A stretch of DNA of 64,000 nucleotides from Candidatus Omnitrophota bacterium (GTDB lineage: Bacteria > CAIJMQ01): NCBI GenBank assembly GCA_018812925.1, contig JAHJCU010000008.1, positions 62,001-126,000 on the forward strand. The letters are read 5' to 3'. The translations under genes were made by a program, and so were the position numbers. The notes under the pieces were generated by a model. The model was not told where the DNA came from and made no database searches. It saw only the letters and a program-made list of their open reading frames with translations. Shown here piece by piece: positions 1 through 64,000 of this stretch; position 1 is the first letter of the stretch; every line of letters begins with the position of its first letter.

Positions 1-483
1 GATTTTGTCTCTATTCCCTTGGGTAAATATATCCGCAATAATTTGGAGTTTGGGAAAAAACTTAAAAATTCTCCTATGATTTTCGGTGTTAATTACTTTC
101 TTAGAAATAAAGAAGGCAAATTTTTAAATGGTGTGCGTGACAAACATGTATGGGTAAAATGGATGGAATTACGCGCACATAACGAGGTAGATGCAATAAA
201 AGGCCCTACCGGCTGGATTCCGAAATATAATGACCTCAATATACTTTTTAAACAGGTTTTGGATAAGAATTACTCAAAAGAAGACTACACAGAACAATTC
301 ACTATTCGTATTAATGAGAATTTAGCGAAGATAGAGAGAGTGGGAAAATTCTATCATGAAAATGTCTCTGATACACCGCCAATACTCTTAGAAGTTCTTA
401 ATCAACAAAAAGAACGCCTGATTAAAGCAAAAGAGCGTTTTGGTGATTATATATCTCCGGAACTTTTCGGAGAAAAGAAATAA
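1..483 (+). CDS. pckG: Phosphoenolpyruvate carboxykinase (GTP), C-terminal part
   Basis: Only the last 160 codons are present; the reading frame is open at base 1, so the gene begins outside the window (the TTG at 19 is internal). The family interconverts oxaloacetate and phosphoenolpyruvate with GTP/GDP in the cytosol, at the gluconeogenic/anaplerotic node. The segment reads SIPLGKYIRNNLEFG, then IFGVNYFL, LVW-like KHVWVKWMELR, VDAIKGPTGWIPKY and QFTIRI. As I recall them, these blocks follow the C-terminal lobe of GTP-dependent PEPCK, especially the archaeal-like branch. It ends 20 bp before purC on the same strand. The catalytic P-loop and metal site lie upstream of the window and cannot be checked here. 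Confidence 0.85.
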   Translation, partial: DFVSIPLGKYIRNNLEFGKKLKNSPMIFGVNYFLRNKEGKFLNGVRDKHVWVKWMELRAHNEVDAIKGPTGWIPKYNDLNILFKQVLDKNYSKEDYTEQFTIRINENLAKIERVGKFYHENVSDTPPILLEVLNQQKERLIKAKERFGDYISPELFGEKK

Positions 484-503
484 GATAAAATTAGAGGATA
501 CTT

Positions 504-1394
504 ATGCTAAATCAACCCGTAGGATTTACAAAACTTGAGGGGGTTAAATTTTTCAAAAGAGGAAAAGTCCGAGAAATATACGATCTTGATGACAAATTTT
601 TAATGGTTGCAACAGATAGAATTTCTTGTTTTGATGTAATATTACCCACCGGAATTCCTCATAAAGGAGAGGTCCTAACAAAACTTTCGGTATTCTGGTT
701 CGGCTTTACCGAAGATATAATTCCTAATCATTTTATTACTGATAATATACGGACATTCCCGAAAGAATTACAAAAATATGAAGAGATTTTAAAACATCGT
801 TCAATGTTGGTAAAAAAAGTTGTTCCTATACCGGTTGAGTGTGTGGTGCGTGGTTATTTGTCCGGTTCTGGCTGGAAAGAGTATCAAAAAACGCAATCCA
901 TCTGTGGAATCAATCTGCCTAAAGGTTTAAAAGAATCAGACAAGTTACCTCAAGTTATCTTTACGCCCTCAACAAAAGAAGATATAGGTCACGATATGAA
1001 TGTAACTCAAGACTATATCGAAAAAAGTATAGGGAAAGATATAGCCCAAAAATTAAAAGATATAAGCATTTCTCTTTATAAAAAAGCTGCACAATATGCA
1101 GAAAGCAAAGGAATAATTATTGCCGACACAAAATTCGAATTTGGAAAAATAGGAAATGAAATTATTCTTATAGACGAAGTGCTTACTCCCGACTCTTCCA
1201 GATTCTGGCCAAAAGACCAATATGAGACGGGTAAACCTCAACCTAGTTTTGATAAACAATTTGTCCGAGACTATCTGGAAACACTCACCTGGGACAAAAC
1301 TCCTCCTGCGCCACAATTGCCCAACGATATAGTTAATAAAACAACCCAAAAATACTTGCAAGCTCTTAAGATAATTACAGAAGAGAAACTTTAG
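504..1394 (+). CDS. purC: SAICAR synthase (phosphoribosylaminoimidazole-succinocarboxamide synthase)
   Basis: Ligates aspartate to CAIR with ATP, the step after PurE in de novo purine synthesis. The N-terminus has the family block RGKVREIYDLDD (about residues 19-30) followed by ATDRISCFDV. The middle has PVECVVRGYLSGSGW, and the C-terminal half has ADTKFEFG and IDEVLTPDSSRFW, all typical of PurC. At 296 residues it is the longer form seen in yeast and some bacteria rather than the form of about 240 residues of E. coli. An AGAGGA sequence lies a few bases before the ATG. purE lies 3.2 kb downstream and purB at 31.7 kb, so the purine genes are dispersed, not in one operon. Confidence 0.95.
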   Translation: MLNQPVGFTKLEGVKFFKRGKVREIYDLDDKFLMVATDRISCFDVILPTGIPHKGEVLTKLSVFWFGFTEDIIPNHFITDNIRTFPKELQKYEEILKHRSMLVKKVVPIPVECVVRGYLSGSGWKEYQKTQSICGINLPKGLKESDKLPQVIFTPSTKEDIGHDMNVTQDYIEKSIGKDIAQKLKDISISLYKKAAQYAESKGIIIADTKFEFGKIGNEIILIDEVLTPDSSRFWPKDQYETGKPQPSFDKQFVRDYLETLTWDKTPPAPQLPNDIVNKTTQKYLQALKIITEEKL

Positions 1395-1433
1395 TCGGAA
1401 AAATCAAAAAAGTTTGATAAAAAAAGAGGAAAT

Positions 1434-1907
1434 ATGCAATATATCTACTTAACGCGAAAAGGATGCGAGAAATTGACGGAAGAATTAAAATACCTAAAAA
1501 CCGTCAAGCGCAAAGAAATCGCCAATGCATTACATTTTGCCCGGTCTTTAGGAGATTTAAGGGAAAATTCGGAATATGATGCAGCTAAACATGCTCAAGC
1601 ATTAAGTGAAATAAAAATTGCTGAATTGGAAGAAAAACTGATTAGAGTAAAGATTCTTGAAGAAGAGACAAACATTCCTAAAGATAAGGTTTCTATAGGT
1701 TCAACAGTAGAACTCAAAGATTTAAATTCCGGCAAAGAACTTAAATATACTCTTGTAGCAGAGATGGAATCAGATTACGACCAAGGTAAAATTTCAACCG
1801 CCTCGCCTGTAGGTAGAAGTTTATTAGGTTATAAGAAAAATGAAATAGTGGAAATCAACATTCCTGCGGGCACTTTAAGATATAAAATATTAAAAATATC
1901 AAGATAA
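1434..1907 (+). CDS. greA: Transcription elongation factor GreA
   Basis: GreA enters the secondary channel of RNA polymerase and stimulates cleavage of backtracked transcripts. The 157 residues fit the family (about 158). The N-terminal coiled coil contains LGDLRENSEYDAAKHAQ near residues 42-58, with the acidic tip residues that act at the polymerase active site. The C-terminal FKBP-like domain carries the signature SPVGRSLLGYKKNEIVEI and ends in PAGTLRYKILKI. AAAGAGGAA precedes the ATG. It lies 39 bp after purC and 7 bp before the MFS gene, all on the same strand, so co-transcription is plausible. Confidence 0.95.
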   Translation: MQYIYLTRKGCEKLTEELKYLKTVKRKEIANALHFARSLGDLRENSEYDAAKHAQALSEIKIAELEEKLIRVKILEEETNIPKDKVSIGSTVELKDLNSGKELKYTLVAEMESDYDQGKISTASPVGRSLLGYKKNEIVEINIPAGTLRYKILKISR

Positions 1908-1914
1908 CTCTTTT

Positions 1915-3159
1915 ATGGGAATGGCAAATATGATAGAAAAAGAAACAAGATATCGCTGGCTTGTGATAATAAGCGGTTTATTAATAATTATGTGCCTTGG
2001 CGTGGCTTATTCTTGGGGTGTTTTTCTTATGCCCATCGCCAATGAATTTAACTGGGGCAGAGGAGAAACTTCTCTTGCTGTTTCAATACTCCTTCTTGTA
2101 TTCTCCGTTTTTATGGTAATTGGCGGCATGTGTGAAAAAAGATATGGACCAAAAGTTACCGCTACTTTAGGAGGAGTTCTTATGTGCTCGGGTTGGGTGC
2201 TAAGCTATTTTACAAAATCTCTGTTGTGGTTATATATTACATATGGCGTATTAGCCGGAATCGGCACAGGTCTTGGTTATTTGCCTTCAATATCTACAGG
2301 AATAAAGTGGTTCCCAGAAAAGAGAGGTTTGGTGACAGGTATTGTTATATCTGGATTTGGTTTTGGATCAGCTTTTCTTGCGCCTTTAGCAGCACGGTTT
2401 ATTGAGATTTATGGATGGAGAATAACAATGCTTATTTATGGAATCGGTTTTGGAACGATTATCATAACCGCTGCACAATTTTTAAAAACTCCACCTAAAA
2501 ATTGGAGACCTTGCGACCGGAAATCTTCAGAAAACTCCGACAAACATATTTTTACACGCGATTTTTCTCCGGTAGAAATGCTAAAAACTTCCGAATTCAA
2601 ACTAATATTTTTAACATACTTGCTCTCAATGACGGCAGGTATGATGATAATCACTCATATAGTTGCCTTTGCAAGTGATATCGGATACACAACTATACAA
2701 TCAGCTTTCATTCTTACAATATTAGCTATTGCCAACGGTCTTGGTAGAATAATGTTTGGTATCATATCGGATAAATTCGGAAGGATAAAGATATTGACAA
2801 TGCTTTTTGGATTTATAGGAATTAGCATGTTATTGTTATATTACATAAATTCGATTCTATCTCTTTCCGTTATAGTATTTATGATAGGAATTTGTTTCGG
2901 CGGATTCTTATCCGTATATCCACCGACTACAGCAGATTATTTCGGGACAAAAAACTTTGGGATAAACTACGGACTGGTATTTTTAGGTTATGGAGCAGGT
3001 TGCTTTATAGGTCCATGGCTTGGCGGAACAGCGCAGGATATAACAGGAAACTATTTAGTTTCGTTTACTACAGCAGGAATATTAGCATTAGTCGGCGGAG
3101 CCATTATATATCTTTTCTTAAAACCGCCAGTGATCCCGATAGCAATCAGAAGTAATTAA
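1915..3159 (+). CDS. MFS transporter, oxalate/formate antiporter-like
   Basis: A 414-residue, strongly hydrophobic protein with about twelve predicted membrane helices in two halves separated by a hydrophilic loop near residues 190-225. This is the major-facilitator layout. The N-terminal half (CLGVAYSWGVFLMPIANEF, then GGMCEKRYGPK) and the second-half motif GIISDKFGRIK resemble the OxlT/monocarboxylate branch of MFS. The substrate is therefore likely a small carboxylate, but this is inference from general resemblance. ATG codons at 1915, 1921 and 1930 are in frame and no clear Shine-Dalgarno sequence decides between them; the helix prediction is unaffected. It follows greA closely and is separated by 122 bp from aroC. 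Confidence 0.8.
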   Translation: MGMANMIEKETRYRWLVIISGLLIIMCLGVAYSWGVFLMPIANEFNWGRGETSLAVSILLLVFSVFMVIGGMCEKRYGPKVTATLGGVLMCSGWVLSYFTKSLLWLYITYGVLAGIGTGLGYLPSISTGIKWFPEKRGLVTGIVISGFGFGSAFLAPLAARFIEIYGWRITMLIYGIGFGTIIITAAQFLKTPPKNWRPCDRKSSENSDKHIFTRDFSPVEMLKTSEFKLIFLTYLLSMTAGMMIITHIVAFASDIGYTTIQSAFILTILAIANGLGRIMFGIISDKFGRIKILTMLFGFIGISMLLLYYINSILSLSVIVFMIGICFGGFLSVYPPTTADYFGTKNFGINYGLVFLGYGAGCFIGPWLGGTAQDITGNYLVSFTTAGILALVGGAIIYLFLKPPVIPIAIRSN

Positions 3160-3281
3160 AGATAAAATGCTGTATTTAGCATTAAAGAACTTTTGCCTTA
3201 TCTTTAAACGTAAGTATAAGTTGATATTTGAACAACATTATAATAACATTCTCTTACAAATAAAAAGATAAAGGGGGGATT

Positions 3282-4619
3282 ATGTTTGGATGTCATTTTG
3301 GTAAATTCTTTCAGGTAACTGTGGGGGGCGGTTCTTATCAGGATGGACTAAATACAATCATTCAAGGAATACCACCAGGGATGCGTTTGAGTGAGAAGGA
3401 AATATACGGCGACTTACTTCTTCGAAAACCTGGTTCAGATGAACTCTCATCTCCCAGAAAAGAACCCGACCTTCCTATTATCTATACGGGGTTGAACGCA
3501 GCGGATACTATTGAAAATGCGGGTAATAAAAATAATACTAATGGAACGCCTTTATCTATCCTTATTCCCAATCTTGACCGTCATTTTATTCATATAAAAC
3601 AGTATCAGGATACAAACCGGACACCTCGTCCGGGACATGCGTCATACGCTTCTTTCATGAAGTATGGACCCGATGATGATGCAATCGGAGCAGGTATTTT
3701 CAGCGGCAGATATACTTCCACAATAGTAGCAGCCGGATATATCGCTAAAAAAATACTTAAAAAATGCGGGATTGATGTGTTTTCTTATGTCAAAGAGCTT
3801 GCTTCAGTACGATGTCCGGATATCAATCATAAAGAAGCTTTAAAATATACAGATTCCTATAAAAAAATGCGGCAAGATTTTGACCCGTTCTATCAGGAGA
3901 TTTATGTCAAAGAACGTGTAAATATGAATATGCGATTTCTTGAAAAAATCCGTATTCTTGCAGAGATAGAAAAAGAAATAGATGATATACGCAAAAAAAC
4001 ACTAAAATCAAACCCAGAAGCAATTAAAGATAAATACGGTGTACACCACATAGTAAATTGTCCCGATATTAAAGCCGCACAAGCAATGACCGATGCTTGT
4101 AATAAAATTTCAGCCACAGGAGACTCGGCTGGGGGTATTGTTGAGATAGTCGTTTTAGGTGCACCAGTCGGTCTTGGCGAGCCGATATTTAATAAACTTG
4201 ATGCTGAATTAGGCAGAATGCTTGGTATTGGTGCTGTTAAAGGAGTTGAAGTCGGCGCCGGGTTTGGAGTTAAAGACATGACAGGATATGAATCAAATGA
4301 CCAGATGCATTCTGAAAAAGGAAAAGTCGTTTTTGACTCAAACAACGCAGGTGGCATCACAGGCGGACTTAGCACAGGTCAGCCAATTGTTGCAAGAGTA
4401 GCTGTAAAGCCGACACCTACAATTGATAAGAAACAACATACAATTGATAAATATACTCTTGAAAATAAAGAACTTGCGGCTATCACCAGACGAGATGCAA
4501 CTATTGTTGCTCGAGTATGGCCCGTGGTAGAAAATTATACCGCTATGGTATTACTTGATAATCTAATAGCACATTACGGATATCAGACTCTGAAAAAGGA
4601 GGTCGGCAAAAATGGATAA
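3282..4619 (+). CDS. aroC: Chorismate synthase with an internal insertion
   Basis: Converts EPSP to chorismate using reduced FMN, the last step of the shikimate pathway. Recognisable blocks are GxHFGK-like CHFGKFF at the N-terminus, DTNRTPRPGHASYASFMKY, GAGIFSGRYTS, ATGDSAGGIVEIVV and VKGVEVGAGF, with a late RRDATIVARVWPVVENY. It has 445 residues, longer than the usual 350-400. A first CPD motif near residue 172 is followed by about 80 charged residues predicted helical before the canonical CPD-IKAAQAM. That segment looks like an insertion. A strong ribosome site (AAGGGGGGATT) precedes the ATG, and a TATAAT lies at 3239-3244 without a good -35. The last 8 bp overlap purE, suggesting translational coupling. 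Confidence 0.93.
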   Translation: MFGCHFGKFFQVTVGGGSYQDGLNTIIQGIPPGMRLSEKEIYGDLLLRKPGSDELSSPRKEPDLPIIYTGLNAADTIENAGNKNNTNGTPLSILIPNLDRHFIHIKQYQDTNRTPRPGHASYASFMKYGPDDDAIGAGIFSGRYTSTIVAAGYIAKKILKKCGIDVFSYVKELASVRCPDINHKEALKYTDSYKKMRQDFDPFYQEIYVKERVNMNMRFLEKIRILAEIEKEIDDIRKKTLKSNPEAIKDKYGVHHIVNCPDIKAAQAMTDACNKISATGDSAGGIVEIVVLGAPVGLGEPIFNKLDAELGRMLGIGAVKGVEVGAGFGVKDMTGYESNDQMHSEKGKVVFDSNNAGGITGGLSTGQPIVARVAVKPTPTIDKKQHTIDKYTLENKELAAITRRDATIVARVWPVVENYTAMVLLDNLIAHYGYQTLKKEVGKNG

Positions 4620-5112
4620 TAAAGTTCTTGTGGGAATCGTTATAGGAAGCGATTCGGATTTAGAAATAATGAAAGAAACAACAAAAACGCTGGAAGAGTT
4701 CGGCATAGGATATGAAATAAATATTATATCCGCGCACCGCACGCCCGAAAAAGCTCACGAATATGCTTTAAATGCCGAAAAAAGAGGATTAGAAGTAATC
4801 ATTGCCGCGGCAGGAGGCGCCGCGCATCTTGCAGGAACTATGGCAGCATGGACGGTTCTTCCCATAATAGGAGTTCCCATTCAAACTCAAATATCCGGAG
4901 GATTAGATTCTTTGCTTTCTACCGTTCAAATGCCTTCAGGCGTTCCTGTAGCTACAGTGGCAACAGGAAAAGCAGGAGCTAAAAACTCCGCAATATTGGC
5001 AATGCAAATGCTGGGTATAAAATATCCCCAAATACGAGAAAAAGTAAGAAAGCATAAGAAAAATATTGCCAAACAAGTGGAAGAAAAAAATAAAAAGTTA
5101 AATACAAATTAA
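4612..5112 (+). CDS. purE: N5-carboxyaminoimidazole ribonucleotide mutase
   Basis: Class-I PurE rearranges N5-CAIR to CAIR in purine synthesis, feeding PurC. The 166 residues begin with GIVIGSDSDLEIMKE, followed by ISAHRTPEKAHEYA, AAAGGAAHLAGTMAAWT and PIIGVPIQT, the full substrate-binding set of the family including the catalytic-site His of SAHRTP. No purK is visible in the window. The ATG lies inside the last codons of aroC in another frame, with an AAGGAGG ribosome site just upstream within aroC. The aminotransferase follows after 22 bp. Confidence 0.95.
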   Translation: MDNKVLVGIVIGSDSDLEIMKETTKTLEEFGIGYEINIISAHRTPEKAHEYALNAEKRGLEVIIAAAGGAAHLAGTMAAWTVLPIIGVPIQTQISGGLDSLLSTVQMPSGVPVATVATGKAGAKNSAILAMQMLGIKYPQIREKVRKHKKNIAKQVEEKNKKLNTN

Positions 5113-5134
5113 AAACTATAAAAAAAGATAACTC

Positions 5135-6331
5135 ATGTTAATTTCAAAAAAAATAAGTTTAATTAGTCCTTCTGCGACATTAGCCATAACAGCAAAAGCA
5201 AAAAAAATGAAATCCGAAGGCATTAATGTTATCGGATTTGGAGCCGGAGAGCCGGATTTTGACACACCAATTAATATCAAACAAGCGGCAAAAAAAGCAA
5301 TCGATAATGGATTTACCAAATATACCCCTGCTTCGGGCATAAAAGAATTAAAAGAAGCTATTTGCGGAAAATTAAAAAAAGATAATAACCTTGATTATAT
5401 ACCTGAAGAGATAATTGTTTCATGTGGAGCAAAACATTCTATTTTTAACGCCATCATGGCATTATGTAACGAGGAAGATGAAGTTATCATTCCCTCACCC
5501 TATTGGGTAAGTTATCCTGAAATGGTTAAAGTTACTGGTGCAAAATCCATATTCATAAAAACTACTCAAGACAGCGATTTCAAAATTACACCGCAACAAT
5601 TATTAGAAGCAATAACACCTAAAACAAAATTGTTAATCTTGAATTCTCCTTCCAATCCTACAGGCATGGTTTATACAAAAGAAGAACTTTTAAGTTTAAG
5701 CAAGATTTTAATAGAGAAAAATATTTTTTGTATCTCCGACGAAATATACGAAAAAATTATTTACGACAATTTAGAACATATAAGTATTGCTTCTTTTAAT
5801 AGCGACATTAAAAAGCTAACGCTCGTAATAAACGGCTTTTCCAAATCCTATTCCATGACCGGTTGGCGATTGGGTTATGCCGCGGGACCAAAAGAAATTA
5901 TTAAAGCAATGTCGAATTTGCAGGGACATTCAACTTCCAATCCAACATCTATTTCTCAAATTGCCGGAGTAGAAGCCCTAAATGGAAGTCAGGAAAATTT
6001 AAAACAAATGGTTAAAGAATTCGAAAAAAGACGCGATTATATGGTGGGAAAGATAAACTCTACAAAACATATTTCTGTAATTAAGCCGCAAGGAGCCTTT
6101 TATTGCTTTGCGAACATATCTGAAATTATAGGAAGAATTCTAAACGGGAAAATAATTAATAATTCATTGGAATTGACAGAACTTCTTTTAACAGACGCAA
6201 AAGTAGCGGTCATTCCCGGATATGTCTTTGGAGACGATAATTTTATACGATTATCATATGCAAACTCAATGGAAGATATTACAGAAGGGCTAAATAGAAT
6301 AGAAAAATTTATAAATAAAATAACCAAATAA
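5135..6331 (+). CDS. aspC: Class-I PLP aminotransferase, probably aspartate aminotransferase
   Basis: A fold-type-I aminotransferase of 398 residues. Substrate and cofactor features are GAGEPDFDTP (about 36-45), YTPASGIKELKEAI, SPSNPTG (171-177), SDEIYEKI (201-208), the PLP Schiff-base lysine K237 in FSKSYSMTGWRLGY, and a C-terminal FIRLSYA with the carboxylate-binding arginine. This is the class Ib aspartate aminotransferase pattern, making oxaloacetate/aspartate and glutamate/2-oxoglutarate interconvertible; use with prephenate is also known in the group. It is preceded by aroC and purE, which fits amino-acid supply. No strong Shine-Dalgarno sequence is seen before the ATG. Confidence 0.88.
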   Translation: MLISKKISLISPSATLAITAKAKKMKSEGINVIGFGAGEPDFDTPINIKQAAKKAIDNGFTKYTPASGIKELKEAICGKLKKDNNLDYIPEEIIVSCGAKHSIFNAIMALCNEEDEVIIPSPYWVSYPEMVKVTGAKSIFIKTTQDSDFKITPQQLLEAITPKTKLLILNSPSNPTGMVYTKEELLSLSKILIEKNIFCISDEIYEKIIYDNLEHISIASFNSDIKKLTLVINGFSKSYSMTGWRLGYAAGPKEIIKAMSNLQGHSTSNPTSISQIAGVEALNGSQENLKQMVKEFEKRRDYMVGKINSTKHISVIKPQGAFYCFANISEIIGRILNGKIINNSLELTELLLTDAKVAVIPGYVFGDDNFIRLSYANSMEDITEGLNRIEKFINKITK

Positions 6332-6335
6332 AAAA

Positions 6336-6620
6336 ATGGACAACAATAGCATTAATTCTCGGTGGAGCAAATTGGCAATAATCGGTTTTATAGTATCTAT
6401 TTCAGGGTTAATTTTGGGTATGGGATTATCAAGTTTTGGAACCATCCCTCTATTAAGCATTCTTCTGGGTATTATCAGCATAATAAAAATTAACAAAAAC
6501 AGCGACAACCTTAGAGGAAAAGGATTTGCCATAGCAGGTATTATTTTAGGCGGGCTCGGACTTATTCTTCCTCTGTGGATTTTAACTTCTGTTATCTGGA
6601 CAATGATTGCGCGCGCTTAA
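6336..6620 (+). CDS. Small membrane protein, DUF4190-like
   Basis: 94 residues with two long hydrophobic stretches (about 14-45 and 62-90) separated by a short basic loop INKNSDNLRGKG and a GFAIAGIILGGLGLILP segment. This matches the general look of DUF4190 proteins: small two- or three-helix inner-membrane proteins of unknown role whose members share the KGFAIAGIILG block. The start lies 4 bp after the aminotransferase stop, so it is probably the last gene of that transcript. It faces the porin gene convergently across a heptamer array. Confidence 0.6.
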   Translation: MDNNSINSRWSKLAIIGFIVSISGLILGMGLSSFGTIPLLSILLGIISIIKINKNSDNLRGKGFAIAGIILGGLGLILPLWILTSVIWTMIARA

Positions 6621-6628
6621 TCAAAAAT

Positions 6629-6694
6629 CAGATAACGGAGAACAGATGTCAGATAACAATTATTTTTCTGTTTTCTATCCTCTGTGTTCTGTCT
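6629..6694. repeat. Heptamer array, AGATAAC/CTGTTTT family
   Basis: Left arm contains AGATAAC, GGAGAAC, AGATGTC, AGATAAC at 7-bp steps. After an AT-rich centre the right arm carries CTGTTTT, CTATCCT, CTGTGTT, CTGTCTT at 7-bp steps, roughly the inverse complement. It fills the whole space between two convergent genes and could act as a bidirectional terminator. Confidence 0.75.
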
Positions 6695-7954
6695 TTAAAA
6701 AGTGTAAGTTGTAGAGATTTCAAACATATGTGAATGTCCCCAATAATCGCCATTAGTAGGAGGAACGTTTTCGCTATCTTCTGCTTCTCTTTTTATCCCT
6801 TGAGAATATGCATATGCAACATCTATTTTCATTGTCCATACAGGGAAACTCGCACCTACAAAATATCTGTTGCTTGAAACGTCAAACATCATAGGGTCTA
6901 AAGTCTCCGCAGGAACGGGAGACGGATCCCACATATAGCCACCCCTTAAAGCAAACTCGGGGGTTACTTCATATTCTGCTCCGATTCTAAAGATATATCT
7001 ATCTTTCCAATCGCGCGAAACTTCTATTTCATCTGTAATTATAGCAGTTCCAAATGGCGGGGGAACAGGACTCCAAAGTGTTACGGGGTCGTCTAATTTT
7101 TGAGTAATTGTGTCCATTCGCGACCAATTTACCCAATCAACCTGCCCGCTTAAAAGCCATCTTTCAAAACCAGAGTAACTAACTCCTATAGACGCTGTTT
7201 GAGGAAATGTGAAATCCATAGAAATTTCTCTGTCAAATGTAGTAAAACCCGCACCACCTATATCAACCTCCCCTTTGAATTTAACATTTGTTTCGCTTCG
7301 CCAAACACCGCCTACCGTCCAATTATAAGAAGAAGGCGACCACAGAAAACCGATATTACCAGATGTTCCTCTTCCTTCTCCCTCAGTTTTTACATAAGCT
7401 GCACTGGGGGCTCCTCCTCCATCAGGAATGACAATGGAATAAGATTTGGTATTCATTTTAGCAAAGCCTTCTGCTAAACCCGCCCCTATTAAGAAATCGT
7501 CTGTCAACTTTAAAGACATACCTGCCTGAAGATTACTCAAAGAAATTTCCGAACGAGTAGAGTTATAATTTAAAGAAGCATCATCTTTCCATCTTTGCCC
7601 TAGACCAAAAGGCACATAGTATCCTAACCCCATACTGAAAGAATCAGTAAAATTATGCGCAAGGAAAAGGTTGGGTATCATCTGGGCAGTCGTTGTGCTT
7701 TTTTCTTTATCTGCCCCGTCCACTTCATAGTATGAATATGGGGCAACAAACGCCGTGCCACTCATATATAAAGTTCCTTTGCATAATCCCAATCCTGCCG
7801 GATTCCAAAAAAGAGAAGAAGGGTCGTCTGCAACCGCCACAAACGCGCCACCCATCCCCGTAGCTCTTGCTCCAATAGAAGGAGCCTGCATACTTCCAGA
7901 ATATACAGTTGAAACCAATAAAACAAAAAAAGCAATTACAAGCAATTTCTTCAT
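6695..7954 (-). CDS. OMPP1/FadL/TodX-type outer-membrane protein
   Basis: 419 residues. A signal peptide is clear (KKLLVIAFFVLLVSTVYS, cleavage near residue 20). The mature N-terminus has APSIGARATGMGGAFVAVAD followed by DPSSLFWNPAGL, the hallmark of the OMPP1/FadL family, long-chain fatty-acid or hydrophobic-compound channels in the outer membrane. The remainder is rich in alternating beta strands, and the C-terminus ends in TTYTF with a terminal aromatic residue, the beta-barrel assembly signal. A GGGGGATAATA ribosome site precedes the ATG. It lies 72 bp downstream of the HD-GYP regulator on the same strand and may be its target or the last gene of the signalling operon; that link is inference. 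Confidence 0.85.
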   Translation of the reverse strand: MKKLLVIAFFVLLVSTVYSGSMQAPSIGARATGMGGAFVAVADDPSSLFWNPAGLGLCKGTLYMSGTAFVAPYSYYEVDGADKEKSTTTAQMIPNLFLAHNFTDSFSMGLGYYVPFGLGQRWKDDASLNYNSTRSEISLSNLQAGMSLKLTDDFLIGAGLAEGFAKMNTKSYSIVIPDGGGAPSAAYVKTEGEGRGTSGNIGFLWSPSSYNWTVGGVWRSETNVKFKGEVDIGGAGFTTFDREISMDFTFPQTASIGVSYSGFERWLLSGQVDWVNWSRMDTITQKLDDPVTLWSPVPPPFGTAIITDEIEVSRDWKDRYIFRIGAEYEVTPEFALRGGYMWDPSPVPAETLDPMMFDVSSNRYFVGASFPVWTMKIDVAYAYSQGIKREAEDSENVPPTNGDYWGHSHMFEISTTYTF

Positions 7955-8026
7955 TATTATCCCCCTTTTATAATTTTACAGATATTTTAATATAAATTCC
8001 CTCATTTGTAATCGTACTTTATATTA

Positions 8027-9055
8027 TTAATCCCCACAATTTTCCAAAACTTTCAAAGCTATGTCAAGAATTTCAGGATGAAAATGAGTACCTCTACCTT
8101 CTTTAAGATTTTTTAAAGTCTCTTTTTTGCTAAGAGCCTTTCGATATGGTCTGTCTGAACGCATAGCATGATAAACATCCGCAATAGATATTATACAGGC
8201 AAACAATGGAATTTCGTTTCCTTTCTTCCCTTTGGGATATCCTGTCCCGTCATATTTTTCATGATGGTCTTGTATTATACACATATAGTTCTTCAATATG
8301 CTCATAGGATTTAATATAGGGCTTACTATGGAACAGCCGATATCAGGATGTTTTTGAATAATTTTCCATTCTTTAGCATCTAGTTTTCCGTCTTTACTTA
8401 ATATCCTCTCCGGAATTCCTATTTTCCCGATATCGTGCAGAGAAACCAAATAATGAAATATATTTTTTTCTTCGGGGATAAGTTTCACAAAGGAAGAACA
8501 TTCTTCTAGTATCAATGAAGCATAACGAGCAACTTGTTCGGAATGAATAGAAGTATAACCATCCTTAGCATTGATTGCCGCTAAAAGAGAATCTACCGTA
8601 GAATAATAAAAATCCTTTGTCTTTTTCTCAAGTGATTTTTTCACGTTTTCCAAATCTAATAATTTCTTTTTCTTTTCTCTATTTTTCCCTCTTTTTTTAA
8701 TTTTCTCTTCGATAATTTCAAGAAGTTTATTCTTACTGAACGGTTTATTTACATACGCAGAAGCGCCATTTCGCATCGCTTCCGTAGCACTATCTAACGT
8801 ACCATATCCTGTAATCATTATTATTTCAATATCTTCATCTATTGTTTTTAATTTTTTTAAAAGTTCTATCCCGCTTATTCCCGGCATTTTTATATCCAAT
8901 AAAGCCACATCAGCCATATCTTCTTTAAATTCTTTTAATATTTCGTCACCTTTGGTAAAAACCGATAAATCGTAATAGTCCTTTAGAATCATTTTTATGG
9001 ATTCTCTGACACTTTTCTCATCATCCACAATAATTATTTTGTTCTTCTTTTTCAT
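8027..9055 (-). CDS. Response regulator with HD-GYP phosphodiesterase domain
   Basis: 342 residues. The N-terminal receiver (about 1-120) has the acidic pair D11-D12, phosphoacceptor D54 (ALLDIKMPG) and K104 (VNKPFS). After a basic coiled-coil linker (120-150) comes an HD-GYP domain with HDIGK, IPERIL, the metal/active loop DHHEKYDGTGYP and SIADVYHAMRSDRPYR. HD-GYP domains of this type hydrolyse cyclic di-GMP or related dinucleotides. All key residues seen are present, so activity controlled by phosphorylation is expected. It lies 85 bp downstream of two histidine kinase genes on the same strand, the obvious candidate partners. A GGGGAAAT sequence precedes the ATG. Confidence 0.92.
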   Translation of the reverse strand: MKKKNKIIIVDDEKSVRESIKMILKDYYDLSVFTKGDEILKEFKEDMADVALLDIKMPGISGIELLKKLKTIDEDIEIIMITGYGTLDSATEAMRNGASAYVNKPFSKNKLLEIIEEKIKKRGKNREKKKKLLDLENVKKSLEKKTKDFYYSTVDSLLAAINAKDGYTSIHSEQVARYASLILEECSSFVKLIPEEKNIFHYLVSLHDIGKIGIPERILSKDGKLDAKEWKIIQKHPDIGCSIVSPILNPMSILKNYMCIIQDHHEKYDGTGYPKGKKGNEIPLFACIISIADVYHAMRSDRPYRKALSKKETLKNLKEGRGTHFHPEILDIALKVLENCGD

Positions 9056-9140
9056 CCATTTCCCCTTTCTTGTAGTATATGAGTGTCTTCTTCTATTAAC
9101 CGCCCCCTTACATTTTATAACATTGAACCAGAGTATTTTC

Positions 9141-11537
9141 TCATTTTATACCAAGCTTTTCCATTTTATATGAGAACATTCGTCTACTTATGTTTAATAA
9201 TTTTGCAGCTTTAATTTTAACTCCACCTGTTTTTTCCAAAGCATCGATTATCAATTTTTTCTCCATTGAAGACACTTCTTCTTCCAAAGATAGTTGCTTT
9301 TTAGAAGAAACGTCTATAGCTTTTGGCTCATTGGGCTTATCTGTCGGTTTAGGGGGAGAAACATCCGTCGGTTCTTGTTCAGACTTACCTTCCAATTTAG
9401 AGTTTGAACTTTCTTTTTTTACATCTTCACGTTCTATATCGGGAGCTATCCAACCGTCGGAATATTTTTCGGTTACAGGCAAATTCTTGGGAGAATAAAT
9501 AGGCACTGCTTCGGATTTATAAACAGGTATAGGAACTTCTTCTTTTTCTGTGGCAATGGGAATAAATACGTCAAAGGTTGTTCCTTTATTAGGCGTTGAG
9601 GATATATTACTGCTTCCGCCGTGTTTTTCGACAACCTGTTTTACAATAGGAAGTCCCAACCCCAACCCTTTTGTTCCTGTCGTAAAAAACGGGGAATAAA
9701 CTTTTGACATATCTTCAAAATCTATGCCTTTACCGTTATCTTTAAATGTTATTTGAACCTGTTTCTTGCTATCATCATATGAAGTCTTGACATTTAATCT
9801 TCCGCCTGTCGGCATAGCAGACAAACTGTTTTGCATGAGATTTGAAAAGGCTTCTTTCAATTTATCGCCGTCAAGCAAACACATCGGCACAGAACTAGCA
9901 ATATTTTTATTAAGATTTATGTTTCGTTTTTTGAACTCTTCTTGGAATTCTCCCATAGCTTCTTCCAAAATAGAATTGATGTTTTCCATAGAAAGATTAA
10001 GTTTCGAAGCGTCAGAAAGTTTTTCTAATCGGTCAACAATCTGATTTAACTTGGAAACACTGTCTAAAACCGTTTCGTGGTAATCCTTCACAAAACTTTT
10101 GTCTTGGTTTTTTTCAGGCAAAAGTTGAGCAAATGTGCTGATAGAAACAAGCGGATTCCTTACTCCGTGAGCCATTCTTCCTGCAAGTTCCCTCCAGAAT
10201 TCTTCTTCTTTTGTTTTGTTCAATTCTTTTTCCAATCTTTTAACTTCCGATATGTTCTGGAAAACCATCAAAGCACCTTTGATTCTGTTAGCTTCATCTT
10301 TTAAAGGAACTGTGCTGATACCCAGAGAAATATTTTTCCCCGGATACACTACCTCATGTCTGTTATAAACTTTTTCATCATAAAGAGTTCTCAACATAAT
10401 GTCGGCAATTATAGAACCGGCTCTTTGAATATTCTTGCCTATTAAATCGTCTTTTATTCCAAAAATGTCTTTTGCAGATTTATTTATCGAGGTTATTTTA
10501 CCTTCCTTATCTATAGTTAAAACTCCCGAAGAAATATTTTTCATTATGTCGCAAAGGTGTTCCCTATGTTGAATAATTTCCCTATAAAGGCAGGAGTTTT
10601 GAATAGCCAATGCTGTATAGTTGCTCATCATGTATAAAAATTTCAATTCACCGACAGTAAAATCTTCGCCGGTAATTTTTTTACCCAAACTTAAAAAACC
10701 CAAAAGTTCGCTATCGTCAAATAACGGAATACATATCTCCGCTTCTAAAAGTTCCATTTCTTCTTTAACATAAGACGGAATCAGCTTGTTTTGTTTTGTC
10801 AATATTTGACCGTTTTTTAAAAGCCAGCCTGCAATTCCGTCTGCATCCTTAACTCTAAAATCTTCCACAATATCCTTCTTCATTCTCAAAGCATTTTTGA
10901 TTTTGTAAAAAGAATTACCCTCTTCTTTTAAGAGAATTGCCATTTTCCCTACTTCAAAAACTTCAGACAATGTGGTTACAATCATTCCAAATAATTCTTC
11001 CGGCTTAAATATATGGGTCAAAATGCGGGAAAATTTCCTGAATGTCTCCTGATAGTAATAGAACAGACGCCGAAATTCTTCCTCGGGTAAGAAATCCTTG
11101 TTTTCGGTAAAAATTTCCCTTGATTCCAAATTAGGCTGATTTTTTTCATTTTCCAAAACCTTGATTTTCTTCATAAGCTGAATTCTTTCATTTGCTCTGG
11201 AAATAAGATAAGCAAGTTCTTTTCTTTGGAAAGGTTTGACGAGCCATTCATAAACTTTGTTTTCCATAAGCTCTTCTCTTGTTCTTTCGTCAGACGTAGA
11301 AAGAAGAACTATTGGAATAATTTCCGAAGCAATACTTCGCGCCTGCTGAATAAATTCCAAAACATCTATCCCTTTTATGGGAGTGTCTAAGATTAAAACG
11401 TCAATCTGTTTTTCGTTTATTATCCGCAGCGCTTCTTGAGGATTTAAAACGGAAAACAGAAAAAATTTATCATCAAGTATTGCCTTTAATGACTCTTTTA
11501 TCTGTTTTTGCTCTGCAACAATTAGTATATTTTTCAT
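9141..11537 (-). CDS. Receiver-GAF-PAS-histidine kinase fused to a Fis-type DNA-binding domain
   Basis: 798 residues with an unusual order. Receiver 2-115: phosphoacceptor D51 and K101 are present, but the usual acidic pair is A8-E9, so metal binding may be weakened. Coiled linker 125-170. GAF about 175-318. PAS about 325-430. HisKA with H457 in GRMAHGVRNPLVS. HATPase with NLMQNSLSA, DNGKGID and GTKGLGLGLPIV. Then a long Pro/Glu/Ser-rich linker (about 665-745) and a C-terminal helix-turn-helix ending in KAAKLLNISRRMFSYKMEKLG. That last segment is the Fis/NtrC-type DNA-binding fold without the AAA+ sigma-54 domain. No membrane helix is seen. The start overlaps the end of the upstream kinase by 4 bp. 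A kinase that may bind DNA itself is the notable point. Confidence 0.88.
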   Translation of the reverse strand: MKNILIVAEQKQIKESLKAILDDKFFLFSVLNPQEALRIINEKQIDVLILDTPIKGIDVLEFIQQARSIASEIIPIVLLSTSDERTREELMENKVYEWLVKPFQRKELAYLISRANERIQLMKKIKVLENEKNQPNLESREIFTENKDFLPEEEFRRLFYYYQETFRKFSRILTHIFKPEELFGMIVTTLSEVFEVGKMAILLKEEGNSFYKIKNALRMKKDIVEDFRVKDADGIAGWLLKNGQILTKQNKLIPSYVKEEMELLEAEICIPLFDDSELLGFLSLGKKITGEDFTVGELKFLYMMSNYTALAIQNSCLYREIIQHREHLCDIMKNISSGVLTIDKEGKITSINKSAKDIFGIKDDLIGKNIQRAGSIIADIMLRTLYDEKVYNRHEVVYPGKNISLGISTVPLKDEANRIKGALMVFQNISEVKRLEKELNKTKEEEFWRELAGRMAHGVRNPLVSISTFAQLLPEKNQDKSFVKDYHETVLDSVSKLNQIVDRLEKLSDASKLNLSMENINSILEEAMGEFQEEFKKRNINLNKNIASSVPMCLLDGDKLKEAFSNLMQNSLSAMPTGGRLNVKTSYDDSKKQVQITFKDNGKGIDFEDMSKVYSPFFTTGTKGLGLGLPIVKQVVEKHGGSSNISSTPNKGTTFDVFIPIATEKEEVPIPVYKSEAVPIYSPKNLPVTEKYSDGWIAPDIEREDVKKESSNSKLEGKSEQEPTDVSPPKPTDKPNEPKAIDVSSKKQLSLEEEVSSMEKKLIIDALEKTGGVKIKAAKLLNISRRMFSYKMEKLGIK

Positions 11538-14035
11538 GGTTTTACGGTTAAAAATTTGTGACTATACGCTTTTAAGAATATCGGCAAATAGATTAAAAAA
11601 GTAGTTCCTTTACCCGCTTCGCTTTCGACCGCTATATTACCGCCATGGTCAATTACAGCGCGATAAACAATAGCCAATCCCAATCCCGTTCCATTATCTT
11701 TTGTGGTAAAGAAAGGGTCGAATACCCGCGAAAGATTTTCCGCAGGAATTCCAATTCCGGTATCCTGAATTTTTAAAAGAATTTGCCTGCCGTTTTCGGT
11801 TTTTTCATAAGATGTCGTTATATATAATTTCCCTCCGTTTTCCATTACTTCTATCGCGTTAAGTAAAAGATTTAACAGGATTTCGTCAAATCTTGTTTTA
11901 TCTATGTAATTTTCCGGAATATCGGGGGCATATTTTTTAATTATTTTTATACCATAACTGTTAAGTTTTGTGCTCATAAATTTCAAATTTTCATCAATAC
12001 ATTTATGAATATGATTTAGGGTAAAATTAGGAGATTTTGGTTGGGCAAAATTAAGAAGCCGATGGATAAGGTCATCTATTTTTTTCACCTCTTCGCAGGC
12101 AGAAGCGGAAAACTCATTCCTAAATTCAGAGTCGTCATATTTTTGCGGCAGTAATTCAAAAAAAGTATTGATGGCAACCAAAGGATTTTTAATTTCATGC
12201 GCCATACCCGCCGCCAAAGTCCCCACAGTAGCAAGTTCTTCGGCTCTATTTAACTGGCGCTCCAATGTCCTAATTTCCGTAAGGTCAGCAAGAACCAAAA
12301 TTACACCATTTATTCTGTTATTCTTTCCCTTTATCACCGCAGTCCCGACGCCGAGTATCATTGGTTTTACTTTATCCGCATCCGCTTTTTTCTTGTCCCT
12401 AATATATTCTATTTCATAGCTGGAAAAACCTTTACCGAATTCTTCTACATCGACTATAGCTTGAGAAAACTCATCAGGAAGAATCTTTTTATAATTCTTT
12501 CCTATAGCTAAAGAAGCTGAAATCCCTGTCATTTGTTGCGCTTTTTCGTTAAATATACGAATCTTGTCCTCTTTATCCGTAACGATAACCGCATTCGCAA
12601 GATTTTTTAAAATATTTTCCTGATATAACTTTGCTTGTTCCACCTGAGTATAAAGACGCGCATTTTCAATGGCAACGCCCGCATGATTGGCAAGAGTAAG
12701 CAAAAGGTCTATATCTTCTTCCGTAAACATATCCCCTGAAGACTTGTTCTTAAGAAAAATTATCCCTGTCAAGATATCTTCTCTAATTATCGGCATTGCC
12801 AGGTCTGCTCCGATTTTACCAAGAGAATTTTTCATATCCTGGAATTGCTTATCTTCACTTATCCTTTCCCATTCATCTTTAATAACTGCATCCTTTTTCT
12901 GTGTCATCCAAACAATAAGGGAATCATTTTTAGAAAGCGCTATACTTTTGTTGGAAAAATTGCCCAATAAAGACTTTACTTTAAATTTATTTGCCTCGCG
13001 CAAATAGATAACACCGCCGTCTATACCCATTGTATCCGTTATATTCTTTAAAATATATTTCAGTAATCTTGGTAAAGGTAAAACTCTGCTTAATTCCCTA
13101 CCCATTTGTTTGAGAACTCGTTGATATTCATATTTTTTCTTGCCGAACATTTTATCAACCAAAGTTTGAATTTTTTCCCTTAATGGCAAAAATATAAATG
13201 TTACCAGTAAAGCTGCAAAAACAGCGGAAAAGAAGAAAGTCTGATGACCCATAAACATTCTAAATATGCGTTCTGCTAAAAGAACTCCTAACAACAAAAC
13301 AGCAGTTACTGAACCTGTAAGAAGAGTATATATAGCTGTTTTTTTGACTATTATGGTAATATCGAATAACCTGTATCGAACAATTGTATAGGTAGTAAAT
13401 CCTATGATAACCACAGTCACTGTAGGTCCTAGATATATCATTGCGGAAATATTAAACATAGGCAGAATAACAGTGCCTATTAAAGCAATAGAAGTCGCAA
13501 TCAGAAATCCGAAAAAATTAAACTTTACCTGTAATTGTTCATATTTATTATTTGAAAGTTTCCACTTTTTATACAAAAACCAAAGACAGTAGATCATGCC
13601 TATTCCCTCATATACAGCAAATAGAAGATACCAAGAACCCAATACGGGTCGCAGACCTATTTCTGTTATTTGTACACTCTCTTGTATTAATGAAGTAAAA
13701 CTAAGAATTATAAACAAAACAGACCCAGCACAAAGTAAATATAAGGGTTTTGTAGATATATTTTTATTTATTTGGGGGAAAACATAAATGAATATAGCAA
13801 GTGCTACAGGAATTATAGAGCCAATAGCATAAGCAAATTTACCAAATGTTGTTACTACTTCTACGTTGTGAGATATAGATATAAGAAAATTAATAAAACT
13901 CCATATTACAAGAACAAAAATAAATAATGAAAAAACTCTATTCTGCAATTTTTTAGGATTTTGCCATATAATATAAATACCAAATCCTAAATTTATTATT
14001 ATGCACAATAAAAGAAATAAACTTTTAAATTCCAT
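11534..14035 (-). CDS. Membrane sensor histidine kinase (multi-TM, GAF, PAS)
   Basis: 833 residues. The N-terminal 285 residues form about eight or nine hydrophobic helices resembling the 7TM sensor region of PrsK/KinB-like kinases, ending in IFLPLREKIQTLVDKMF. A GAF domain follows (about 325-460), then PAS (about 470-590), HisKA with H613 in LAAGMAHEIKNPLVAINTF, and HATPase with LNLLLNAIE, DTGIGIP and DNGTGLGLAIVYR. All catalytic boxes look intact. The gene starts 7 bp after the ketosynthase stop and overlaps the next kinase by 4 bp, so the three genes are almost certainly one transcript. Lipid, redox or envelope state are possible signals; this is a guess from the ketosynthase neighbour. 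Confidence 0.92.
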   Translation of the reverse strand: MEFKSLFLLLCIIINLGFGIYIIWQNPKKLQNRVFSLFIFVLVIWSFINFLISISHNVEVVTTFGKFAYAIGSIIPVALAIFIYVFPQINKNISTKPLYLLCAGSVLFIILSFTSLIQESVQITEIGLRPVLGSWYLLFAVYEGIGMIYCLWFLYKKWKLSNNKYEQLQVKFNFFGFLIATSIALIGTVILPMFNISAMIYLGPTVTVVIIGFTTYTIVRYRLFDITIIVKKTAIYTLLTGSVTAVLLLGVLLAERIFRMFMGHQTFFFSAVFAALLVTFIFLPLREKIQTLVDKMFGKKKYEYQRVLKQMGRELSRVLPLPRLLKYILKNITDTMGIDGGVIYLREANKFKVKSLLGNFSNKSIALSKNDSLIVWMTQKKDAVIKDEWERISEDKQFQDMKNSLGKIGADLAMPIIREDILTGIIFLKNKSSGDMFTEEDIDLLLTLANHAGVAIENARLYTQVEQAKLYQENILKNLANAVIVTDKEDKIRIFNEKAQQMTGISASLAIGKNYKKILPDEFSQAIVDVEEFGKGFSSYEIEYIRDKKKADADKVKPMILGVGTAVIKGKNNRINGVILVLADLTEIRTLERQLNRAEELATVGTLAAGMAHEIKNPLVAINTFFELLPQKYDDSEFRNEFSASACEEVKKIDDLIHRLLNFAQPKSPNFTLNHIHKCIDENLKFMSTKLNSYGIKIIKKYAPDIPENYIDKTRFDEILLNLLLNAIEVMENGGKLYITTSYEKTENGRQILLKIQDTGIGIPAENLSRVFDPFFTTKDNGTGLGLAIVYRAVIDHGGNIAVESEAGKGTTFLIYLPIFLKAYSHKFLTVKP

Positions 14036-14042
14036 TTTCTAT

Positions 14043-15287
14043 TTAACCCATATATTTTTTCACCACCATACTTGAGTTATTCCCTCCCAAACCATGGGAA
14101 TTTATAACTACTACACCAACATTATTCTTCCTTGCTTTATTAGGTACATAGTCTAAATCACATTCCGCATCAGGAAATTCATAATTAATAGTCGGAGGCA
14201 TAATTCTATCCTTCATAGCCATTAAAGAAGCAATCAATTGCATAGGACCCGCAGAAGCTAATGGATTTCCTGTCATTGATTTAATTGAGCTTATAGGAAC
14301 TTTATACGCATAATCACCGAAGACTTCCTTAATTGCAATCGTTTCTGCTCTATCTCTTACAATATCTGAAGGAGCATGAGCGCAAATGTAATCTATATCG
14401 TCCGGTTTCAAAGAAGATTGTTCTAAAACTTGCTTCATCTCTTTAACAAATCCTTTACCATTTATATCGTTTTCAAATAAACTAGAAGTTTTTGTATTAT
14501 CACTATAACCCTTTATTTCTCCGTATATAAAAGCATTTCTATTAACAGCATGTTCAATTTCCTCTAAAATTACAATTCCTGCGCCTTCACTTAAAACACC
14601 ACCGCTGCGCTTTGCGTCAAAAGGGCGACTGGTTTTAGCAGGATTTCCGTTGTGCGTGGAAAGAATTCCTGTTGCGCATAAACTCCCTAATGTTAAAGGC
14701 GTTACAGAGCCGTCCGTTCCTCCTGCAATTGCAGTATCTATTTTACCTGATTTAATCTCTTCAAATGCAGTTCCTATTGCATCTAACCCACAGGTGCATC
14801 CTGTAGATATAGTAATAACCTTACCACTAAAATCTAACTCAATTGAAACTTCAATAGCCGCAGAATTCGGGAAATAGGCAACTGAACCAAAAGGGCTCAT
14901 TTTATGAACACTTTTTTCTCTAAGAACTATATGTTCTCTTTCAAAAATATCCATTCCCCCCGAAGAAGAACCTATATAAATACCTGCTCGGTTATTATTT
15001 AAGGATCCCTTTTCTATTTTAGCATCTTTAACAGCCATCTTTGCCGAAGCAACCGCAAAATGAGCAAATCTTCCGGTTCTTCTTACTGTTTTAAAATCTA
15101 GATATTCAGAAGCATCGAAATTTTTAATCTCACCTGCAATTTGAATTGGGAAAGAAGAAGCGTCAAATAAGGTAATCTTGCCAATACCGGATCTTCCATT
15201 TATTAAAGCATTCCAGAAAGCGTCCTTACCTATACCATTGGGAGCCACAACTCCGAGTCCTGTTACAACAATTCGCCTTTTACCCAT
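14043..15287 (-). CDS. fabF: Beta-ketoacyl synthase (FabF / type II ketosynthase-alpha like)
   Basis: 414 residues from the ATG at 15287 (MGKRRIVVTGLGVVAPNG); an upstream in-frame ATG at 15338 would add 17 residues unlike the family and would lie upstream of the inferred transcript start. The active-site cysteine is in STGCTCGLDAIG, a sequence closer to type II polyketide ketosynthase-alpha than to housekeeping FabF. The two histidines are in ICAHAPSD and INSHGLGGNN, and the lysine is in SSIKSMTGNPLASAG. The enzyme would condense malonyl-ACP with an acyl primer. No ACP, reductase or malonyl transferase gene is adjacent; instead it heads an apparent operon of two histidine kinases. Its substrate is unknown. 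A good promoter is seen upstream. Confidence 0.88.
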   Translation of the reverse strand: MGKRRIVVTGLGVVAPNGIGKDAFWNALINGRSGIGKITLFDASSFPIQIAGEIKNFDASEYLDFKTVRRTGRFAHFAVASAKMAVKDAKIEKGSLNNNRAGIYIGSSSGGMDIFEREHIVLREKSVHKMSPFGSVAYFPNSAAIEVSIELDFSGKVITISTGCTCGLDAIGTAFEEIKSGKIDTAIAGGTDGSVTPLTLGSLCATGILSTHNGNPAKTSRPFDAKRSGGVLSEGAGIVILEEIEHAVNRNAFIYGEIKGYSDNTKTSSLFENDINGKGFVKEMKQVLEQSSLKPDDIDYICAHAPSDIVRDRAETIAIKEVFGDYAYKVPISSIKSMTGNPLASAGPMQLIASLMAMKDRIMPPTINYEFPDAECDLDYVPNKARKNNVGVVVINSHGLGGNNSSMVVKKYMG

Positions 15288-15320
15288 ATCGATTGGACAA
15301 TTTTGTACACTCAAAACAAT

Positions 15321-15349
15321 AGGGTACCATTTTAGCACATTCCTGTCAA
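15321..15349 (-). promoter_or_regulatory. Sigma-70-type promoter for the ketosynthase/kinase operon
   Basis: On the minus strand TTGACA (15349-15344), a 17-bp spacer and TACCCT (15326-15321). The expected start is near 15314, giving a leader of about 27 nt to the ATG at 15287. Confidence 0.5.
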
Positions 15350-15473
15350 GGAAAATTACTATTCTAATTCCGATGTAACATCAAGATAAGAATAGAGATT
15401 TCTATAGGTTTTCTCACAGGTAAGATAGTTTCCTCAAAAAGGCTTTCTGAAGGAACTTTGTTTGATTATTAGA

Positions 15474-17108
15474 TTAGGATGAAAAGATTCCGTTGTTTAT
15501 ATCTATAACTTCTTTTCTTATTGCTTTTTCGTCTCCGCTTAAGAAAAGAACTCTATTTTCGTCTCTGAACTGTCTTGGAGACTTTCCCGCATATTTCGCC
15601 AATAGAGCCAAATCATCGGAGACAGCAGTAAGTAATCCATTTTTCTCTAAATTGTCCGTCATTTTTCCTGTTTGAGCAGAGAATTCTTTGAAATTTTTAC
15701 CGTTGACTTTGTATGGAAGAGGGCTCCAAAATCTTGGAGGAGAAAATAATTTGATTTTATAATTCATTACTTTTAAAGGATAGGATTCTTTATCAAGCTG
15801 TATATTAAAATCAGAAGGATTATTAGCCCATTCGGTTTGAGGATAAACTCCGGGAATTTGAACAAGCACCGAATCAGGACAAACTCTGAGGAGCATATCC
15901 AGGGTTTCTTTTCCTGTGTCCTCTGTTTCAAAAGGCGCAGGAAATATTATACTAACTATAGTAAACAGACCTGATTTCTTAGTTTGCATAAGAACATGTT
16001 CAATGTTTTTAGCTTTTACATTTTTGTTCATTGCATCAAGGATTTTTTGACTGCCCGATTCCATACCATAAAAAACTGCAAAACAACCTGACTTTTTTAA
16101 TATTTGAAGGATCTCAGAATCCATACTCCTTATATGAGCAAAAGATGAATACTCAACTCTTAATTTTCTTTTTATAATTTCTTCAGCAATACCTTTTAAC
16201 AACTGTGGAGGTGTAGAAGAACCTGCAAATCTAAAAATAGAAATTTTTTCTTTATTTAGAAAGTGTACTATTTCGTCCACCAATCTATTGAAAGATTTCA
16301 TACGCAAATGTCCACTCTTAATAGGATGGATACAGAAATGGCATTTATTAGGACATCCCCTACTCTCATCAAGAACAAGCATTTTAATCTTTTCTTCATT
16401 TCCTCCCATTGCCTCATACACAGAAGAATCATAAACAGGAAACGGCATAGAATCCAAATCCTTTATCCTCTGAATAGGATTGGTAACCATTTGCCTGCCC
16501 TTCTTGAAAATCACATTGGGAATACTCTCTAATTTTCTCTTGCCCTCGACATATTCGGCAAGCATCACTATCGTTTCTTCGCCTTCGCCATACACCAAAC
16601 AATCAAACGCATCTGTCACCTTGTGAATATTATCTAAAAACATGTCTACCTGAGGGCCGCCTGCAAAAACCGGCATATTGGAAAAGTTTTTTTTGATAAG
16701 ATTCGCAATTATTTTTGACGCTGTGAAACCGTCACCATTCCATAGTTTCAAACCGACAAAATCTATCTTGTTAGATTTTATATAAGAAACAATTTCTTCG
16801 GCTATTTTATAAAATTCCCGTCTTTGAAAATTTTCCAACTGCCTAACCGAGAAAAGATAAGGAATAATATAACGTAGCCCTTTTTTCTCTTCAATCAGAA
16901 TATTCTCGATGTTTTTTTTCATTTTCTTGTGGAATTGTTCCGGAACAAGTCTTCCTATCATAGAAGTAGTATTCAAATCCATAATTTTTGTAGTATGTCC
17001 GTGCTTTAACAAAGATGCGGCTAAATTGGCCAGTCCGTTATCGGGGAGTAGGCTTGAAGGAGTATATGGGTAACCTGCGAATGTTATAAGAAGACTGTTA
17101 GTGCTCAT
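15474..17108 (-). CDS. B12-binding-domain radical SAM protein
   Basis: 544 residues. The N-terminal part (1-190) looks like a cobalamin-binding Rossmann domain of the BchE type (LITFAGYPYTPSSLLP, GLANLAASLLKHGH, then FVGLKLWNGDG and VFAGGPQVDMF). A radical SAM domain follows with the [4Fe-4S] motif C-x3-C-x2-C in ESRGCPNKCHFCIHP and a YGMESGSQKILDAMNK strand. The C-terminal 130 residues are specific to the protein. Such enzymes do methylations, cyclisations or other radical chemistry; the substrate cannot be told. It is upstream of the ketosynthase on the same strand, but a 186-bp gap with its own promoter separates them, so a shared lipid or natural-product role is possible only. Confidence 0.85.
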   Translation of the reverse strand: MSTNSLLITFAGYPYTPSSLLPDNGLANLAASLLKHGHTTKIMDLNTTSMIGRLVPEQFHKKMKKNIENILIEEKKGLRYIIPYLFSVRQLENFQRREFYKIAEEIVSYIKSNKIDFVGLKLWNGDGFTASKIIANLIKKNFSNMPVFAGGPQVDMFLDNIHKVTDAFDCLVYGEGEETIVMLAEYVEGKRKLESIPNVIFKKGRQMVTNPIQRIKDLDSMPFPVYDSSVYEAMGGNEEKIKMLVLDESRGCPNKCHFCIHPIKSGHLRMKSFNRLVDEIVHFLNKEKISIFRFAGSSTPPQLLKGIAEEIIKRKLRVEYSSFAHIRSMDSEILQILKKSGCFAVFYGMESGSQKILDAMNKNVKAKNIEHVLMQTKKSGLFTIVSIIFPAPFETEDTGKETLDMLLRVCPDSVLVQIPGVYPQTEWANNPSDFNIQLDKESYPLKVMNYKIKLFSPPRFWSPLPYKVNGKNFKEFSAQTGKMTDNLEKNGLLTAVSDDLALLAKYAGKSPRQFRDENRVLFLSGDEKAIRKEVIDINNGIFSS

Positions 17109-17198
17109 TTGATCTTAATTCTAAACTCATCCTGCGACTGTTTCGAAAGAAGCAAGAGGTATTGTAAAACAGAATGTTAAAACTAAATTTTTACAGAT

Positions 17199-17274
17199 TG
17201 GTGGCGAGACCCAGAATCGAACTGGGGACGCCAGGATTTTCAGTCCTGCGCTCTACCGACTGAGCTATCTCGCC
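17199..17274 (-). tRNA. tRNA-Phe (GAA)
   Basis: Minus-strand cloverleaf with acceptor pairs GGCGAGA/TCTCGCC, D-arm with AGCTCAGTCGG, anticodon loop CTGAAAA (anticodon GAA), T-arm with GTTCGATTC. The 3' CCA is encoded. Confidence 0.97.
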
Positions 17275-17311
17275 ATTTCTTTATTTGATGCTTACCATAA
17301 ACCAAAAATCT

Positions 17312-17337
17312 CTGTCCGCTTTGCAAGCAGGCGGGGA
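17312..17337. repeat. GC-rich palindrome, intergenic copy
   Basis: Reads CTGTCCGCTT, then TGC, then AAGCAGGCGGGG: the same core as the palindromes in uvrC, ribD and ogt. It sits in the 102 bp between tRNA-Phe and tRNA-Arg. Confidence 0.6.
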
Positions 17338-17376
17338 TAACCATTTGTCATTAAACGTCATTATATCAAATACTAG

Positions 17377-17450
17377 CGCGCCTGGCAGGAATCGAACCTG
17401 CAACCTACGGATTAGAAATCCGTTGCTCTATCCGATTGAGCTACAGGCGC
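17377..17450 (-). tRNA. tRNA-Arg (TCT)
   Basis: Minus-strand cloverleaf with acceptor pairs GCGCCTG/CAGGCGC, discriminator G, anticodon loop TTTCTAA (anticodon TCT) and T-loop GTTCGATTC. CCA is not encoded (CTA follows), unlike the neighbouring tRNA-Phe, so a CCA-adding enzyme must be used. Confidence 0.97.
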
Positions 17451-17497
17451 AGTATTTAACTGGGAATTTTAAAGCAAAATCTCGAATATTTCAATTT

Positions 17498-18130
17498 TCA
17501 CAAGAAATTAAATATTTCTTGGAGATTGGAAATACTGAAATCCTTTGTCTTTTCTTCTCTCTGGATAAGAATACTTTTATACCCTGCTTCAAGAGAAAAC
17601 TCATAATCCAATGTATGATGGTCGCCTATATGCAAAATATCGGATGGAGAGGATTTAATAAGGTTCGAGACATGAAGATAAATTTCAGGGGATTTGACTT
17701 GCTTAAAATCACTTACCGTTGAAAAGACTTCATCGAAATGGCGGTCAAATTTTTGGATTTTTTCTTTCAGAAAAATTCGAGGCATACAGGTAATAACGAT
17801 TATTTTAAATCCCTGTTTTTTTAGTTTTTCCAGAACAGGTAAAACATCGGAATATACCTTGATTGATTTTTCTCTTTTCTTGAATATCTCTTTGGCTGAT
17901 ATTGGGATATTGAACTTCTCAAGCCAATATTCAACATTATACCAGCGCAAATCTTTGTCTCCCAACTTCGCGTATTCGCTAAGACAAAAATCTTTTGCTT
18001 GCTTGAAATCCCATTTCCTGCTTTCGGCAACCAAAACAGGAATATCATTTTCCCATATGAGTTCGTTAAACTTTTGTTCAACTAATGTGCCATCTACATC
18101 AAAGGAGACAACGCGAATTTTCTTACTCAT
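17498..18130 (-). CDS. HAD-superfamily hydrolase
   Basis: 210 residues with the four haloacid-dehalogenase motifs: FDVDGTLV near residues 9-16 (nucleophile Asp and +2 Asp), VITCMPR for motif II, the lysine region QVKSPEIY, and LHIGDHHTLDYE for the metal-binding acidic motif IV. The cap between motifs I and II is helical (C1 type). Such proteins are mostly small-molecule phosphatases; the substrate is unknown. It starts 74 bp downstream of xerD on the same strand and ends 48 bp before the tRNA-Arg gene. Confidence 0.85.
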   Translation of the reverse strand: MSKKIRVVSFDVDGTLVEQKFNELIWENDIPVLVAESRKWDFKQAKDFCLSEYAKLGDKDLRWYNVEYWLEKFNIPISAKEIFKKREKSIKVYSDVLPVLEKLKKQGFKIIVITCMPRIFLKEKIQKFDRHFDEVFSTVSDFKQVKSPEIYLHVSNLIKSSPSDILHIGDHHTLDYEFSLEAGYKSILIQREEKTKDFSISNLQEIFNFL

Positions 18131-18204
18131 AGTTTTTCTGGTAGATATTCTCTCATACTTCTTATAACATTTTCTTTACAGCTTCTAAATTCACGCTCTC
18201 AAAT

Positions 18205-19110
18205 CTATGCTCGTGGATGTGTCTTATCATAAATTTTCTTCAGTCTTTTTGTGGTCAGATGTGTGTATATTTGTGTCGTTGATAAAGAAGCATGTCCGAG
18301 TAATTCCTGCACTGCCCTTAAGTCAGCGCCTCTTTCCAAAAGATGAGTTGCGAAACTATGGCGAAAACTATGAGCAGATACATTTCTTTTAATAGCAGCT
18401 TCTTTTATATATTGGTGCGCAAATTTTTTTACACTTCCTGCAGTAAGCCTTCCTCCCCAATTATTTAAAAATAGAGCTTCTTTATTTACGCTTAAATCTT
18501 TTCGAAGCGAATCGAAAAACATATTTCTTTTATTAAAGTAAGCGCTTATTGCTTCAAGAGCTTTATCTCCTATAGGGATTATCCTTTCTTTTCTCCCCTT
18601 ACCTTTTACCTTTATTGTTCCTCCTACAAAATCTATACTGTCAATATTCATACCTGTAAGCTCAGAAACACGTATTCCTGTTGAATACAAGGTTTCTAAA
18701 ATAGCTCTGTTTCTTATGCTTAAATGGTCACTGCCCGGCAAAGACAGAATTGTCTCAATTTCTTCTACACTCATAGGTTCAGGCAATGTGCCTTTCTTTT
18801 TTGGGCTTGAAATAAGAGAGCAGGGATTGGAATCGAGCCATTCATTCCTAATGGCAAATTTAAAAAATGAACGTAATGTTGCTATTTTCCTGCCTATTGA
18901 ACTTGAACTATAACCGTCACTATAAAGAGTAGTCAGAAAATCTCTGATATGCGTAGTTTCAATTCCGCTCAATGTTATAGTCGTATAATGTTCGTTCAAA
19001 AACTTATTAAATTGAATAAGGTCGGTTCTATAACTTGTTAAAGTGTTTTCCGATAAATTTTTTTCTACTTTGAGGAATTTGAGAAACTGTTCTATTTTTT
19101 CTTTTTGCAT
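18205..19110 (-). CDS. xerD: Tyrosine recombinase XerC/XerD
   Basis: 301 residues. An N-terminal SAM-like domain (1-90, LKVEKNLSENTLTSYRTDL) is followed by the catalytic domain. The active set is visible: Arg in YSTGIRVSELTGM, Lys in KGKGRKERIIPI, His-x-x-Arg in SAHSFRHSFATHLLERG, His in LLGHASLSTTQIYTH and the nucleophile Tyr in that same block. Size and the end THPRA match chromosomal XerC/XerD, which resolve chromosome dimers at dif with FtsK. It lies among housekeeping genes (topA, his), which argues against a phage integrase. Whether it is the XerC or XerD paralogue cannot be told from the window. Confidence 0.9.
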   Translation of the reverse strand: MQKEKIEQFLKFLKVEKNLSENTLTSYRTDLIQFNKFLNEHYTTITLSGIETTHIRDFLTTLYSDGYSSSSIGRKIATLRSFFKFAIRNEWLDSNPCSLISSPKKKGTLPEPMSVEEIETILSLPGSDHLSIRNRAILETLYSTGIRVSELTGMNIDSIDFVGGTIKVKGKGRKERIIPIGDKALEAISAYFNKRNMFFDSLRKDLSVNKEALFLNNWGGRLTAGSVKKFAHQYIKEAAIKRNVSAHSFRHSFATHLLERGADLRAVQELLGHASLSTTQIYTHLTTKRLKKIYDKTHPRA

Positions 19111-19144
19111 ATTGCTTCTAACCTAATACAACTTACATTCTCTT

Positions 19145-19612
19145 CTACTGCCAGTTTGCCAAAGCTTTCTGGGCCTCGTTAATAAATTCATCCATTCTTA
19201 ATGGAGATATTTGAATTAGGAACATTCCCCTTTTGAGTTTCACTACAATAGTATTCGTAAAGCTAGTTTGAAGGGTTACTGCCCGAAATGCACAGTTTAT
19301 AATGGAATAAAAAAATGAAGTTTCCATTATAGAATCTATATTCTTGTATGGAATATCTTTAGTGAAGCAGTTACACTTAATTCTGATTCTATCTTCCAAA
19401 ACCGAATATTCTCTTGGAAGCCAAATTACAAAAACTATTGGTACAATTAACCAAAGAACTATCCTAAGTATTATATGAGAAGTCAATCCACTCACCCATA
19501 TCAGAAAAGCCCATCCCACCATCCAGTAGATTCCTGCTCCTATATCCATGCGATTGGGCCTGTCAGAAAATATTACTTTTGTCTCACGCATCATGTCTTT
19601 TCTCTCTTCCAT
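19145..19612 (-). CDS. Membrane protein with bacterial PH-like domain
   Basis: 155 residues from the ATG at 19612, chosen because GGGGGAGG lies 7 bp upstream; an in-frame ATG at 19639 overlapping topA lacks such a site. Two hydrophobic helices (about 20-37 and 43-58) follow a basic N-terminus. The rest (PREYSVLEDRIRIKCNCF...IPYKNIDSI...LQISPLRMDEF) is beta-rich like the bPH2/YdbT-type domain, with the IPY-x-NIDSI strand typical of it. Function of these proteins is generally unknown. It follows topA directly. Confidence 0.6.
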   Translation of the reverse strand: MEERKDMMRETKVIFSDRPNRMDIGAGIYWMVGWAFLIWVSGLTSHIILRIVLWLIVPIVFVIWLPREYSVLEDRIRIKCNCFTKDIPYKNIDSIMETSFFYSIINCAFRAVTLQTSFTNTIVVKLKRGMFLIQISPLRMDEFINEAQKALANWQ

Positions 19613-19635
19613 TTTATACCTCCCCCTTTGTTCTT

Positions 19636-21699
19636 TCATTCCTTGGTTCTTCCGTTTTCTGTATTCTGTTCTCCGTTTTCTGTTGGCTGTTCCTTGTCTT
19701 CTGTATTCTGTGTTTTTTCAGACGGCAAATAAGAAGCAATCCATCTGCATTGAGGATAGTTACTACATCCGTAGAATACCCTGCCTCTTTTATTTCTCAT
19801 TTCTACTATTTCGCCGGAACAATTCTGATTTGGACACTTTACGCCGACTTTTTTCAATATTCGTTTTGTGTATCGGCACGTGGGGAAATTCAAACATGCT
19901 ATAAACGGTCCGAATCTACCTTCTTTTATCATTAATTTCCCATCGCATTCGGGGCATTTCTCGTCGGTAATTATTTCTCTTTCTTTTTTTATATTTTTCA
20001 TATCCACCGATGCTTTATTCAAAACTGGTTCAAAAGACGTATAAAAATCTTTCACTATATCCGACCATTTTTTCTTGCCTTCTTCAACCTCATCGAGGCT
20101 TTGTTCCATTTCGGAAGTGAATTGTTCGTAAAATATTTTGGGGAAATTCTCAACAAGCAATTCAACCACAACTATACCAAGTTCCGAAGGATGAAGTGCA
20201 CCTTTCACGCTTCTTATATAATCCCTGTCTTTAATAGTATTCATTATCGGAGCATAAGTCGAAGGACGACCTATACCTTCTTCTTCCAATTTCCTGATAA
20301 GCGTTCCTTCACTGTAACGCTGAGGCGGTTGTGTAAATTTCTGCTCGAGATTAATATCTAATAAATTTACTTTTTCCTGTTCTTTTAAAATAGGCAACAC
20401 ATTTACTTCTTCCTCTTCTTTTTTAAAAAGAACTGTATAGCCATCAAACTTTGTTTTTCTACTTTCGGTTGCAAATATATAATCTCCGCCTAATAGTTTT
20501 ATAGTATTCACTTCTGTTATCTTTTGAGTCATTTGGGAACCTAAAAATCGGGTGTATATCAGTGTGTATATTTTTAATTGAAAAGGGTCTAAATATTCTT
20601 TTATTTTTTCAGGGGAAAGCTCAACATTCGTTGGGCGTATAGCTTCATGCGCTTCCTGAGCGCCCTTTTTTGCCTTGAATTTGGGGGGAGAAGAAGGAAG
20701 ATATTCTTTGCCGAAATTTTTAAGTATCAATTCTCTCGCTTTATCTTGAGCACTTTTACTAATATTAAAAGAATCTGTTCTCATGTAAGTAATAAGCCCC
20801 GTCAACTCATCTCCGACGTTAACACCTTCGTATAATTGCTGCGCTATTCTCATCGTCCTTTGAGCAGAAAATCTAAATATGCTGTGAGCTTGCTGTTGCA
20901 ATGAACTTGTAATAAAAGGGGGAGGAGCATTTCTTTTTTCTTCTCTGGTAGTAATACTTTTTACAATAAAGTTTTGTTTTTCTATATCGGTTTTTATATC
21001 AAAAACTTCATCCTTAGGAAATTTTGTAATCTTTTTACCTTTAAATTCTTTAAGTTGAGAAGAAAATTCTTCATTGTTTTGCGTAGAAAATTTGCCAAGA
21101 ACCAAATAATATTCTTCCGGAACAAATGCCTGTATTTCTTTTTCTCTATCCACAACGATTTTCAAAGCAACTGTTTGAACCCTACCCGCAGATAATCCTT
21201 TTCTTACTTTTTTCCACAACAAAGGTGAGATTTTATAACCTACGAGTCGGTCCAGAACTCTCCTTGCCTTACCCGAATCAACTTTGTTTACATCTATTGC
21301 AGTAATATGTTCCAGTGATTCTTTGATAGCAGAAGAAGTAATTTCGTGAAACAAAATTCTGGAAATATTTTTATTAACAGGGCTTATTTCTTCAGCTAAA
21401 TGGGCACAGATTGTTTCCCCTTCCCTATCAGCATCAGCCGCAAGAAGAACTTGTGAATATTTTTTAGCCTCGCTTTTTAGCTCTTTGAGGATTTTCTTTT
21501 TTCCTTTGATAACAGTATAAGTGGGTTCAAAATCATGCTCAACATCAACCCCTAATTTGCTATTCGGTAAATTTTTTATATGCCCCATGCTCGCGCTAAC
21601 TTTATATCCTTTCCCAAGAAAAGATTGAATAGTTCGCGCCTTTGCAGGAGACTCAACAATTATAAGCGAATCTTTTATAAGCGACTTTTTCTTTGACAT
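19636..21699 (-). CDS. topA: DNA topoisomerase I
   Basis: Relaxes negative supercoils through a 5'-phosphotyrosine intermediate. 687 residues: Toprim domain (about 10-120) with IVESPAKARTIQSFLG and the metal site DADREGE; core domains with GRVQTVALK and the active-site tyrosine in GLITYMRTDSFNIS; and EEGIGRPSTYAPI. The C-terminal part has two tetracysteine zinc ribbons, CPECDGKLMIKEGRFGPF...C and CPNQNCSGEIVEMRNKRG...C. The last 20 or so residues (Asn/Thr/Glu/Gln-rich, repeated TENGEQ-like units) are low-complexity and are encoded by a 7-bp-period DNA array, so the tail is probably a repeat read-through rather than a domain. hisA lies 13 bp upstream on the same strand. Confidence 0.95.
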   Translation of the reverse strand: MSKKKSLIKDSLIIVESPAKARTIQSFLGKGYKVSASMGHIKNLPNSKLGVDVEHDFEPTYTVIKGKKKILKELKSEAKKYSQVLLAADADREGETICAHLAEEISPVNKNISRILFHEITSSAIKESLEHITAIDVNKVDSGKARRVLDRLVGYKISPLLWKKVRKGLSAGRVQTVALKIVVDREKEIQAFVPEEYYLVLGKFSTQNNEEFSSQLKEFKGKKITKFPKDEVFDIKTDIEKQNFIVKSITTREEKRNAPPPFITSSLQQQAHSIFRFSAQRTMRIAQQLYEGVNVGDELTGLITYMRTDSFNISKSAQDKARELILKNFGKEYLPSSPPKFKAKKGAQEAHEAIRPTNVELSPEKIKEYLDPFQLKIYTLIYTRFLGSQMTQKITEVNTIKLLGGDYIFATESRKTKFDGYTVLFKKEEEEVNVLPILKEQEKVNLLDINLEQKFTQPPQRYSEGTLIRKLEEEGIGRPSTYAPIMNTIKDRDYIRSVKGALHPSELGIVVVELLVENFPKIFYEQFTSEMEQSLDEVEEGKKKWSDIVKDFYTSFEPVLNKASVDMKNIKKEREIITDEKCPECDGKLMIKEGRFGPFIACLNFPTCRYTKRILKKVGVKCPNQNCSGEIVEMRNKRGRVFYGCSNYPQCRWIASYLPSEKTQNTEDKEQPTENGEQNTENGRTKE
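19645..19716. repeat. Heptamer array inside the 3' end of topA
   Basis: On the plus strand TTTCTGT, ATTCTGT, TCTCCGT, TTTCTGT, TGGCTGT, TCCTTGT, CTTCTGT, ATTCTGT follow one another at 7-bp steps. The heptamer is the same family as at 6629-6694, but here there is one arm only and it is translated as the topA tail. Confidence 0.75.
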
Positions 21700-21712
21700 A
21701 AGTTTTTCACCT

Positions 21713-22423
21713 CTATATTGTTACTGCTTCTTCCAATTTTATTCTACCTTCATACAACGCCTTACCTATTATAATCCCTTCAATTCCTTTTATAACTGAA
21801 AGATGTTTTATATCCTCCAAAAAAGAAACTCCACCTGCTACTATAATAGGAACGGGACTTATTTTGCAAATTTTAGTAAAGAATTCAACATTCACACCTT
21901 CAAGCATTCCATCTTGTTGAATATCGGTAACTATCAAGGAAGACACCTTCATTTCGCCAAGTTTTGTAATAAATGAAAAAACATCTAAAGATGAACTTTC
22001 TTCCCATCCCTTAACATATATCTTCTCGTTTTTAATATCGACCGAAACAATAATTTTATCAGGGAAAGAAGACATGATTTCTTTTAAAAATTTTTCATCT
22101 AAAAGCGCGTTTGTTCCCAATACAAGCCATCTTGCTCCACAGTCCAAAACTTTTCGAGCCATACAAAAACTTCTTATCCCGCCCCCTAACTGCACAGGGA
22201 TTTTAAGTTCTTCAGTTATTTTTTTTACAGCATCTAAATTCTTGCATTCTCCAGTTTTGGCTCCGTCAAGGTCTACTATATGTATTCTTTTCGCTCCTTT
22301 TTCCTGCCAATCTTTAGCAACTGCAACCGGGTCATCGGAATAAATTTTGCTTGTAGTGAAATCTCCTTTAGTAAGTCTCACTACTTTGCCATCCATTAAA
22401 TCTATAGCAGGAATTATTAACAT
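21713..22423 (-). CDS. hisA: ProFAR isomerase, histidine biosynthesis
   Basis: Converts ProFAR to PRFAR in histidine synthesis. A 236-residue TIM barrel: N-terminal IIPAIDLMDGKVVRLTKGDF with the catalytic Asp8, HIVDLDGAKTGE phosphate/substrate loop, VQLGGGIRS, then VTDIQQDGMLEG with the second catalytic Asp and IVAGGVSFLEDI. Length is standard. It is downstream of hisB on the same strand, separated by a 127-bp repeat-filled gap, and 13 bp upstream of topA. hisH, hisF and the other his genes are not in the window. Confidence 0.95.
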   Translation of the reverse strand: MLIIPAIDLMDGKVVRLTKGDFTTSKIYSDDPVAVAKDWQEKGAKRIHIVDLDGAKTGECKNLDAVKKITEELKIPVQLGGGIRSFCMARKVLDCGARWLVLGTNALLDEKFLKEIMSSFPDKIIVSVDIKNEKIYVKGWEESSSLDVFSFITKLGEMKVSSLIVTDIQQDGMLEGVNVEFFTKICKISPVPIIVAGGVSFLEDIKHLSVIKGIEGIIIGKALYEGRIKLEEAVTI

Positions 22424-22435
22424 AATTTCATTAAA

Positions 22436-22556
22436 GATTTAATAGAAATATAATTGAAATACATAGAAATATATTGATATATATTGTCTTTCTTCACATT
22501 TCTATTTATTTCCACCGCATTTCTACCATATTTCTACTGTATTTTAATTTTTATAG
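22436..22556. repeat. Array with about 11-bp period, TAGAAATA/TATTTCTA family
   Basis: Left arm has TAGAAATA-like words 10-11 bp apart. The right arm has ATTTC at steps of 10, 11, 11 and 11 bp (ATTTCTATTT, ATTTCCACCGC, ATTTCTACCAT, ATTTCTACTGT). The two arms are inverse complements around an AT centre. It fills the hisB-hisA gap. The period is close to one helical turn, unlike the 7-bp arrays. Confidence 0.65.
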
Positions 22557-23150
22557 TGTTCCTTTAGTAGAAGGTATGCCTTTGGTTCTTGGATCTATTC
22601 TTGTAGCTTCATCCAAAGCTTTTCCCAATCCTTTAAAAATTGATTCTGAAATATGATGAAAATCTTCCCCTTTTAAAATAGAAATATGTAAATTTAATCC
22701 GCCTCGCTGTGCAAAACTTTGCAAGAAATGTTTTAAATTCGGTCCGTCATATTTATCTTTTTCTAAAGGAGCAGGAAATTCTATTTTTTCGGAATCAAGA
22801 TAAAATGAAGCCCTGCCACTAATATCAACAGCTACTCTAGTCAAAGCTTCGTCCATGGGAACAAAGGAAGAGCCAAATCTTTTAATCCCTTCCTTATTAT
22901 TTAATGCTTCTGATAACGCATCTCCAAGACATAACCCTATATCTTCATTTGTATGATGTATGTCTACGTCTAAATCGCCACCGGCTTTCAATTCTAAATC
23001 AAAAAGTCCGTGTTTTGAAAAAAGTGTAAGCATGTGGTCTAAAAAAGGGATACCTGTAGAAATTTCAGATTTGCCTTCACCATCAATATTTAAAACAAGC
23101 GCGATTTTTGTTTCTTTTGTTTCTCTTTCTATTCTACCTATTCTTGCCAT
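22551..23150 (-). CDS. hisB: Imidazoleglycerol-phosphate dehydratase
   Basis: Dehydrates IGP to imidazole acetol phosphate in histidine synthesis. 199 residues from the ATG at 23150 (MARIGRIERET), chosen because GGAGGAGA sits just upstream; the in-frame ATG at 23186 would add 12 atypical residues. The duplicated metal-binding motifs are present: FLDHMLTLFSKHG, DVDIHHTNEDIG, HFLQSFAQRGG and DFHHISESIFKGLGKAL, with the family ending STKGTL. It is a monofunctional enzyme with no HAD-type phosphatase fusion. It precedes hisA. Confidence 0.95.
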   Translation of the reverse strand: MARIGRIERETKETKIALVLNIDGEGKSEISTGIPFLDHMLTLFSKHGLFDLELKAGGDLDVDIHHTNEDIGLCLGDALSEALNNKEGIKRFGSSFVPMDEALTRVAVDISGRASFYLDSEKIEFPAPLEKDKYDGPNLKHFLQSFAQRGGLNLHISILKGEDFHHISESIFKGLGKALDEATRIDPRTKGIPSTKGTL

Positions 23151-23197
23151 TTCTCCTCCATTATCATCTACTGATTTTTTTATCAATTCCTATTTAT

Positions 23198-23259
23198 CCC
23201 CAGAGAATCGGAGATTTTCGGGGACTTAATCCTCGGAATTTTCTCGAAATTCCAGAGGG
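23198..23259. repeat. CCCC-hairpin-GGGAC-hairpin-GGG module, copy 1
   Basis: CCCC, hairpin GAGAATC-GGA-GATTTTC, GGGGAC-TTAA-TCC core, hairpin GGAATTT-TCTCG-AAATTCC, then AGAGGG. Same plan as the copies at 26.5, 33.9 and 44.3 kb but more diverged in sequence. Confidence 0.6.
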
Positions 23260-23295
23260 CCAATTGCAAATTACAACTTACGAATTACTAATTTT
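23259..23295. repeat. Heptamer array flanking tRNA-Pro, left side
   Basis: CCAATTG-type words at 7-bp steps: CAATTGC, AAATTAC, AACTTAC, GAATTAC, TAATTTT. It runs up to the encoded CCA end of tRNA-Pro. Confidence 0.6.
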
Positions 23296-23372
23296 GGTCG
23301 GGGTGAGTGGATTCGAACCACCGACCTCTACGTCCCGAACGTAGCGCTCTAACCAAGCTAAGCCACACCCCG
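23295..23372 (-). tRNA. tRNA-Pro (CGG)
   Basis: Minus-strand cloverleaf with acceptor pairs CGGGGTG/CACCCCG, anticodon stem CTACG/CGTAG and loop TTCGGGA (anticodon CGG), T-loop GTTCGAATC; CCA encoded. Confidence 0.97.
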
Positions 23373-23382
23373 TAGAAAAATT

Positions 23383-23411
23383 AAATATCAAATATCAAAA
23401 ATCAAAAATAA
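23383..23411. repeat. Heptamer array flanking tRNA-Pro, right side
   Basis: AAATATC, AAATATC, AAAAATC, AAAAATA in tandem at 7 bp, immediately 5' of the tRNA gene on its strand. The 168 bp from 23412 to cutA show nothing else that I can identify. Confidence 0.6.
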
Positions 23412-23579
23412 ACTAACAAAAATACTCGCAAAGCTAAACTCTCTTTTCTTTAATCTCTGTAATCTTTCTTTGAAATCCATGTAATCAGTGTTCCAATTAT
23501 AGAAGTTTATTGTTTGCTTCTCAACTATATGAATTATGGGTTGACTAAAGATAAAGAGATTTGATATAAGAATCTCAAG

Positions 23580-23909
23580 ATGAAAAATTTTTCTTTTATA
23601 ATTATTTTTATTACAACCCCCACAGAAAAAGAGGCCCAAAAAATATCTGATAAATTATTAAAAGAAAAATTAGTGGCTTGTGTAAGTATTGTTAAAAAAG
23701 TAAATTCTTTCTTCTGGTGGAAAAATAAAATTGAATTTGCAAATGAAATTCTTCTTACGGCAAAAACAGATTTAAAATTTTTCAACGACATTGTAAGAAT
23801 AGTTAAACAGCTTCACAGCTACGAGGTTCCAGAAATAATTGCTCTGCCTATAATTGATGGAAGCAAAGATTATTTAGAATGGATAAAAAAAAGTATAAAA
23901 AAAAATTGA
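23580..23909 (+). CDS. cutA: CutA1-like divalent-cation tolerance protein
   Basis: 109 residues, the normal size of this trimeric ferredoxin-fold family. Diagnostic blocks are IIFITTPTEKEAQKISDKLL, KLVACVSIVKKVNSFFWW (consensus LAACVN..p..S.Y.W), ILLTAKT and HSYEVPEIIALPI near the end. The original link is to copper tolerance, but the biochemical role is unsettled. A clear Shine-Dalgarno sequence is lacking. The next gene in the same direction is the tiny lysine-rich peptide 75 bp downstream. Confidence 0.93.
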   Translation: MKNFSFIIIFITTPTEKEAQKISDKLLKEKLVACVSIVKKVNSFFWWKNKIEFANEILLTAKTDLKFFNDIVRIVKQLHSYEVPEIIALPIIDGSKDYLEWIKKSIKKN

Positions 23910-23984
23910 TTTTTTTAAAATAATCATTGAATAAATATTTTAAATCATTCATAATGTAAATTATAGAAGGAGGTGATTAAAATA

Positions 23985-24065
23985 ATGGCAAAGAAAAAAG
24001 CTAAAAAGAAAGTAGCTAAAAGGAAACCAGCCAAAAAGAAAAAGACAACTAAGAAGAAAAGATAA
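23985..24065 (+). CDS. 26-residue lysine-rich peptide, histone-tail-like
   Basis: The ATG at 23985 is preceded by AAGGAGGTGATT at ideal distance, the longest match to the anti-Shine-Dalgarno I found in the window. The product starts MAKKKAKKKVAKRKPAKKKK and ends in KKKR: two Thr, four Ala, one Val, one Pro, the rest Met, Lys or Arg. It resembles the tails of Hc1/Hc2/H1-like bacterial nucleoid proteins, so nucleic-acid or acidic-surface binding is the natural guess. It is too short for a fold. Absence of acidic residues, in-frame stop and perfect ribosome site argue it is translated. Confidence 0.6.
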   Translation: MAKKKAKKKVAKRKPAKKKKTTKKKR

Positions 24066-24113
24066 GGCTGATACAAATAGATAAGTGAATAATTTTTATG
24101 TTATTCCAAATTG

Positions 24114-24169
24114 GGGCTGGATTTAATTTAAATCTTCAAATGTTTTGCAAAACGAATTAGGTCCAGCCC
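24114..24169. other. Structured stem with long internal loop after the lysine-rich gene
   Basis: GGGCTGGA (24114-24121) pairs with TCCAGCCC (24162-24169). The loop holds a second hairpin GTTTTGCAAAAC. There is no T-run, so it may be an RNA structure, a small RNA or an mRNA 3' protector rather than an intrinsic terminator. Confidence 0.4.
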
Positions 24170-24212
24170 TAAATATTCAATCCCTCAAAAACTGCGCAGA
24201 AAAACACACGAA

Positions 24213-25586
24213 ATGCTCAAAAAATTTTTTAAACAAGATAAAGATATTACAACAGGACCTATTCTGCCAAAAATGCTTTCTCTTACCGGTCCTCTGATGG
24301 TAACAGCCATTCTCAATTCTACGCTCAATTTAATCGATATGTTCTGGGTCGGAAAACTCGGCAGCGATTCCATAGCAGCGGTAGCCATAGGCGGAACTAT
24401 TATGATGGTTGTTTTTGCAACACTTATAGGCATAACCAGAGGAACCATTGCGCTTGTTGCCCGATATGTGGGAGCAAAAGATGCAAAAAATGCGGACGCC
24501 GTCGCAAGCCAATCCATAATGCTGGGTTTAATTATAGCTTTGGCTACAATATTAGTCGGGCTTTTATTTACGGATAAACTATTTCTGATATTAGGCGCAA
24601 GTCCGGAAGTTTTAAAAATCGGCAGTTCATATCTTAAGATAATTCTCATAGGCGGAATAACAATGGTTTTGCTATCCTTCGGAAACTCCATACTACAAGC
24701 AGAGGGAGATACGGTAACACCTATGAAATTCATGTTTCTTTCAAATATTATCAACATTATATTAGACCCCATATTCATATTCGGATTGGGCGTTCCAAGA
24801 ATGAACACATCAGGCGCCGCTTTGGCAACAGTGCTGTCTCAAGCTGTGCCCGCTTTTTTAGTGCTTCTTTTACTTTCTAAAAGACGCTCCAAAGTTCATA
24901 TACACATTTCACAGTTTAAAATTAAACTGACATTTTTAAAAGAAATGCTCAAAATAGGACTGCCTGCTTCATTGCAGATGTTTTTCAGAAGTATAATGGG
25001 CTTAGTTCTAATGGGTATTGTCGCAAGTTTTGGAACAGCGGCTATTGCCGCTTATGGAATCGGCATGAGACTACAAATGCTTGTTCTTATGCCGGCCTTT
25101 GCCTTTGGCGGCGCCGCCGCTACCCTGGCAGGACAAAACTTGGGCGCCAAACAGCCCAAAAGAGCCCAAAGAAGCGCATGGACAGCAACAACTCTCGATA
25201 TGTTTCTAATGATTTTAGTAGCCATTCTATTCTTTATTTTTGCTCCGCAAATTGTCGGATTTTTTATAAAAGATAAAAATGTAATTTCTATTGGAACTCA
25301 ATTTTTAAGAATAACCGCGCCTTTCTATTTATTTATTCCGCTGGGTGTTGTGCTTGGACAATCATTAGCCGGCGCAGGAGATACAATAACGCCGATGTTT
25401 ATCACATTGTTGTCGCTTTGGGGATTTCAGATACCTATGGCAATATATCTTTCCCAAGCAACTATGTGGGGAATTAACGGCATTTGGTGGACAAACGCTT
25501 TTGCTTCAGTTCTGCACGGACTTCTCATAATGGGTTGGTTTACAACAGGAAGATGGAAGAAAAGAATAATATCTTCTATAGTATAG
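24213..25586 (+). CDS. MATE-family efflux transporter
   Basis: 457 residues with about twelve membrane helices in two related halves, the layout of MATE (NorM/DinF-like) cation- or proton-coupled drug/metabolite exporters of the inner membrane. N-terminal ITTGPILPKMLSLTGP, the NSTLNLIDMFWVGKLGSD block and GNSILQAEGDTVTPM, with the second-half counterpart GQSLAGAGDTITPMF, are the family repeats. Substrate unknown. The start is chosen at the first Met; the ribosome site is weak. The 3' flank to 25843 is filled by three different repeat types. Confidence 0.88.
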   Translation: MLKKFFKQDKDITTGPILPKMLSLTGPLMVTAILNSTLNLIDMFWVGKLGSDSIAAVAIGGTIMMVVFATLIGITRGTIALVARYVGAKDAKNADAVASQSIMLGLIIALATILVGLLFTDKLFLILGASPEVLKIGSSYLKIILIGGITMVLLSFGNSILQAEGDTVTPMKFMFLSNIINIILDPIFIFGLGVPRMNTSGAALATVLSQAVPAFLVLLLLSKRRSKVHIHISQFKIKLTFLKEMLKIGLPASLQMFFRSIMGLVLMGIVASFGTAAIAAYGIGMRLQMLVLMPAFAFGGAAATLAGQNLGAKQPKRAQRSAWTATTLDMFLMILVAILFFIFAPQIVGFFIKDKNVISIGTQFLRITAPFYLFIPLGVVLGQSLAGAGDTITPMFITLLSLWGFQIPMAIYLSQATMWGINGIWWTNAFASVLHGLLIMGWFTTGRWKKRIISSIV

Positions 25587-25589
25587 ATA

Positions 25590-25655
25590 TACAATAGATA
25601 TATATGAAAACATAGTAGATATAAATGGATATATATAGAAATACGTAGTAAAAAC
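25590..25655. repeat. Array with about 10-11-bp period, TAGATATA family
   Basis: GATATA/GAAATA words recur at roughly 10-11-bp steps directly after the MATE stop. It resembles the left arm of the 22436-22556 array in both word and period. Confidence 0.5.
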
Positions 25656-25660
25656 AGGCA

Positions 25661-25822
25661 AAAGGTAACGGTAACGCCCGCCTGCTTGCGAAGCGGGCAG
25701 GAAGCCCGTATCGGTTAATTTACGTAACCCGTAACTCGTAATTGGTAATTTTTAAAATTACGGATTACGATTTACAGATTACCGATTACGAAAAAATGGG
25801 CATCGTAACCTTAACCGTAACC
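25661..25822. repeat. Heptamer array, GTAAxxx/TTACxxx family, with nested palindrome
   Basis: GTAA recurs at exact 7-bp steps (GTAACCC, GTAACTC, GTAATTG, GTAATTT), then around the perfect centre GTAATTTTTAAAATTAC the inverse TTAC words continue at 7 bp. Further GTAAC words lie at both outer ends. A GC-rich palindrome is embedded at 25675-25707. It spans the MATE-nitroreductase gap. Confidence 0.8.
25675..25707. repeat. GC-rich palindrome, intergenic copy
   Basis: CCCGCCTGCTT, GCG, AAGCGGGCAGG: arms match in 9 of 11 positions. Same core as the in-gene palindromes; it interrupts the left side of a heptamer array. Confidence 0.7.
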
Positions 25823-25843
25823 TATTTAAATGGAGGTTTCATT

Positions 25844-26356
25844 ATGAACGTATATGAAGCAATAAATAAAAGAAGAAGTGTTCGTGCTTATCAAGATAAG
25901 CCGATACCTGAAAATATCTTAACAAAAATTTTAGACGCCGCAAGAATAGCTCCCTCTGCCAAAAACAGACAACAATTCAAACTTATAGTTGTCAAAGATA
26001 GCCAAACGCGGAAGAAACTGGTAGAAGCGGCTAACAATCAACAATTTGTTGGGGAAGCTCCTGTAGTAATCGCTGCCGTTGGCCTTACGCCAAACGATAA
26101 AATGCGCTGTGATATTCCTACCGACCCGGTAGACGTTGCTATAGTCATGGACCATATAACTCTTGCAGCGGTAGAAGAAGGTTTGGGAACATGCTGGATT
26201 GGTTCATTCTATCAGGACAAGGTGCGTGAAATTTTAGGAATTCCTTCTTCTTGTAAAGTTGTTGAACTTCTCACATTGGGATACCCGTCAGATTCACCAA
26301 AACCCAAATCCCGAAAATCTTTAGACGAGATAGTTTGTTATGAAAAATTTTGTTAA
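25844..26356 (+). CDS. Nitroreductase-family flavoprotein
   Basis: 170 residues from the ATG at 25844, chosen for the TGGAGG site 7 bp upstream; the longer open frame starts within repeat DNA. N-terminal YEAINKRRSVRAYQDKPIPE and APSAKNRQQFKLIVVKD are the FMN-binding signature of NfsA/NfsB-type nitroreductases, followed by AAVEEGLGTCWIGSF and a C-terminal LGYPSDSPKPKSRKSLDEIV. These use NAD(P)H to reduce nitro compounds, quinones or flavins; the physiological substrate is unknown. The short form (about 170 residues) is common in anaerobes. Confidence 0.88.
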   Translation: MNVYEAINKRRSVRAYQDKPIPENILTKILDAARIAPSAKNRQQFKLIVVKDSQTRKKLVEAANNQQFVGEAPVVIAAVGLTPNDKMRCDIPTDPVDVAIVMDHITLAAVEEGLGTCWIGSFYQDKVREILGIPSSCKVVELLTLGYPSDSPKPKSRKSLDEIVCYEKFC

Positions 26357-26456
26357 AGCGAGTTATAATCAAATATCGTCTTTAGTCGTTGCGAGATAGA
26401 TTCCTCTCCCTTGTTCTTGTGAGCAAATATAGTGAGTACGGCAATCTATGAGATTG

Positions 26457-26490
26457 CCTGTCCGCTTCTTGCAGAAACAAGCAGGCGGAC
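26457..26490. repeat. GC-rich palindrome, intergenic copy beside truncated uvrC
   Basis: CCTGTCCGCTTCTTG, CAGAAA, CAAGCAGGCGGAC: same family as the copies inside uvrC. It lies 20 bp from a copy of the two-hairpin module. The 263-bp stretch 26357-26620 holds these two elements and no gene I can support. Confidence 0.65.
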
Positions 26491-26510
26491 TTCGTCGTTT
26501 TCACTCCTCG

Positions 26511-26575
26511 CCCCTAGAAATTGCGAATGCAATTTCAGGGACCAAAGTCCCGGAAATCCTATGGATTTCATGGGG
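26511..26575. repeat. CCCC-hairpin-GGGAC-hairpin-GGGG module, copy 2
   Basis: CCCC-TAG, hairpin AAATTGC-GA-ATGCAATTT, GGGACCAAAGTCCC core, hairpin AAATCC-TAT-GGATTT, CATGGGG. It ends 45 bp beyond the uvrC stop codon. Confidence 0.7.
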
Positions 26576-26620
26576 CAATGACAAAAGAAGACAGGAATAC
26601 CTATTTTGGGCTTTTGTTCG

Positions 26621-28333
26621 CTAATGAGAAGAATTCTGGACTTCTTTTTTCTTCAGTTTTCCATAATAAGAATGTGCAAATCTATGTGCTTCGTCACGGA
26701 CACGCGCAAGAAAACGGAAAGATTCCATGCGAGGATTTAAGATTATCATTCTGGAAGAATAAGATAAGTGAATTTTGTTCTCACCTCTTGACCCGTATAG
26801 ACCTGCCCGCTTCGCAGCAGGCGGGAATCCATTTCTAACGGGTTTAGCTATTCCTACAATTGGCATATTCTCTATGCCTAACTCGTTGAAAACTTGTTTG
26901 GCAATGTTAACTTGTCCTTTACCTCCATCTACGAGGACTAAATCAGGCAATTTAGTTTTTTCGTTAAGTATTCGCTTATATCTTCTTTCAATTATTTCCC
27001 CCATCATCATATAATCATCCGACGTATCAATGCTTTTAATTTTGAATTTTCTCCATTCATTTTTCTTGGGAGAACCCTTCTCAAAGACAACTACGCTTCC
27101 GACCGCATTCTTCCCCATTATATTTGAAATATCTATTCCTTCTATTCTAAAAGGAACCGAAGGAAGATTTAATCTCTCTTTAAGGTCTGTAAGCATATTT
27201 ATGGGTTCAGATTTTAATGAGAATCCCTCCATTAATTTATATTGCGCATTATCGCTTGCCATCTTGAGCAATCTCTTCTTATCACCCCTTTGGGGAACGG
27301 AAATCTTTACGGTTTTGCCTTTGGTTTTTTTCAGCCATTTTTCCAAAAGATTCTTTTCTTTCAGAATAACCGGAACAAATATTTCATCGGGAATACCTGC
27401 CCGACAATATTCAGCAGGCGGGAGAGAACTCAATGAATAATATTGTTCTATGAAAGATAGAACAGCTTCTTCTATTTTAGAATCTATTATCACTATCAAG
27501 TTGAATTTTTCCTGCGCCGATAATTTCCCATTTCGCACCTTAAATAAAACAATTAAAGCTTTATTTTTAGATCTCGCATAACCTATGAAATCCTGATTTT
27601 GTCCGTCTAATTTCGAAATTGTTTGAAGGGAAAACATTTTATGGATTGATTCTATTTGGTCTCTAAATTTTGCGGATTTTTCATACTCTTTAGATGCGCT
27701 CGCCTCATTCATTCTATTTTTAAGGTAAGAAAGCAACTTTTGGGTTTCCCCCGAAAGAAACATAGAAACATTTTCAATCATTTCCATATAATCTTCTTTT
27801 GAAACCTTACCCGTGCAGGGACCTACACATCTTGCAATATGATAATTAAGACAGGGTTTGCCGTCTATTTTGGTTTTCTTACAAGTCTTAAAAATAAAAG
27901 TCTTTCGCAGCAGCAATAGAGTCTTTCTTAAAGATTTTGCATCGGTGTATGGACCAAAATATTTTGCTTTTCCATCCTCCAGGTCACGCGTTATATAAAC
28001 CGTCGGAAACTGTTCTTCCCGAGCTATCTTTATATAAGGATAACTTTTATCATCTCTCAACATTATGTTGTATCTGGGTTTGTGTTCTTTGATTAGATTG
28101 CATTCAAGTATCAATGCTTCAACTGCAGATTGAGTAATGAGGTAATCTATTGATACTGTTTTTTTTGTTAAGACAGCGTCCTTGCCGAAAAAATCGGGAT
28201 TTTGAAAATGCGACTTTACTCTGTTTCTTATATTCCCTGCTTTGCCTATATAGAGATAATTGCCGTTTCTATCTTTGAAAATATAAACGCCGGCAGAAGT
28301 CGGAAGTGCGTTTACCTTTTCTCTAATTTCCAT
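26621..28333 (-). CDS. uvrC: Excinuclease ABC subunit C, lacking the C-terminal HhH domain
   Basis: Makes the two incisions of nucleotide-excision repair. 570 residues: GIY-YIG nuclease (about 10-95, PTSAGVYIFKDRNGNYLYIGKAG), Cys-rich region, UVR motif near 205-235, and the RNase-H-like endonuclease half with IEGIDISNIMGKNAVGS and DLVLVDGGKGQVN. It stops at YYGKLKKKEVQNSSH, where the family normally continues with the tandem helix-hairpin-helix DNA-binding domain; no frame downstream encodes that domain. Two in-frame palindromes add extra peptides: LPPAEYCRAG at about 304-313, and GFPPAAKRAG within about 497-514, close to the catalytic region. The 3' side carries the two-hairpin module. The protein may be functional but atypical. 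Confidence 0.9.
   Translation of the reverse strand: MEIREKVNALPTSAGVYIFKDRNGNYLYIGKAGNIRNRVKSHFQNPDFFGKDAVLTKKTVSIDYLITQSAVEALILECNLIKEHKPRYNIMLRDDKSYPYIKIAREEQFPTVYITRDLEDGKAKYFGPYTDAKSLRKTLLLLRKTFIFKTCKKTKIDGKPCLNYHIARCVGPCTGKVSKEDYMEMIENVSMFLSGETQKLLSYLKNRMNEASASKEYEKSAKFRDQIESIHKMFSLQTISKLDGQNQDFIGYARSKNKALIVLFKVRNGKLSAQEKFNLIVIIDSKIEEAVLSFIEQYYSLSSLPPAEYCRAGIPDEIFVPVILKEKNLLEKWLKKTKGKTVKISVPQRGDKKRLLKMASDNAQYKLMEGFSLKSEPINMLTDLKERLNLPSVPFRIEGIDISNIMGKNAVGSVVVFEKGSPKKNEWRKFKIKSIDTSDDYMMMGEIIERRYKRILNEKTKLPDLVLVDGGKGQVNIAKQVFNELGIENMPIVGIAKPVRNGFPPAAKRAGLYGSRGENKIHLSYSSRMIILNPRMESFRFLARVRDEAHRFAHSYYGKLKKKEVQNSSH
26791..26843. repeat. Composite palindrome inserted in frame in uvrC (C-terminal site)
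   Basis: Outer arms ACCCGTATAG and CTAACGGGT (the CCCGTTAGAA type) enclose CCTGCCCGC-TTCGCA-GCAGGCGGG. It encodes the extra stretch ending FPPAAKRAGLYG, between IAKPV and the ENKIHLSY strand, where UvrC proteins normally have a short loop. Confidence 0.75.
27396..27422. repeat. GC-rich palindrome inserted in frame in uvrC (middle site)
   Basis: CCTGCCCGAC, AATATT, CAGCAGGCGGG. Translated on the uvrC strand as LPPAEYCRAG just before IPDEIFVP, where homologues have a continuous tyrosine-rich linker. Confidence 0.7.
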
Positions 28334-28335
28334 GT

Positions 28336-28415
28336 TTTGGTTAGCCAGTTTGCCAGTTAGTCGGTTTATCAGTTTAATAATTCACTATTAACTTGTTTAC
28401 TCGTTAACCCGCTAA
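28336..28415. repeat. Octamer (8-bp period) array, GTT/AAC family
   Basis: GTT recurs exactly every 8 bp five times in the left arm (GTTAGCCA, GTTTGCCA, GTTAGTCG, GTTTATCA), and AAC every 8 bp in the right arm. It separates murJ from uvrC. Confidence 0.65.
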
Positions 28416-29939
28416 CTAAGTTTTTCTTGTTTTTAACCAATCCCACAGTTGCTGCATTTCTTTTACCTGGAAAACAAAACAAAAAGAAATATAAGACAAT
28501 CCCCCGATAAGAATTATAAGAAATAAATTGAAAGATTTAAACAGATAACATACTACTCCCATCCCGACACTTGCCAAAAGAATGCGCAAGAAAGAATAAA
28601 CTATCTCATTTGCATTAAAAGGTTCAATCTTTTTCTTAAGTATGAAAAACAACATGAAGAAGGTAATTATTCCTGAAATAGATGTAGCCAAAGCTATTCC
28701 CCCCAATTTCATGGGGAAAATAAGAACGGCATTCAAAGCTATATTCATAACTAAGGCAACAAAAGCAATTTTTGCAGGAGTTGCAGTATCTTTTAAGGCG
28801 AAAAAACAGGACTGTAATATTCTTTTAGCTCCGTAGGCAAATAAACCGATACTGTAAAAGAATAAAACGCTCGCAGTTATATTAGTAGCATAGGCATCAA
28901 ATTTGCCGCTTTTAAATATAGTAGAAATAATCGGGTGAGCTAAAACCATAAAGCCAATCGATGCCGGAAGCATTACAAAAAATGTTGCGCGTAGTCCAAA
29001 TGAAAGCGTATGCTTCAACTTATCATAATTATCTTCCAAAGCCTGCGTAGAAAATGTCGGCAGTATCGCCTGCGACAGCGCAGTGCTAAAAATACCCAAA
29101 GGGAAAAGAATCAAACGATACGCAAAATATAGTCCCGCCACTCCTCCTTCGCCTACAATAGCCAAAGAACCAAATATCGTGTCCACGAAATTGTTTAATT
29201 GATAAACACCCGAACTTAAGACCCGTGGAACCATCAGTTTGCCGATAGTTTTAGCCGCTGGGTGATTGAAATTGTGAGGAAATTTTAAACGAAAGCCCTT
29301 TTTATAAAGAATAGGAATTTGGAAAAAAAGTTGTAAAGCGCCGCCGACAAGAACGCCCAGCGACAAACCTTTGATATTCTCTCCAAAAATAAGGGCAAAG
29401 ATAATTATCGAAATATTCAAAAGACACGGCGCAAATGCAGGGATAGAAAAATGTTTCAGAGAATTAAGAACTGCCATAGCATAAGCCGCTAATCCAACCA
29501 AAATAATATACGGAAATATAATGCGGGTTAAGGTAATAGTGGTTTGTAATTTATATGGGTCGGCAGTAAAACCCGGCGCTATAAGCCGCACGATAACGGG
29601 AGAAAATACTATCCCCAGAAACGTAATTAAAGTCAGGGCTACCAAAAGCAGATTTAAAACAACATTTGCCAATTGCCAGAATTCTTCTTTGGAATGTTTT
29701 ACGGTATATTCGCTGAATACGGGGACAATCGCGGCATTGGCAGCGCCCTCGCCGACAAAATCTCTGAACAAATTGGGGATTTTAAAAGCAATGACGAAAG
29801 CTTGAGCGTATACGCCTACGCCAAATAATTTAGCAATAATAACATCGCGGATAAAACCCAATATGCGTGATATAAAAGTCGCAAAACTTATAATGCCTGC
29901 TGATTTAGTAACAGCTTTGTTTATTGAAGTGGTTTTCAT
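28416..29939 (-). CDS. murJ: Lipid II flippase MurJ (MviN family)
   Basis: Flips lipid II across the inner membrane for peptidoglycan synthesis. 507 residues with about fourteen membrane helices. The N-terminal SAGIISFATFISRILGFIRD, RDFVGEGAANAAIVPVF and later GGVAGLYFAYRLILFPLGIF and RILQSCFFALKDTATP are family blocks, including the conserved charged residues of the central cavity in RD and RIL-type motifs. Presence of murJ with namZ indicates a peptidoglycan wall. No clear ribosome site is visible; the upstream gap to mtnA contains an inverted-repeat element. Confidence 0.93.
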   Translation of the reverse strand: MKTTSINKAVTKSAGIISFATFISRILGFIRDVIIAKLFGVGVYAQAFVIAFKIPNLFRDFVGEGAANAAIVPVFSEYTVKHSKEEFWQLANVVLNLLLVALTLITFLGIVFSPVIVRLIAPGFTADPYKLQTTITLTRIIFPYIILVGLAAYAMAVLNSLKHFSIPAFAPCLLNISIIIFALIFGENIKGLSLGVLVGGALQLFFQIPILYKKGFRLKFPHNFNHPAAKTIGKLMVPRVLSSGVYQLNNFVDTIFGSLAIVGEGGVAGLYFAYRLILFPLGIFSTALSQAILPTFSTQALEDNYDKLKHTLSFGLRATFFVMLPASIGFMVLAHPIISTIFKSGKFDAYATNITASVLFFYSIGLFAYGAKRILQSCFFALKDTATPAKIAFVALVMNIALNAVLIFPMKLGGIALATSISGIITFFMLFFILKKKIEPFNANEIVYSFLRILLASVGMGVVCYLFKSFNLFLIILIGGLSYISFCFVFQVKEMQQLWDWLKTRKT

Positions 29940-30016
29940 AGGGTTCGATTATTATGCTAACATATCTATTGTTCTGTCTCAATATATCATATATCCAGAA
30001 ATTGTCTTTGACAAAG

Positions 30017-30105
30017 CCCCATTAGAAATAAAGCTATGACATTAAATCGCTTATGGAAAAATATAGTACAAATAAGAATTGAAAATCCCCAAATTTCTAA
30101 CGGGG
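30017..30105. repeat. CCCCATTAGAAAT ... ATTTCTAACGGGG inverted-repeat element
   Basis: 13-bp arms with one mismatch, 63 bp apart, in the divergent murJ/mtnA gap. Same termini as the elements at 55353-55455 and 57017-57084. Confidence 0.6.
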
Positions 30106-30143
30106 TAAATTTATGATAAAATGTGAAACTTGGAGAAACTAAA

Positions 30144-31178
30144 ATGCCTTCTACCCCAATAGAATGGAAAAATAATAAGGTCAAAATAATCGACCAGAGC
30201 CTACTACCCAACAAGCTCAATTACATCTACATCGAAACCTGTGAAGAAATGTTCGATGCGATAAAAAACTTAAAAATAAGGGGTGCGCCTGCTCTAGGCA
30301 TAGCTGCGGCTTTTGGGCTGTATTTGGGAATCAAAGATTTTAAAACAACAAGTTTTAAACGGTTTGAAAAGAAACTGAACGAAGTCATAAAACACTTAAG
30401 CAATTGTCGCCCTACCGCACGCAATTTGTTTTGGGCTCTTGAAAAACTCAAAGATAAAGTCGACCAGTTGAAAAAATATCCGATAAACAGCATAAAAGGC
30501 GCTCTTTTAGAAGAAACGCTTAAGATACAAATGGAAGACAATAAAACCTGCCAGCTCATCGGAGAAAAAGGCGCCAATCTCATAAAAGACGGCGATACGA
30601 TCCTTACTCATTGTAATGCCGGCGGACTTGCCACATCCGGTTACGGAACAGCATTGGCAGTAATATTTAAAGCCAAAGAACAGGGCAAAAAAATAAAAGT
30701 GTATGTTGGCGAAACAAGACCTTTGCTTCAAGGAGCAAGACTCACCTGTTGGGAACTTCTTCAAGAAAAAATCGATGTTACTCTTATATGCGACAGTATG
30801 GCAGGTGAAGTAATGAAAGAAGAAAAAATAAAGAAAGTTATAGTAGGAGCCGACAGAATAGCTCTAAACGGCGATGTTGCCAACAAAATAGGCACTTATT
30901 CGCTCGCTGTTTTAGCCAGTTTTCACAATATCCCCTTTTATGTCGCTGCGCCTATATCGACTTTTGACCCCAAAATAAGAAAGGGAGAAGACATACCAAT
31001 TGAACAAAGAGAAGCAGGCGAAATAGAAAATTTTGCAGGCAAAAGAACCGCCCCTGAAGGCGTTAAAGTTTATAATCCGGCTTTTGATGTTGTGCCGAAT
31101 TCCTTGATTACTTGCATAATAACCGAGAAAAAATTAGTTTATCCTTCTTACAGGAAGAATATAAAAAAGGTGTTATAA
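30144..31178 (+). CDS. mtnA: S-methyl-5-thioribose-1-phosphate isomerase
   Basis: Isomerises MTR-1-P to MTRu-1-P in methionine salvage. 344 residues from the ATG at 30144, preceded by TTGGAGAAA; a GTG seven codons upstream is less likely. Family motifs: IRGAPALGIAAAFG, THCNAGGLATSGYGTALAVI with the catalytic Cys, VGETRPLLQGARLTCWEL, and the catalytic Asp in IVGADRIALNGDVANKIGTY. The aIF2B-like fold also includes ribose-1,5-bisphosphate isomerases, but the CNAGGLAT/GADRI pair with RPTARN fits MtnA. No other salvage gene is in the window. The pseudopilin gene follows after 19 bp. Confidence 0.93.
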   Translation: MPSTPIEWKNNKVKIIDQSLLPNKLNYIYIETCEEMFDAIKNLKIRGAPALGIAAAFGLYLGIKDFKTTSFKRFEKKLNEVIKHLSNCRPTARNLFWALEKLKDKVDQLKKYPINSIKGALLEETLKIQMEDNKTCQLIGEKGANLIKDGDTILTHCNAGGLATSGYGTALAVIFKAKEQGKKIKVYVGETRPLLQGARLTCWELLQEKIDVTLICDSMAGEVMKEEKIKKVIVGADRIALNGDVANKIGTYSLAVLASFHNIPFYVAAPISTFDPKIRKGEDIPIEQREAGEIENFAGKRTAPEGVKVYNPAFDVVPNSLITCIITEKKLVYPSYRKNIKKVL

Positions 31179-31197
31179 AAGCTTAGTAAGGAATAAA

Positions 31198-31728
31198 ATG
31201 TTAAAGAGAATTTTAAAATCCAAAACAGGTTTTACTCTCACCGAATTATTATTAGTAACTTCTATATTGGGAGCTGTATCTCCGGCCGCATACATCGGAG
31301 TAAAAAACAAAGCATACGAAATCAGTTGCATGAACAACTTAAAACAAATCGGCACAACACTTCAAATGTTCGAATTGGAACAAGGGAAATTACCCGATGC
31401 GAAGTTTTTCCCGAACAATCCCAACACCGACCCAAGAAGCATTAAAGTCATCCTCAAAAATTACGGCATGCCCAATGAAATATTTATTTGTCCGACTGCC
31501 CCCCAGCAATTGAAAGATTTGGGATTGACTTATTTATGGAACGACGAAGTAAACGGGAAAAGCTTATATTCTATTGACAATCCTTCGCAAACATGGTTAA
31601 TGGTAGACATGACTGCTGCCTACGAAGAAGCAACATCCCATAGAAACGGATACAATATACTTTATGCAAATTTTCAGGTAAACTGGAGTGCTTCTCCTCC
31701 TTTTAACCCTAAAACCGTGGAGAAATAA
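31198..31728 (+). CDS. Type IV pilin-like / pseudopilin protein
   Basis: 176 residues. The N-terminus KRILKSKTGFTLTELLLV is a class-III prepilin signal (cleavage after Gly, Phe+1, Glu+5) followed by the hydrophobic alpha1 helix with SPAAYIGVKN. The rest has MNNLKQIGTTLQMFELEQGKLPDA, and the C-terminal RNGYNILYANFQVNW resembles the H-x9-D-G region of GspG/DUF1559-type proteins, with the D-G replaced by A-N. Likely a minor pilin or pseudopilin processed by PilD. It is only 1 bp from purB, so the two genes are co-transcribed; a functional link is not evident. Confidence 0.8.
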   Translation: MLKRILKSKTGFTLTELLLVTSILGAVSPAAYIGVKNKAYEISCMNNLKQIGTTLQMFELEQGKLPDAKFFPNNPNTDPRSIKVILKNYGMPNEIFICPTAPQQLKDLGLTYLWNDEVNGKSLYSIDNPSQTWLMVDMTAAYEEATSHRNGYNILYANFQVNWSASPPFNPKTVEK

Positions 31729-31729
31729 A

Positions 31730-33028
31730 ATGATTAAAAGATATACTTTTAAAGAAATGGGAGATATCTGGGATGAAAAAAACAGATATGCAAAATGGCT
31801 GGAAGTGGAATTAGCGGCTTGCGATGAAATGCAAAAAGAAGGGCTGGTCCCAAAAGGGATTACAGAAAAGATAAAGAAAAAAGCAAAAGTAAATCTTGAT
31901 ATGATCCACGCTTTTGAAAAATCAAATAATCACGAAGTTATCGCCTTTCTAGATTCATTGGCAAAAATTGTAGGCGATGAAGCAAAATATATACATTTAG
32001 GTTTGACCTCTTCAGACATAATGGACACCGGACTTGCTCTGCAAATGAAAGATGCAAGTAAAATCATACTGAAAGATTTAGATGTTTTAATAACGATATT
32101 AAAAAAGCAGGCGTTGAAGCATAGAAATACCGTGATGATAGGAAGAACTCACGGCATCCACGCTCAACCAATAACATTGGGCTTAAAATTTGCGCTATGG
32201 TGGGAAGAAATAAAGAGAAACAGGCTAAGATTTGAAAATGCTATGGAATCAATAAGTTACGGAAAAATTTCAGGCGCCGTGGGAACGTTTACTCATACTT
32301 CGCCAAAATTGGAAGAATCTACCCTAAATAAATTGGGCTTAAAACCGGAGCCAATTGCCACGCAAGTTGTCCAAAGAGACAGACACGCCCAATTTCTCCT
32401 AACATTGGCTTTAATATCTTCATCAATAGAAAAATTCGCGTTAGAAATAAGACACCTGCAACGAACAGAAGTGCGCGAAGCCGAAGAACCTTTTGGTAAA
32501 ACTCAAAAGGGCTCTTCAGCTATGCCTCATAAACGAAATCCGATTCTTTGCGAAAGGATATGCGGTTTGGCAAGAATAATAAAATCAAACGGAATAGTAT
32601 CTTTAGAAAATATTCCTCTGTGGCACGAAAGAGACATTTCGCATTCTTCTGCAGAAAGAGTAATTATCCCGGATTCTTGTATTCTTATCGATTACATTCT
32701 GCAAAAATTTATCTTTGTAATTGAAAATTTATCTATATTCCCTGCAAGGATGAAACAGAATTTGGCGATAAGCGGAGGGCTCATTTACTCGCAGAAAATA
32801 GTTACGGCGCTCATAAATAAGGGGATGAATAGAGAAAAAGCATATAATGTAGTCCAAAAATATGCTTTGGAAAGTTACGACACAAAAAAAGATTTTAAAT
32901 CCTTGATTTGTAAAGACAAAGAAATAAACAAACGCATAAGTAAAAAAGAGTTAGATGTATGCTTTGATTTCTCATCTCTTCTTAAAAATGTAAACAAAAT
33001 ATTTCAAAGATTGGGCATTGAAAAATAG
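31730..33028 (+). CDS. purB: Adenylosuccinate lyase
   Basis: Acts twice in purine synthesis, cleaving SAICAR and adenylosuccinate with release of fumarate. 432 residues from the ATG at 31730 (MIKRYTFKEMGDIWDEK), with GGAGAAAT upstream. The fumarase-superfamily signatures are present: LTSSDIMDTGLALQ, GRTHGIHAQPITLG, VVQRDRHAQFL, and the flexible loop KGSSAMPHKRNPILCE with the catalytic serine. Length is normal for the short bacterial form. Confidence 0.95.
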   Translation: MIKRYTFKEMGDIWDEKNRYAKWLEVELAACDEMQKEGLVPKGITEKIKKKAKVNLDMIHAFEKSNNHEVIAFLDSLAKIVGDEAKYIHLGLTSSDIMDTGLALQMKDASKIILKDLDVLITILKKQALKHRNTVMIGRTHGIHAQPITLGLKFALWWEEIKRNRLRFENAMESISYGKISGAVGTFTHTSPKLEESTLNKLGLKPEPIATQVVQRDRHAQFLLTLALISSSIEKFALEIRHLQRTEVREAEEPFGKTQKGSSAMPHKRNPILCERICGLARIIKSNGIVSLENIPLWHERDISHSSAERVIIPDSCILIDYILQKFIFVIENLSIFPARMKQNLAISGGLIYSQKIVTALINKGMNREKAYNVVQKYALESYDTKKDFKSLICKDKEINKRISKKELDVCFDFSSLLKNVNKIFQRLGIEK

Positions 33029-33045
33029 GCAAACAAATTTAAGTA

Positions 33046-33122
33046 TCGTGATTGGTAACTGGTAAAGCGTAATTTTTTAAAATTACCATTTACGAATTAC
33101 TATTTACGGATTACGGTTTTCA
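33046..33122. repeat. Heptamer array, GTAA/TTAC family
   Basis: GTAA at 7-bp steps three times, a perfect AT centre GTAATTTT-TT-AAAATTAC-like, then TTAC at exactly 7-bp steps five times (TTACCAT, TTACGAA, TTACTAT, TTACGGA, TTACGG). Confidence 0.8.
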
Positions 33123-33130
33123 TAAAACAA

Positions 33131-33817
33131 ATGGATAATTTCGACGATATTGTTAAAAATATAAAAACATGCACCAAGTGTCATCTCGCGAAAACCCGCA
33201 CAAATGCCGTTCCTGGCGAAGGGGATAAACAAACAGAAATTATCTTCATAGGCGAAGCGCCCGGACGCAATGAAGACATTCAGGCAAAGCCCTTCGTGGG
33301 ACAAGCGGGAAAAATTCTCGATAATCTTCTCAGAGAAATCGGGCTTGATAGAAAAAAAGTATATATAACTAATATCGTGAAATGCCGTCCTCCCGAAAAT
33401 CGCGACCCGCAACCGGAAGAAATCAACACCTGCATACCTCACTTATTTAAACAGATAGCAGCCATTAAACCAAAAGTTATATGCACATTGGGAAGATTTG
33501 CCTTTGCCGAAATTATGGAAAGAAAAGTATTTATTAGCTCCGAACACGGCAGACCGTTTAAAACAGAACATGGGAACAGAATCGGTGAAGGAATAAATGT
33601 TTTCCCTCTTTATCATCCTGCTGCGACTTTGCACCAACCAAACTTGATGAGTGCTTTAAAAGAAGATTTTGCAAAACTACAAAAATTCCTAACTTCTCCC
33701 CCACCCGAAGAAAAAGAAGTTCCAAAAGTAAAAGAAAATCCGCTTGCTTCTGTGTACAACAAAAAACAGACAAAAGACCAAATAGAGAAAAAAGATAAAC
33801 AATTAGGACTTTTTTAA
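33131..33817 (+). CDS. udg: Family-4 (Fe-S) uracil-DNA glycosylase
   Basis: Removes uracil from DNA. 228 residues. Four cysteines of the [4Fe-4S] cluster are placed as in the family: C14 and C17 (TCTKCHLAKTR), one in VKCRPPENRDP and one in EINTCIPHL. The active loop is GEAPGRNED, and the second motif is YHPAATLHQPNL with the uracil-binding His. The C-terminal 35 residues are Lys/Pro-rich and probably disordered. Belongs with mutS, recA, ogt and uvrC as the repair genes of this window. No clear ribosome site; the gene starts 9 bp after a heptamer array. Confidence 0.93.
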   Translation: MDNFDDIVKNIKTCTKCHLAKTRTNAVPGEGDKQTEIIFIGEAPGRNEDIQAKPFVGQAGKILDNLLREIGLDRKKVYITNIVKCRPPENRDPQPEEINTCIPHLFKQIAAIKPKVICTLGRFAFAEIMERKVFISSEHGRPFKTEHGNRIGEGINVFPLYHPAATLHQPNLMSALKEDFAKLQKFLTSPPPEEKEVPKVKENPLASVYNKKQTKDQIEKKDKQLGLF

Positions 33818-33898
33818 ATAGTAAAGCGTTTTTACATATTCTCTCCCTAACACCACATAAAAACCTCAAGCAAAAACCTCTAAATTAAGCTATAATAT

Positions 33899-34069
33899 TA
33901 ACCGTAATTGGTAACTCGTAAAGCGCCCCGTGGAATCTAAAAGATTCCCGGGACCAAAGTCCTTGAGATTGTTCATCAATCTCTAAGGGTAATTCGTAAC
34001 TTTTTTTAATTACCAATTACCATTTACGGATTGCTGTTTACCATTTTCGTAATTAGTAATTACGAAAAT
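33899..34069. repeat. Heptamer array, GTAA/TTAC family, interrupted by a module
   Basis: CCGTAATTGGTAACTCGTAAAG (GTAA every 7 bp) leads into the two-hairpin module (33926-33989), after which GTAATTCGTAAC and then TTACCAA, TTACCAT, TTACGGA words continue the array up to the tRNA-Thr gene. The 460 bp between udg and cinA consist of this array, the module, the tRNA and a second array. Confidence 0.75.
33926..33989. repeat. CCCC-hairpin-GGGAC-hairpin-GGG module, copy 3
   Basis: CCCCGT, hairpin GGAATCT-AAA-AGATTCC, core GGGACCAAAGTCC, hairpin GAGATTG-TTCAT-CAATCTC, TAAGGG. Differs from copy 4 at only three positions, all in or beside hairpin loops. Confidence 0.8.
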
Positions 34070-34070
34070 G
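34042..34070. other. Perfect 13-bp hairpin abutting tRNA-Thr
   Basis: CATTTTCGTAATT, AGT, AATTACGAAAATG. The last base of the right arm is the first base of the tRNA. Could block upstream read-through or affect 5' processing. Confidence 0.6.
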
Positions 34071-34142
34071 CCGAGATAGCTCAGTTGGTAGAGCAGGGCA
34101 TTCGTAATGCTCAGGTCGCCAGTTCGACTCTGGCTCTCGGCT
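34070..34142 (+). tRNA. tRNA-Thr (CGT)
   Basis: Acceptor GCCGAGA/TCTCGGC with discriminator T, D-arm AGCTCAGTTGG, anticodon stem GGGCA/TGCTC with loop TTCGTAA (anticodon CGT), T-loop GTTCGACTC. CCA is not encoded. Confidence 0.96.
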
Positions 34143-34155
34143 CCCAAGCTAGAAA

Positions 34156-34257
34156 TCAAAAAACGGATGCTAGATGCTTGATACTAGATACTCGTAGAAG
34201 CAAACGAAAATAATTTTATTAACGAGCATCCAGAATCTAGTATCGAGAATCGAGTAA
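34156..34257. repeat. Heptamer array, GATxCTA family
   Basis: GATGCTA, GATGCTT, GATACTA, GATACTC in tandem at 7 bp, an AT-rich spacer, then inverse words AGCATCC, AGAATCT, AGTATCG, AGAATCG, AGTAATT at 7 bp. Lies between tRNA-Thr and cinA. Confidence 0.8.
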
Positions 34258-34278
34258 TTCTGAACAAAGTGAGGATAT

Positions 34279-35526
34279 ATGTCCGCAGAAATTATAAATG
34301 TAGGTGATGAGCTTTTAAACGGGGAAACAGTGAATACAAATGCGGCTTATTTAGCCGCGAAACTTCAGGAATTCGGCATAGAACTTCACTATCAGACTAC
34401 TGTAGGCGATGATTCTTTGAGAATACAAAAAAATCTTAAAAGAGCGCTTTCCCGCTCGTCCATTATAATTATTACCGGCGGACTGGGCCCAACCAAAGAC
34501 GATATTACCAAAAAAGTCGTAGCCGATGTTTTAGGAAAACAACTGGTATCACACGAACCCACTCTTTCCAAAATACACAACAAACTTAAAGATTTGACAT
34601 CCTCAATAAGCAAGACAAACGAAAAAATAGCACTATATCCCGAAGGAGCGCAAATTATCGATAATCCGATAGGAACCGCTCCCGGAATTATAATCTCCGA
34701 AAACGGAAAAAGAATAATTCTTCTGCCGGGTGTCCCTAAAGAGCTAAAAGCTATTACTGAGAGAAATGCAATTCTTTGTTTTTCCCAAAGCAGAGAAAAA
34801 AATTATGTGATTAAACATCAAATACTCAAAGTTTGGGGAACACCAGAAGCAAAAGTCGGCGAAGTGCTTGAAGACATTATGGGAGAGAATAAAAATCCTC
34901 TTGTAGGTCTGCGCGTAGATGTAGAAGAAGGAGTTAAAGTCAGCATTACAGCAAAAGGGGGCTCTGTAGCAATCGCGCAAAAACTTATAGAAGATATGGA
35001 AAATATCGTTAAACAGAAACTTGGCGATGCCGTATATGCTACAGGAGAAACATCTATGGAGAAAGTCATAGGAATGCTGCTTTCCATAAACAAAAAAACT
35101 ATTGCTATAGCCGAATCAATAACCGGCGGATTAATTTCAAAAAAAATTACGGATATTCCGGGAAGCTCAAATTATTTCTTGTCGGGCATGGTGACTTATT
35201 CCAATGAATCCAAAATAAAAGATTTAAAAATTCCTGAAGAATTAATCAAAGAAAATGGAGCAGTAAGCGAACAAGTCGCAAAAGCAATGGCATTAGCTGT
35301 AAAAAATATATCCTCCGCCAATATAGGGTTGTCTACTACAGGGATTGCAGGACCATCAATCGGAACAACCAACAAATCTCTGGGACTTGTTTTTATCGGA
35401 TTGGCAACCGACAACAAGGGATGTCAAGTAGAGAAATATCAGTTTTCAGGCACGCGTTCTATGATTAGGACCAAAACCGCTCAAACCGCTCTTGATATGG
35501 TGAGAAGACATTTAATAACGATATAA
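34279..35526 (+). CDS. cinA: CinA: molybdopterin-binding-like domain plus NMN deamidase domain
   Basis: 415 residues. The N-terminal MoCF-biosynthesis-like domain (1-170) has INVGDELLNGETVNTNAAYLA-type start and TGGLGPTKDDITKK. The C-terminal PncC domain (from about 260) has AESITGGLISKKIT with the catalytic Ser, YSNESKIKDL and STTGIAGPSIGT. Bifunctional CinA hydrolyses ADP-ribose and deamidates nicotinamide mononucleotide in pyridine-nucleotide recycling. The cinA-thpR-recA order seen here is conserved in many bacteria. A GTGAGG site precedes the ATG. Confidence 0.95.
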   Translation: MSAEIINVGDELLNGETVNTNAAYLAAKLQEFGIELHYQTTVGDDSLRIQKNLKRALSRSSIIIITGGLGPTKDDITKKVVADVLGKQLVSHEPTLSKIHNKLKDLTSSISKTNEKIALYPEGAQIIDNPIGTAPGIIISENGKRIILLPGVPKELKAITERNAILCFSQSREKNYVIKHQILKVWGTPEAKVGEVLEDIMGENKNPLVGLRVDVEEGVKVSITAKGGSVAIAQKLIEDMENIVKQKLGDAVYATGETSMEKVIGMLLSINKKTIAIAESITGGLISKKITDIPGSSNYFLSGMVTYSNESKIKDLKIPEELIKENGAVSEQVAKAMALAVKNISSANIGLSTTGIAGPSIGTTNKSLGLVFIGLATDNKGCQVEKYQFSGTRSMIRTKTAQTALDMVRRHLITI

Positions 35527-35530
35527 AACA

Positions 35531-35605
35531 AATGTAAGTTGTAAGTCTTAAGTTATAAGTTACAAGTTTATACTTACTACTTACAACCTAAAACTTAGAA
35601 CTAGT
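35531..35605. repeat. Heptamer array, AAGTT/AACTT family
   Basis: AAGT at exactly 7-bp steps five times (GTAAGTT, GTAAGTC, TTAAGTT, ATAAGTT, ACAAGTT), then the inverse ATACTTA, CTACTTA, CAACCTA, AAACTTA at 7 bp. Between cinA and thpR. Confidence 0.8.
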
Positions 35606-35608
35606 TAA

Positions 35609-36175
35609 ATGCGTTGCTTTATTGCTATTCCTTTATCCGATAATATTCATAAAGAACTTTTCAAAATACAAGCTCAATTAAAAGAAGTCGCAGCAGACGT
35701 TAGATGGGTGAAAATTGAAAATGTACATCTTACTTTAAAATTTTTGGGTGAAGTTGATGAATCGAAAATCAAAACAATTTCCGAAGAATTAAAAAAAATA
35801 GTCAGAGAACATACAAGTTTTGAATCCTGTATTGGAAAACTCGGAACATTCCCTACTCTATTAAATCCTAAAGTAATCTGGATGGGTATAAGAAAAAATG
35901 AAGATAAGATAAATAAATTACAACAGGCAATAGAAGAGATTATGGAACCGTTAGGATTAAAGAAAGAAATACGCGCATTTTCCCCTCACCTTACACTGGG
36001 AAGAGTGCGAAGTAAAAAAAACATTCAAAAGTTAACGGAAAAGTTAAAAACATTATCATTACCACACTTAATACCCTTTACTGTATATGAAACAATATTT
36101 TTCCAGAGTATATTAAAACCCAGCGGAGCAGAATACACCGTTTTAGATAAATTTTCACTCAAGGTTGAATCTTAG
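35609..36175 (+). CDS. thpR: RNA 2',3'-cyclic phosphodiesterase (2H family)
   Basis: 188 residues beginning RCFIAIPLSDNI, the usual ThpR/LigT start. Two catalytic H-x-T-L motifs are visible: H40-LTL in VHLTLKFLGEV and H127-LTL in PHLTLGRVRS. The family opens 2',3'-cyclic phosphates on RNA (and ligates tRNA halves in vitro); its role in vivo is unclear. Position between cinA and recA is the conserved one. No ribosome site is obvious; the start lies 3 bp after a heptamer array. Confidence 0.92.
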   Translation: MRCFIAIPLSDNIHKELFKIQAQLKEVAADVRWVKIENVHLTLKFLGEVDESKIKTISEELKKIVREHTSFESCIGKLGTFPTLLNPKVIWMGIRKNEDKINKLQQAIEEIMEPLGLKKEIRAFSPHLTLGRVRSKKNIQKLTEKLKTLSLPHLIPFTVYETIFFQSILKPSGAEYTVLDKFSLKVES

Positions 36176-36212
36176 CTGGGAATATGATAATTTTGACAAG
36201 TCTTATAATATG

Positions 36213-36240
36213 ATTACAGATGTTTTTTAATTGCTATAAT
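36213..36240 (+). promoter_or_regulatory. Candidate recA promoter
   Basis: ATTACA (36213-36218), 16-bp spacer, TATAAT (36235-36240), 20 bp before the GTG start. A TTGACA at 36193 is also present but wrongly spaced. I see no LexA-type operator. Confidence 0.4.
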
Positions 36241-36260
36241 CATTCTAACGGGAGGATAAA

Positions 36261-37310
36261 GTGACGGAAAAATCAGAAAAGAATACGGAAAAGATTAACA
36301 AAGATAAAGCGCTTGAGTTGGCTTTAAGTCAAATAGAAAAACAACACGGTAAGGGTTCTATTATGCGCCTCGGTGACGCAAGAGCATATATTCCGGTTGA
36401 GGTTATATCTACCGGAGCACTCACTCTTGATTTGGCATTAGGCGTTGGAGGTCTCCCTCGAGGTAGAGTGACCGAAATATACGGTCCCGAATCAAGCGGT
36501 AAGACAACGCTTTCTCTTCATGTAATAGCGAACGCGCAAAAAATGGGAGGGAAGGCCGCATTTATTGATGTTGAACATGCCTTAGACCCCAAATATGCCA
36601 AAATTTTGGGGGTTGACCTGGACAATCTATTGGTTTCCCAGCCCGACACAGGCGAACAGGCGCTGGATATTACTGAAGTTTTAGTCAGGTCCAATACAAT
36701 GGATGTAATTGTAATTGATTCGGTAGCAGCTTTAGTTCCAAGAGCAGAACTTGAAGGAGATATGGGCGATTCTCACATGGGACTTCAGGCACGGCTTATG
36801 TCACAGGCGTTAAGAAAACTTACATCTTCTATAAGTAAATCCAAAACTGTATGTATTTTCATTAATCAGATAAGAATGAAAATCGGCGTAATGTGGGGCA
36901 ATCCCGAGACCACTACAGGCGGGAAAGCATTAAAATTCTATTCATCGGTAAGATTAGATATACGAAGAACAGGTAAGATAACCGGAGAAAACGACACTAT
37001 CACCGGAAGCACAAACAGAGTAAAAGTAGTAAAAAATAAAGTTGCTCCGCCTTTCAGACAAGCTATGTTGGATATTTTATATAATCAAGGCATATCATGG
37101 GAAAGCAGTGTAATAGAAGCCGCCGCAGAATATGGCATCGTAGAAAAAGCCGGTTCATGGTATTCATATAAAGGAGAAAAAATAGGGCAAGGAAAAGAAA
37201 ACGCTACAAAATACTTAAAAGAACATGCGGATATCACCGAGGAAATAGTAACAAAAGTTAAAGAAAAGGCAGGGATACTCAAATCTCCAGCAAAAGAGAG
37301 GAATAAATAA
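36261..37310 (+). CDS. recA: Recombinase RecA
   Basis: Strand-exchange ATPase of homologous recombination and SOS control. 349 residues starting at GTG, with GGGAGGATAAA immediately upstream. Walker A GPESSGKT at 75-82, [33 protein letters not shown], Walker [14 protein letters not shown]2-type [20 protein letters not shown] and [11 protein letters not shown]. No intein. Downstream rplI follows after 1 bp, an unusual neighbour for recA. Confidence 0.97.
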
Positions 37311-37311
37311 T

Positions 37312-37755
37312 ATGAAATTAATATTAACTAAAGATGTAGAAAACCTGGGTCAAATCGGTGATATAGTAAACGTAAAGGAGGGATATGCTCGTAATTATCT
37401 TATCCCTAAAAAGTTAGTTTTTGAAGCAACACCAGCAAACGAAAAAATCATACAAAAGGAAAAAATAAAAGCGGATAAGAGAAGAAAAGAAAATAGAAAA
37501 GCAATAGACGAACTGTGTGAAAAATTAGAAAAACTTTCTTTAACTGCGCCTGTTCAGGTGGGAGAAAAAGATAAATTATACGGTTCTGTAACCACACAGG
37601 ATATTTCGGACCTTTTGAAAAAAGAAGGCTTTGATATAGACAAAAGGAAAATAGAAATTTCCAATCCGATAAAAGCATTAGGTATATACAGCGTAAAAAT
37701 CAAACTTGACCTTGAAGTTACTGCCACTACAAAAGTTTGGGTGGTGAAAATGTAA
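37312..37755 (+). CDS. rplI: 50S ribosomal protein L9
   Basis: 147 residues with the L9 start MKLILTKDVENLGQIGD, the RNA-binding N-domain signature GYARNYLIPKKLV, the long connecting helix rich in Lys/Glu, and a C-domain ending in KVWVVKM. Usually rplI lies with rpsF/ssb/rpsR/dnaB; here it follows recA by 1 bp, so the two share a transcript. AGAGAGGAATAAAT provides the ribosome site within the recA end. A strong intrinsic terminator follows. Confidence 0.95.
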   Translation: MKLILTKDVENLGQIGDIVNVKEGYARNYLIPKKLVFEATPANEKIIQKEKIKADKRRKENRKAIDELCEKLEKLSLTAPVQVGEKDKLYGSVTTQDISDLLKKEGFDIDKRKIEISNPIKALGIYSVKIKLDLEVTATTKVWVVKM

Positions 37756-37830
37756 ATCGGTTTGCGGTATTCGGTTATCGGTTATCGCGAAAACCGACAA
37801 CCGTTTTTTTCTTTTCCGATAACCATTAAT
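37756..37830. repeat. Heptamer array, CGGTTAT/ATAACCG family
   Basis: CGG at exactly 7-bp steps four times (CGGTTTG, CGGTATT, CGGTTAT, CGGTTAT), then AACCGAC, AACCG, T-run and GATAACC. Contains the terminator below. Confidence 0.8.
37772..37810 (+). terminator. Intrinsic terminator after rplI, made by the heptamer array
   Basis: CGGTTATCGGTT pairs with AACCGACAACCG in 11 of 12 positions across an 8-nt loop and is followed directly by seven T. Confidence 0.8.
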
Positions 37831-37834
37831 TCAT

Positions 37835-38638
37835 ATGGATAGAGCCAAAGTTCTTGCAAATGCCAAGCGCATAGTCGTAAAAATCGGCAGCCGCGTTATA
37901 ACCTCATCCAAAAACGAACTGGATTCATCCCTAATAAACGCTTTAGTTAAGGATATTGAAGCGCTATACAGAAAAAAACATCAGATTTTAATTGTAACTT
38001 CCGGCGCAATAGTGGCGGGGCTAAAAGATTTAAAACTCGGCTCAAGACCTACCGACCTGCCTTTAAAACAAGCCGCATCCGCAGTGGGACAAGTAAAACT
38101 AATGCACAGTTACGTTACCGCATTTAAAAAATATGATATCCCTGTTGCGCAAATTCTTTTGACACAGGAGGATTTGCACAACGGCAAGAGATATTTAAAT
38201 GCAAAAAATACCTTGCGTCGTCTTTTAGACAAAGGTGTTATACCTATCATTAACGAAAACGATACGGTTGCCGTGGAAGAAATAAAATTCGGGGACAACG
38301 ACACACTTTCAGCTTTAGTTTCTCTTATGATGGATGTGGACTTATTAACAATCCTTACAAATACAGACGGTTTATATACCGACATCCCTTGCGACAATAA
38401 GAGAGCTGAATTCGTGCCTTATGTAAAGAAGATTACACCTGCAATAGAAAAAATGGCTAAAGCTAAAGGCGACGGCGCAGGCGGGATGGAAACAAAAATT
38501 AAAGCGGCTAAAATGCTAACTCAATCAGGAATACCCGTTGTTATTGCTAACGGTAGAGAAAAACAGATATTAAATAAGATAATTTCAGGTAAAGAAATCG
38601 GCACATTCTTCGCTGCGATTGAAAAGAAGAAGAAATAA
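37835..38638 (+). CDS. proB: Glutamate 5-kinase, without PUA domain
   Basis: First step of proline synthesis. 267 residues of amino-acid-kinase fold: RIVVKIGSRVITS start, IVTSGAIVAGL, QAASAVGQVKLMHSY, PIINENDTVAVEEIKFGDND, LTILTNTDGLYT and GAGGMETKIKAAKML. It ends after ISGKEIGTFF, so the PUA domain of E. coli ProB is absent, as in many bacteria. proA would be expected next, but 3.2 kb of accessory DNA intervenes. No clear Shine-Dalgarno sequence. Confidence 0.95.
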   Translation: MDRAKVLANAKRIVVKIGSRVITSSKNELDSSLINALVKDIEALYRKKHQILIVTSGAIVAGLKDLKLGSRPTDLPLKQAASAVGQVKLMHSYVTAFKKYDIPVAQILLTQEDLHNGKRYLNAKNTLRRLLDKGVIPIINENDTVAVEEIKFGDNDTLSALVSLMMDVDLLTILTNTDGLYTDIPCDNKRAEFVPYVKKITPAIEKMAKAKGDGAGGMETKIKAAKMLTQSGIPVVIANGREKQILNKIISGKEIGTFFAAIEKKKK

Positions 38639-38675
38639 ATATTGAAACATAAAGCTTAAGACGAGGTCATCCACA

Positions 38676-38697
38676 GAGATAATTTGGTTGTGATGTA
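38676..38697 (+). promoter_or_regulatory. Shared 22-bp upstream motif, copy 1
   Basis: GAGATAATTTGGTTGTGATGTA, 19 bp before the ankyrin-gene ATG (split here for reading: GAGATAATTT-GGTTGTGATGTA). With the next copy the similarity extends about 15 bp further upstream (ACGAxGTxATCCA). Confidence 0.65.
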
Positions 38698-38716
38698 AAA
38701 AAAGGGAGGAGAGAAG

Positions 38717-39793
38717 ATGAAAAAATTAGGTGTCTTGGCTGTAATTATTGTTGCTATTATTGTTGTTCTGTTTTCTATAAAAAATTTTCGCAAGGATACA
38801 AAAGATGTTATTCCCAACGAGATAAATAAGCAGATAAATGAAGAATTATTAAACGCTTCAATTCGTGGGAATATAGAAACTGTTCAAACACTTCTCGATA
38901 AAGGAGCAGACGTAAATGCGAAAAATAATGGCGGCTATACTGCATTATGGTGGGCTTCCTTTAACGGACACGCTGATATAGTGAAACTACTCATTGAAAA
39001 TGGTGCAGATATCAATGTGAAAGCAAAAAAGGATGGTTGGACAGCATTAACTGTAGCTTCCTTTGATGGACATCTAGATATGGTAAAAGTGCTCGTCGAA
39101 AATGGGGCTGATATCAACGCGAAAGATAATGAACAAGCTACTGCACTAATACAAGCTTGCCGAAATGGAAAAATTAATATAGTTAAATTGCTGATTGAAA
39201 AGGGAGCGGATATTGATACAACAGACAATGAAGGTTATACCGCATTAATGACAGCTTTCGAAAACGGATGGACCGACATAGCAAGCCTTCTTAAACAGGC
39301 AGGAGCAAACATGAAGATAGGCATAAAGGAAGAATTGTTGATAGCATTGAGAGAAGGAAATGTAGAAAACATCCTATCTCTTCTCGAAAAAGGAGCAGAT
39401 GTGAATACAAGATATCATAGCGGCAGGACTGCATTAATGCAAACATATCAAATTGAAGTAATTAAACTGCTTATTGATAAAGGGGTGGATGTCAACGCGA
39501 AAACAAATAACGGCAGTACTGCACTAATAGGAACTTCCATGAATGGACAAAATGATATAGTAAAACTGCTTATTGAAAAAGGGGCAGACATTGATGCAAT
39601 GAACAATAACGGCTATAGCGCGTTAATTATAGCTTCTTCAATGGGACATACCGATTTAGTTGAATTGCTTATTGATAAGGGCGCATATGTCAATGCAAAA
39701 CCCAAGAATGGCTGGACTGCGTTAAAGTGGGCTTCCCAAGACGGACACGCAGATATAGTAGCACTACTTAAACAAGCAGGGGCAAAAGAATAA
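38717..39793 (+). CDS. Membrane-anchored or exported ankyrin-repeat protein
   Basis: 358 residues. Residues 4-22 form one hydrophobic helix (LGVLAVIIVAIIVVLFSI), a signal anchor or uncleaved signal; the rest would be periplasmic. About ten ankyrin repeats of 33 residues follow, with consensus G-x-TALxxAS-x-GHxDIVKLLIExGADINAK. They appear as two related halves, each ending in LLKQAGA, and one repeat in the second half is shortened. Ankyrin proteins bind other proteins; no partner can be named. GGGAGGAGAGAAG gives a strong ribosome site. It is the first gene of the block separating proB from proA. Confidence 0.88.
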   Translation: MKKLGVLAVIIVAIIVVLFSIKNFRKDTKDVIPNEINKQINEELLNASIRGNIETVQTLLDKGADVNAKNNGGYTALWWASFNGHADIVKLLIENGADINVKAKKDGWTALTVASFDGHLDMVKVLVENGADINAKDNEQATALIQACRNGKINIVKLLIEKGADIDTTDNEGYTALMTAFENGWTDIASLLKQAGANMKIGIKEELLIALREGNVENILSLLEKGADVNTRYHSGRTALMQTYQIEVIKLLIDKGVDVNAKTNNGSTALIGTSMNGQNDIVKLLIEKGADIDAMNNNGYSALIIASSMGHTDLVELLIDKGAYVNAKPKNGWTALKWASQDGHADIVALLKQAGAKE

Positions 39794-39798
39794 AGAAA

Positions 39799-39893
39799 AT
39801 GAATACTAAATCTCAAATTCTGAAAATAGCTCAAGAGGCGAATACACTCCACCACTATAAAACATTGATACAGCATATATAAGCTGGGCTATG
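39799..39893 (+). pseudogene. Decayed duplicate of the proA 5' end
   Basis: The reading starts ATG-AAT-ACT-AAA and gives MNTKSQILKIAQEA, against MNIKTEILKIAKEA of the intact proA at 41828. After about 35 unrelated bases, ATATAAGCTGGGCTATGCT matches TATAAGCTGGCTATGGCT of proA. The frame stops after 27 codons. It begins 5 bp after the ankyrin stop, exactly where proA would start if the rest of the block were absent, so it marks the insertion history. Confidence 0.75.
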
Positions 39894-39974
39894 CTATAAT
39901 ATAGAAGTTTATTAGGACATCCGAAGTGCATTCCGCTTAAATCAATTGACACAAAGTTCTCAGGAGGCTAAATC

Positions 39975-40742
39975 ATGGAAAAAATTCGCGTTGGACTATT
40001 TGGGTTCGGAAGAACCGGCAAAATCGTTGCCAATGAATATTTACAAGACAGCATTTTCTCTTTAGAATGGGTCGTCCGCAAAACCCACCGAGACAAGCAC
40101 AAATTCGCTTCAGACCTTCTTGGGTATGAATATGAAGCCGGAAAAATATTTTCCATTGCCGAAATAGATGATTCCTTTTTCAAAAATAATCCCGTAGATA
40201 TAATTGTTGATTTTGCCAGTTCCAAAGCTGTAAACTATTATGAAAAAGCCGCATTTTTAGGCATTAAAATAATTTCGGCAATTTCTAACTATAAAAAGCA
40301 AGATCTAGACAAACTCTTGTCGTTAAAATCGCGGACAGCTGTACTTTATTCACCCAATATAACCCTCGGTATCAATTTCCTCCTTATTGCATCTCAAGTC
40401 CTTCAGGAGATAGCTCCTCACGCAGATATAGAAATTGTAGAAGAACACTTTAGGGAAAAACAAGGTGCATCCGGCACTGCAAAAAAACTCGCTTCTATCC
40501 TAAATCTTAATGAAAAGACAAATGTTAATTCAATCCGTGTCGGTGGAATTGTCGGAAAACACGAGATAATTTTCGGTTTACAGAACCAAACCATAAGATT
40601 GGCGCATGATAGTATAAGCAGAGCAGCGTTTGGTCAAGGAGCCATTTTTGCGTCAAAATGGCTTATAAAAAAACATAAAGGTTTATACTCAATGGAACAG
40701 GTAATTACAGAAATGTTCAAAAAACATCTGCCTGTTTACTAA
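39975..40742 (+). CDS. DapB-like dihydrodipicolinate reductase family protein
   Basis: 255 residues. Rossmann start IRVGLFGFGRTGKIVANEYL, IIVDFASSKAVNYYEKA (DapB: DFT-x-P), the loop LYSPNITLGINFLL and GGIVGKHEIIFG follow dihydrodipicolinate reductase. The active-site stretch is EEHFREKQGASGTAKKL. The family reads E-x-HH-x-x-K-x-DAPSGTA, so the first His and the Lys are kept while the second His is Phe and DAP is QGA. It may act on a different substrate or be a divergent lysine-pathway enzyme. An extended -10 (TGCTATAAT, ending at 39900) lies upstream inside the proA fragment. AGGAGG lies upstream of the ATG. Confidence 0.75.
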   Translation: MEKIRVGLFGFGRTGKIVANEYLQDSIFSLEWVVRKTHRDKHKFASDLLGYEYEAGKIFSIAEIDDSFFKNNPVDIIVDFASSKAVNYYEKAAFLGIKIISAISNYKKQDLDKLLSLKSRTAVLYSPNITLGINFLLIASQVLQEIAPHADIEIVEEHFREKQGASGTAKKLASILNLNEKTNVNSIRVGGIVGKHEIIFGLQNQTIRLAHDSISRAAFGQGAIFASKWLIKKHKGLYSMEQVITEMFKKHLPVY

Positions 40743-40908
40743 AAACGCTCTTTATAATAAAAATCGTAATCTATCCACCTTCCTCAAATTCTCTGCAAAA
40801 TAACATTTCAATAAGTATAAATACTCGTTGGAATCATCTTGGAATCCGTGATATTATTAGTTTGAAATAGTGAGGGTAAACAGAAAAACTACGACGAAGT
40901 TATCCATT

Positions 40909-40930
40909 GAGATAATTTGGTTGTGTTGTA
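40909..40930 (+). promoter_or_regulatory. Shared 22-bp upstream motif, copy 2
   Basis: GAGATAATTT-GGTTGTGTTGTA, 21 bp before the next ATG, with the same upstream extension ACGAAGTTATCCA. Could contain a -35 (TTGAGA) and -10 (TAGGAT) 16 bp apart. Confidence 0.65.
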
Positions 40931-40951
40931 GGATAAAGGAAGAGGTATTTT

Positions 40952-41185
40952 ATGCGATGGATAGATGATGTAAAAAATGCTCTTGTTGAATTGGGAGGAG
41001 AAGCACATCTCTCACAAATATATGAAATAGTAGAGAAAAATCGATCTAAACGAGGTGATACAATGGGAAAACTCAAATCGTGGGTACGTAATACCCTACA
41101 ACAAAATTCGAGAGAAAAAGGAAAGAACATTTTTAAGTCTGTCTATCCAGTTGAGATGAGAAAAGGGATATGGAGGTTATTGTAA
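40952..41185 (+). CDS. Small winged-helix-like (HARE-HTH type) protein
   Basis: 77 residues: RWIDDVKNALVELGGEAHL-SQIYEIVEKNR, then WVRNTLQQNSREK and a final GIWRLL. This W-x5-AL-x-ELGGEAHL...IYE...R.TLQ...G.W.L pattern is that of the winged helix-turn-helix often found at the N-terminus of restriction or HNH endonucleases and of some regulators. Here it stands alone, so it could be a DNA-binding regulator or the remnant of a larger nuclease. It is flanked on both sides by copies of the shared 22-bp motif, a possible operator. AAAGGAAGAGG serves as ribosome site. Confidence 0.6.
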   Translation: MRWIDDVKNALVELGGEAHLSQIYEIVEKNRSKRGDTMGKLKSWVRNTLQQNSREKGKNIFKSVYPVEMRKGIWRLL

Positions 41186-41198
41186 CGTTAGAACCATA

Positions 41199-41220
41199 GA
41201 GATAATTTGGTTGTTTTGTA
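41199..41220 (+). promoter_or_regulatory. Shared 22-bp upstream motif, copy 3
   Basis: GAGATAATTT-GGTTGTTTTGTA, 20 bp before the next ATG. Followed by TAAAAT-like -10 positions. Confidence 0.65.
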
Positions 41221-41240
41221 AAATATAAAGAGAAATCCTT

Positions 41241-41831
41241 ATGCAATCCGATTTCATTGATACATATTTTCAACGAGTCTCACGGTTACCTTTTACTGAG
41301 GATCAAATGAAAACTCAATTTGGGTTGAAAGAAGATGAGATCAAAACTTTTATCAGTCTTAGAGAAGGTATCAACAGTATTCTTAAATTAGTTGTAGACC
41401 AATGGAAACTGATTGACCCTAATGCACAAAAAATTGATCCCAATGAAATTTCTCAGAAGTATATTGAGATTCGACTCGGCGGATTGAAAGATATGTCAGC
41501 GGAACTTGCTGATTTCATACAACAATCAGCTTTACAGTACTTCGGTCTTCTTGCAGATGCCAATAAGCCGGGATGGTTGCCAAAACAAATGATAAGAATA
41601 TGTCCAGATTTGGAGAAAGATATTAGACTGTTCATAAAGCAGATAGCAAAATTGGAAAGTTTTATGCGAACATTTCCAGTACTTATCCAAGCAATAAGAC
41701 AGAGCAAGCCAAGCGAGAAACAATATTTAATCAACTATACACTCGATGAATTAAAATATGGCATCAAGAATGCTGACAAAAAACCTGCGTTCTGGCGCAA
41801 AATTGAACGACAATTCAAAATTACTAAATGA
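41241..41831 (+). CDS. Protein of unknown function in the proB-proA block
   Basis: 196 residues that I do not recognise. No signal peptide or membrane helix; composition suggests an all-helical soluble protein (long amphipathic stretches such as EIKTFISLREGINSILKLVVDQW and DIRLFIKQIAKLESFMRTF, read as separate helices). No catalytic motif stands out. Its stop overlaps the proA start by 4 bp, so it is translated with proA, and it has its own copy of the shared 22-bp motif. Pairing with the small winged-helix protein upstream suggests a two-gene unit, perhaps regulator and effector; this is conjecture. Confidence 0.7.
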   Translation: MQSDFIDTYFQRVSRLPFTEDQMKTQFGLKEDEIKTFISLREGINSILKLVVDQWKLIDPNAQKIDPNEISQKYIEIRLGGLKDMSAELADFIQQSALQYFGLLADANKPGWLPKQMIRICPDLEKDIRLFIKQIAKLESFMRTFPVLIQAIRQSKPSEKQYLINYTLDELKYGIKNADKKPAFWRKIERQFKITK

Positions 41832-43084
41832 ATATAAAAACTGAAATTCTGAAAATAGCTAAAGAGGCGAAAAAAGCTTCGTATAAGCTGGCTATGGCTT
41901 CTACCAAAGATAAGAATAAAGCTTTGGAGAAAATGGCTGATGGACTGTTAAAAGAAAAAGACGCCATTATCAAGGTTAACAAACAAGATGTAGCAAATGC
42001 CAAAAAGAAAGGACTTTCGTCCGCACTTATTGACCGGCTCACTCTTAATGAAGAAAGAATTGAGAAGATGGCATCCGATATAAGAGACATCGTTAAACTT
42101 GAAGACCCAGTTGGCGTTATTATAAAAACTTGGGAAAGACCAAACGGCCTTAAGATAAGCAAAAAAAGAGTTCCGATTGGTGTAATTGGGATAATATATG
42201 AATCAAGACCGAATGTTACAAGTGATGCTGCAACGCTGTGCTTAAAAGCAGGCAATGCCGTAATTCTAAGAGGCGGTAGTGAATCTTTTAATTCTAATAA
42301 AAAGATAGCGGAAATACTGAGGTTATCATTGAAAGGAACAGCAATACCCGAAGAAGCTATTCAGTTTATCCCGACAATAGACAGAAAAGCTGTAGATGAA
42401 CTTCTTAAACTAAACGCTCATATAGACCTCATAATTCCAAGAGGCGGCGAAGAATTAATAAGAAAAGTTACGGAAAATTCCTACATTCCGGTAATCAAAC
42501 ATTATAAAGGTGTATGCCACGTATATGTTGACAGATTCGCCAACTTAAAAATGGCAGAAGATATATGCTTTAATGCTAAAGTACAAAGACCGAGCGTATG
42601 CAACGCTATGGAAACAATGCTTGTTGATGAGAAAATTGCCAAAGAATTTTTGCCGTCGATGTTCAAGAAATTCAAGTCAGCAGGAGTTGAGATTAGAGGA
42701 TGCGCTAAGACAAGAAAAATAGTTAAAGGCATAAAATCCGCAAACGAATCCGACTGGTATGCAGAATATCTTGACCTTATTCTTGCTGTTAAAATAATTC
42801 CGGGGGTAGATGACGCGATTGAACACATCAATACTTACGGCACGCATCTTTCGGATTCTATAGTAACAGAAGATTACTCGAAATCAATGAAATTCCTGAA
42901 TGAAGTGGATTCTGCTTGCGTATATGTAAATGCTTCCACAAGATTTACCGACGGCGGCGAGTTTGGTCTCGGCGCAGAGATTGGTATATCAACCGATAAA
43001 ATCCATGCGCGCGGCCCGATGGGGCTTGAGGAACTTACGACTTATAAGTATATCGTGTTTGGCGATGGACAAGTAAGGAAATAA
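41828..43084 (+). CDS. proA: Gamma-glutamyl phosphate reductase
   Basis: Second step of proline synthesis, NADPH-dependent. 418 residues of the aldehyde-dehydrogenase fold: YESRPNVTSDAATLCLKAGN, ILRGGSESFNSN, LIIPRGGEELIR, VCHVYVDRFANLKMAEDICF, the catalytic Cys in QRPSVCNAMETMLV, and C-terminal STRFTDGGEFGLGAEIGIST. Start ATG overlaps the preceding unknown gene by 4 bp (ATGA). Normally adjacent to proB; here 3.2 kb apart with a duplicated proA 5' fragment near proB. A terminator follows. Confidence 0.96.
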   Translation: MNIKTEILKIAKEAKKASYKLAMASTKDKNKALEKMADGLLKEKDAIIKVNKQDVANAKKKGLSSALIDRLTLNEERIEKMASDIRDIVKLEDPVGVIIKTWERPNGLKISKKRVPIGVIGIIYESRPNVTSDAATLCLKAGNAVILRGGSESFNSNKKIAEILRLSLKGTAIPEEAIQFIPTIDRKAVDELLKLNAHIDLIIPRGGEELIRKVTENSYIPVIKHYKGVCHVYVDRFANLKMAEDICFNAKVQRPSVCNAMETMLVDEKIAKEFLPSMFKKFKSAGVEIRGCAKTRKIVKGIKSANESDWYAEYLDLILAVKIIPGVDDAIEHINTYGTHLSDSIVTEDYSKSMKFLNEVDSACVYVNASTRFTDGGEFGLGAEIGISTDKIHARGPMGLEELTTYKYIVFGDGQVRK

Positions 43085-43085
43085 C

Positions 43086-43165
43086 CGATTCTAGATACTT
43101 GATGCTGGATACTAGTAGAAACATAATAAAAAAGTTTTAACTAGAATCAAGAATCTAGTATCCTT
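43086..43165. repeat. Heptamer array, GATxCTA family
   Basis: GATTCTA, GATACTT, GATGCTG, GATACTA at 7 bp, AT-rich spacer, then TAGAATC, AAGAATC, TAGTATC at 7 bp. Same family as at 34156-34257 and 45840-45928. Confidence 0.8.
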
Positions 43166-43171
43166 TTTTTT
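43107..43171 (+). terminator. Intrinsic terminator after proA, made by the heptamer array
   Basis: GGATACTAG (43107-43115) pairs perfectly with CTAGTATCC (43155-43163), followed at once by eight T. The loop is long (39 nt) but holds further complementary heptamers. Confidence 0.65.
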
Positions 43172-43185
43172 AGGTAACCAAATCC

Positions 43186-44286
43186 ATGAAAAAATTAATT
43201 CTGCCCACGCACCAGTATCACCATTACCACAATGGCAAACGATGTGGGGTTTCGCCACAATATAAAACAACACATAAAAAAACACTGTGTATCTTAAACC
43301 TTGTGGCTACACTTTTACTGCTTCCTATCATCCTATTAGGATTTGGATTCTCTAAAAAGACATATCTTCTTATGGGAACTTTTGTGGAAATAACTCTTCC
43401 GCAGAAAAACAACAAAGTCATCAATGAAACCTTAGAAGCAATGCATGCACTGGAAGATGAGCTAAGCATTTATAATAAGGAAAGCCAAATAAACCGCATA
43501 AATTCTCTGAAAAAAGACAACCTGCAGAAAACTTCTCCCGAAGTTTATGAAGTTATCCAAAAAGCCATTTATTTCAGTAAACTGACAAACGGCGCCTTTG
43601 ACATAACGGTTTCCCCTCTTCTTAAACTCTGGGATTTTGAAGGAGGAGAATTAAAAGAAATACCATCACAGGAAAAAATAGACGAAGCGCTAAGAAATAT
43701 CGGCTGGCAAAACCTAATATTTACTAAAGACGGGAAAATTGGTTTTGCAAAAGATAATATGAGCATAAACCTCGGCGGAATTGCAAAAGGGTATATTGTG
43801 GATAAGGCTATATCCTATTTAAATGCAAAAGGAATAAAATCAGCACTCATAAATGCGGGAGGAGATGTTTATTGTCTCGGCGAAAAAGAAAATGGGGAAT
43901 CTTGGAATGTCGGCATACGTCATCCAAGAAAAAAGAAGGGAGTTATAGGAATATTAAAACTAAAAAATAAAGCAGTAGCCACTTCAGGCGATTACGAAAA
44001 ATTTTTCACTTTGAAAGGAAAAAAGTTTTGTCATATAATTAACCCTCAAACTGGCTATCCTGTAGATAGCGCCATAATTCAAGTCACAGTAGTTGCGGAA
44101 ACTTGCATCGATGCAGACGCGTTGGCAACGGCTTTAATGGTTATGGGAAAAGAAAAAGGAATAGAATTGATAGAAAAACTCGCCAATACCGAGGTCGTTA
44201 TAATAGAGGAAAAGGAAGGAAAACTCGATATAAGTTATACTAAAGGGTTGGAAGAAATTATTGAAATAAACAAGGGTAATTGGTAA
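43186..44286 (+). CDS. apbE: FAD:protein FMN transferase
   Basis: ApbE attaches FMN covalently to Thr residues of RnfG/RnfD or NqrB/C-type proteins in the periplasm. 366 residues: one N-terminal hydrophobic helix (about 36-55), YLLMGTFVEITLP, SIYNKESQINRIN, GAFDITVSPLLKLWDF, NLGGIAKGYIVDKA, ALINAGGDVYCLGE, HIINPQTGYPVDS and ADALATALMVMG. About 30 residues before the helix (with HQYHHYHNGKRCGVSPQYK) look foreign and contain the inverted repeat TGTGG...CCACA at DNA level. The last residues KGNW are encoded by a heptamer array. Placement before rnfC fits its role. Confidence 0.93.
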   Translation: MKKLILPTHQYHHYHNGKRCGVSPQYKTTHKKTLCILNLVATLLLLPIILLGFGFSKKTYLLMGTFVEITLPQKNNKVINETLEAMHALEDELSIYNKESQINRINSLKKDNLQKTSPEVYEVIQKAIYFSKLTNGAFDITVSPLLKLWDFEGGELKEIPSQEKIDEALRNIGWQNLIFTKDGKIGFAKDNMSINLGGIAKGYIVDKAISYLNAKGIKSALINAGGDVYCLGEKENGESWNVGIRHPRKKKGVIGILKLKNKAVATSGDYEKFFTLKGKKFCHIINPQTGYPVDSAIIQVTVVAETCIDADALATALMVMGKEKGIELIEKLANTEVVIIEEKEGKLDISYTKGLEEIIEINKGNW

Positions 44287-44476
44287 CTTGTAAATTGCCC
44301 CGTGGAATCTACAAGATTCCCGGGACCAAAGTCCTTGAGATTGCTCAGCAATCTCTAAGGGTAATCCGTAATTTTTCTATTGTTAGTTATTTGTTTATTA
44401 CTATTTATGAATTACTGATTACTGTTTACGATTCTTGAATTACCATTTACCAATTACTATTTACGCTTTACGATAA
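44276..44476. repeat. Heptamer array, GTAA/TTAC family, interrupted by a module
   Basis: GGTAATTGGTAACTTGTAAA (7-bp GTAA steps) starts within the last codons of apbE. After the two-hairpin module GTAATCCGTAAT resumes, and TTAC/TTTAC words at mostly 7-bp steps fill the right arm (GAATTAC, GATTACT, TTACCAT, TTACCAA, TTACGCT, TTACG). Runs to 6 bp before rnfC. Confidence 0.75.
44298..44361. repeat. CCCC-hairpin-GGGAC-hairpin-GGG module, copy 4
   Basis: CCCCGT, hairpin GGAATCT-ACA-AGATTCC, core GGGACCAAAGTCC, hairpin GAGATTGC-TCA-GCAATCTC, TAAGGG. Three differences from copy 3; two of them together lengthen the second stem by one C-G pair. Confidence 0.8.
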
Positions 44477-44481
44477 ATACT

Positions 44482-45783
44482 ATGTTTAAATTACGTCCTT
44501 TTATAGGCGGTGTTCATCCGCCGGAAAACAAACATTTAAGTTGTGATAAAGAAATAATACCCATTCCCGCGCCTGAAATATTGTTTTTTCCTTTAAGCCA
44601 ACATACAGGCGCACCGTGCCAGCCCGTAGTTCAAAAAGGCGACAAAGTAAAAAGAGGAACCTTAATAGGAACTTGTGAAAAACTTATATCAAGCCCTATT
44701 CATTCGTCTGTTTCGGGAACTGTAAAATCTATAGAGAATAGTTCGCATCCCGTAATCGGAAGATTTCAATCCATTGTAATAGAAAACGATAAACAGGATT
44801 TAACCGAAGAATCTATTTCTCCTAAAAAAAACACCGAGAATCTTTCGGCAGATGAAATAATAAAAATCGTAAGAGATGCCGGCATAGTCGGACTCGGAGG
44901 CGCGGCATTTCCCACACACGTTAAGTTGTCCCCGCCAAAAGAAAAGGTTATCAAAACCTTCATAGCAAACGGTGCTGAATGCGAACCATATTTAACCTGC
45001 GACCAACGCCTTATGCAGGAAATGGGGAAAGAAATAGTCGAAGGCATCAAGTTAGTAAGAAAGATTCTAAACTCCGAAAGATGCATTATTGCAATAGAAA
45101 ACAATAAACCTGACGCAATAGAACAGATAAAAGAATTAACTCGAAACGAGAATATAGAAGTAATAGCCATAAAAGTGAAATATCCTCAAGGCGGAGAAAA
45201 ACAACTTATTAAGACGGTTTTAGGCAAAGAAGTCCCGTCGGGTGGACTACCTATGGATGTGGGTGTTGTAGTTCATAATGTCGGAACTCTGTTGGCTATT
45301 TACGAAGCTGTTAACTTTGGTAAACCATTATATGAAAGGGCAATAACCGTAACAGGCGCAGTAAAAAATCCAGGCAATTATTTAGTTAGAATTGGAACAC
45401 CCGTAAAAGATATTCTTGATTTCTGCCAAGTAGATTGGGATAACATAGGTAAAATAATTTTAGGCGGGCCAATGATGGGCATATCCCAACAAGACATCCA
45501 AACTCCCATAATAAAAGGAACAAGCGGAATACTTGTCCAAACTAAAGACGAAATAACGCAAGACGAAGAGTTTTCGTGCATAAGATGCGCAAAATGCATA
45601 GAAGTTTGCCCCGCATATCTTCTTCCCACACAGATTGCAAAAGTGGTAAAAGCCGAAAAATGGGAAAGATTAAGCCAGTTACATATAAAAGATTGTATAG
45701 AATGCGGTTGCTGCACTTATGTATGTCCTTCCAAAATCCCCCTAGTTCAATATATTAAATTAGGAAAAATCAAGACAAAATAA
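44482..45783 (+). CDS. rnfC: Rnf electron-transport complex subunit C
   Basis: RnfC is the NADH-binding peripheral subunit of the ion-pumping ferredoxin:NAD oxidoreductase. 433 residues: Rnf barrel at the N-terminus (HTGAPCQPVVQKGDKVKRG), NADH/FMN domain with GLGGAAFPTHVKL and FIANGAECEPYLTCD, SLBB-like region, and two C-terminal [4Fe-4S] sites, CIRCAKCIEVCP and CIECGCCTYVCPSK. No other rnf subunit follows; ribD does. The remaining subunits would have to lie elsewhere. Neighbouring apbE supplies FMN to RnfG/RnfD in known systems. Confidence 0.93.
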   Translation: MFKLRPFIGGVHPPENKHLSCDKEIIPIPAPEILFFPLSQHTGAPCQPVVQKGDKVKRGTLIGTCEKLISSPIHSSVSGTVKSIENSSHPVIGRFQSIVIENDKQDLTEESISPKKNTENLSADEIIKIVRDAGIVGLGGAAFPTHVKLSPPKEKVIKTFIANGAECEPYLTCDQRLMQEMGKEIVEGIKLVRKILNSERCIIAIENNKPDAIEQIKELTRNENIEVIAIKVKYPQGGEKQLIKTVLGKEVPSGGLPMDVGVVVHNVGTLLAIYEAVNFGKPLYERAITVTGAVKNPGNYLVRIGTPVKDILDFCQVDWDNIGKIILGGPMMGISQQDIQTPIIKGTSGILVQTKDEITQDEEFSCIRCAKCIEVCPAYLLPTQIAKVVKAEKWERLSQLHIKDCIECGCCTYVCPSKIPLVQYIKLGKIKTK

Positions 45784-45839
45784 TCCCCTATCCACTTCTT
45801 TTGATGTTTAACGAGTTTTTAGATAAACTTATAAATAAT

Positions 45840-45928
45840 AAACCGATTCTAGATGATAGATACTCGTAGAAACAAATAATTTATTAACAAGCATCAAGAA
45901 TCTAGAATCAAGTATCTAGTATTCTATT
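45840..45928. repeat. Heptamer array, GATxCTA family
   Basis: GATTCTA, GATGATA, GATACTC, spacer, AAGCATC, AAGAATC, TAGAATC, AAGTATC, TAGTATT at 7 bp. Fills the rnfC-ribD gap. I looked for an FMN riboswitch here and found none. Confidence 0.8.
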
Positions 45929-45945
45929 TTCAAATTCCAGATTAT

Positions 45946-47088
45946 ATGAAGAATAAAACGGACACCAAATTCATTAAAGAGGCATTGGCTCTCGCAGTAA
46001 AAGCCGAAGGGCTCACGTCCCCCAATCCTTTGGTCGGCGCTGTTATCGTAAAGGGGAACAAAATTATCGGAAGAGGTTATCATAAAAGAGCAGGTTCTAA
46101 GCACGCTGAAATCCTTGCCCTTGAATCAGCAGGAAAGCCTGCCCACCAGCCCGCTACGAAGCTGGCAGGCAACCGAAAGGCAGGCGGGAAAACAAAAGGA
46201 GCTACTCTGTATATCAACCTTGAGCCATGCGCTCATTACGGTAAAACACCGCCCTGCGCTCCCGAAATAATAAAAGCAGGTATAAAAAGAGTTGTAATAG
46301 CTATGCCGGACCCAAATCCTTTGGTCAATGGTAAGGGGATAAAGAAACTTAAATCCGAAGGGATAGATGTACAAGTCGGTATCCTTGAACAGGATGCTAG
46401 AAAAATAAACGAAACATATATCAAATATATGACTAAAAAAATGCCGTTTGTAGTTTTGAAATGGGCTATGAGCTTAGACGGTAAAATAGCCACTCGTAAA
46501 GGCAATTCAAAATGGATTTCAGGGAAGGCTTCCAGAGAATTCACACAAAAATTAAGAGGTAAATTCGATGCGGTTCTAATAGGGATAGAAACACTTCTTA
46601 AAGATAACCCTCAACTTAACACTCACGGTTTGGAAATAAAAGAACCAAAAAGAATAATTATTGACAGTAAAGGAAGAATCCCTTTGGATTGCAATCTGTT
46701 AAAAACTAAAGGTGGACAGATTATAATTACCACAACAGATAAAATAAGCAAAAAGAAAATAAGAGATTTGAAGGAAAAAGGAGCAGAGATTATAGTTATT
46801 TCTTCAAAAGAAGGCAGAGTCGACTTAAAGAAACTTATGATAGAATTAGCCAAACGAGAAATTACATCTATATTGGTTGAAGGCGGCGGAACAATAAATG
46901 CTTCATTTATAGAAAATGCCTTGGCAGATAAATTTGTGGCATTTTTATCTCCTATGATAATCGGCGGTAAAAACGCAATTTCCCCTGTAGAAGGAAAAGG
47001 AATAGAAAAAATAGCCAATGCTGTAAGAATCCGCGACTTATCTATAAGGAAAATGGGAGAAGATGTAGTAATGGAAGGATATTTATAA
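45946..47088 (+). CDS. ribD: Riboflavin-specific deaminase/reductase with in-frame repeat insertion
   Basis: Bifunctional second and third steps of riboflavin synthesis. 380 residues. Deaminase domain (1-150): SPNPLVGAVIVK, zinc-site KHAEILALESAG, then LEPCAHYGKTPPCAP with the two zinc cysteines. Reductase domain: PFVVLKWAMSLDGKIATRKG, KFDAVLIGIETLLKDNP and LVEGGGTINASF. Between HAEILALESAG and TLYINLEPC about 17 extra residues occur (from KPAHQPATKLAG), encoded by a GC-rich palindrome; homologues have only a few residues here. The insertion is a surface loop between zinc ligands and may be tolerated. First gene of the rib cluster. Confidence 0.95.
   Translation: MKNKTDTKFIKEALALAVKAEGLTSPNPLVGAVIVKGNKIIGRGYHKRAGSKHAEILALESAGKPAHQPATKLAGNRKAGGKTKGATLYINLEPCAHYGKTPPCAPEIIKAGIKRVVIAMPDPNPLVNGKGIKKLKSEGIDVQVGILEQDARKINETYIKYMTKKMPFVVLKWAMSLDGKIATRKGNSKWISGKASREFTQKLRGKFDAVLIGIETLLKDNPQLNTHGLEIKEPKRIIIDSKGRIPLDCNLLKTKGGQIIITTTDKISKKKIRDLKEKGAEIIVISSKEGRVDLKKLMIELAKREITSILVEGGGTINASFIENALADKFVAFLSPMIIGGKNAISPVEGKGIEKIANAVRIRDLSIRKMGEDVVMEGYL
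46138..46188. repeat. GC-rich palindrome inserted in frame in ribD
   Basis: CCTGCC-CACCAGCCCGC, TACGAA, GCTGGCAGG, CAACCGAAAGG and CAGGCGGG: a nested or partly doubled copy of the CCTGCCCGC...GCAGGCGGG palindrome, 51 bp or 17 codons, at residues about 65-81. Confidence 0.75.
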
Positions 47089-47095
47089 ATCGTCA

Positions 47096-47173
47096 GAAAA
47101 ATAACGGTTATAGGTTATCGGTTATCGTAAAAAAACGAAAACCGAATACCGAAAACCGCTAACCGATTAGTTG
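47096..47173. repeat. Heptamer array, GGTTAT/AACCG family
   Basis: GGTTATA, GGTTATC, GGTTATC at 7 bp, A-rich centre, then AAAACCG, AATACCG, AAAACCG, CTAACCG at 7 bp. Lies between ribD and ribE, which would otherwise be one operon. Confidence 0.8.
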
Positions 47174-47177
47174 AAAC

Positions 47178-47810
47178 ATGTTCACCGGAATAATTGAAGA
47201 AATAGGTAAAATATCTAAAATAGAAAAGAGCGGCAATGTTTGGACCTTTACCGTTAACGCGCCCAAGATATGCAAAGACGGTAAAAACGGTGACAGCATA
47301 TCCGTTGACGGAGTTTGTCTTTCCGTAACGGATATACAAAAGAACACGTTCAAAGTGCAAGCTATACGCGAAACATTAGAAAAAACTACGCTTTTAAGTT
47401 TTAAAGAAAACAGGAGCGTAAACCTTGAAAGAGCGGTAAAACCTACAGACAGATTGGGAGGACATATTCTCACAGGACATATTGACGCGATAGGAGAAAT
47501 AATTGAAAAAAGCAAAGGGGAAACTTTTAGTTTGAGAATAGAATCTCCCCTACCCCTAATGAAATATATAGTCCCAAACGGCTCTATAGGAGTCGACGGA
47601 ATAAGCTTAACCATAAAAGAAGTAGAGACTTCTTCGTTCAAAATTACTATAATTCCATATACAACATCTTTTGCTACGATAGGAATAAAAAAGATAAACG
47701 ATAAAGTAAACCTCGAAGTAGATATACTGGCAAGATATGTAGAAAAGGCCATATCTGAGAAAAGAGAAATAATTACATCTGAATTTCTAAAAGAAAAAGG
47801 ATTTCTATGA
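47178..47810 (+). CDS. ribE: Riboflavin synthase, alpha subunit type
   Basis: Dismutates two lumazine molecules to riboflavin. 210 residues with the duplicated lumazine-binding barrel: MFTGIIEEIGKI start, DSISVDGVCLSV in the first half and GSIGVDGISLTI in the second, and GHILTGHIDAIG. Length fits. Its stop overlaps ribBA by 4 bp (ATGA), indicating coupling. Also called ribC in some nomenclature. Confidence 0.95.
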   Translation: MFTGIIEEIGKISKIEKSGNVWTFTVNAPKICKDGKNGDSISVDGVCLSVTDIQKNTFKVQAIRETLEKTTLLSFKENRSVNLERAVKPTDRLGGHILTGHIDAIGEIIEKSKGETFSLRIESPLPLMKYIVPNGSIGVDGISLTIKEVETSSFKITIIPYTTSFATIGIKKINDKVNLEVDILARYVEKAISEKREIITSEFLKEKGFL

Positions 47811-49015
47811 AATTTACAAAGGTTAAAGACGCGGCAGAGCAACTCAAAAAAGGCAACTTCGTTATCATTGTAGATGATGAGGACAGAGAAAATGAAGGAG
47901 ACCTTATAATAGCCGCAGAGTTTGCGACAGCTGAAAAGATAAATTTCATGACAAAGTACGGCAGAGGTATGATATGCATGCCAATAACAAAACAGAGGGC
48001 GACAGAGCTGAATCTGCACCAGATGGTTCCAGAAGACAAGAACACAGAAGTCACCCGGTGTAAGTTTACTGTTTCTGTTGATGCAAAAAAAGATACAACT
48101 ACAGGCATATCTGCACATGACAGAGCAACAACTATAAAAACAATTCTAAATCCAAAAACAAAACCGGATGACCTTGCAAGACCCGGACATATATTCCCTC
48201 TTCAAGCAGAAGATGGAGGAGTTCTAAAAAGAGCAGGCCATACAGAAGCAACAATTGACCTTGCCAAACTACTCGGGCTTAAACCAGCAGGGGTTTTGTG
48301 CGAAATTATGAACGACAATGGCACAATGGCGCGCCTGCCACAGCTTCAGAAATTTTCCGAACAATTTAATATTCCATTATGCACAATAAAAGATTTAATA
48401 GCATTCAGAATAAAGGAAGAAAAATTAATAAAAGAAGTGCTTACGACTAATCTGCCGACACCACATGGAGACTTTAAACTTGTCCTTTATGAATCTCTCA
48501 TTAATCAGGAAAATTATCTTGCACTTATAAAAGGAGATGTAAAAGGCAAACAAGATGTTCTTGTAAGAGTTCACTCACAGTGTCTTACAGGAGACGTTTT
48601 TGAGTCATTAAGATGCGATTGTGGCAACCAACTTCGAGATGCTCTGACAATGATATCCAAAGAAGGCAAAGGCGTTTTACTTTATATGCCGCAGGAAGGA
48701 AGAGGTATAGGATTAGCCAACAAATTAAAAGCCTATGTTCTGCAGGATAAAGGAAGAGATACAGTAGAAGCAAATGAAGATTTGGGTTTTAAAGACGATT
48801 TAAGAGATTATGGTATGGGTGCGCAAGTTCTGGTAGACTTGGGGCTTTCTACTATAAGACTCTTAACAAATAACCCGAAGAAAATTGTGGGTTTACAGGG
48901 GTATAAATTAAAAGTTACACAAAGAGTTCCAATAGAAACACCCATTAACAAACGCAATATTTCCTATCTCAAAACAAAAAAAGAAAAAATGGGACACTTA
49001 TTGAAAAAGATATAG
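47807..49015 (+). CDS. ribBA: RibBA: DHBP synthase / GTP cyclohydrolase II
   Basis: Makes both precursors of riboflavin from ribulose-5-phosphate and GTP. 402 residues. N-terminal DHBP synthase (1-200) with [39 protein letters not shown] and [10 protein letters not shown] plus [10 protein letters not shown]-terminal cyclohydrolase II with [18 protein letters not shown] (zinc Cys), [13 protein letters not shown] and [16 protein letters not shown]. Both active sites look complete. Coupled to ribE by overlap; ribH follows after 40 bp. Confidence 0.96.
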
Positions 49016-49055
49016 TAAAATAACTAAAAACGAGTATAAAAAAAGGGAGGTTAAA

Positions 49056-49523
49056 ATGATTAAAACATATAAAGCTGATTTAGTGGTTAAAGGTAAAAAA
49101 ATTGCTCTGATATGTTCTCGTTTCAACGAATTTATTACGGGCAAACTCCTTGACGGCGCAATAGACACACTTACACGACATGGCGCAAAAGAAAACGAGC
49201 TCGAAGTGTTTTGGGTCCCGGGTTCATTTGAAATCCCATATCTCGCCAGCAAACTTGCACAGAAGAAAAAATACGATGCGATTATCTGCTTAGGCACAGT
49301 AATAAAAGGTGACACATCACACTGGGAACACATAGCGAAAGAAGTGACTAAAGGCATAGCTCAAATTTCTCTTGCAACAGGTATACCTGTGATTTACGGA
49401 ATACTCACTCCTGATACACTCGAGCAGGCAATTGAAAGAGCAGGAACAAAATCTGGCAACAAAGGCAGAGACGCCGCATTAGCAGCTATTGAGATGGTTA
49501 ATTTGTTCGGACAGATAAAGTAA
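49056..49523 (+). CDS. ribH: 6,7-dimethyl-8-ribityllumazine synthase
   Basis: Condenses the two RibBA/RibD-derived precursors into lumazine, forming icosahedral shells in many bacteria. 155 residues: [55 protein letters not shown] with the catalytic His, [17 protein letters not shown] and [30 protein letters not shown] gives a strong ribosome site. Adjacent nusB is a common arrangement (ribH-nusB). Confidence 0.96.
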
Positions 49524-49576
49524 AGCAGTTTTAAGTCATAAGTAATAAGTTTTAAGTAACTGATAAAAAACTGTTA
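49524..49576. repeat. Heptamer array, AAGT family, mostly one-armed
   Basis: AAGT at 7-bp steps four times (TTAAGTC, ATAAGTA, ATAAGTT, TTAAGTA), then ACTGATAAAAAACTG. Same family as 35531-35605. Between ribH and nusB. Confidence 0.65.
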
Positions 49577-49606
49577 ATAAACGGTCTTTGATTTGATGGG
49601 AAACAT

Positions 49607-50053
49607 ATGAGCTCAAGACGAAAAGCAAGAGAATTGGCTTTGAAGGTTCTTTATCAGAATGATTCTATGCCCCATGATGGGACAGAACCACTTTCTACTT
49701 GGAAAGACACATTCAAGTATCTGACTGATATTATGGATATTGATAAAGAAGAGAAGAAGTTTGCAAAAGAACTGGTAGAAGGAACTTTAAAAAACATTGA
49801 GTTGATTGATCCCAAAATCTCCGAATTTTCTAAACATTGGAAAATCTCGAGAATTTCCGTAGTTGACCGAAACATTATGCGTATTGCCTGTTACGAGATG
49901 CTATTTTCAGAAAAAGTCCCCCATGCAGTATCTATCGACGAAGCAATAGAGCTAAGCAAAAAATATTCTGCAACAGAAAGTAAATCATTCATAAACGGCG
50001 TTTTGGATGGGATATGTAAGGACTTACAAAAAAAATCAAAAATAAAAAATTAA
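49607..50053 (+). CDS. nusB: Transcription antitermination factor NusB
   Basis: RNA-binding helical protein of the rRNA antitermination complex. 148 residues: SSRRKARELALKVLYQND at the N-terminus, ELVEGTLKNIELID, SVVDRNIMRIACYEMLF, PHAVSIDEAIELSKKYS and SKSFINGVLDGI. The last residues KKSKIKN are encoded by an A-rich heptamer array that continues past the stop, so the tail is repeat-derived. Confidence 0.95.
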   Translation: MSSRRKARELALKVLYQNDSMPHDGTEPLSTWKDTFKYLTDIMDIDKEEKKFAKELVEGTLKNIELIDPKISEFSKHWKISRISVVDRNIMRIACYEMLFSEKVPHAVSIDEAIELSKKYSATESKSFINGVLDGICKDLQKKSKIKN

Positions 50054-50104
50054 AATGTAAAATGACAAATTAAAATTCAAAATTTTACATTTTGATATGT
50101 AATT
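50030..50104. repeat. Heptamer array, AAAAATx family, overlapping the nusB 3' end
   Basis: AAAAATC, AAAAATA, AAAAATT, then AAAATGT, AAAATGA, CAAATTA, AAATTCA, AAATTTT, ACATTTT at 7-bp steps with one slip. Ends 1 bp before mutS. Confidence 0.65.
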
Positions 50105-50105
50105 T

Positions 50106-52721
50106 ATGGAAGATAAAAACTTCACCCCCATGATTCAGCAGTATCTTACGCTGAAGAGTAAATATCCAAGCGCCATACTTTTTTTCCGTCTTGGGGACTT
50201 CTACGAAACATTCTTTGAAGACGCTAAAATCGCTTCAAAAACCCTGCAAATTGTCCTCACAGCAAGAGACGGAGGCAATAAAAAAAAGGTTCCAATGGCC
50301 GGTATTCCACACCACGCAGTTGAAGGATATCTGGCAAAACTCATACGAGCCGGGCATAAAGTTGCAATATGCGAACAGATGGAAGACCCCAGAAAAGCAA
50401 AAGGATTGGTCAAAAGAGAAGTAGTGCGAGTTATTACTCCCGGAACAATAGTCGAATCGTCTCTGTTGGAAGATAAAGGCAATAATTACATTCTTTCTTT
50501 CCGCCCCGACAAAGATAAAGTAGGTTTCTCTTTTCTTGATTGTTCCACAGGCGAATTCAAAGTTTCCGAAGTTTCACTTGATGAATTCATAATAGAAGTT
50601 TCCCGTCTTTCTCCGTCAGAATGTCTACTACCTGAATCGATCGCAAAAGATAATGATTGGCAAAACAATCTCAATCATAAAATACGCACCTTTACACCCT
50701 ACCCCGATTATAATTTTTCACCCGATGTCGCCACACAAACACTAAAAGAACATTTCAACGTTTATTCTTTGGACGGACTTGGACTCCGCGGGTTTAATTT
50801 AGGCATCGCTTCGGCAGGCGCGCTTTTGGATTATGTAAAAGAGATGGAGAAAACAAAACTGGAACATATAACAAATATAGAACTTTATTCTCCTTCTGAC
50901 TTTATGCTTCTTGACGAAGACACACAACGTAATTTAGAACTTTTAAGAACATTTGCGGGAGAAGAACGCAAAGATACCCTTTATTCAATACTCGACTCCA
51001 CACTCACGCCAATGGGAGGACGGCTCTTAAAAAGATGGATGCTTAATCCTTTACTGGATGTAAGAACCATAAACAAGAGACTGGAGAGTGTAAAAACTTT
51101 TACAAAAAATACACCACTATTAGAAGAATTAAGACAGAACCTAAAAGAAGTATACGACCTGGAACGTATCATAAGCCGTCTTGATACAAATGTAGCAAAA
51201 GGTAAGGACCTTATCGCATTAAAACAATCGTTAAATAAAATCCCGCAAATCAAACAAGTACTTAAAGAATGCAAGTTGCCACCGTTGTTAAAGGAACTTG
51301 CTTCTAATCTTGACGATGTTAAGGAAATCCGCGAACTCATAGAAAAAGCAATCGTTGATAATCCGCCATATATTTTGACCGAAGGCGATGTCATAAAAGA
51401 AGGATATGACAGCGAATTGGACAAGTTAAAAATTGCATCCCGAGAAGGCAAAACCTGGATTGCAGGGCTTCAGACAAAAGAAAGAGAACGGACAGGAATC
51501 AAATCACTAAAAGTAGGTTTTAATAAAATTTTCGGATATTACATCGAGATAACATCATCAAATATTTCACAAGCACCATCTGATTATATCCGCAAACAAA
51601 CTTTAGTTAACTGCGAAAGGTTCATAACTGAAGAACTCAAAGACAAAGAATCCCTCATTATCGGCGCAGAAGAAAAAATGAGAGAGCTGGAGTATGAAAT
51701 TTTTCTACAGGTCCGGCTTCTAATCTTAAAAGAATTAAGCAGAATAAAAAATACTGCATCGAACATAGCAAATTTGGATGTTCTTTCTTCACTCGGAGAT
51801 ATTGCGTTAAAAAATGATTACTGCTGTCCCGAAATAACCGAAACAGGAAAAATCCAGATAAAAGACGGCAGACACCCCGTGCTGGAAAAAGTTATGCCCA
51901 ACAACCCTTTTATTCCAAATAACACACTACTTGATGGCAAAGACCATCAGTTGATTATCATCACGGGACCCAATATGGCGGGAAAATCTACATACATACG
52001 CCAGATTGCTTTAATAGTTTTAATGGCGCAGATGGGCAGTTTCATTCCCGCAAAAGAAGCATCAATTTCTGTTGTAGATAGATTATTCACAAGAGTCGGC
52101 GCAACCGACGATTTAGCAAGGGGCAGGTCAACATTTATGGTCGAAATGAACGAGACCGCGCAGATACTGCGAAATGCCACACCTAAAAGTTTAATAATAC
52201 TTGATGAAGTCGGCAGGGGCACATCTACCTATGACGGCGTATCAATAGCGTGGGCTGTTGCCGAATATATTCATAATAACCCGAAAATTGCCTGCAAAAC
52301 ATTATTTGCCACACACTATCACGAACTCACCGGTTTGGTTGATTTCTTAAAGAAAGCCCAAAACTACAATATTGGTGTAAAAGAATCGGGAGGGAAAATA
52401 ACATTCATAAGAAAAATACTTCCCGGCGCGCAGGATAAAAGTTACGGAATTCACGTGGCCGCTTTGGCAGGAATGCCAGACGAGGTTATAAACAGAGCAA
52501 ACGATATCTTGAAGAGTTTAGAAAGAGAAAAATTTATATCTTCAAAGAAAGGTTCGACAAGAACACCGAAAATTAAAATAGACCAACTGACATTCTTCTC
52601 TCCTAAAGAAACAAGTCATCCTATAATTGAAGAGATTAGAAATTTAAAAGTTGAAGAACTCACCCCGCTGGAAGCCCTGAACAAGTTGAGCGAACTAAAG
52701 AAAAAAGCAAAAGAATCGTAA
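50106..52721 (+). CDS. mutS: DNA mismatch repair protein MutS
   Basis: Recognises mismatches and recruits MutL. 871 residues: mismatch-binding domain I with PSAILFFRLGDFYETFFEDA (Phe-x-Glu wedge), domain with AGIPHHAVEGYLAKLI, lever/clamp region, then ATPase with Walker A GPNMAGKSTYIRQ near residue 620, ATDDLARGRSTFMVEM, LILDEVGRGTSTYDGVSIAWA and ATHYHEL. Full length for MutS1. No mutL in the window. No good Shine-Dalgarno sequence; the upstream sequence is repeat array. Confidence 0.97.
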   Translation: MEDKNFTPMIQQYLTLKSKYPSAILFFRLGDFYETFFEDAKIASKTLQIVLTARDGGNKKKVPMAGIPHHAVEGYLAKLIRAGHKVAICEQMEDPRKAKGLVKREVVRVITPGTIVESSLLEDKGNNYILSFRPDKDKVGFSFLDCSTGEFKVSEVSLDEFIIEVSRLSPSECLLPESIAKDNDWQNNLNHKIRTFTPYPDYNFSPDVATQTLKEHFNVYSLDGLGLRGFNLGIASAGALLDYVKEMEKTKLEHITNIELYSPSDFMLLDEDTQRNLELLRTFAGEERKDTLYSILDSTLTPMGGRLLKRWMLNPLLDVRTINKRLESVKTFTKNTPLLEELRQNLKEVYDLERIISRLDTNVAKGKDLIALKQSLNKIPQIKQVLKECKLPPLLKELASNLDDVKEIRELIEKAIVDNPPYILTEGDVIKEGYDSELDKLKIASREGKTWIAGLQTKERERTGIKSLKVGFNKIFGYYIEITSSNISQAPSDYIRKQTLVNCERFITEELKDKESLIIGAEEKMRELEYEIFLQVRLLILKELSRIKNTASNIANLDVLSSLGDIALKNDYCCPEITETGKIQIKDGRHPVLEKVMPNNPFIPNNTLLDGKDHQLIIITGPNMAGKSTYIRQIALIVLMAQMGSFIPAKEASISVVDRLFTRVGATDDLARGRSTFMVEMNETAQILRNATPKSLIILDEVGRGTSTYDGVSIAWAVAEYIHNNPKIACKTLFATHYHELTGLVDFLKKAQNYNIGVKESGGKITFIRKILPGAQDKSYGIHVAALAGMPDEVINRANDILKSLEREKFISSKKGSTRTPKIKIDQLTFFSPKETSHPIIEEIRNLKVEELTPLEALNKLSELKKKAKES

Positions 52722-52786
52722 GAGAATTAGACAAATATTTTCTTATTCAAAAGTAAAAAACTTTTTATTGTAGTTCTTGAATATTT

Positions 52787-53122
52787 TCAACTATGTATTT
52801 CGGGAATTTTCTTATTCTGTGCCTTAACCACACCAACAACAAGAACCCTATCACCAAACCAAATTTTATCCTTCCCGATTTTTTCCATCATTGTTGATCC
52901 ATTGAATTTCAATAGTACAATATTACGAGTATTACCAACGGTATGGCTGGTAACTTCTAATACGGGCTCAGCATATTCAAGATAAATACCTTCGATTTTA
53001 ATCTTGTGTCCCTCAAAATCTTCGATAGCACTTTTAGTTACTAAGGTTTTCGGACTATTATTCTCACGAATACAGCCACTAACCAAAATAGAAAAGGCAA
53101 TTAATGAGAATAGATATTTCAT
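52787..53122 (-). CDS. Small lipoprotein
   Basis: 111 residues. Signal peptide KYLFSLIAFSILVSGC with a good lipobox (LVSG-C, Cys17), so a lipid-anchored periplasmic or outer-membrane protein. The mature part (DFEGHKIKIEGIYLEYAEP, VLLKFNGSTMMEKIGKDK and FGDRVLVVGVVKAQNKKIPEI) has short beta strands reminiscent of an OB-fold as in tRNA_anti-like or BOF proteins. No function can be assigned. On the opposite strand to mutS, 65 bp from its end. Confidence 0.6.
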   Translation of the reverse strand: MKYLFSLIAFSILVSGCIRENNSPKTLVTKSAIEDFEGHKIKIEGIYLEYAEPVLEVTSHTVGNTRNIVLLKFNGSTMMEKIGKDKIWFGDRVLVVGVVKAQNKKIPEIHS

Positions 53123-53194
53123 TTATATTTTATTCATTAATATTCTCTTACAACTTCTTCAAAACCAATTCAGTTGTTATTTTACCTCAACTAC

Positions 53195-53557
53195 TCACCT
53201 GGCAAATATCATCTTTAACGCAATCAACAATAACGCCACACCGAATACCTTTTCTAAAACTACACTTGGTAAATTGGTTGCTATTTTTGCGCCGAATAAA
53301 CCGCCGATAAAAAAACCCATACAAATAAAGGATGCTATTTTAAGGTCGACATATCCGTGTTTGTAATATGTCCATGCGGCGAGTATACCGATTGGAGGAA
53401 CAAGCAAGGCAAGTGTTGTGCCTTGTGCTTGATGCTGGGAAAGTCCGAATAGAAAAATTAAAGCTGGAACAATAATTACTCCACCGCCTATTCCGATTAC
53501 TCCGCTTAAAGCTCCTGCAAATAACCCTAAAGCAATATAAAGTAAAATATTATTCAT
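53195..53557 (-). CDS. TauE/SafE-family permease, half-size
   Basis: 120 residues with four hydrophobic helices. The N-terminal LLYIALGLFAGALSGVIGIGGG, the hallmark glycine run, followed by PALIFLFGLSQHQAQGTTLA and a later GFFIGGLFGAKIATNLP, is TauE/SafE. Full members have about 250 residues from two such halves; small single-half members exist and presumably dimerise. The family exports sulfite, sulfoacetate or related anions. It lies 3 bp downstream of thi4, within a sulfur-related group with cysE. Confidence 0.8.
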   Translation of the reverse strand: MNNILLYIALGLFAGALSGVIGIGGGVIIVPALIFLFGLSQHQAQGTTLALLVPPIGILAAWTYYKHGYVDLKIASFICMGFFIGGLFGAKIATNLPSVVLEKVFGVALLLIALKMIFAR

Positions 53558-53560
53558 ATT

Positions 53561-54334
53561 TTATAATTTCTTCAAAACTAATTCTGCAACTTTTTTACCC
53601 GATAGAAGCATTCCGCCGAAGATAGGACCCATTCTTGGACCACCGAATACAGCGTTGACCGCCATACCCGTAACCCAAAGGCCGGGATATACTTCTTTTG
53701 TATTTTCTACGATAAGTTTTTCGCCGACTTCCGCCCACATTGGTTTTTCACCGAGCATACCGCCGGTGGAAGTGTTGAGTTTTACACCCATTTTCTTTTC
53801 CATACCTCTTACCACTTCGCAAGGGTGTCCTGTTGCGTCTATGATTATTTTTGCGCCGATTGTTATAGGGTCAATATGCAGTTTTGCCATTTCTACGGGA
53901 GACCAGTTAATTACAATCCCCGTAATTTTGTTTTCCCGTATCATTACATCTTCGCAGGAGATAAGATTAAAAATCATAGCGCCTGCTTTCTTTGCATTGA
54001 AACATAAACCCGATGCCATTTCTACGCAATCAACAATATAATAGTTTTCCTTATATTTCTTTAACCGGATATTCTGTTCTTCAAGGATTGGCTTTGCTTC
54101 TTCCTGAATGACCGCTTTGTTGAACATCATACCACCGCCCCACATACCGCCGCCGATGGAAAGTTTTCTTTCAAACAGGGCGACTTTTTTGCCGGCTTTA
54201 GCCAGATAATATGCGGCGATAAGACCAGAAGGGCCGCCGCCAACAATAGCGACATCAAGTTCTGTTGCAGTTCTTAGTTCTTTTGAGTATTCTTCAATAA
54301 TCGCTTGGGAAATCAGGATTTCGTTCAGTTCCAC
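53561..54334 (-). CDS. thi4: Thiazole synthase Thi4 (sulfide-dependent or related archaeal-type)
   Basis: 257 residues from a GTG at 54334, preceded by GAGAAGGAGAAG; a TTG at 54352 is possible. NAD-binding start [52 protein letters not shown] and the C-terminal [24 protein letters not shown] are Thi4. The family builds ADP-thiazole for thiamine from NAD and glycine; yeast-type enzymes donate their own Cys sulfur while many prokaryotic ones use sulfide. By eye I find no Cys at the suicidal position, favouring sulfide use, with low certainty. Overlaps cysE by 41 bp. Confidence 0.88.
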
Positions 54335-55301
54335 GCTTCTTCTCCTTCTCAAGTTGTTCGATACGATAGTTTAAATCCTTTATTTCATCCTGCAGGGAAT
54401 TAACTTCTTGCGAAGGAGCAACTTCCTGCCCTGTTACTTCCTTCTTATCGTTTTCTATTTTTTCGATGTGTTCTTTTAAGCCCTTTATTTCATCTTTCAG
54501 GGAATTAGTTGTTTGTGAGAACTCAACCTCCTGTTCTGTCTGGCCCTTTTTATCTTCCTGCGCCTGCTTGATGTATACCTTTAATTGTTTTATTTCACCT
54601 TTCAGCGAATCGATTGTCTGTGTGAAATCTACTTGGGATGGGTTTTTCTTATCTTCTTCGGACTGTTCCAATTTGTTGCTCAAACCTTTTATTTCGTCTT
54701 TTAGAGCATTAATGGTTTGCAATACCGGGTCAGGAAGTTTCCCGTGTTCCAGGTCAATTGTTGCTTTTGCGTGTTTCTTATGTTCCTCGACTGTTCTTCC
54801 TGGAACACCCACTACAGTACTATCGGGAGGAACGGATTTTATTACAACAGAGCCCGCACCTATTTTAGAACCTTCGCCTATATTAATTGGGCCAAGAATT
54901 TTTGCGCCTGTGCCGATTACAACGTTATCTTCAATAGTCGGATGTCTCTTTCCTTTCTTAAGACTTGTGCCGCCAAGAACAACTCCCTGATACAGAAGAA
55001 CATCATCACCTATATCAGTCGTCTCACCGATAACCACACCCATACCATGGTCTATAAAAAATCTTCTGCCGATTTGAGCGCCCGGATGAATTTCAATTCC
55101 GGTCATAAATCGGTTAAAGTGGGAAAGAAGCCGCGCCAAAAATAAATAACCATGCTCCCACATAATATGGGCGATTCTGTGCAGCCATAAAGCGTGCAGT
55201 CCCGGATAGCAAAGTACAACTTCCATAGTTGACCTTGCTGCTGGGTCCTCTGCAAAAACGGTTCTTATATCTTCTTTTAACAAAGATTTTAAATCTATCA
55301 T
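54294..55301 (-). CDS. cysE: Serine O-acetyltransferase with repeated coiled-coil tail
   Basis: Acetylates serine for cysteine synthesis. Residues 1-205 are a complete Cys[22 protein letters not shown], left-handed beta-helix with [57 protein letters not shown] and [12 protein letters not shown]. The usual short C-terminal tail is replaced by about 125 residues forming four tandem units of about 35 residues, each with [20 protein letters not shown] heptads, a predicted coiled coil, joined by Gln/Glu/Thr-rich linkers. The tail might oligomerise or tether the enzyme and could affect the O-acetylserine sulfhydrylase interaction. Its end overlaps thi4. A GGAGGTATCC-type site lies before the ATG. 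Confidence 0.93.
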
Positions 55302-55352
55302 TTAGGATACCTCCGATTTGATATGTTATACGGTTGTCGGGTTTAATTCAAC

Positions 55353-55455
55353 CCCCGTTAGAAATTTAAAAAACGCTAAAATAATTATTAACCAGATAAG
55401 CACCCATTGTTCTGCATAGCATCTTAAAAGCAAGTCATTAAATTTCTTTACGGGG
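55353..55455. repeat. CCCCGTTAGAAATTTAA ... TTAAATTTCTTTACGGGG element
   Basis: Inverted arms of 17-18 bp with few mismatches, about 70 bp apart, between the B-box gene and cysE. Same ends as 30017-30105 and the copy inside namZ. Confidence 0.6.
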
Positions 55456-55463
55456 TCAACCCT

Positions 55464-55787
55464 TTATATCTTTAATTTTAGCAGACCCAAAAGTTCCTTT
55501 ATACTCTCAATAATATCTATTTTCAGTATAAAACGGGCTACAATCCATAAAACAACAAACCAGATAATAAGTTTAACAATTGTCGGAATTCTTTTTTGTT
55601 TAATAATAGGTCTTTCTTCGTCTATTTCCTTGATTCTCTCAACGTGCGACTCCATCTTTTTGCCGCATTCTTCCGAACAGAATATTCCGCTGGGAGCTGA
55701 TATACCGCAATCCTCGCAAATCGGCCTATGGCACATCTTGCAGCGCAAAGTAGCTTCTTTTTTAAGACACTTTGTACAGGTGGACAT
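55464..55787 (-). CDS. B-box-type zinc-finger membrane protein
   Basis: 107 residues. The N-terminal 45 residues carry a dense Cys/His set (CTKCLKKEATLRCKMCHRPICEDC, read as C-x2-C...C-x2-C...C-x2-C, then FCSEECGKKM), like the bacterial B-box/rubredoxin-like zinc domain. A charged helix (50-68) leads to one membrane helix (about 70-90, VKLIIWFVVLWIVARFIL) and an amphipathic end. Probably cytosolic zinc module anchored in the inner membrane; function unknown. AAAGGAGGTGAAAT is an excellent ribosome site. Confidence 0.75.
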   Translation of the reverse strand: MSTCTKCLKKEATLRCKMCHRPICEDCGISAPSGIFCSEECGKKMESHVERIKEIDEERPIIKQKRIPTIVKLIIWFVVLWIVARFILKIDIIESIKELLGLLKLKI

Positions 55788-55803
55788 ATTTCACCTCCTT
55801 TAA

Positions 55804-55880
55804 AACTCGGTGTTCGGTTATCGTAAATAATTTTTAACGCAAACCGAAAACCGTTTTATCTTTACGCTAACCGTCTTTTA
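55804..55880. repeat. Heptamer array, CGGTTAT/AACCG family
   Basis: CGGTGTT, CGGTTAT, CGTAAAT, AT centre, then AAACCG, AAAACCG and CTAACCG words at 7-bp steps. Same family as 37756-37830 and 47096-47173. Lies between namZ and the B-box gene. Confidence 0.7.
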
Positions 55881-57158
55881 TTTATATATCAGATACTTCT
55901 CTCTTTTTTCATTAAATTCGTTTAATTCTATTTCCCATTTTTTTATAATTTCGTCAACATTTTTACCTTCTCTTATTTCATCTAATATATAATCTACCCC
56001 CCAGATTTCATTAAAATCTTTGGACGGAATATATTTGCCGGGATATAATGATTCCAATGAAGTTAAAATCTCCAATGCCGTTTTAACAGGCTTAAAAGTT
56101 CTTTTGTCAGTAAGCACTAACCTTATGCCTCCAAGCTCCTTATCTTTAAACGAAAAATAAAACGGTTTAAACCAGTAGGGCTGGAATTTTACACCGGGAA
56201 TATTCTTAGCATTTAATTTTTCCGCAAATTTATTCGGGTCAATCCATTCGCTGCCAATCAACTCAAACGGGAGAGTATATCCCACACCGTTACACAAATT
56301 AGCGCTACCGATAGTTCCTGTCGTAGCGTATAGAAAAGCGGACTCAACTGTGGGAATATGCGGAGAAGTTGGAACCCAATCAAGACTGGTATCATCCCAA
56401 ATCATATTTCTCGTCCAGACTTTCATAGGCACAACAGTCAGTTTAAGTTCAATTTTATATTCTTCTCTTATAAATTTCGCCATCTCGCCTATAGTCATAC
56501 CATGAACCAAAGGAATATCGAACAAACCAATGAAACTTTTATGCTCTTCTTTTATTATGGGTCCTTCTATATTAAACCCGCCCAAGGGATTTGGCCTATC
56601 TAAAACCACAAATTCCTTTCCATATTTTGCGGCTGATTCCATAGCATAAAACAATGTTGAAATATAAGTATATGTTCTGGCGCCTATATCCTGAATGTCA
56701 AAAAGTAAAACATCTATTTCGGATAACATCTCTTCGGTAGGGCAACGGGTCTTTCCATAAATTGAATATACCGGCAGTTTTGTTTTTTCATCTACAATTT
56801 TACTTACATGTTTTCCGGCTAATACTTCGCCTCTTATACCGTGTTCGGGAGCAAAAAGAGCAACAAGATTGAAGGCAGGATTTTCATAAAGAATATCGGT
56901 TGTTGATTTTAAATTTGAATCTACGCCCGTGGGATTGGTTATAAGTCCTAATCTTTTATTTTTGAGAATTTCCACATAGCCTGTGTCTTCCTTCAACACT
57001 TCTATGCCTAATTTTACCCCGTTAGAAGTTTTCAACACAATTTCTTTAGTATCATTCAAACTTTCCGTATTACTTCTAACGGGGCAAAAAACAGAATTAA
57101 CGAATAGAAAAAAGGGCATAATCGCAATTACAATGAAGAGTCGTCTTGATAAACGCAT
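55878..57158 (-). CDS. namZ: Exo-beta-N-acetylmuramidase NamZ (DUF1343)
   Basis: Releases MurNAc from the non-reducing ends of peptidoglycan fragments. 426 residues with a signal peptide (RRLFIVIAIMPFFLFVNSVFC, split at its hydrophobic core) and the family blocks LGLITNPTGVDSN, ALFAPEHGIRGE, PVYSIYGKTRCPTEEML, LLFDIQDIGARTYTYISTL, VLDRPNPLGG, VHGMTIGEMAKFI and TTGTIGSANLCNGVGYTLPFE. Between the signal peptide and mature enzyme, residues about 25-47 are encoded by a perfect inverted-repeat element. Located in periplasm by inference; it may serve wall recycling. Confidence 0.92.
   Translation of the reverse strand: MRLSRRLFIVIAIMPFFLFVNSVFCPVRSNTESLNDTKEIVLKTSNGVKLGIEVLKEDTGYVEILKNKRLGLITNPTGVDSNLKSTTDILYENPAFNLVALFAPEHGIRGEVLAGKHVSKIVDEKTKLPVYSIYGKTRCPTEEMLSEIDVLLFDIQDIGARTYTYISTLFYAMESAAKYGKEFVVLDRPNPLGGFNIEGPIIKEEHKSFIGLFDIPLVHGMTIGEMAKFIREEYKIELKLTVVPMKVWTRNMIWDDTSLDWVPTSPHIPTVESAFLYATTGTIGSANLCNGVGYTLPFELIGSEWIDPNKFAEKLNAKNIPGVKFQPYWFKPFYFSFKDKELGGIRLVLTDKRTFKPVKTALEILTSLESLYPGKYIPSKDFNEIWGVDYILDEIREGKNVDEIIKKWEIELNEFNEKREKYLIYK
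57017..57084. repeat. CCCCGTTAGAAGT / ACTTCTAACGGGG element inside namZ
   Basis: Perfect 13-bp inverted arms with a 42-bp interior, read in frame as the linker after the NamZ signal peptide. Same ends as the intergenic copies at 30.0 and 55.4 kb. Confidence 0.8.
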
Positions 57159-57228
57159 AGCTTAATTTTACACGCAAGATACTTATGTAGCAATAGGTGG
57201 ATTTTTCCGCATGATATAATTATAAGTT

Positions 57229-57780
57229 ATGTCAAATATAATTTTTTATACTTTCCTTGACTCATTTTTAGGAACAATAGGGCTCGCTTCGTCTTCTTCG
57301 GGCGTGGTATATGTGGATATGGGAATAAAAAAAAGAGCTTTTTTATGTAAACTAAAGCAAAAATTCCCGACCTGTAAACTAATAAAATCGGAAAAGAAAA
57401 ACTCTAAAGCGATATGTGAATTAAACTCTTATCTGAAAGGAAATATGAAATCGTTTGAAAGTAAGCTGGATTTAAAAGGCCCGCCCAAATCATGTCGGGC
57501 AGGTCCTCCAAAATCTCGGCGGGCAGGCACGCCTTTTCAGATTAAAGTATGGAATTGTTTAAGAAAAATTCCTTACGGTAAAATGTATTCATATAAATTT
57601 ATTGCCTGTAAAATAGCAACATGCTCCCATTCGCGCGCGGTCGGCAATGCTGTCGCTAAAAATCCTGTTGCGATATTTATTCCCTGTCATAGAGTAATCA
57701 ATTCCAACGGGGATTTGGGGAATTATGGCCCCGGCAAGAACTTCAAGAAAATGTTATTAAAGATTGAAAAAGCAATATAA
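57229..57780 (+). CDS. ogt: Methylated-DNA-protein-cysteine methyltransferase with in-frame repeat
   Basis: Suicidal repair of O6-alkylguanine. 183 residues: active-site IPCHRVINSNGDLGNYG near residues 146-162, the DNA-binding helix SRAVGNAVAKNP with its arginine finger, and TPFQIKVWNCLRKIPYGKMYSY. Just before TPFQ a doubled 8-residue unit PPKSCRAG-PPKSRRAG (about 84-100) is encoded by two tandem 24-bp palindromic repeats; homologues lack it. A TATAAT at 57215-57220 lies so close to the ATG that the mRNA may be leaderless; no Shine-Dalgarno sequence is seen. Confidence 0.92.
   Translation: MSNIIFYTFLDSFLGTIGLASSSSGVVYVDMGIKKRAFLCKLKQKFPTCKLIKSEKKNSKAICELNSYLKGNMKSFESKLDLKGPPKSCRAGPPKSRRAGTPFQIKVWNCLRKIPYGKMYSYKFIACKIATCSHSRAVGNAVAKNPVAIFIPCHRVINSNGDLGNYGPGKNFKKMLLKIEKAI
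57478..57533. repeat. Two tandem 24-bp GC-rich palindromic units in frame in ogt
   Basis: Units read CCCGCCCAAA-TCATGT-CGGGCAGG and TCCTCCAAAA-TCTCGG-CGGGCAGG. Each is 24 bp, eight codons, so duplication keeps frame. Same family as the uvrC and ribD insertions. Confidence 0.8.
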
Positions 57781-57814
57781 TAGAACAAAACCGCGTAAAG
57801 AAAATGGAATGGGT

Positions 57815-57843
57815 TTGATAGAGCTGAATTGCTATGGTAGAAT
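57815..57843 (+). promoter_or_regulatory. Sigma-70-type promoter for hsp20
   Basis: TTGATA (57815-57820), 17-bp spacer, TAGAAT (57838-57843); start expected near 57850. No CIRCE-type inverted repeat is seen. Confidence 0.5.
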
Positions 57844-57872
57844 TTTTTAACTAAAAGATATAAGGAATAATT

Positions 57873-58331
57873 ATGCCATTATTTAAGGATAAAATTTCCA
57901 AAAATATAAAGCAAATGGAAGATGAGATGGAAAAGGTCTTCCGTCATCTTTCTACTTTTCGCAATTGCTTCTTTCCCTCTCCACTTCACAAACCCTGGCA
58001 TCCGTATACCGATGTATATGAAACCAAGACAGATTTAGTAATAAAAGTGGAATTAGCCGGAGTTAAAAAAGAGGATATTAAAATTTTCACCCGAGAAGAC
58101 AATATTATAATCCACGGAACCAGAAAAGAAACTTGTACAGAAGGAAAAACTGCCTATAGGCAAATGGAAATAAATTACGAAGCTTTTGAAACGATCATTT
58201 CTCTTGGTATCCCCGTTGATGCAAAAAAACCGTTAAAAGCTACCGCAACCAACGGGATTTTGGAAATTAGATTGCCGAAAACAAAGAAAAATCAAGTTAA
58301 GAATATAAAAATAAAAATTAAGGGAGAATAG
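57873..58331 (+). CDS. hsp20: Small heat-shock protein, Hsp20 family
   Basis: ATP-independent holdase chaperone. 152 residues: N-terminal arm with FPSPLHKPWHPYTDVYET, alpha-crystallin domain (about 48-140) with LVIKVELAGVKKEDIKI, IIIHGTRK, and the strand LEIRLPKTKK, and a C-terminal I-x-I-like IKIKIKG. Three or more cysteines are unusual for the group but not diagnostic. Followed after 49 bp by lon, so a proteostasis pair. Confidence 0.93.
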   Translation: MPLFKDKISKNIKQMEDEMEKVFRHLSTFRNCFFPSPLHKPWHPYTDVYETKTDLVIKVELAGVKKEDIKIFTREDNIIIHGTRKETCTEGKTAYRQMEINYEAFETIISLGIPVDAKKPLKATATNGILEIRLPKTKKNQVKNIKIKIKGE

Positions 58332-58380
58332 AATCGTTTAATCCGGGTAAAGTAAGACACTTATATCCGAACAAAAAATT

Positions 58381-60708
58381 ATGGATATAGAATTGAAAAC
58401 TCCGAAGGAAATTCCGGTCCTGCCTTTAAGGGATACGGTTGTTTTTCCGGGTATGACCGTCCCTATAACCATAGGCAAACCCGCCAGTATAAAACTCGTA
58501 GACGATGTGTCTATCGGGGATAAATTCTGCTGCTTAGTCCTGCAGAAGAAAAAATTGGATGAAGACCCCCAGCCTGAAAATTTATATAGAGTCGGGACTT
58601 TGGCGCGGATCGTAAAAATGTTTAAACTGCCAACAAATACCGTCTACCTATTGGCGCAGGGAATCGAAAGAATAGAGATAAAAAATTTCACTCAAAAAGA
58701 ACCCTATATAAAAGCTCACGTAAATAATATACAAGAAGAAAGCAGCGGAAAGACTCCGGAAATAGAAGCCCGGATGAGAAACCTATTGCACCAATTTAAA
58801 AAAGCGGTGTCTTTATCGCCCAAAATTCCGGAAGAAGAAAGTTATATCACCGCAATTAACATTAAAGAACCCGGGAGATTGGCTGATTTTATTATCGCAA
58901 ATCTTTCTCTTAGCCCCAAAGAACAACAAGACATATTGGAAACTTTGGACCCAATAGAAAGATTAAATAAAGTAGCCAAATTCTTAAACAATGAATTGGA
59001 AGTTCTCATGTTGCAGTCCAAAATCCAAGAAGAAACAAAATCGAAACTCGGCAAAGCGCAGCGTGAATATTTCTTGAGGCAACAGCTTGAATCTATAAGA
59101 AAGGAGCTGGGAGAAGGGGACGAAAATGCGATAGAAATAAAGGAACTAAGAAAAAAGATAGAAGAAGTGGGAATGAGCCAAGAAGCGATGAAAGAAGCAA
59201 AGAGGGAACTCAACAGATTAGACAAGTTGCCTCCGCAAGCCGCAGAATATCACGTTATACGCACATATTTAGATTGGCTCGTTTCTGTTCCTTGGAACAA
59301 AAGTACAAAAGATAATCTCGATATTAATCAGGCGGCAAAAGTATTAGACGAAGACCATCACGATTTGGAAAAAGTAAAAGACAGAATTTTAGAATTTTTA
59401 GCCGTAATGAACCTAAAGAAAGATGCAAAGGGACCAGTTCTATGTTTTGCGGGTCCGCCAGGAGTGGGGAAAACATCCCTAGGTCAATCTATTGCCAGAG
59501 CGTTAGGCAGAAAATTTGTCCGGTTGTCTCTTGGGGGCATAAGAGATGAAGCAGAGATAAGAGGACACAGAAGAACATATATAGGAGCCCTACCCGGCAG
59601 AATAATACAAGGATTAAGAAGAGCAGGAACAAACAACCCCGTGTTTATGTTAGATGAAGTAGACAAGATTGGTACCGATTTTAGAGGCGACCCGTCATCT
59701 GCCCTATTGGAAGTTTTAGACCCCGAACAAAATAATTCTTTCAGCGACCATTATTTAGATGTTTCCTTCGACCTTTCAAAAGTAATGTTTATTACCACGG
59801 CAAATATCTTAGACACTATTCCGCACGCTTTACGCGATAGGATGGAAGTTTTGGAATTACCCGGCTACCCGCAAGAAGAAAAACTTATAATTTCCAAAAA
59901 ATTCTTGTTACCTCGTCAGATAAAAGAGAACGGTTTAAAGCCGGAAAATGTAAAAATAACTGATCCTGCCATTAGGAAAATAATCCGAGAATATACTCGT
60001 GAAGCGGGTGTAAGAAATGTAGAAAGAGAAATTGCCAATATTCTTCGCAAAGTTGCAAAAAAGTTCGTTAAAGGTAAAAAAGATTCTTTTGAAATCAATG
60101 AAAAAAATATTGCTTTATATCTAGGTCCTATTAAGTTTTTCTCCGAAACAGCTGAACGCACATCTGAACCGGGAGTAGCAACTGGACTGGCATGGACGCC
60201 GCAAGGCGGAGAAATTCTCTTCATAGAAGCAAATAAAATGAGCGGAAAAAAGGACCTTACTTTAACAGGCCAGTTAGGTCAAACGATGCAAGAATCTGCT
60301 AAAGCCGCTTTATCTTATGTGCGTTCCAAAGCAAAGAAACTAAAAATTGATGAAGGATTTTTTGAAAAATATGACATACATATACATGTTCCGCAGGGAG
60401 CAGTACCGAAAGATGGTCCTTCGGCAGGAGTTGCCATAGCTACCGCGCTGGTATCTCTATTAACCAATAGACTGGTAAAATACAATGTGGCTATGACAGG
60501 GGAAATCACATTAAAGGGGAAAATTTTGCCTGTGGGTGGTATTAAAGAAAAAGTGCTTGCCGCTTCCCGCGCAGGAATAAAAGAGATAATTCTACCTGCA
60601 AGAAACAAAAAGGATTTGGAAGAGATTCCTGCTCATGTCAAAAAGAGTTTGAAATTTACATTTGTCAAAACACTGGACGAAGTTTTTGCGCACGCCCTTA
60701 AAAAATAG
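58381..60708 (+). CDS. lon: ATP-dependent protease Lon
   Basis: 775 residues: N-terminal substrate domain (1-210, IPVLPLRDTVVFPGMTVPI), coiled region with REYFLRQQLESIRKELGEGDE, AAA+ module with Walker A GPPGVGKTS near 358 and MLDEVDKIG, then the C-terminal protease with TGLAWTPQGGEIL, the nucleophile S681 in PKDGPSAGVAIAT and K722 in GGIKEKVLAA. Full length LonA. No strong ribosome site; it follows hsp20 at 49 bp and may share its transcript. Confidence 0.97.
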   Translation: MDIELKTPKEIPVLPLRDTVVFPGMTVPITIGKPASIKLVDDVSIGDKFCCLVLQKKKLDEDPQPENLYRVGTLARIVKMFKLPTNTVYLLAQGIERIEIKNFTQKEPYIKAHVNNIQEESSGKTPEIEARMRNLLHQFKKAVSLSPKIPEEESYITAINIKEPGRLADFIIANLSLSPKEQQDILETLDPIERLNKVAKFLNNELEVLMLQSKIQEETKSKLGKAQREYFLRQQLESIRKELGEGDENAIEIKELRKKIEEVGMSQEAMKEAKRELNRLDKLPPQAAEYHVIRTYLDWLVSVPWNKSTKDNLDINQAAKVLDEDHHDLEKVKDRILEFLAVMNLKKDAKGPVLCFAGPPGVGKTSLGQSIARALGRKFVRLSLGGIRDEAEIRGHRRTYIGALPGRIIQGLRRAGTNNPVFMLDEVDKIGTDFRGDPSSALLEVLDPEQNNSFSDHYLDVSFDLSKVMFITTANILDTIPHALRDRMEVLELPGYPQEEKLIISKKFLLPRQIKENGLKPENVKITDPAIRKIIREYTREAGVRNVEREIANILRKVAKKFVKGKKDSFEINEKNIALYLGPIKFFSETAERTSEPGVATGLAWTPQGGEILFIEANKMSGKKDLTLTGQLGQTMQESAKAALSYVRSKAKKLKIDEGFFEKYDIHIHVPQGAVPKDGPSAGVAIATALVSLLTNRLVKYNVAMTGEITLKGKILPVGGIKEKVLAASRAGIKEIILPARNKKDLEEIPAHVKKSLKFTFVKTLDEVFAHALKK

Positions 60709-60711
60709 CGG

Positions 60712-60776
60712 TCAATTATCAGTGACCAGAGTTTAGCAAAAACCAACTGACCACTCATCACTATCCACTAGGAACT
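60712..60776. repeat. Heptamer array, ACT/CAGT family
   Basis: GTCAATT, ATCAGTG, ACCAGAG at 7 bp, then ACTGACC, ACTCATC, ACTATCC, ACTAGG with ACT at exactly 7-bp steps. Directly after the lon stop, between convergent transcripts. Confidence 0.7.
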
Positions 60777-60780
60777 ATTC

Positions 60781-60885
60781 TTACGATACTTTGCTCATTC
60801 CGGGGAGTTTGCGATGGCTTGCCTTTTTGGAACTCCATCTCAATTTATTTTTTCTCTTCTTGCGATTTCTATTTTTTCTTCCCAT
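60781..60885 (-). CDS. Possible 34-residue basic peptide downstream of groL
   Basis: ATG at 60885, 26 bp after the groL stop, open for 34 codons: starts MGRKNRNRKKRKNK, continues LRWSSKKASHRKLP and ends GMSKVS. No acidic residue. It could be a small ribosome-associated or nucleic-acid-binding protein co-transcribed with groL, but there is no clear ribosome site and AT-rich DNA easily gives Lys/Arg codons, so it may be spurious. Confidence 0.35.
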   Translation of the reverse strand: MGRKNRNRKKRKNKLRWSSKKASHRKLPGMSKVS

Positions 60886-60910
60886 TTTAGTATTGGTTGT
60901 TAGTTATTGT

Positions 60911-62509
60911 TTATTTTTTCTTGTCTTCTTCCTCTTCTTTTACTTTTTCGGTTATTAAAGTTTCGGTAGTAAGTATGAGAGAAGAAATCGAAGCCGCATT
61001 TCTTAAAGCCGAATGCGTAACTTTTACCGGGTCAATTATACCAGCTTTTATCATATCCACAAATTCGCCTTTTTCAGCATCAAAGCCTTCATTAGCTTTA
61101 GAATTTTTAATTTTGTTGACAATAACAGAGCCGTCAAATCCGGCATTAACAGCTATTTGCCTTATAGGTTCTTCCAAGGCTCTTTTTATTATATTTAATC
61201 CGATAGCTTCATCGCCTTTAAGCGTCATTTTTTCCAAAGCGGGAATACATCTTAAAAGAGCCACTCCGCCGCCTGGAACAATGCCTTCTTCGACAGCCGC
61301 TCTTGTTGCATGTAACGCGTCCTCTATCAACGCCTTTTTGGATTTCATCTCTATTTCCGTCGCAGCGCCCACCCTAATTACCGCGACTCCGCCCGCTAAT
61401 TTTGCAAGACGCTCTTCTAATTTTTCCTTGTCATAATCCGATTTTGTATCTTTAATTTCTTTTCTTATCCGCTCAATTCTTGATTTTATATCTTTTGTAT
61501 TGCCTTTACCTTCTATGATAGTGGTATTATCCTTATCTATTCGCACACTCTTTGCTCCACCGAGATTTTTTATACCGACAGATTCAAGTTTTATACCCAA
61601 ATCACCCGATACAAATTCACCTCCAGTCAGAACAGCAATGTCTTCCATCATAGCTTTTCTCTTATCGCCATATCCCGGCGCCTTAACTGCGCAACATTGG
61701 ATAACCCCTTTTAACTTATTGACAACTAATACAGCCAAAGCTTCTCCTTCAATATCCTCCGCTATTATAAACAACGGTTTTTTCGCATTGCCTATTTTTT
61801 CAAGCAAAGGAACAAGGTCTTGAACAGAAGAAATCTTGGATTCATGAATCAGAATATAAGGGTCATTCAATAAAACTTCCATGTTTTCCGGGTCATTGAT
61901 AAAATAAGGCGAAAGATATCCTCTGTCAAACTGCATACCTTCCACAACGTCCAATTGCGTTTCGAGTTTCTCTCCTTCCTCTACTGTAATTACACCTTCT
62001 TTGCCAACCTTTTCCATAGCATCGGCAATAAGTTCTCCCACCTTTTTATCGTTATGAGCCGAAATAGAAGCAACCTGAACCATTTCGTCCTTTTTTTCCA
62101 CTTTTTGGGCAATTTTTTTAAGTTCGGATGCAACCGTATCAACCGCTTTTTCAATACCTCTTTTCAAAATCATAGGATTTGCGCCCGCTGTAATATTCTT
62201 CATACCTTGCTTGAATATTGCCTGCGCCAAAACAACTGCGGTAGTGGTTCCATCCCCTGCAATATCAGAAGTCTTTTCTGCAACTTCTTTAAGCAACTGC
62301 GCTCCCGCATTTTCATAAGGGTCTTTTAAATCGATTTCTTTGGCAATGGTAACTCCGTCGTTTGTAATAGTAGGCGAACCCCATTTCTTTTCAAGGACTA
62401 CATTCCTTCCTTTAGGACCAAAACTTGCCTTAACCGCTTTTGCCAGAAGATTAATTCCTCTTTCTAACGCTTGTCGTGCTTCTTCTTTATAAATTAATTG
62501 TTTAGCCAT
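60911..62509 (-). CDS. groL: Chaperonin GroEL
   Basis: 532 residues: [21 protein letters not shown] start, [29 protein letters not shown] with the ATP-site, [63 protein letters not shown] and [10 protein letters not shown]. The C-terminus is short and charged ([11 protein letters not shown]) and lacks the Gly-Gly-Met tail. groES is not adjacent: upstream are only a strong promoter and the pilin. No CIRCE element is visible. AAGGAGGTAG is the ribosome site. Confidence 0.97.
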
Positions 62510-62620
62510 ATAAAACTACCTCCTTTATAATCCGGCGAATGACGAATTTACTACATTAAAATATGTACCTGCCTGCATAAACAGACGGAAATAATAGGAA
62601 AATTCTGAATTTGGATGTGT

Positions 62621-62649
62621 ATTATAAGCAGTTGACTATGTAATGTCAA
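62621..62649 (-). promoter_or_regulatory. Consensus sigma-70 promoter for groL
   Basis: On the minus strand a perfect TTGACA (62649-62644), 17-bp spacer and perfect TATAAT (62626-62621). The leader to the groL ATG is about 105 nt. Best promoter found in the window. Confidence 0.75.
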
Positions 62650-62692
62650 AAATCATTTTAATACGGATGGAAATTTTAACAGGGATGTATAT

Positions 62693-62763
62693 TAAAAAAA
62701 CACCCCGCCAGAAGTCAGTGCCACAAGGACAGCACATCTCAAACACTAACTTCTAACGGAGTC
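62693..62763 (-). terminator. Intrinsic terminator of the pilin gene
   Basis: On the minus strand CCGTTAGAAGTTAGTG pairs with CACTGACTTCTGGCGG over 16 positions counting G-U, with a 23-nt loop, then GGGTG and seven T. The arms are of the CCCCGTTAGAAGT repeat type, so this terminator derives from that element family. Confidence 0.8.
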
Positions 62764-62794
62764 TATACTTTTTATTCTATCCCAAACTTATAAA

Positions 62795-63196
62795 CTATAA
62801 TCCAGCTACAACTATAGTTCCAGCCTGGTTAATAGATACAGTAATACCTGCCGCATCTCCTCCTGCAGCTGCTGTTACTGTAGCAGTGAATGTAGCCGCT
62901 GCACCAGTTCCAGCCGCTACAAGCACGGGAGCTGTAGTAAAGTATCTGTTTCCAGTAAGGTCTATGCTTCCGCTTATATCAGCCCAAACAGCTGTATATG
63001 CATTAGTTTCAGCAAAAACTAATCGCTCAGCCGTTCTAATAGAACCGACTAGGGCCTGTCCTTCGCTCGACATCGCTCTTCGGACATTGGCTCTATAAAG
63101 CGGAACTGCAACTGCTGCTAAAATACCTACGATAATGACTACCACCATCAACTCAACTAGGGTAAAACCCTTTTTACTATGCAATCGCTTTCTCAT
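62795..63196 (-). CDS. pilA: Type IV major-pilin-like protein
   Basis: 133 residues with a perfect class-III prepilin signal: basic RKRLHSKKG, cleavage Gly/Phe, FTLVELMVVVIIVGILAAVAVPLY with Glu+5. The remainder is short, with RTAERLVFAETNAYTAVWADI and a very Ala/Thr/Gly-rich C-terminus without a cysteine pair. This is the GspG/PilE-like small pilin layout. Strong ribosome site (GGGAGGTGA), its own promoter and an intrinsic terminator suggest an abundant, separately transcribed pilin. Confidence 0.9.
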   Translation of the reverse strand: MRKRLHSKKGFTLVELMVVVIIVGILAAVAVPLYRANVRRAMSSEGQALVGSIRTAERLVFAETNAYTAVWADISGSIDLTGNRYFTTAPVLVAAGTGAAATFTATVTAAAGGDAAGITVSINQAGTIVVAGL

Positions 63197-63269
63197 TATT
63201 CATTCACCTCCCTTTTATTTAGGCCAGAACTTCTTATAGACATTCCGACCTTTCTATCCTTGTATTGTA

Positions 63270-63297
63270 ATTATACCCCTGCTTACTGAGAAGTCAA
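63270..63297 (-). promoter_or_regulatory. Sigma-70-type promoter for the pilin gene
   Basis: Minus strand TTGACT (63297-63292), 16-bp spacer, TATAAT (63275-63270); leader about 67 nt. The 331-bp gap between the pilin and ompA starts holds this and the next site; nothing else is evident. Confidence 0.6.
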
Positions 63298-63462
63298 TAC
63301 CCTGACTGCTTCTAATACATATTTTTAAAATTCAAATTGGAAACGAAAAAGTATCCATTCATGCGGAAAATCGCCGCACATAACAAAACTTATAATAGCC
63401 CATTTCTTTATAAATTTAAAAGTGATAGAATAATTTTGTTTGACAAATTATGTCAGGCGATA

Positions 63463-63478
63463 TGGCATAAAACTTGCC
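63463..63478 (+). promoter_or_regulatory. Candidate sigma-54 promoter for the ompA-like gene
   Basis: TGGCAT-AAAAC-TTGCC matches the -24/-12 consensus TGGCAC-N5-TTGCW with the GG and GC doublets 12 bp apart. It lies 49 bp before the ATG. A TTGACA at 63440 offers a competing sigma-70 reading but without a good -10. Confidence 0.5.
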
Positions 63479-63527
63479 GTGTTACTGGTGTCTACTTAAA
63501 AAGTTTTTAAAATAGGAGGAATGAAGC

Positions 63528-64000
63528 ATGAAGAAAAATAGTTTTGTTGGGAGAGTCGCTTTTCTTTTATTAATCGCTTTGTCTGTTATACTTTTAGCAA
63601 ATTCAAGTTATGCTTTCGATTTCAATATTGATAAAAGAGCCCCTAAAGAAGAAAGAAAAAAACAAGAATTAGAAGAGCTTCAAGAACAATTTCAGTGGTG
63701 GCCAACCGACGCTATGCCTGGTCCCGTTCAAGACCAAAAACGCGGCGGTTACTGGTGGTGGCCTACAGAACCCGGAGAAACGGAAACAGAACTTTGGGGT
63801 AACAGAGGTTATGTTTATGTGTATAAAATGATTTTCGATTATAAAGAAGAAGAACTTGCTCCTCCTCAACCGAAAGAATTAAGACCGTCTCTGCTTATAA
63901 AGAAAATAATAAGAAACGTAAAGATTCACTTTGACTTTGATAAATCAGATTTACGTGAGGACGCTCAAGTTATTTTAAAAGATGCCGTTAGAGTATTAAA
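63528..64000 (+). CDS. OmpA-family outer-membrane protein, N-terminal part
   Basis: Open to the right edge (157 codons seen). Signal peptide: basic KKNSFVGR, hydrophobic core AFLLLIALSVILLAN and SSYA cleavage. A charged helix (KEERKKQELEELQEQF) and two Trp-rich repeats, QWWPTDAMPGP and YWWWPTEPGE, follow; then KIHFDFDKSDLREDAQVILKD, the start of an OmpA-like peptidoglycan-binding domain. There is no beta-barrel domain before it, so it is more like a periplasmic, wall-binding protein. The paired WWP segments are unusual. AGGAGGAATG precedes the ATG. Confidence 0.85.
   Translation, partial: MKKNSFVGRVAFLLLIALSVILLANSSYAFDFNIDKRAPKEERKKQELEELQEQFQWWPTDAMPGPVQDQKRGGYWWWPTEPGETETELWGNRGYVYVYKMIFDYKEEELAPPQPKELRPSLLIKKIIRNVKIHFDFDKSDLREDAQVILKDAVRVL

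Follow-up and report, generated by a model that had tools for sequence, protein, structure and literature searches.

A ketosynthase and histidine kinase gene cassette found in at least seven bacterial phyla is a candidate acyl signaling or acyl sensing system

Results

A six-gene block begins with a radical-SAM gene

The stretch of DNA analyzed here (the window; 64,000 nucleotides of contig JAHJCU010000008.1 from a Candidatus Omnitrophota bacterium) carries a block of genes on the minus strand that encode, in order of transcription, a radical-SAM protein (rSAM), a ketosynthase (KS), two histidine kinases (HK1 and HK2), an HD-GYP regulator, and FadL (Table 1). Domain annotation located the KS, both kinases, the HD-GYP regulator, and FadL where a preliminary description, made from the sequence alone, had placed them, with the KS active-site motif STGCTCGLDAIG present, 7 bp between KS and HK1, and a 4-bp overlap (-4) between HK1 and HK2; the HK2-HD-GYP and HD-GYP-FadL spacings are 85 and 72 bp. 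The same description had reported that an acyl carrier protein (ACP) and a reductase are absent, and we likewise found no ACP, KR, or DH gene in the window cassette. Housekeeping genes flank the block, with two tRNA genes (17199-17450), a HAD hydrolase, a XerC/D-type recombinase, and topoisomerase I on one side and an aminotransferase, AIR carboxylase, and chorismate synthase on the other. The genome itself is 1.47 Mb in 14 contigs and 92% complete.

The KS probably starts at ATG 15287 rather than at GTG 15338, since relatives start at this position, the G001 frame is interrupted by a stop farther upstream, and in the window the ATG is preceded by a conserved noncoding dyad. A promoter proposed at 15321-15349 turned out to be weak, as TTGACA is followed after 17 nt by TACCCT, which matches the -10 consensus at 3/6 positions, and it was not reported by a consensus promoter scan.

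Table 1. Positions of the cassette genes and of the candidate operator within the window.
Feature	Position	Strand	Basis
rSAM, B12-binding radical-SAM protein	15474..17108	minus	Pfam B12-binding and Radical_SAM; first gene of the cassette
Candidate operator dyad TGTACAAAATTGTCCA	15294..15309	minus	Precedes the start of KS or rSAM in 12 genomes
KS, cassette ketosynthase	14043..15287 (probable ATG; called ORF 14043-15338)	minus	ketoacyl-synt 162 bits, C-terminal domain 92 bits
HK1, HisKA_7TM-GAF-PAS-HisKA-HATPase_c histidine kinase	11534..14035	minus	Domains and intact kinase motifs
HK2, REC-GAF-PAS-HisKA-HATPase_c-HTH_8 (Fis)	9141..11537	minus	Domains; REC and H-box degenerate
REC-HD-GYP response regulator	8027..9055	minus	Domains; HD, HH, and GYP residues intact
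OMPP1/FadL outer-membrane channel, accessory	6695..7954	minus	Domain; downstream place kept in G001 and G076

The gene order is conserved across phyla

The same order, rSAM-KS-HK1-HK2-regulator, is found again in at least seven phyla (those of G000, G033, G284, G030, G021, G384, and G299), a spread that is a lower bound since HK1 matches were sampled at fixed E-value cut-offs. About 70 genomes carry the cassette, from lineages that are apparently mostly uncultured. This conservation of gene order excludes a chance grouping, and the cassette genes overlap or almost abut across phyla, which counts in favor of reading them as one cassette. The enzyme-plus-signaling block of the preliminary description, which had named conservation of the neighbors in relatives as a check, is therefore real, although its gene list was incomplete, the radical-SAM gene in front having been overlooked.

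When HK1 alone was used for searching, KS lay directly upstream in 55/55 new HK1 matches with readable upstream sequence, and at the loci of other KS genes (L007-L032), which served as a control, an HK1-like gene was found within 1.5 kb at 0/26. An HK1 profile run over 386 diverse genomes gave 14 matches at an E-value of 1e-150; all nine that were new and not cut off (9/9) had KS as the gene directly before HK1 and an HK2-like gene after it. In further phyla, the profile matched 20/35, 2/3, 3/3, 1/5, and 35/68 genomes. KS-HK1 is the most constant pair of the cassette, above the rSAM gene. Consistent with the cassette reading, the pairwise divergences of KS, HK1, and HK2 are correlated (Mantel test), with correlations as high reached in 6 per 1000 permutations for KS-HK1 and in 0 per 1000 for both KS-HK2 and HK1-HK2.

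Within the same genus, G001 carries KS-HK1-HK2-HD-GYP-FadL, and G002 carries a radical-SAM gene followed by KS-HK1-HK2 up to the contig end. The metagenome-assembled genome (MAG) CSMAG_1505 has all six genes in the same order, with a KS that is 72% identical, and the MAG AUK276 has a different radical-SAM gene and then KS-HK1 before its contig ends. In a second phylum (17 genomes), five have KS-HK1-HK2, followed by HD-GYP where the contig continues. FadL, which had been listed with the KS, the kinases, and the regulator, was rejected as a core component, since it is present in some genomes only, downstream in G000, G001, and G076 and divergent in G148 and G284, and is an occasional neighbor. 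Other additions count for the synthase-sensor-output reading favored below: in G062 an SDR oxidoreductase gene separates KS from HK1 and the cassette closes with a GAF-GGDEF gene, and the G030 and G195 cassettes end with an MMPL exporter.

The second catalytic histidine of the ketosynthase is replaced in nearly all cassettes

In the window KS (P0001 numbering), Cys181 (STGCTCGLD), His321 (ICAHAPSD), and Lys353 (SSIKSM) are kept, and the second histidine is replaced by Asn358 (SMTGNPLASAG), in a register that was confirmed by alignment to Bacillus subtilis FabF. The catalytic Cys is present in every cassette KS whose sequence covers the site. In place of the second His, KSs of the window's group and of the G284 phylum have Asn, those of the G299, G021, and G384 phyla have Gln, and those of G030/G195 have Ile and have also lost the first His while keeping the Cys; among cassette KSs, the second His is retained (Cys-His-His) only in the G033 phylum. 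By comparison, it is kept in all of about 49 other FabF-like KSs and in nearly all of 26 further paralogues. Cys-His-Asn is the triad of FabH-type condensing enzymes, and extending KSs have Cys-His-His plus Lys (PMC12664062); PpyS, a signal-making ketosynthase, likewise has Cys-His-Asn (PMC4578411).

The window KS scores above the cut-off for PRK07314 (beta-ketoacyl-ACP synthase II) and misses that of the FabF equivalog TIGR03150 (441.9 versus 493.75 bits), and its predicted structure (pLDDT 94.4) has a FabF fold, with a TM score of 0.97 to B. subtilis FabF. There are two well-scoring KS genes in the window genome, and the second, on contig C11, adjoins a gene for a 78-aa acyl carrier protein and retains HGTST and GHMLG. 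In a tree of 66 KSs, 17 cassette KSs fell on one side of a branch with 97/98 support. After 26 KS paralogues were added, 24 cassette KSs, from all phyla except that of G033, formed a clade with 100/99 support, into which one long-branch paralogue also fell, and the G033-phylum KSs were near it but separate; a strict single clade of all cassette KSs, which held in the 66-KS tree, was thereby lost.

Judged by its sequence, the window KS is not a housekeeping FabF: it does not have Cys-His-His, lies below the TIGR03150 cut-off, is separate in the trees, and coexists with the acpP-adjacent FabF on C11. The preliminary description had proposed KS phylogeny as a check, with grouping beside an acpP-linked housekeeping FabF as the contrary outcome; the KS stands apart, and the acpP-adjacent FabF is a separate gene. 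The TGCTxGLD-like Cys motif may resemble that of type II PKS KS-alpha. A KS-alpha identity was rejected, as neither the window cassette nor annotated relatives have a chain-length factor or ACP.

The radical-SAM protein and HK1 are largely intact, and HK2 is often degenerate

The rSAM gene precedes KS in the phyla of G000, G284, G021, and G299. Its cluster motif CxxxCxxC (SRGCPNKCHFCI) is kept in 7/8 aligned relatives, and the G299 protein is without the cluster cysteines. Relatives share about 42% identity with the window protein, except those in the G299 phylum (about 24%) and G002 (31%). For the window rSAM model (pLDDT 92.7), the nearest solved folds are those of TsrM, MgmA, OxsB, and CysS, B12 radical-SAM methylases with which the protein would share a B12-binding and radical-SAM fold but only 14-18% identity. 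It reached no equivalog and no known methylase family, with a best NCBIfam score of 132 bits against 600 needed, and it matched the HpnJ and HpnR models weakly.

All kinase motifs of HK1 are intact, and its H-box (AHEIKNPL) and its N and G boxes are invariant in 18 relatives. The kinase part weakly matches PrsK of the PrsK/PrsR system of PEP-CTERM/XrtA (TIGR02916), but we rejected this identity, as the score is 131.7 bits where 300 are needed and the cassette has no exosortase genes. HK2 has a degenerate REC domain and the H-box AHGVRN in the window. Across relatives, the acidic pair of the REC domain is degenerate, Gln takes the place of the H-box His in G033, G062, G030, and G299, and G148, G284, and G384 have eroded ATP-binding glycines; in many lineages, HK2 therefore resembles a coupling or scaffold protein.

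The window's HD-GYP regulator has intact residues in both its HD-GYP domain (LHDIGKIG and HHEKYDGTGYP) and its REC domain (VDDE and LLDIKMP), and since the window genome has five GGDEF matches, c-di-GMP would be available as a substrate for this putative phosphodiesterase. The output protein differs among lineages: an HD-GYP regulator in G000, G033, G021, and part of the G284 phylum, an NtrC-type regulator in several G299-phylum genomes, both in most of the G284 phylum, and a REC-HK-REC hybrid plus the MMPL exporter in G030 and G195.

A dyad upstream of the operon is a candidate operator

Among the genomes whose operon heads were read, twelve have a dyad, TGTACAAwwTTGTACA, a short way upstream of the head. 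G000, G001, G002, and CSMAG_1505 all carry ACAAAATTGT unchanged ahead of the KS start, inside TGTACAA-AA-TTGTACA, and the dyad is not coding, given that its distance to the ATG differs among these four. In AUK276, it sits inside a TTGACA/TATACT promoter. In G284, G413, G407, G404, G408, G405, and G403, a dyad matching at 11 to 14 of 14 positions is no more than about 110 bp from the start of rSAM; among these heads it is sometimes doubled. For ACAAwwTTGT, the background is about 0.008 occurrences per 200 bp. Over about 0.5 Mb of the window genome, the site upstream of KS is the sole one scoring at least 13/14, and we found no wider dyad regulon there; a 12/14 match (L045:6146) falls within a coding sequence. 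A further motif, TTGACANNNNTGTGCT, is common to G000 and G001 and absent from G002 and G076.

A TGT-N10-ACA form suits HTH domains of the Fis/NtrC type, as in NifA sites. The conservation of the dyad in sequence suggests that the operon is autoregulated, with the HTH_8 domain of the cassette itself as the inferred binding partner. Neither G148 nor G418, where the cassette encodes no HTH_8 protein, has the dyad, which counts for the synthase-sensor-output reading favored below; counting against it, G423 and G425 have an NtrC regulator, yet the dyad is partial in the former and absent in the latter. It is also missing in the G021 group and at most G299-phylum heads. The dyad, the loss of the second catalytic His of the KS, and the degeneracy of HK2 had all gone unremarked in the preliminary description.

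Discussion

The cassette is probably an undescribed system for responding to an acyl compound that cells either make or bind; a literature search of open-licence papers found no described system with this gene set. We favor, at somewhat less than even confidence, a cassette of synthase, sensor, and output, in which rSAM and KS make an acyl-derived signal, HK1 senses it, and the output is through c-di-GMP or sigma-54. As for its chemistry, ligand, phosphotransfer partners, and DNA binding, we infer a scheme in which KS, usually with rSAM, would make or remodel a compound derived from an acyl thioester, with AcpP and the fatty-acid machinery supplied by the cell. HK1, the 7TM kinase, would sense this compound or its effect on the membrane, with HK2, the partly degenerate REC-kinase, as a coupling partner, and phosphate would pass to the HD-GYP (c-di-GMP) and/or NtrC-type (sigma-54) regulator. 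The HTH_8 domain, which the window has as a fusion to HK2 and other cassettes have in the NtrC regulator, would bind the dyad and autoregulate the operon. The variation in the output protein counts against this scheme, as does the lack of a dedicated ACP or reductase in most cassettes.

That same lack counts in favor of the main rival, in which KS is a sensory subunit that binds acyl-ACP or malonyl-ACP through its Cys, with HK1 and HK2 reading the acylation state as a monitor of lipid synthesis. The KS-HK1 pairing, more constant than rSAM, the repeated loss of the second His, and the state of G030/G195, where only the Cys is left of the three residues, favor it as well; but the Asn version is still a known condensing triad, and an rSAM with an intact cluster motif, the SDR of G062, and the MMPL exporter of G030 and G195 point to a product that is made. 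The present data fit both readings of the KS, and we give the sensory one the lower probability. For particular lineages, the loss of both His residues from KS (G030/G195) and of the cluster cysteines from rSAM (G299) fits a noncatalytic role there, and these sequence changes suggest that some lineages may have turned the enzymes into sensors. B12 radical-SAM enzymes are known in lipid modification, and with the weak HpnJ and HpnR matches, the FadL and MMPL neighbors, and the membrane-embedded 7TM sensor, this would suit a structural or protective lipid made by rSAM and KS, with the kinases only regulating its synthesis under envelope or redox stress and no ligand feeding back. Two kinases and a second-messenger regulator are nevertheless a heavy apparatus for two enzymes, and HD-GYP and NtrC outputs extend past the operon, which makes this account, in our view, rather improbable. 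That KS is an ordinary spare FabF standing by chance beside a two-component system is scarcely credible: its label in domain databases, with PRK07314 above the cut-off, agrees with this, but the cross-phylum adjacency, the separate clade, the changed catalytic residue, and the TIGR03150 shortfall do not. Across the phyla, we tentatively propose a module in which a KS deprived of an elongation residue is either a sensory subunit of a membrane kinase that reads acyl-ACP or, together with rSAM, the maker of a new class of acyl signal, and which drives c-di-GMP or sigma-54 output.

Known systems share parts of this design. The RpfF-RpfC-RpfG (DSF) system of Xanthomonas is a precedent for an acyl-thioester enzyme, a multi-TM histidine kinase, and a REC-HD-GYP regulator working as a unit, where the synthase is also a binding partner of a REC domain (PMC5391125). 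As in the DSF system, the cassette groups a multi-TM kinase with a REC-HD-GYP regulator, but the kinases are built differently: RpfC is a single hybrid protein that has five TM helices, whereas the cassette has a 7TM-GAF-PAS kinase and a second REC-kinase. The enzymes also differ, RpfF being a crotonase-fold enzyme and the cassette KS a thiolase-fold one, and the DSF system has neither the radical-SAM gene nor the NtrC variant of the cassette. In the photopyrone system PpyS/PluR of Photorhabdus, the signal is made by a Cys-His-Asn ketosynthase (PMC4578411), but PpyS comes from FabH-type KSs, the receptor is a LuxR solo rather than a kinase, and its gene block has no second-messenger regulator. 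FabF (KAS II) and the type II PKS KS-alpha share the fold, the catalytic Cys, the first His, and the Lys with the cassette KSs, which differ in having Asn, Gln, or Ile as the second residue in nearly all cases and in falling mostly into their own clade.

If our proposal is true, the cassette would be a second fatty-acid-based signaling architecture beside DSF, spread across apparently mostly uncultured lineages, which stayed hidden because its KS is automatically named FabF. It would offer a testable link of lipid synthesis and B12 radical-SAM chemistry to c-di-GMP or sigma-54 control, and the replacement of His by Asn, Gln, or Ile would amount to a natural experiment, run several times over, on the active site of ketosynthases.

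Distribution of the six-gene block

All six genes of the window block occur in the same order in the metagenome-assembled genome CSMAG_1505, which is assigned to a different phylum from the window genus. Since the ketosynthases are nevertheless 72% identical (L033 and L104 versus the window), the block may have been transferred horizontally between them. The CSMAG_1505 ketosynthase is 99.8% identical to that of G433, from the phylum represented by G284.

Candidate operator and cassette variants

The dyad TGTACAAwwTTGTACA, a candidate autoregulatory operator, lies at operon heads of at least two phyla and is missing from both cassettes of the G284 phylum that encode no HTH_8 protein. In G299, the radical-SAM-like protein no longer has the CxxxCxxC motif and gives no Pfam match, yet its gene keeps its cassette position. 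In G195 and G030, the last cassette gene encodes an exporter of the MMPL/RND type that contains a sterol-sensing-like domain. Outside the cassette, the window's own genome (G000) encodes a second carrier-protein domain within a 904-aa open frame, a possible partner of the cassette ketosynthase.

Locations of cassette-associated features
Feature	Location	Strand	Also at
Dyad	window 15294-15309	-	L101 upstream of 3040; L190 at 653
Radical-SAM-like protein, G299	L097:2568-4322		
Exporters, G195 and G030	L094:2991-5333; L096:13014-15347		
Carrier-protein domain	G000:C10:137291-137488		
Apparent mreB/mreC/mreD/PBP2/rodA	L100 13647-17620; L101 13128-17083		L204, L205, L208, L210-L213

Judged from N-terminal sequences only, apparent mreB, mreC, mreD, PBP2 and rodA genes directly follow the cassette at several G284-phylum loci; through these neighbors, cell shape may be linked to the cassette in that phylum.

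Follow-up and report, generated by a model that had tools for sequence, protein, structure and literature searches.

The window, which is the whole 64,000-nucleotide stretch of DNA analysed (G000:C4:62001-126000), comes from a 1.47-Mb genome, G000, whose assembly consists of 14 contigs and is 92% complete. Copies of a GC-rich palindrome lie both between its genes and within uvrC, ribD and ogt. All the copies expected from the original prediction, at 17.3, 25.7, 26.5, 26.8, 27.4, 46.1 and 57.5 kb, are present, Pfam confirms the three host genes, and the tandem units described in ogt are two abutting 24-mers. The features are as follows.

17311-17335, + strand: intergenic copy, 25-bp type, one arm divergent
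25677-25701, - strand: intergenic copy, canonical 25-bp type CCTGCCCGCTTCGCAAGCAGGCGGG
26457-26489, + strand: intergenic copy, 33-bp type, each arm with one base changed
26621-28333, - strand: uvrC, host gene (Pfam UvrC)
26802-26825, + strand: 24-bp in-frame copy in uvrC; the gene strand encodes PPAAKRAG
27396-27422, + strand: 27-bp in-frame copy in uvrC, in this species only
45946-47088, + strand: ribD, host gene (Pfam RibD)
46138-46188, + strand: 51-bp composite in ribD, a 24-mer nested in a 27-mer
57018-57083, - strand: palindrome of a second family, CCCGTTAGAA...TTCTAACGGG, 66 bp, in frame in namZ
57229-57780, + strand: ogt, host gene (Pfam O6-methylguanine-DNA methyltransferase)
57480-57503, - strand: first 24-bp unit in ogt, abutting the second
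57504-57527, - strand: second 24-bp unit in ogt

There are also intergenic repeats of about 60-140 bp at 22430-22620, 26500-26580 and 33925-33995 of the window, which have many copies in three relatives (G001, G002 and G003).

In one orientation the unit reads CCTGCC-CGC-loop-GCA-GGCGGG and is strand-asymmetric. Pairing of the arms CCTGCCCGC and GCAGGCGGG leaves a single C.A mismatch and a single T.G wobble, and because both have fixed positions in the stem the two strands differ. Imperfect CCTGCCCGC/GCAGGCGGG pairs, counted in either orientation, outnumber perfect inverted pairs by 46:1 in G000 and by 16:0 in G001. The elements are 24-39 bp long and fall mainly into classes of 24, 25, 27, 33 and 39 bp. 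The 24-mer is CCTGCCCGCTTCGCAGCAGGCGGG, of which there is also a one-base variant, and the canonical 25-mer has one extra A. In none of the six frames do the common units contain a stop codon, a property that only 4-8% of random stretches of equal length in this genome have.

The 9-base CCTGCCCGC core occurs four times in the window (0.09 expected). In the whole genome 55 palindromes fit the pattern CCTGCCNGC-N(0-30)-GCAGGC and none fits the reversed-pattern control, which contradicts chance matching as their source; single-arm matches number 176 against 5 in the control. The predicted palindrome is therefore real, but given its fixed mismatch and wobble it is not perfect. In total there are about 50 elements in this genome, which has a GC content of 37%.

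Other host proteins include phosphoglycerate kinase (PGK), phosphofructokinase (PFK), NAD-dependent DNA ligase (LigA), PheT, ValS, Dfp, a transketolase, pyruvate:ferredoxin oxidoreductase, RACo, a nickel-insertion protein, an amidase, a protein with a fumarase domain and an A/V-type ATP synthase subunit. In alignments to solved structures of RibD and methyltransferase, the position of the gaps suggests that the inserts lie in loops: the ribD insert falls at a gap of 17 residues, and the ogt insert at a gap of 16 residues that matches PPKSCRAGPPKSRRAG within the placement of the alignment. For PGK and the 26.8-kb site of uvrC the alignment is less clear as to loop placement.

Empty sites, boundaries and nesting

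Syntenic regions were compared with G001 and G002, which are of the same genus as G000, and with G003, which is of the same family; G001 is mostly 92-98% identical to G000 at the DNA level in aligned genes. The uvrC copy at 27396-27422 adds exactly 27 bp to the gene in G000, and the site is empty in G001, G002 and G003, with intact flanks and no target duplication. The uvrC gene of G001 has its own 27-bp unit at a different place, and in G002 the gene has a separate insert, about 30 bp long, at a third position. At 26.8 kb, G001 has the same copy in decayed form, and G002 and G003 lack it. G001 likewise has the 51-bp ribD insert, which G003 lacks, and the number of 24-bp units in ogt is none in G003, one in G002 and two in G000. 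As predicted, then, the uvrC, ribD and ogt inserts are absent from relatives, and the empty sites in uvrC (G001 to G003), ribD (G003) and ogt (G003) rule out that the inserted residues are ancestral. In G001 the entire ogt gene (57229-57780 of the window) is gone from its syntenic place, and the flanking matches there are about 20 bp apart.

Copies in pfk, valS, pheT and a DEAD-box helicase gene are found in G000 only, and their sites are empty in G001, G002 and G003. Besides the uvrC unit, G001 alone has gained copies in ribD, a Thi4-family gene and a Sua5/YrdC-family gene, as well as in a FAD-oxidase gene (no outgroup) and in pheT (outgroup not aligned). All of the lineage-specific insertions of G000 and G001 are in frame. 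Because the outgroups, where checked, do not have the insert, the lineage-specific differences are gains and not losses, and there are about 12 in-frame gains in the roughly 80 kb compared between the two sister species. The proposal of a mobile or copyable element is well supported by these gains.

Some sites are occupied by elements of different length. The site L192:2236 has 33 bp in G000 and 24 bp in G001, the site L098:9849 has 33 and 36 bp in the sister species, and the dfp site has 39 bp in G000 and G001, 27 bp in G002 and no element in G003. The first two of these sites suggest that elements are replaced internally, or that one type is converted to another.

At clean empty sites the inserted block spans CCTGCC to GGCGGG, or close variants of those ends, and the joined flanks equal the empty allele either exactly or with few substitutions. 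There is no target-site duplication: in 51 copies, the last bases of the left flank and the first of the right flank are no more alike than in shuffled pairs. Nested copies independently give the same boundaries. Taking out the inner 27-mer at L013 in G000 restores the canonical 24-mer, and taking out a 27-mer at L126 in G001 restores another 27-mer. There is similar nesting in the IMG/VR contigs L214, L216, L217, L221 and L237. Within the window, the ribD composite was parsed as a 24-mer inside a 27-mer from the alignment by inspection, and the uvrC 24-mer at 26802-26825 sits within the loop of an older AACGGG-type palindrome, ACCCGTATAGAAAT...ATTTCTAACGGGT. At the level of the aligned alleles, the data show that insertion is precise at many unrelated sites, including the inside of other copies, and that it is recent and has occurred independently in the sister species.

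The orientation of the element tracks positive local GC skew in 36 of the 51 copies. Insertion by IS200/IS605 systems is strand-linked, and the bias may be a weak hint of the same behaviour here.

Reading frame and location of the copies

The census of G000 covered about 276 kb of the 1.47 Mb, picked around known copies and mostly coding, in which genes were called by codon usage and 51 elements, strictly defined, were assigned a position relative to them. There are 29 elements in genes, 20 between genes and 2 at gene edges. The length is divisible by three in all 29 of the in-gene copies but in only 10 of the 20 intergenic ones (Fisher P=2e-5), a difference in the direction predicted. In the same sample the 24-mer lies in a gene in nine cases of nine and the 25-mer in none of eight (P=4e-5). 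An earlier census with looser criteria had 30 of 32 in-gene lengths divisible by three, the exceptions being one composite and one truncated parse. In G001 all ten in-gene copies have lengths divisible by three, and one 24-mer is intergenic. Some intergenic copies share flanking repeats, and are therefore not all independent, so that the intergenic number overstates the number of independent events.

These counts show that the frame of the coding copies is under purifying selection, which is the part of the predicted selection for coding compatibility that holds; the evidence does not support selection for the peptide itself. A PPAxxxRAG-like peptide had been expected in each gene, but this is not always what is encoded, as the in-gene copies use all six reading frames (11, 6, 4, 4, 2 and 2 copies). 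Because all six are used, no single peptide is selected for, and the encoded peptide is probably tolerated rather than selected. The uneven use of the frames suggests that certain peptides are better tolerated than others.

Distribution and relation to known repeats

The strict pattern is found in 22 of 386 sampled genomes. There are 45 copies in G000, 12 in G001, 3 in G002, 4 and 8 in two relatives of the same class and 8 in G007, which is outside the class. The loops in G007 match the 27-bp-type loops of G000, and all eight copies examined there are outside any ORF of at least 80 aa. Elements in G007, G294, G004 and G005 are mostly intergenic, and in G005 one copy lies in frame in an ORF. 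The core is found widely, and it is only in the G000/G001 lineage that heavy in-frame invasion has been shown. A scan of IMG/VR gave a strong three-fold length periodicity, but many of the matches are in high-GC coding DNA, where codon structure could cause this by chance, and the IMG/VR matches were used for nested and exact 24-mer copies only. The exact 24-mer of G000 occurs in high-GC contigs filed there as viral (L202:8782-8857, L196:261 and L221:4286), as an inverted pair in L202 and, in L221, after removal of a nested inner copy.

Rickettsia palindromic elements (RPEs) are repeats of about 105-150 bp that are found between genes as well as in frame within conserved protein genes (PMC2229807, PMC10969869). 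The original prediction had likened the palindrome to them, and the likeness is apt as an analogy, in that in-frame insertion in protein genes is again accompanied by intergenic copies. It does not extend to membership: compared by description, the elements here are only 24-39 bp long and have a different core and host, and many recent gains are evident from the empty sites of sister species.

The elements are also dispersed, imperfect hairpins of 20-40 bp with a high copy number and no target duplication, which makes them REPs in the wide sense. Intragenic REPs have been published, several of them in DNA-repair genes including uvrA and uvrB, and CGTC REPs, too, have no dedicated transposase (PMC3733652). 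In contrast with GTAG and CGTC REPs, the elements here have neither terminal tag. Most REPs are intergenic, whereas over half of the copies sampled here are in genes, in DNA that is mostly coding. The mitochondrial hairpin elements, likened here by description, are likewise short, GC-rich and mobile, but belong to organelle genomes; among them, the GC clusters of yeast are found within the var1 reading frame and the double-hairpin elements of Allomyces have no target duplications (PMC2800124). No relevant paper came up in literature searches for the core sequence.

Mobilising enzyme and rival explanations

There is no match to the Y1 transposase domain of RAYT and IS200 (PF01797) in G000, G003 or G004, although at 92% completeness the absence from G000 is not proof. 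PF01797 matches are present in G001, G002, G005 and G007. Across eight genomes, the number of copies of the element does not vary with the Y1 transposases, and G004 has 13 copies of the element without a Y1 gene. No Y1 gene flanked by a clear pair of elements was found; L188 has arm-like sequence nearby. G000 has no match to the IS110 transposase (PF02371), and none of nine genomes has a match to reverse transcriptase (PF00078), as a retroelement would require. Within 6 bp on either side of the 51 copies there is no GTAG tag, and no CGTC tag except for GACG at one copy.

Taken together, the data are best read as a new REP-like hairpin family, with unusually strong evidence of recent and repeated in-frame insertion in core enzymes. 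Judging from sequence comparisons, we put the probability at about 0.85 that this is a non-autonomous family of mobile hairpin elements of 24-39 bp whose coding copies are filtered by frame; we are much less sure of any particular enzyme class. The enzyme would recognise the asymmetric hairpin, probably as single-stranded DNA in the manner of REP and IS200/IS605 systems, and would paste copies with little target preference. A unit that landed in frame in a tolerant loop would add 8-13 residues to a full-length protein, and any in-frame landing would leave the protein full length because the GC-rich unit is free of stops in all six frames. Frame-breaking lengths, such as 25 bp, would be purged from genes and persist between them.

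A more specific version, in which a RAYT-type Y1 (HUH) transposase, acting in trans from a relative or encoded in the unassembled 8% of the genome, moves the element as a REP, is possible but falls short of an even chance. The size, the imperfect hairpin, the lack of target duplication and the nesting all fit it, as do the Y1 transposases of G001, G002, G005 and G007 and the published REPs within uvrA and uvrB. Against it are the flanks of the 51 copies, which have no tag apart from the one GACG, the lack of a Y1 match in G000, the genome richest in elements, and in G004 with its 13 copies, and the fact that no Y1 gene lies between clear elements, the arm-like sequence at L188 being the nearest case. 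Decayed MITEs moved by an ordinary DDE transposase are improbable. MITEs too are short, non-autonomous inverted repeats, and the second family, CCCGTTAGAA...TTCTAACGGG, in the same genomes does have an end repeat of about 6 bp, ACTAAT, at its one clean empty site, but the CCTGCC family has no target duplication either at clean empty sites or across the 51 copies, and 24-33 bp would be too short for the ordinary transposase-binding ends and interior of a MITE.

Two further explanations concern the product of the host gene. Selection for a useful PPAxxxRAG-like loop, with the palindrome as a by-product, would account for the uneven frames, since xLPA..QAG is read in 11 of the 29 in-gene copies. 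It is nevertheless very improbable: the six frames give unrelated peptides, the host proteins are unrelated to one another, and identical cores are also found between genes and in other lineages. The inserts might instead be skipped or removed, by an intron or by translational bypass as in mitochondrial byp elements, and hairpins within essential genes would otherwise be costly. An insert that is skipped need not hold frame, yet 29 of 29 and 10 of 10 in-gene copies do, and we consider skipping the least probable of these explanations.

On the preferred reading of a REP-like hairpin family, these are small protein insertions from mobile DNA caught at birth in essential enzymes by means of the empty sites of close relatives. 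An uncultured lineage would be added to the phenomenon known from Rickettsia and from REPs, and its units have only a fraction of the length of an RPE. The 24-mer and 25-mer and the nested copies offer a clean system for asking how such short hairpins copy without target duplication. There is also a warning that short protein indels in such genomes may be footprints of mobile elements and not adaptive loops. More tentatively, and with the odds against it, the elements may belong to a hitherto undescribed superfamily of minimal hairpin transposons of 24-33 bp that occurs in distant bacterial lineages and is marked by the C.A/T.G imperfect stem; its mover would not be a RAYT, IS110, DDE or reverse-transcriptase system, and the elements would be a leading source of new protein loops here.

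Palindromes of other families are present in the same genomes. The second family, of about 66 bp, is in frame in namZ, pheT and an apolipoprotein N-acyltransferase gene (window 57018-57083, and G001 alleles at L100:12510, L094:2752 and window 38401), and it is this family that has the one clean empty site with ACTAAT as an end repeat. GC-rich palindromes with other cores, CCCGCTCCTCGTA... and CCCCGCCCATA..., lie inside genes of G001, with alleles at L192:3129 (48 bp, with an AAAC repeat at both ends) and L100:9098 (about 38 bp).
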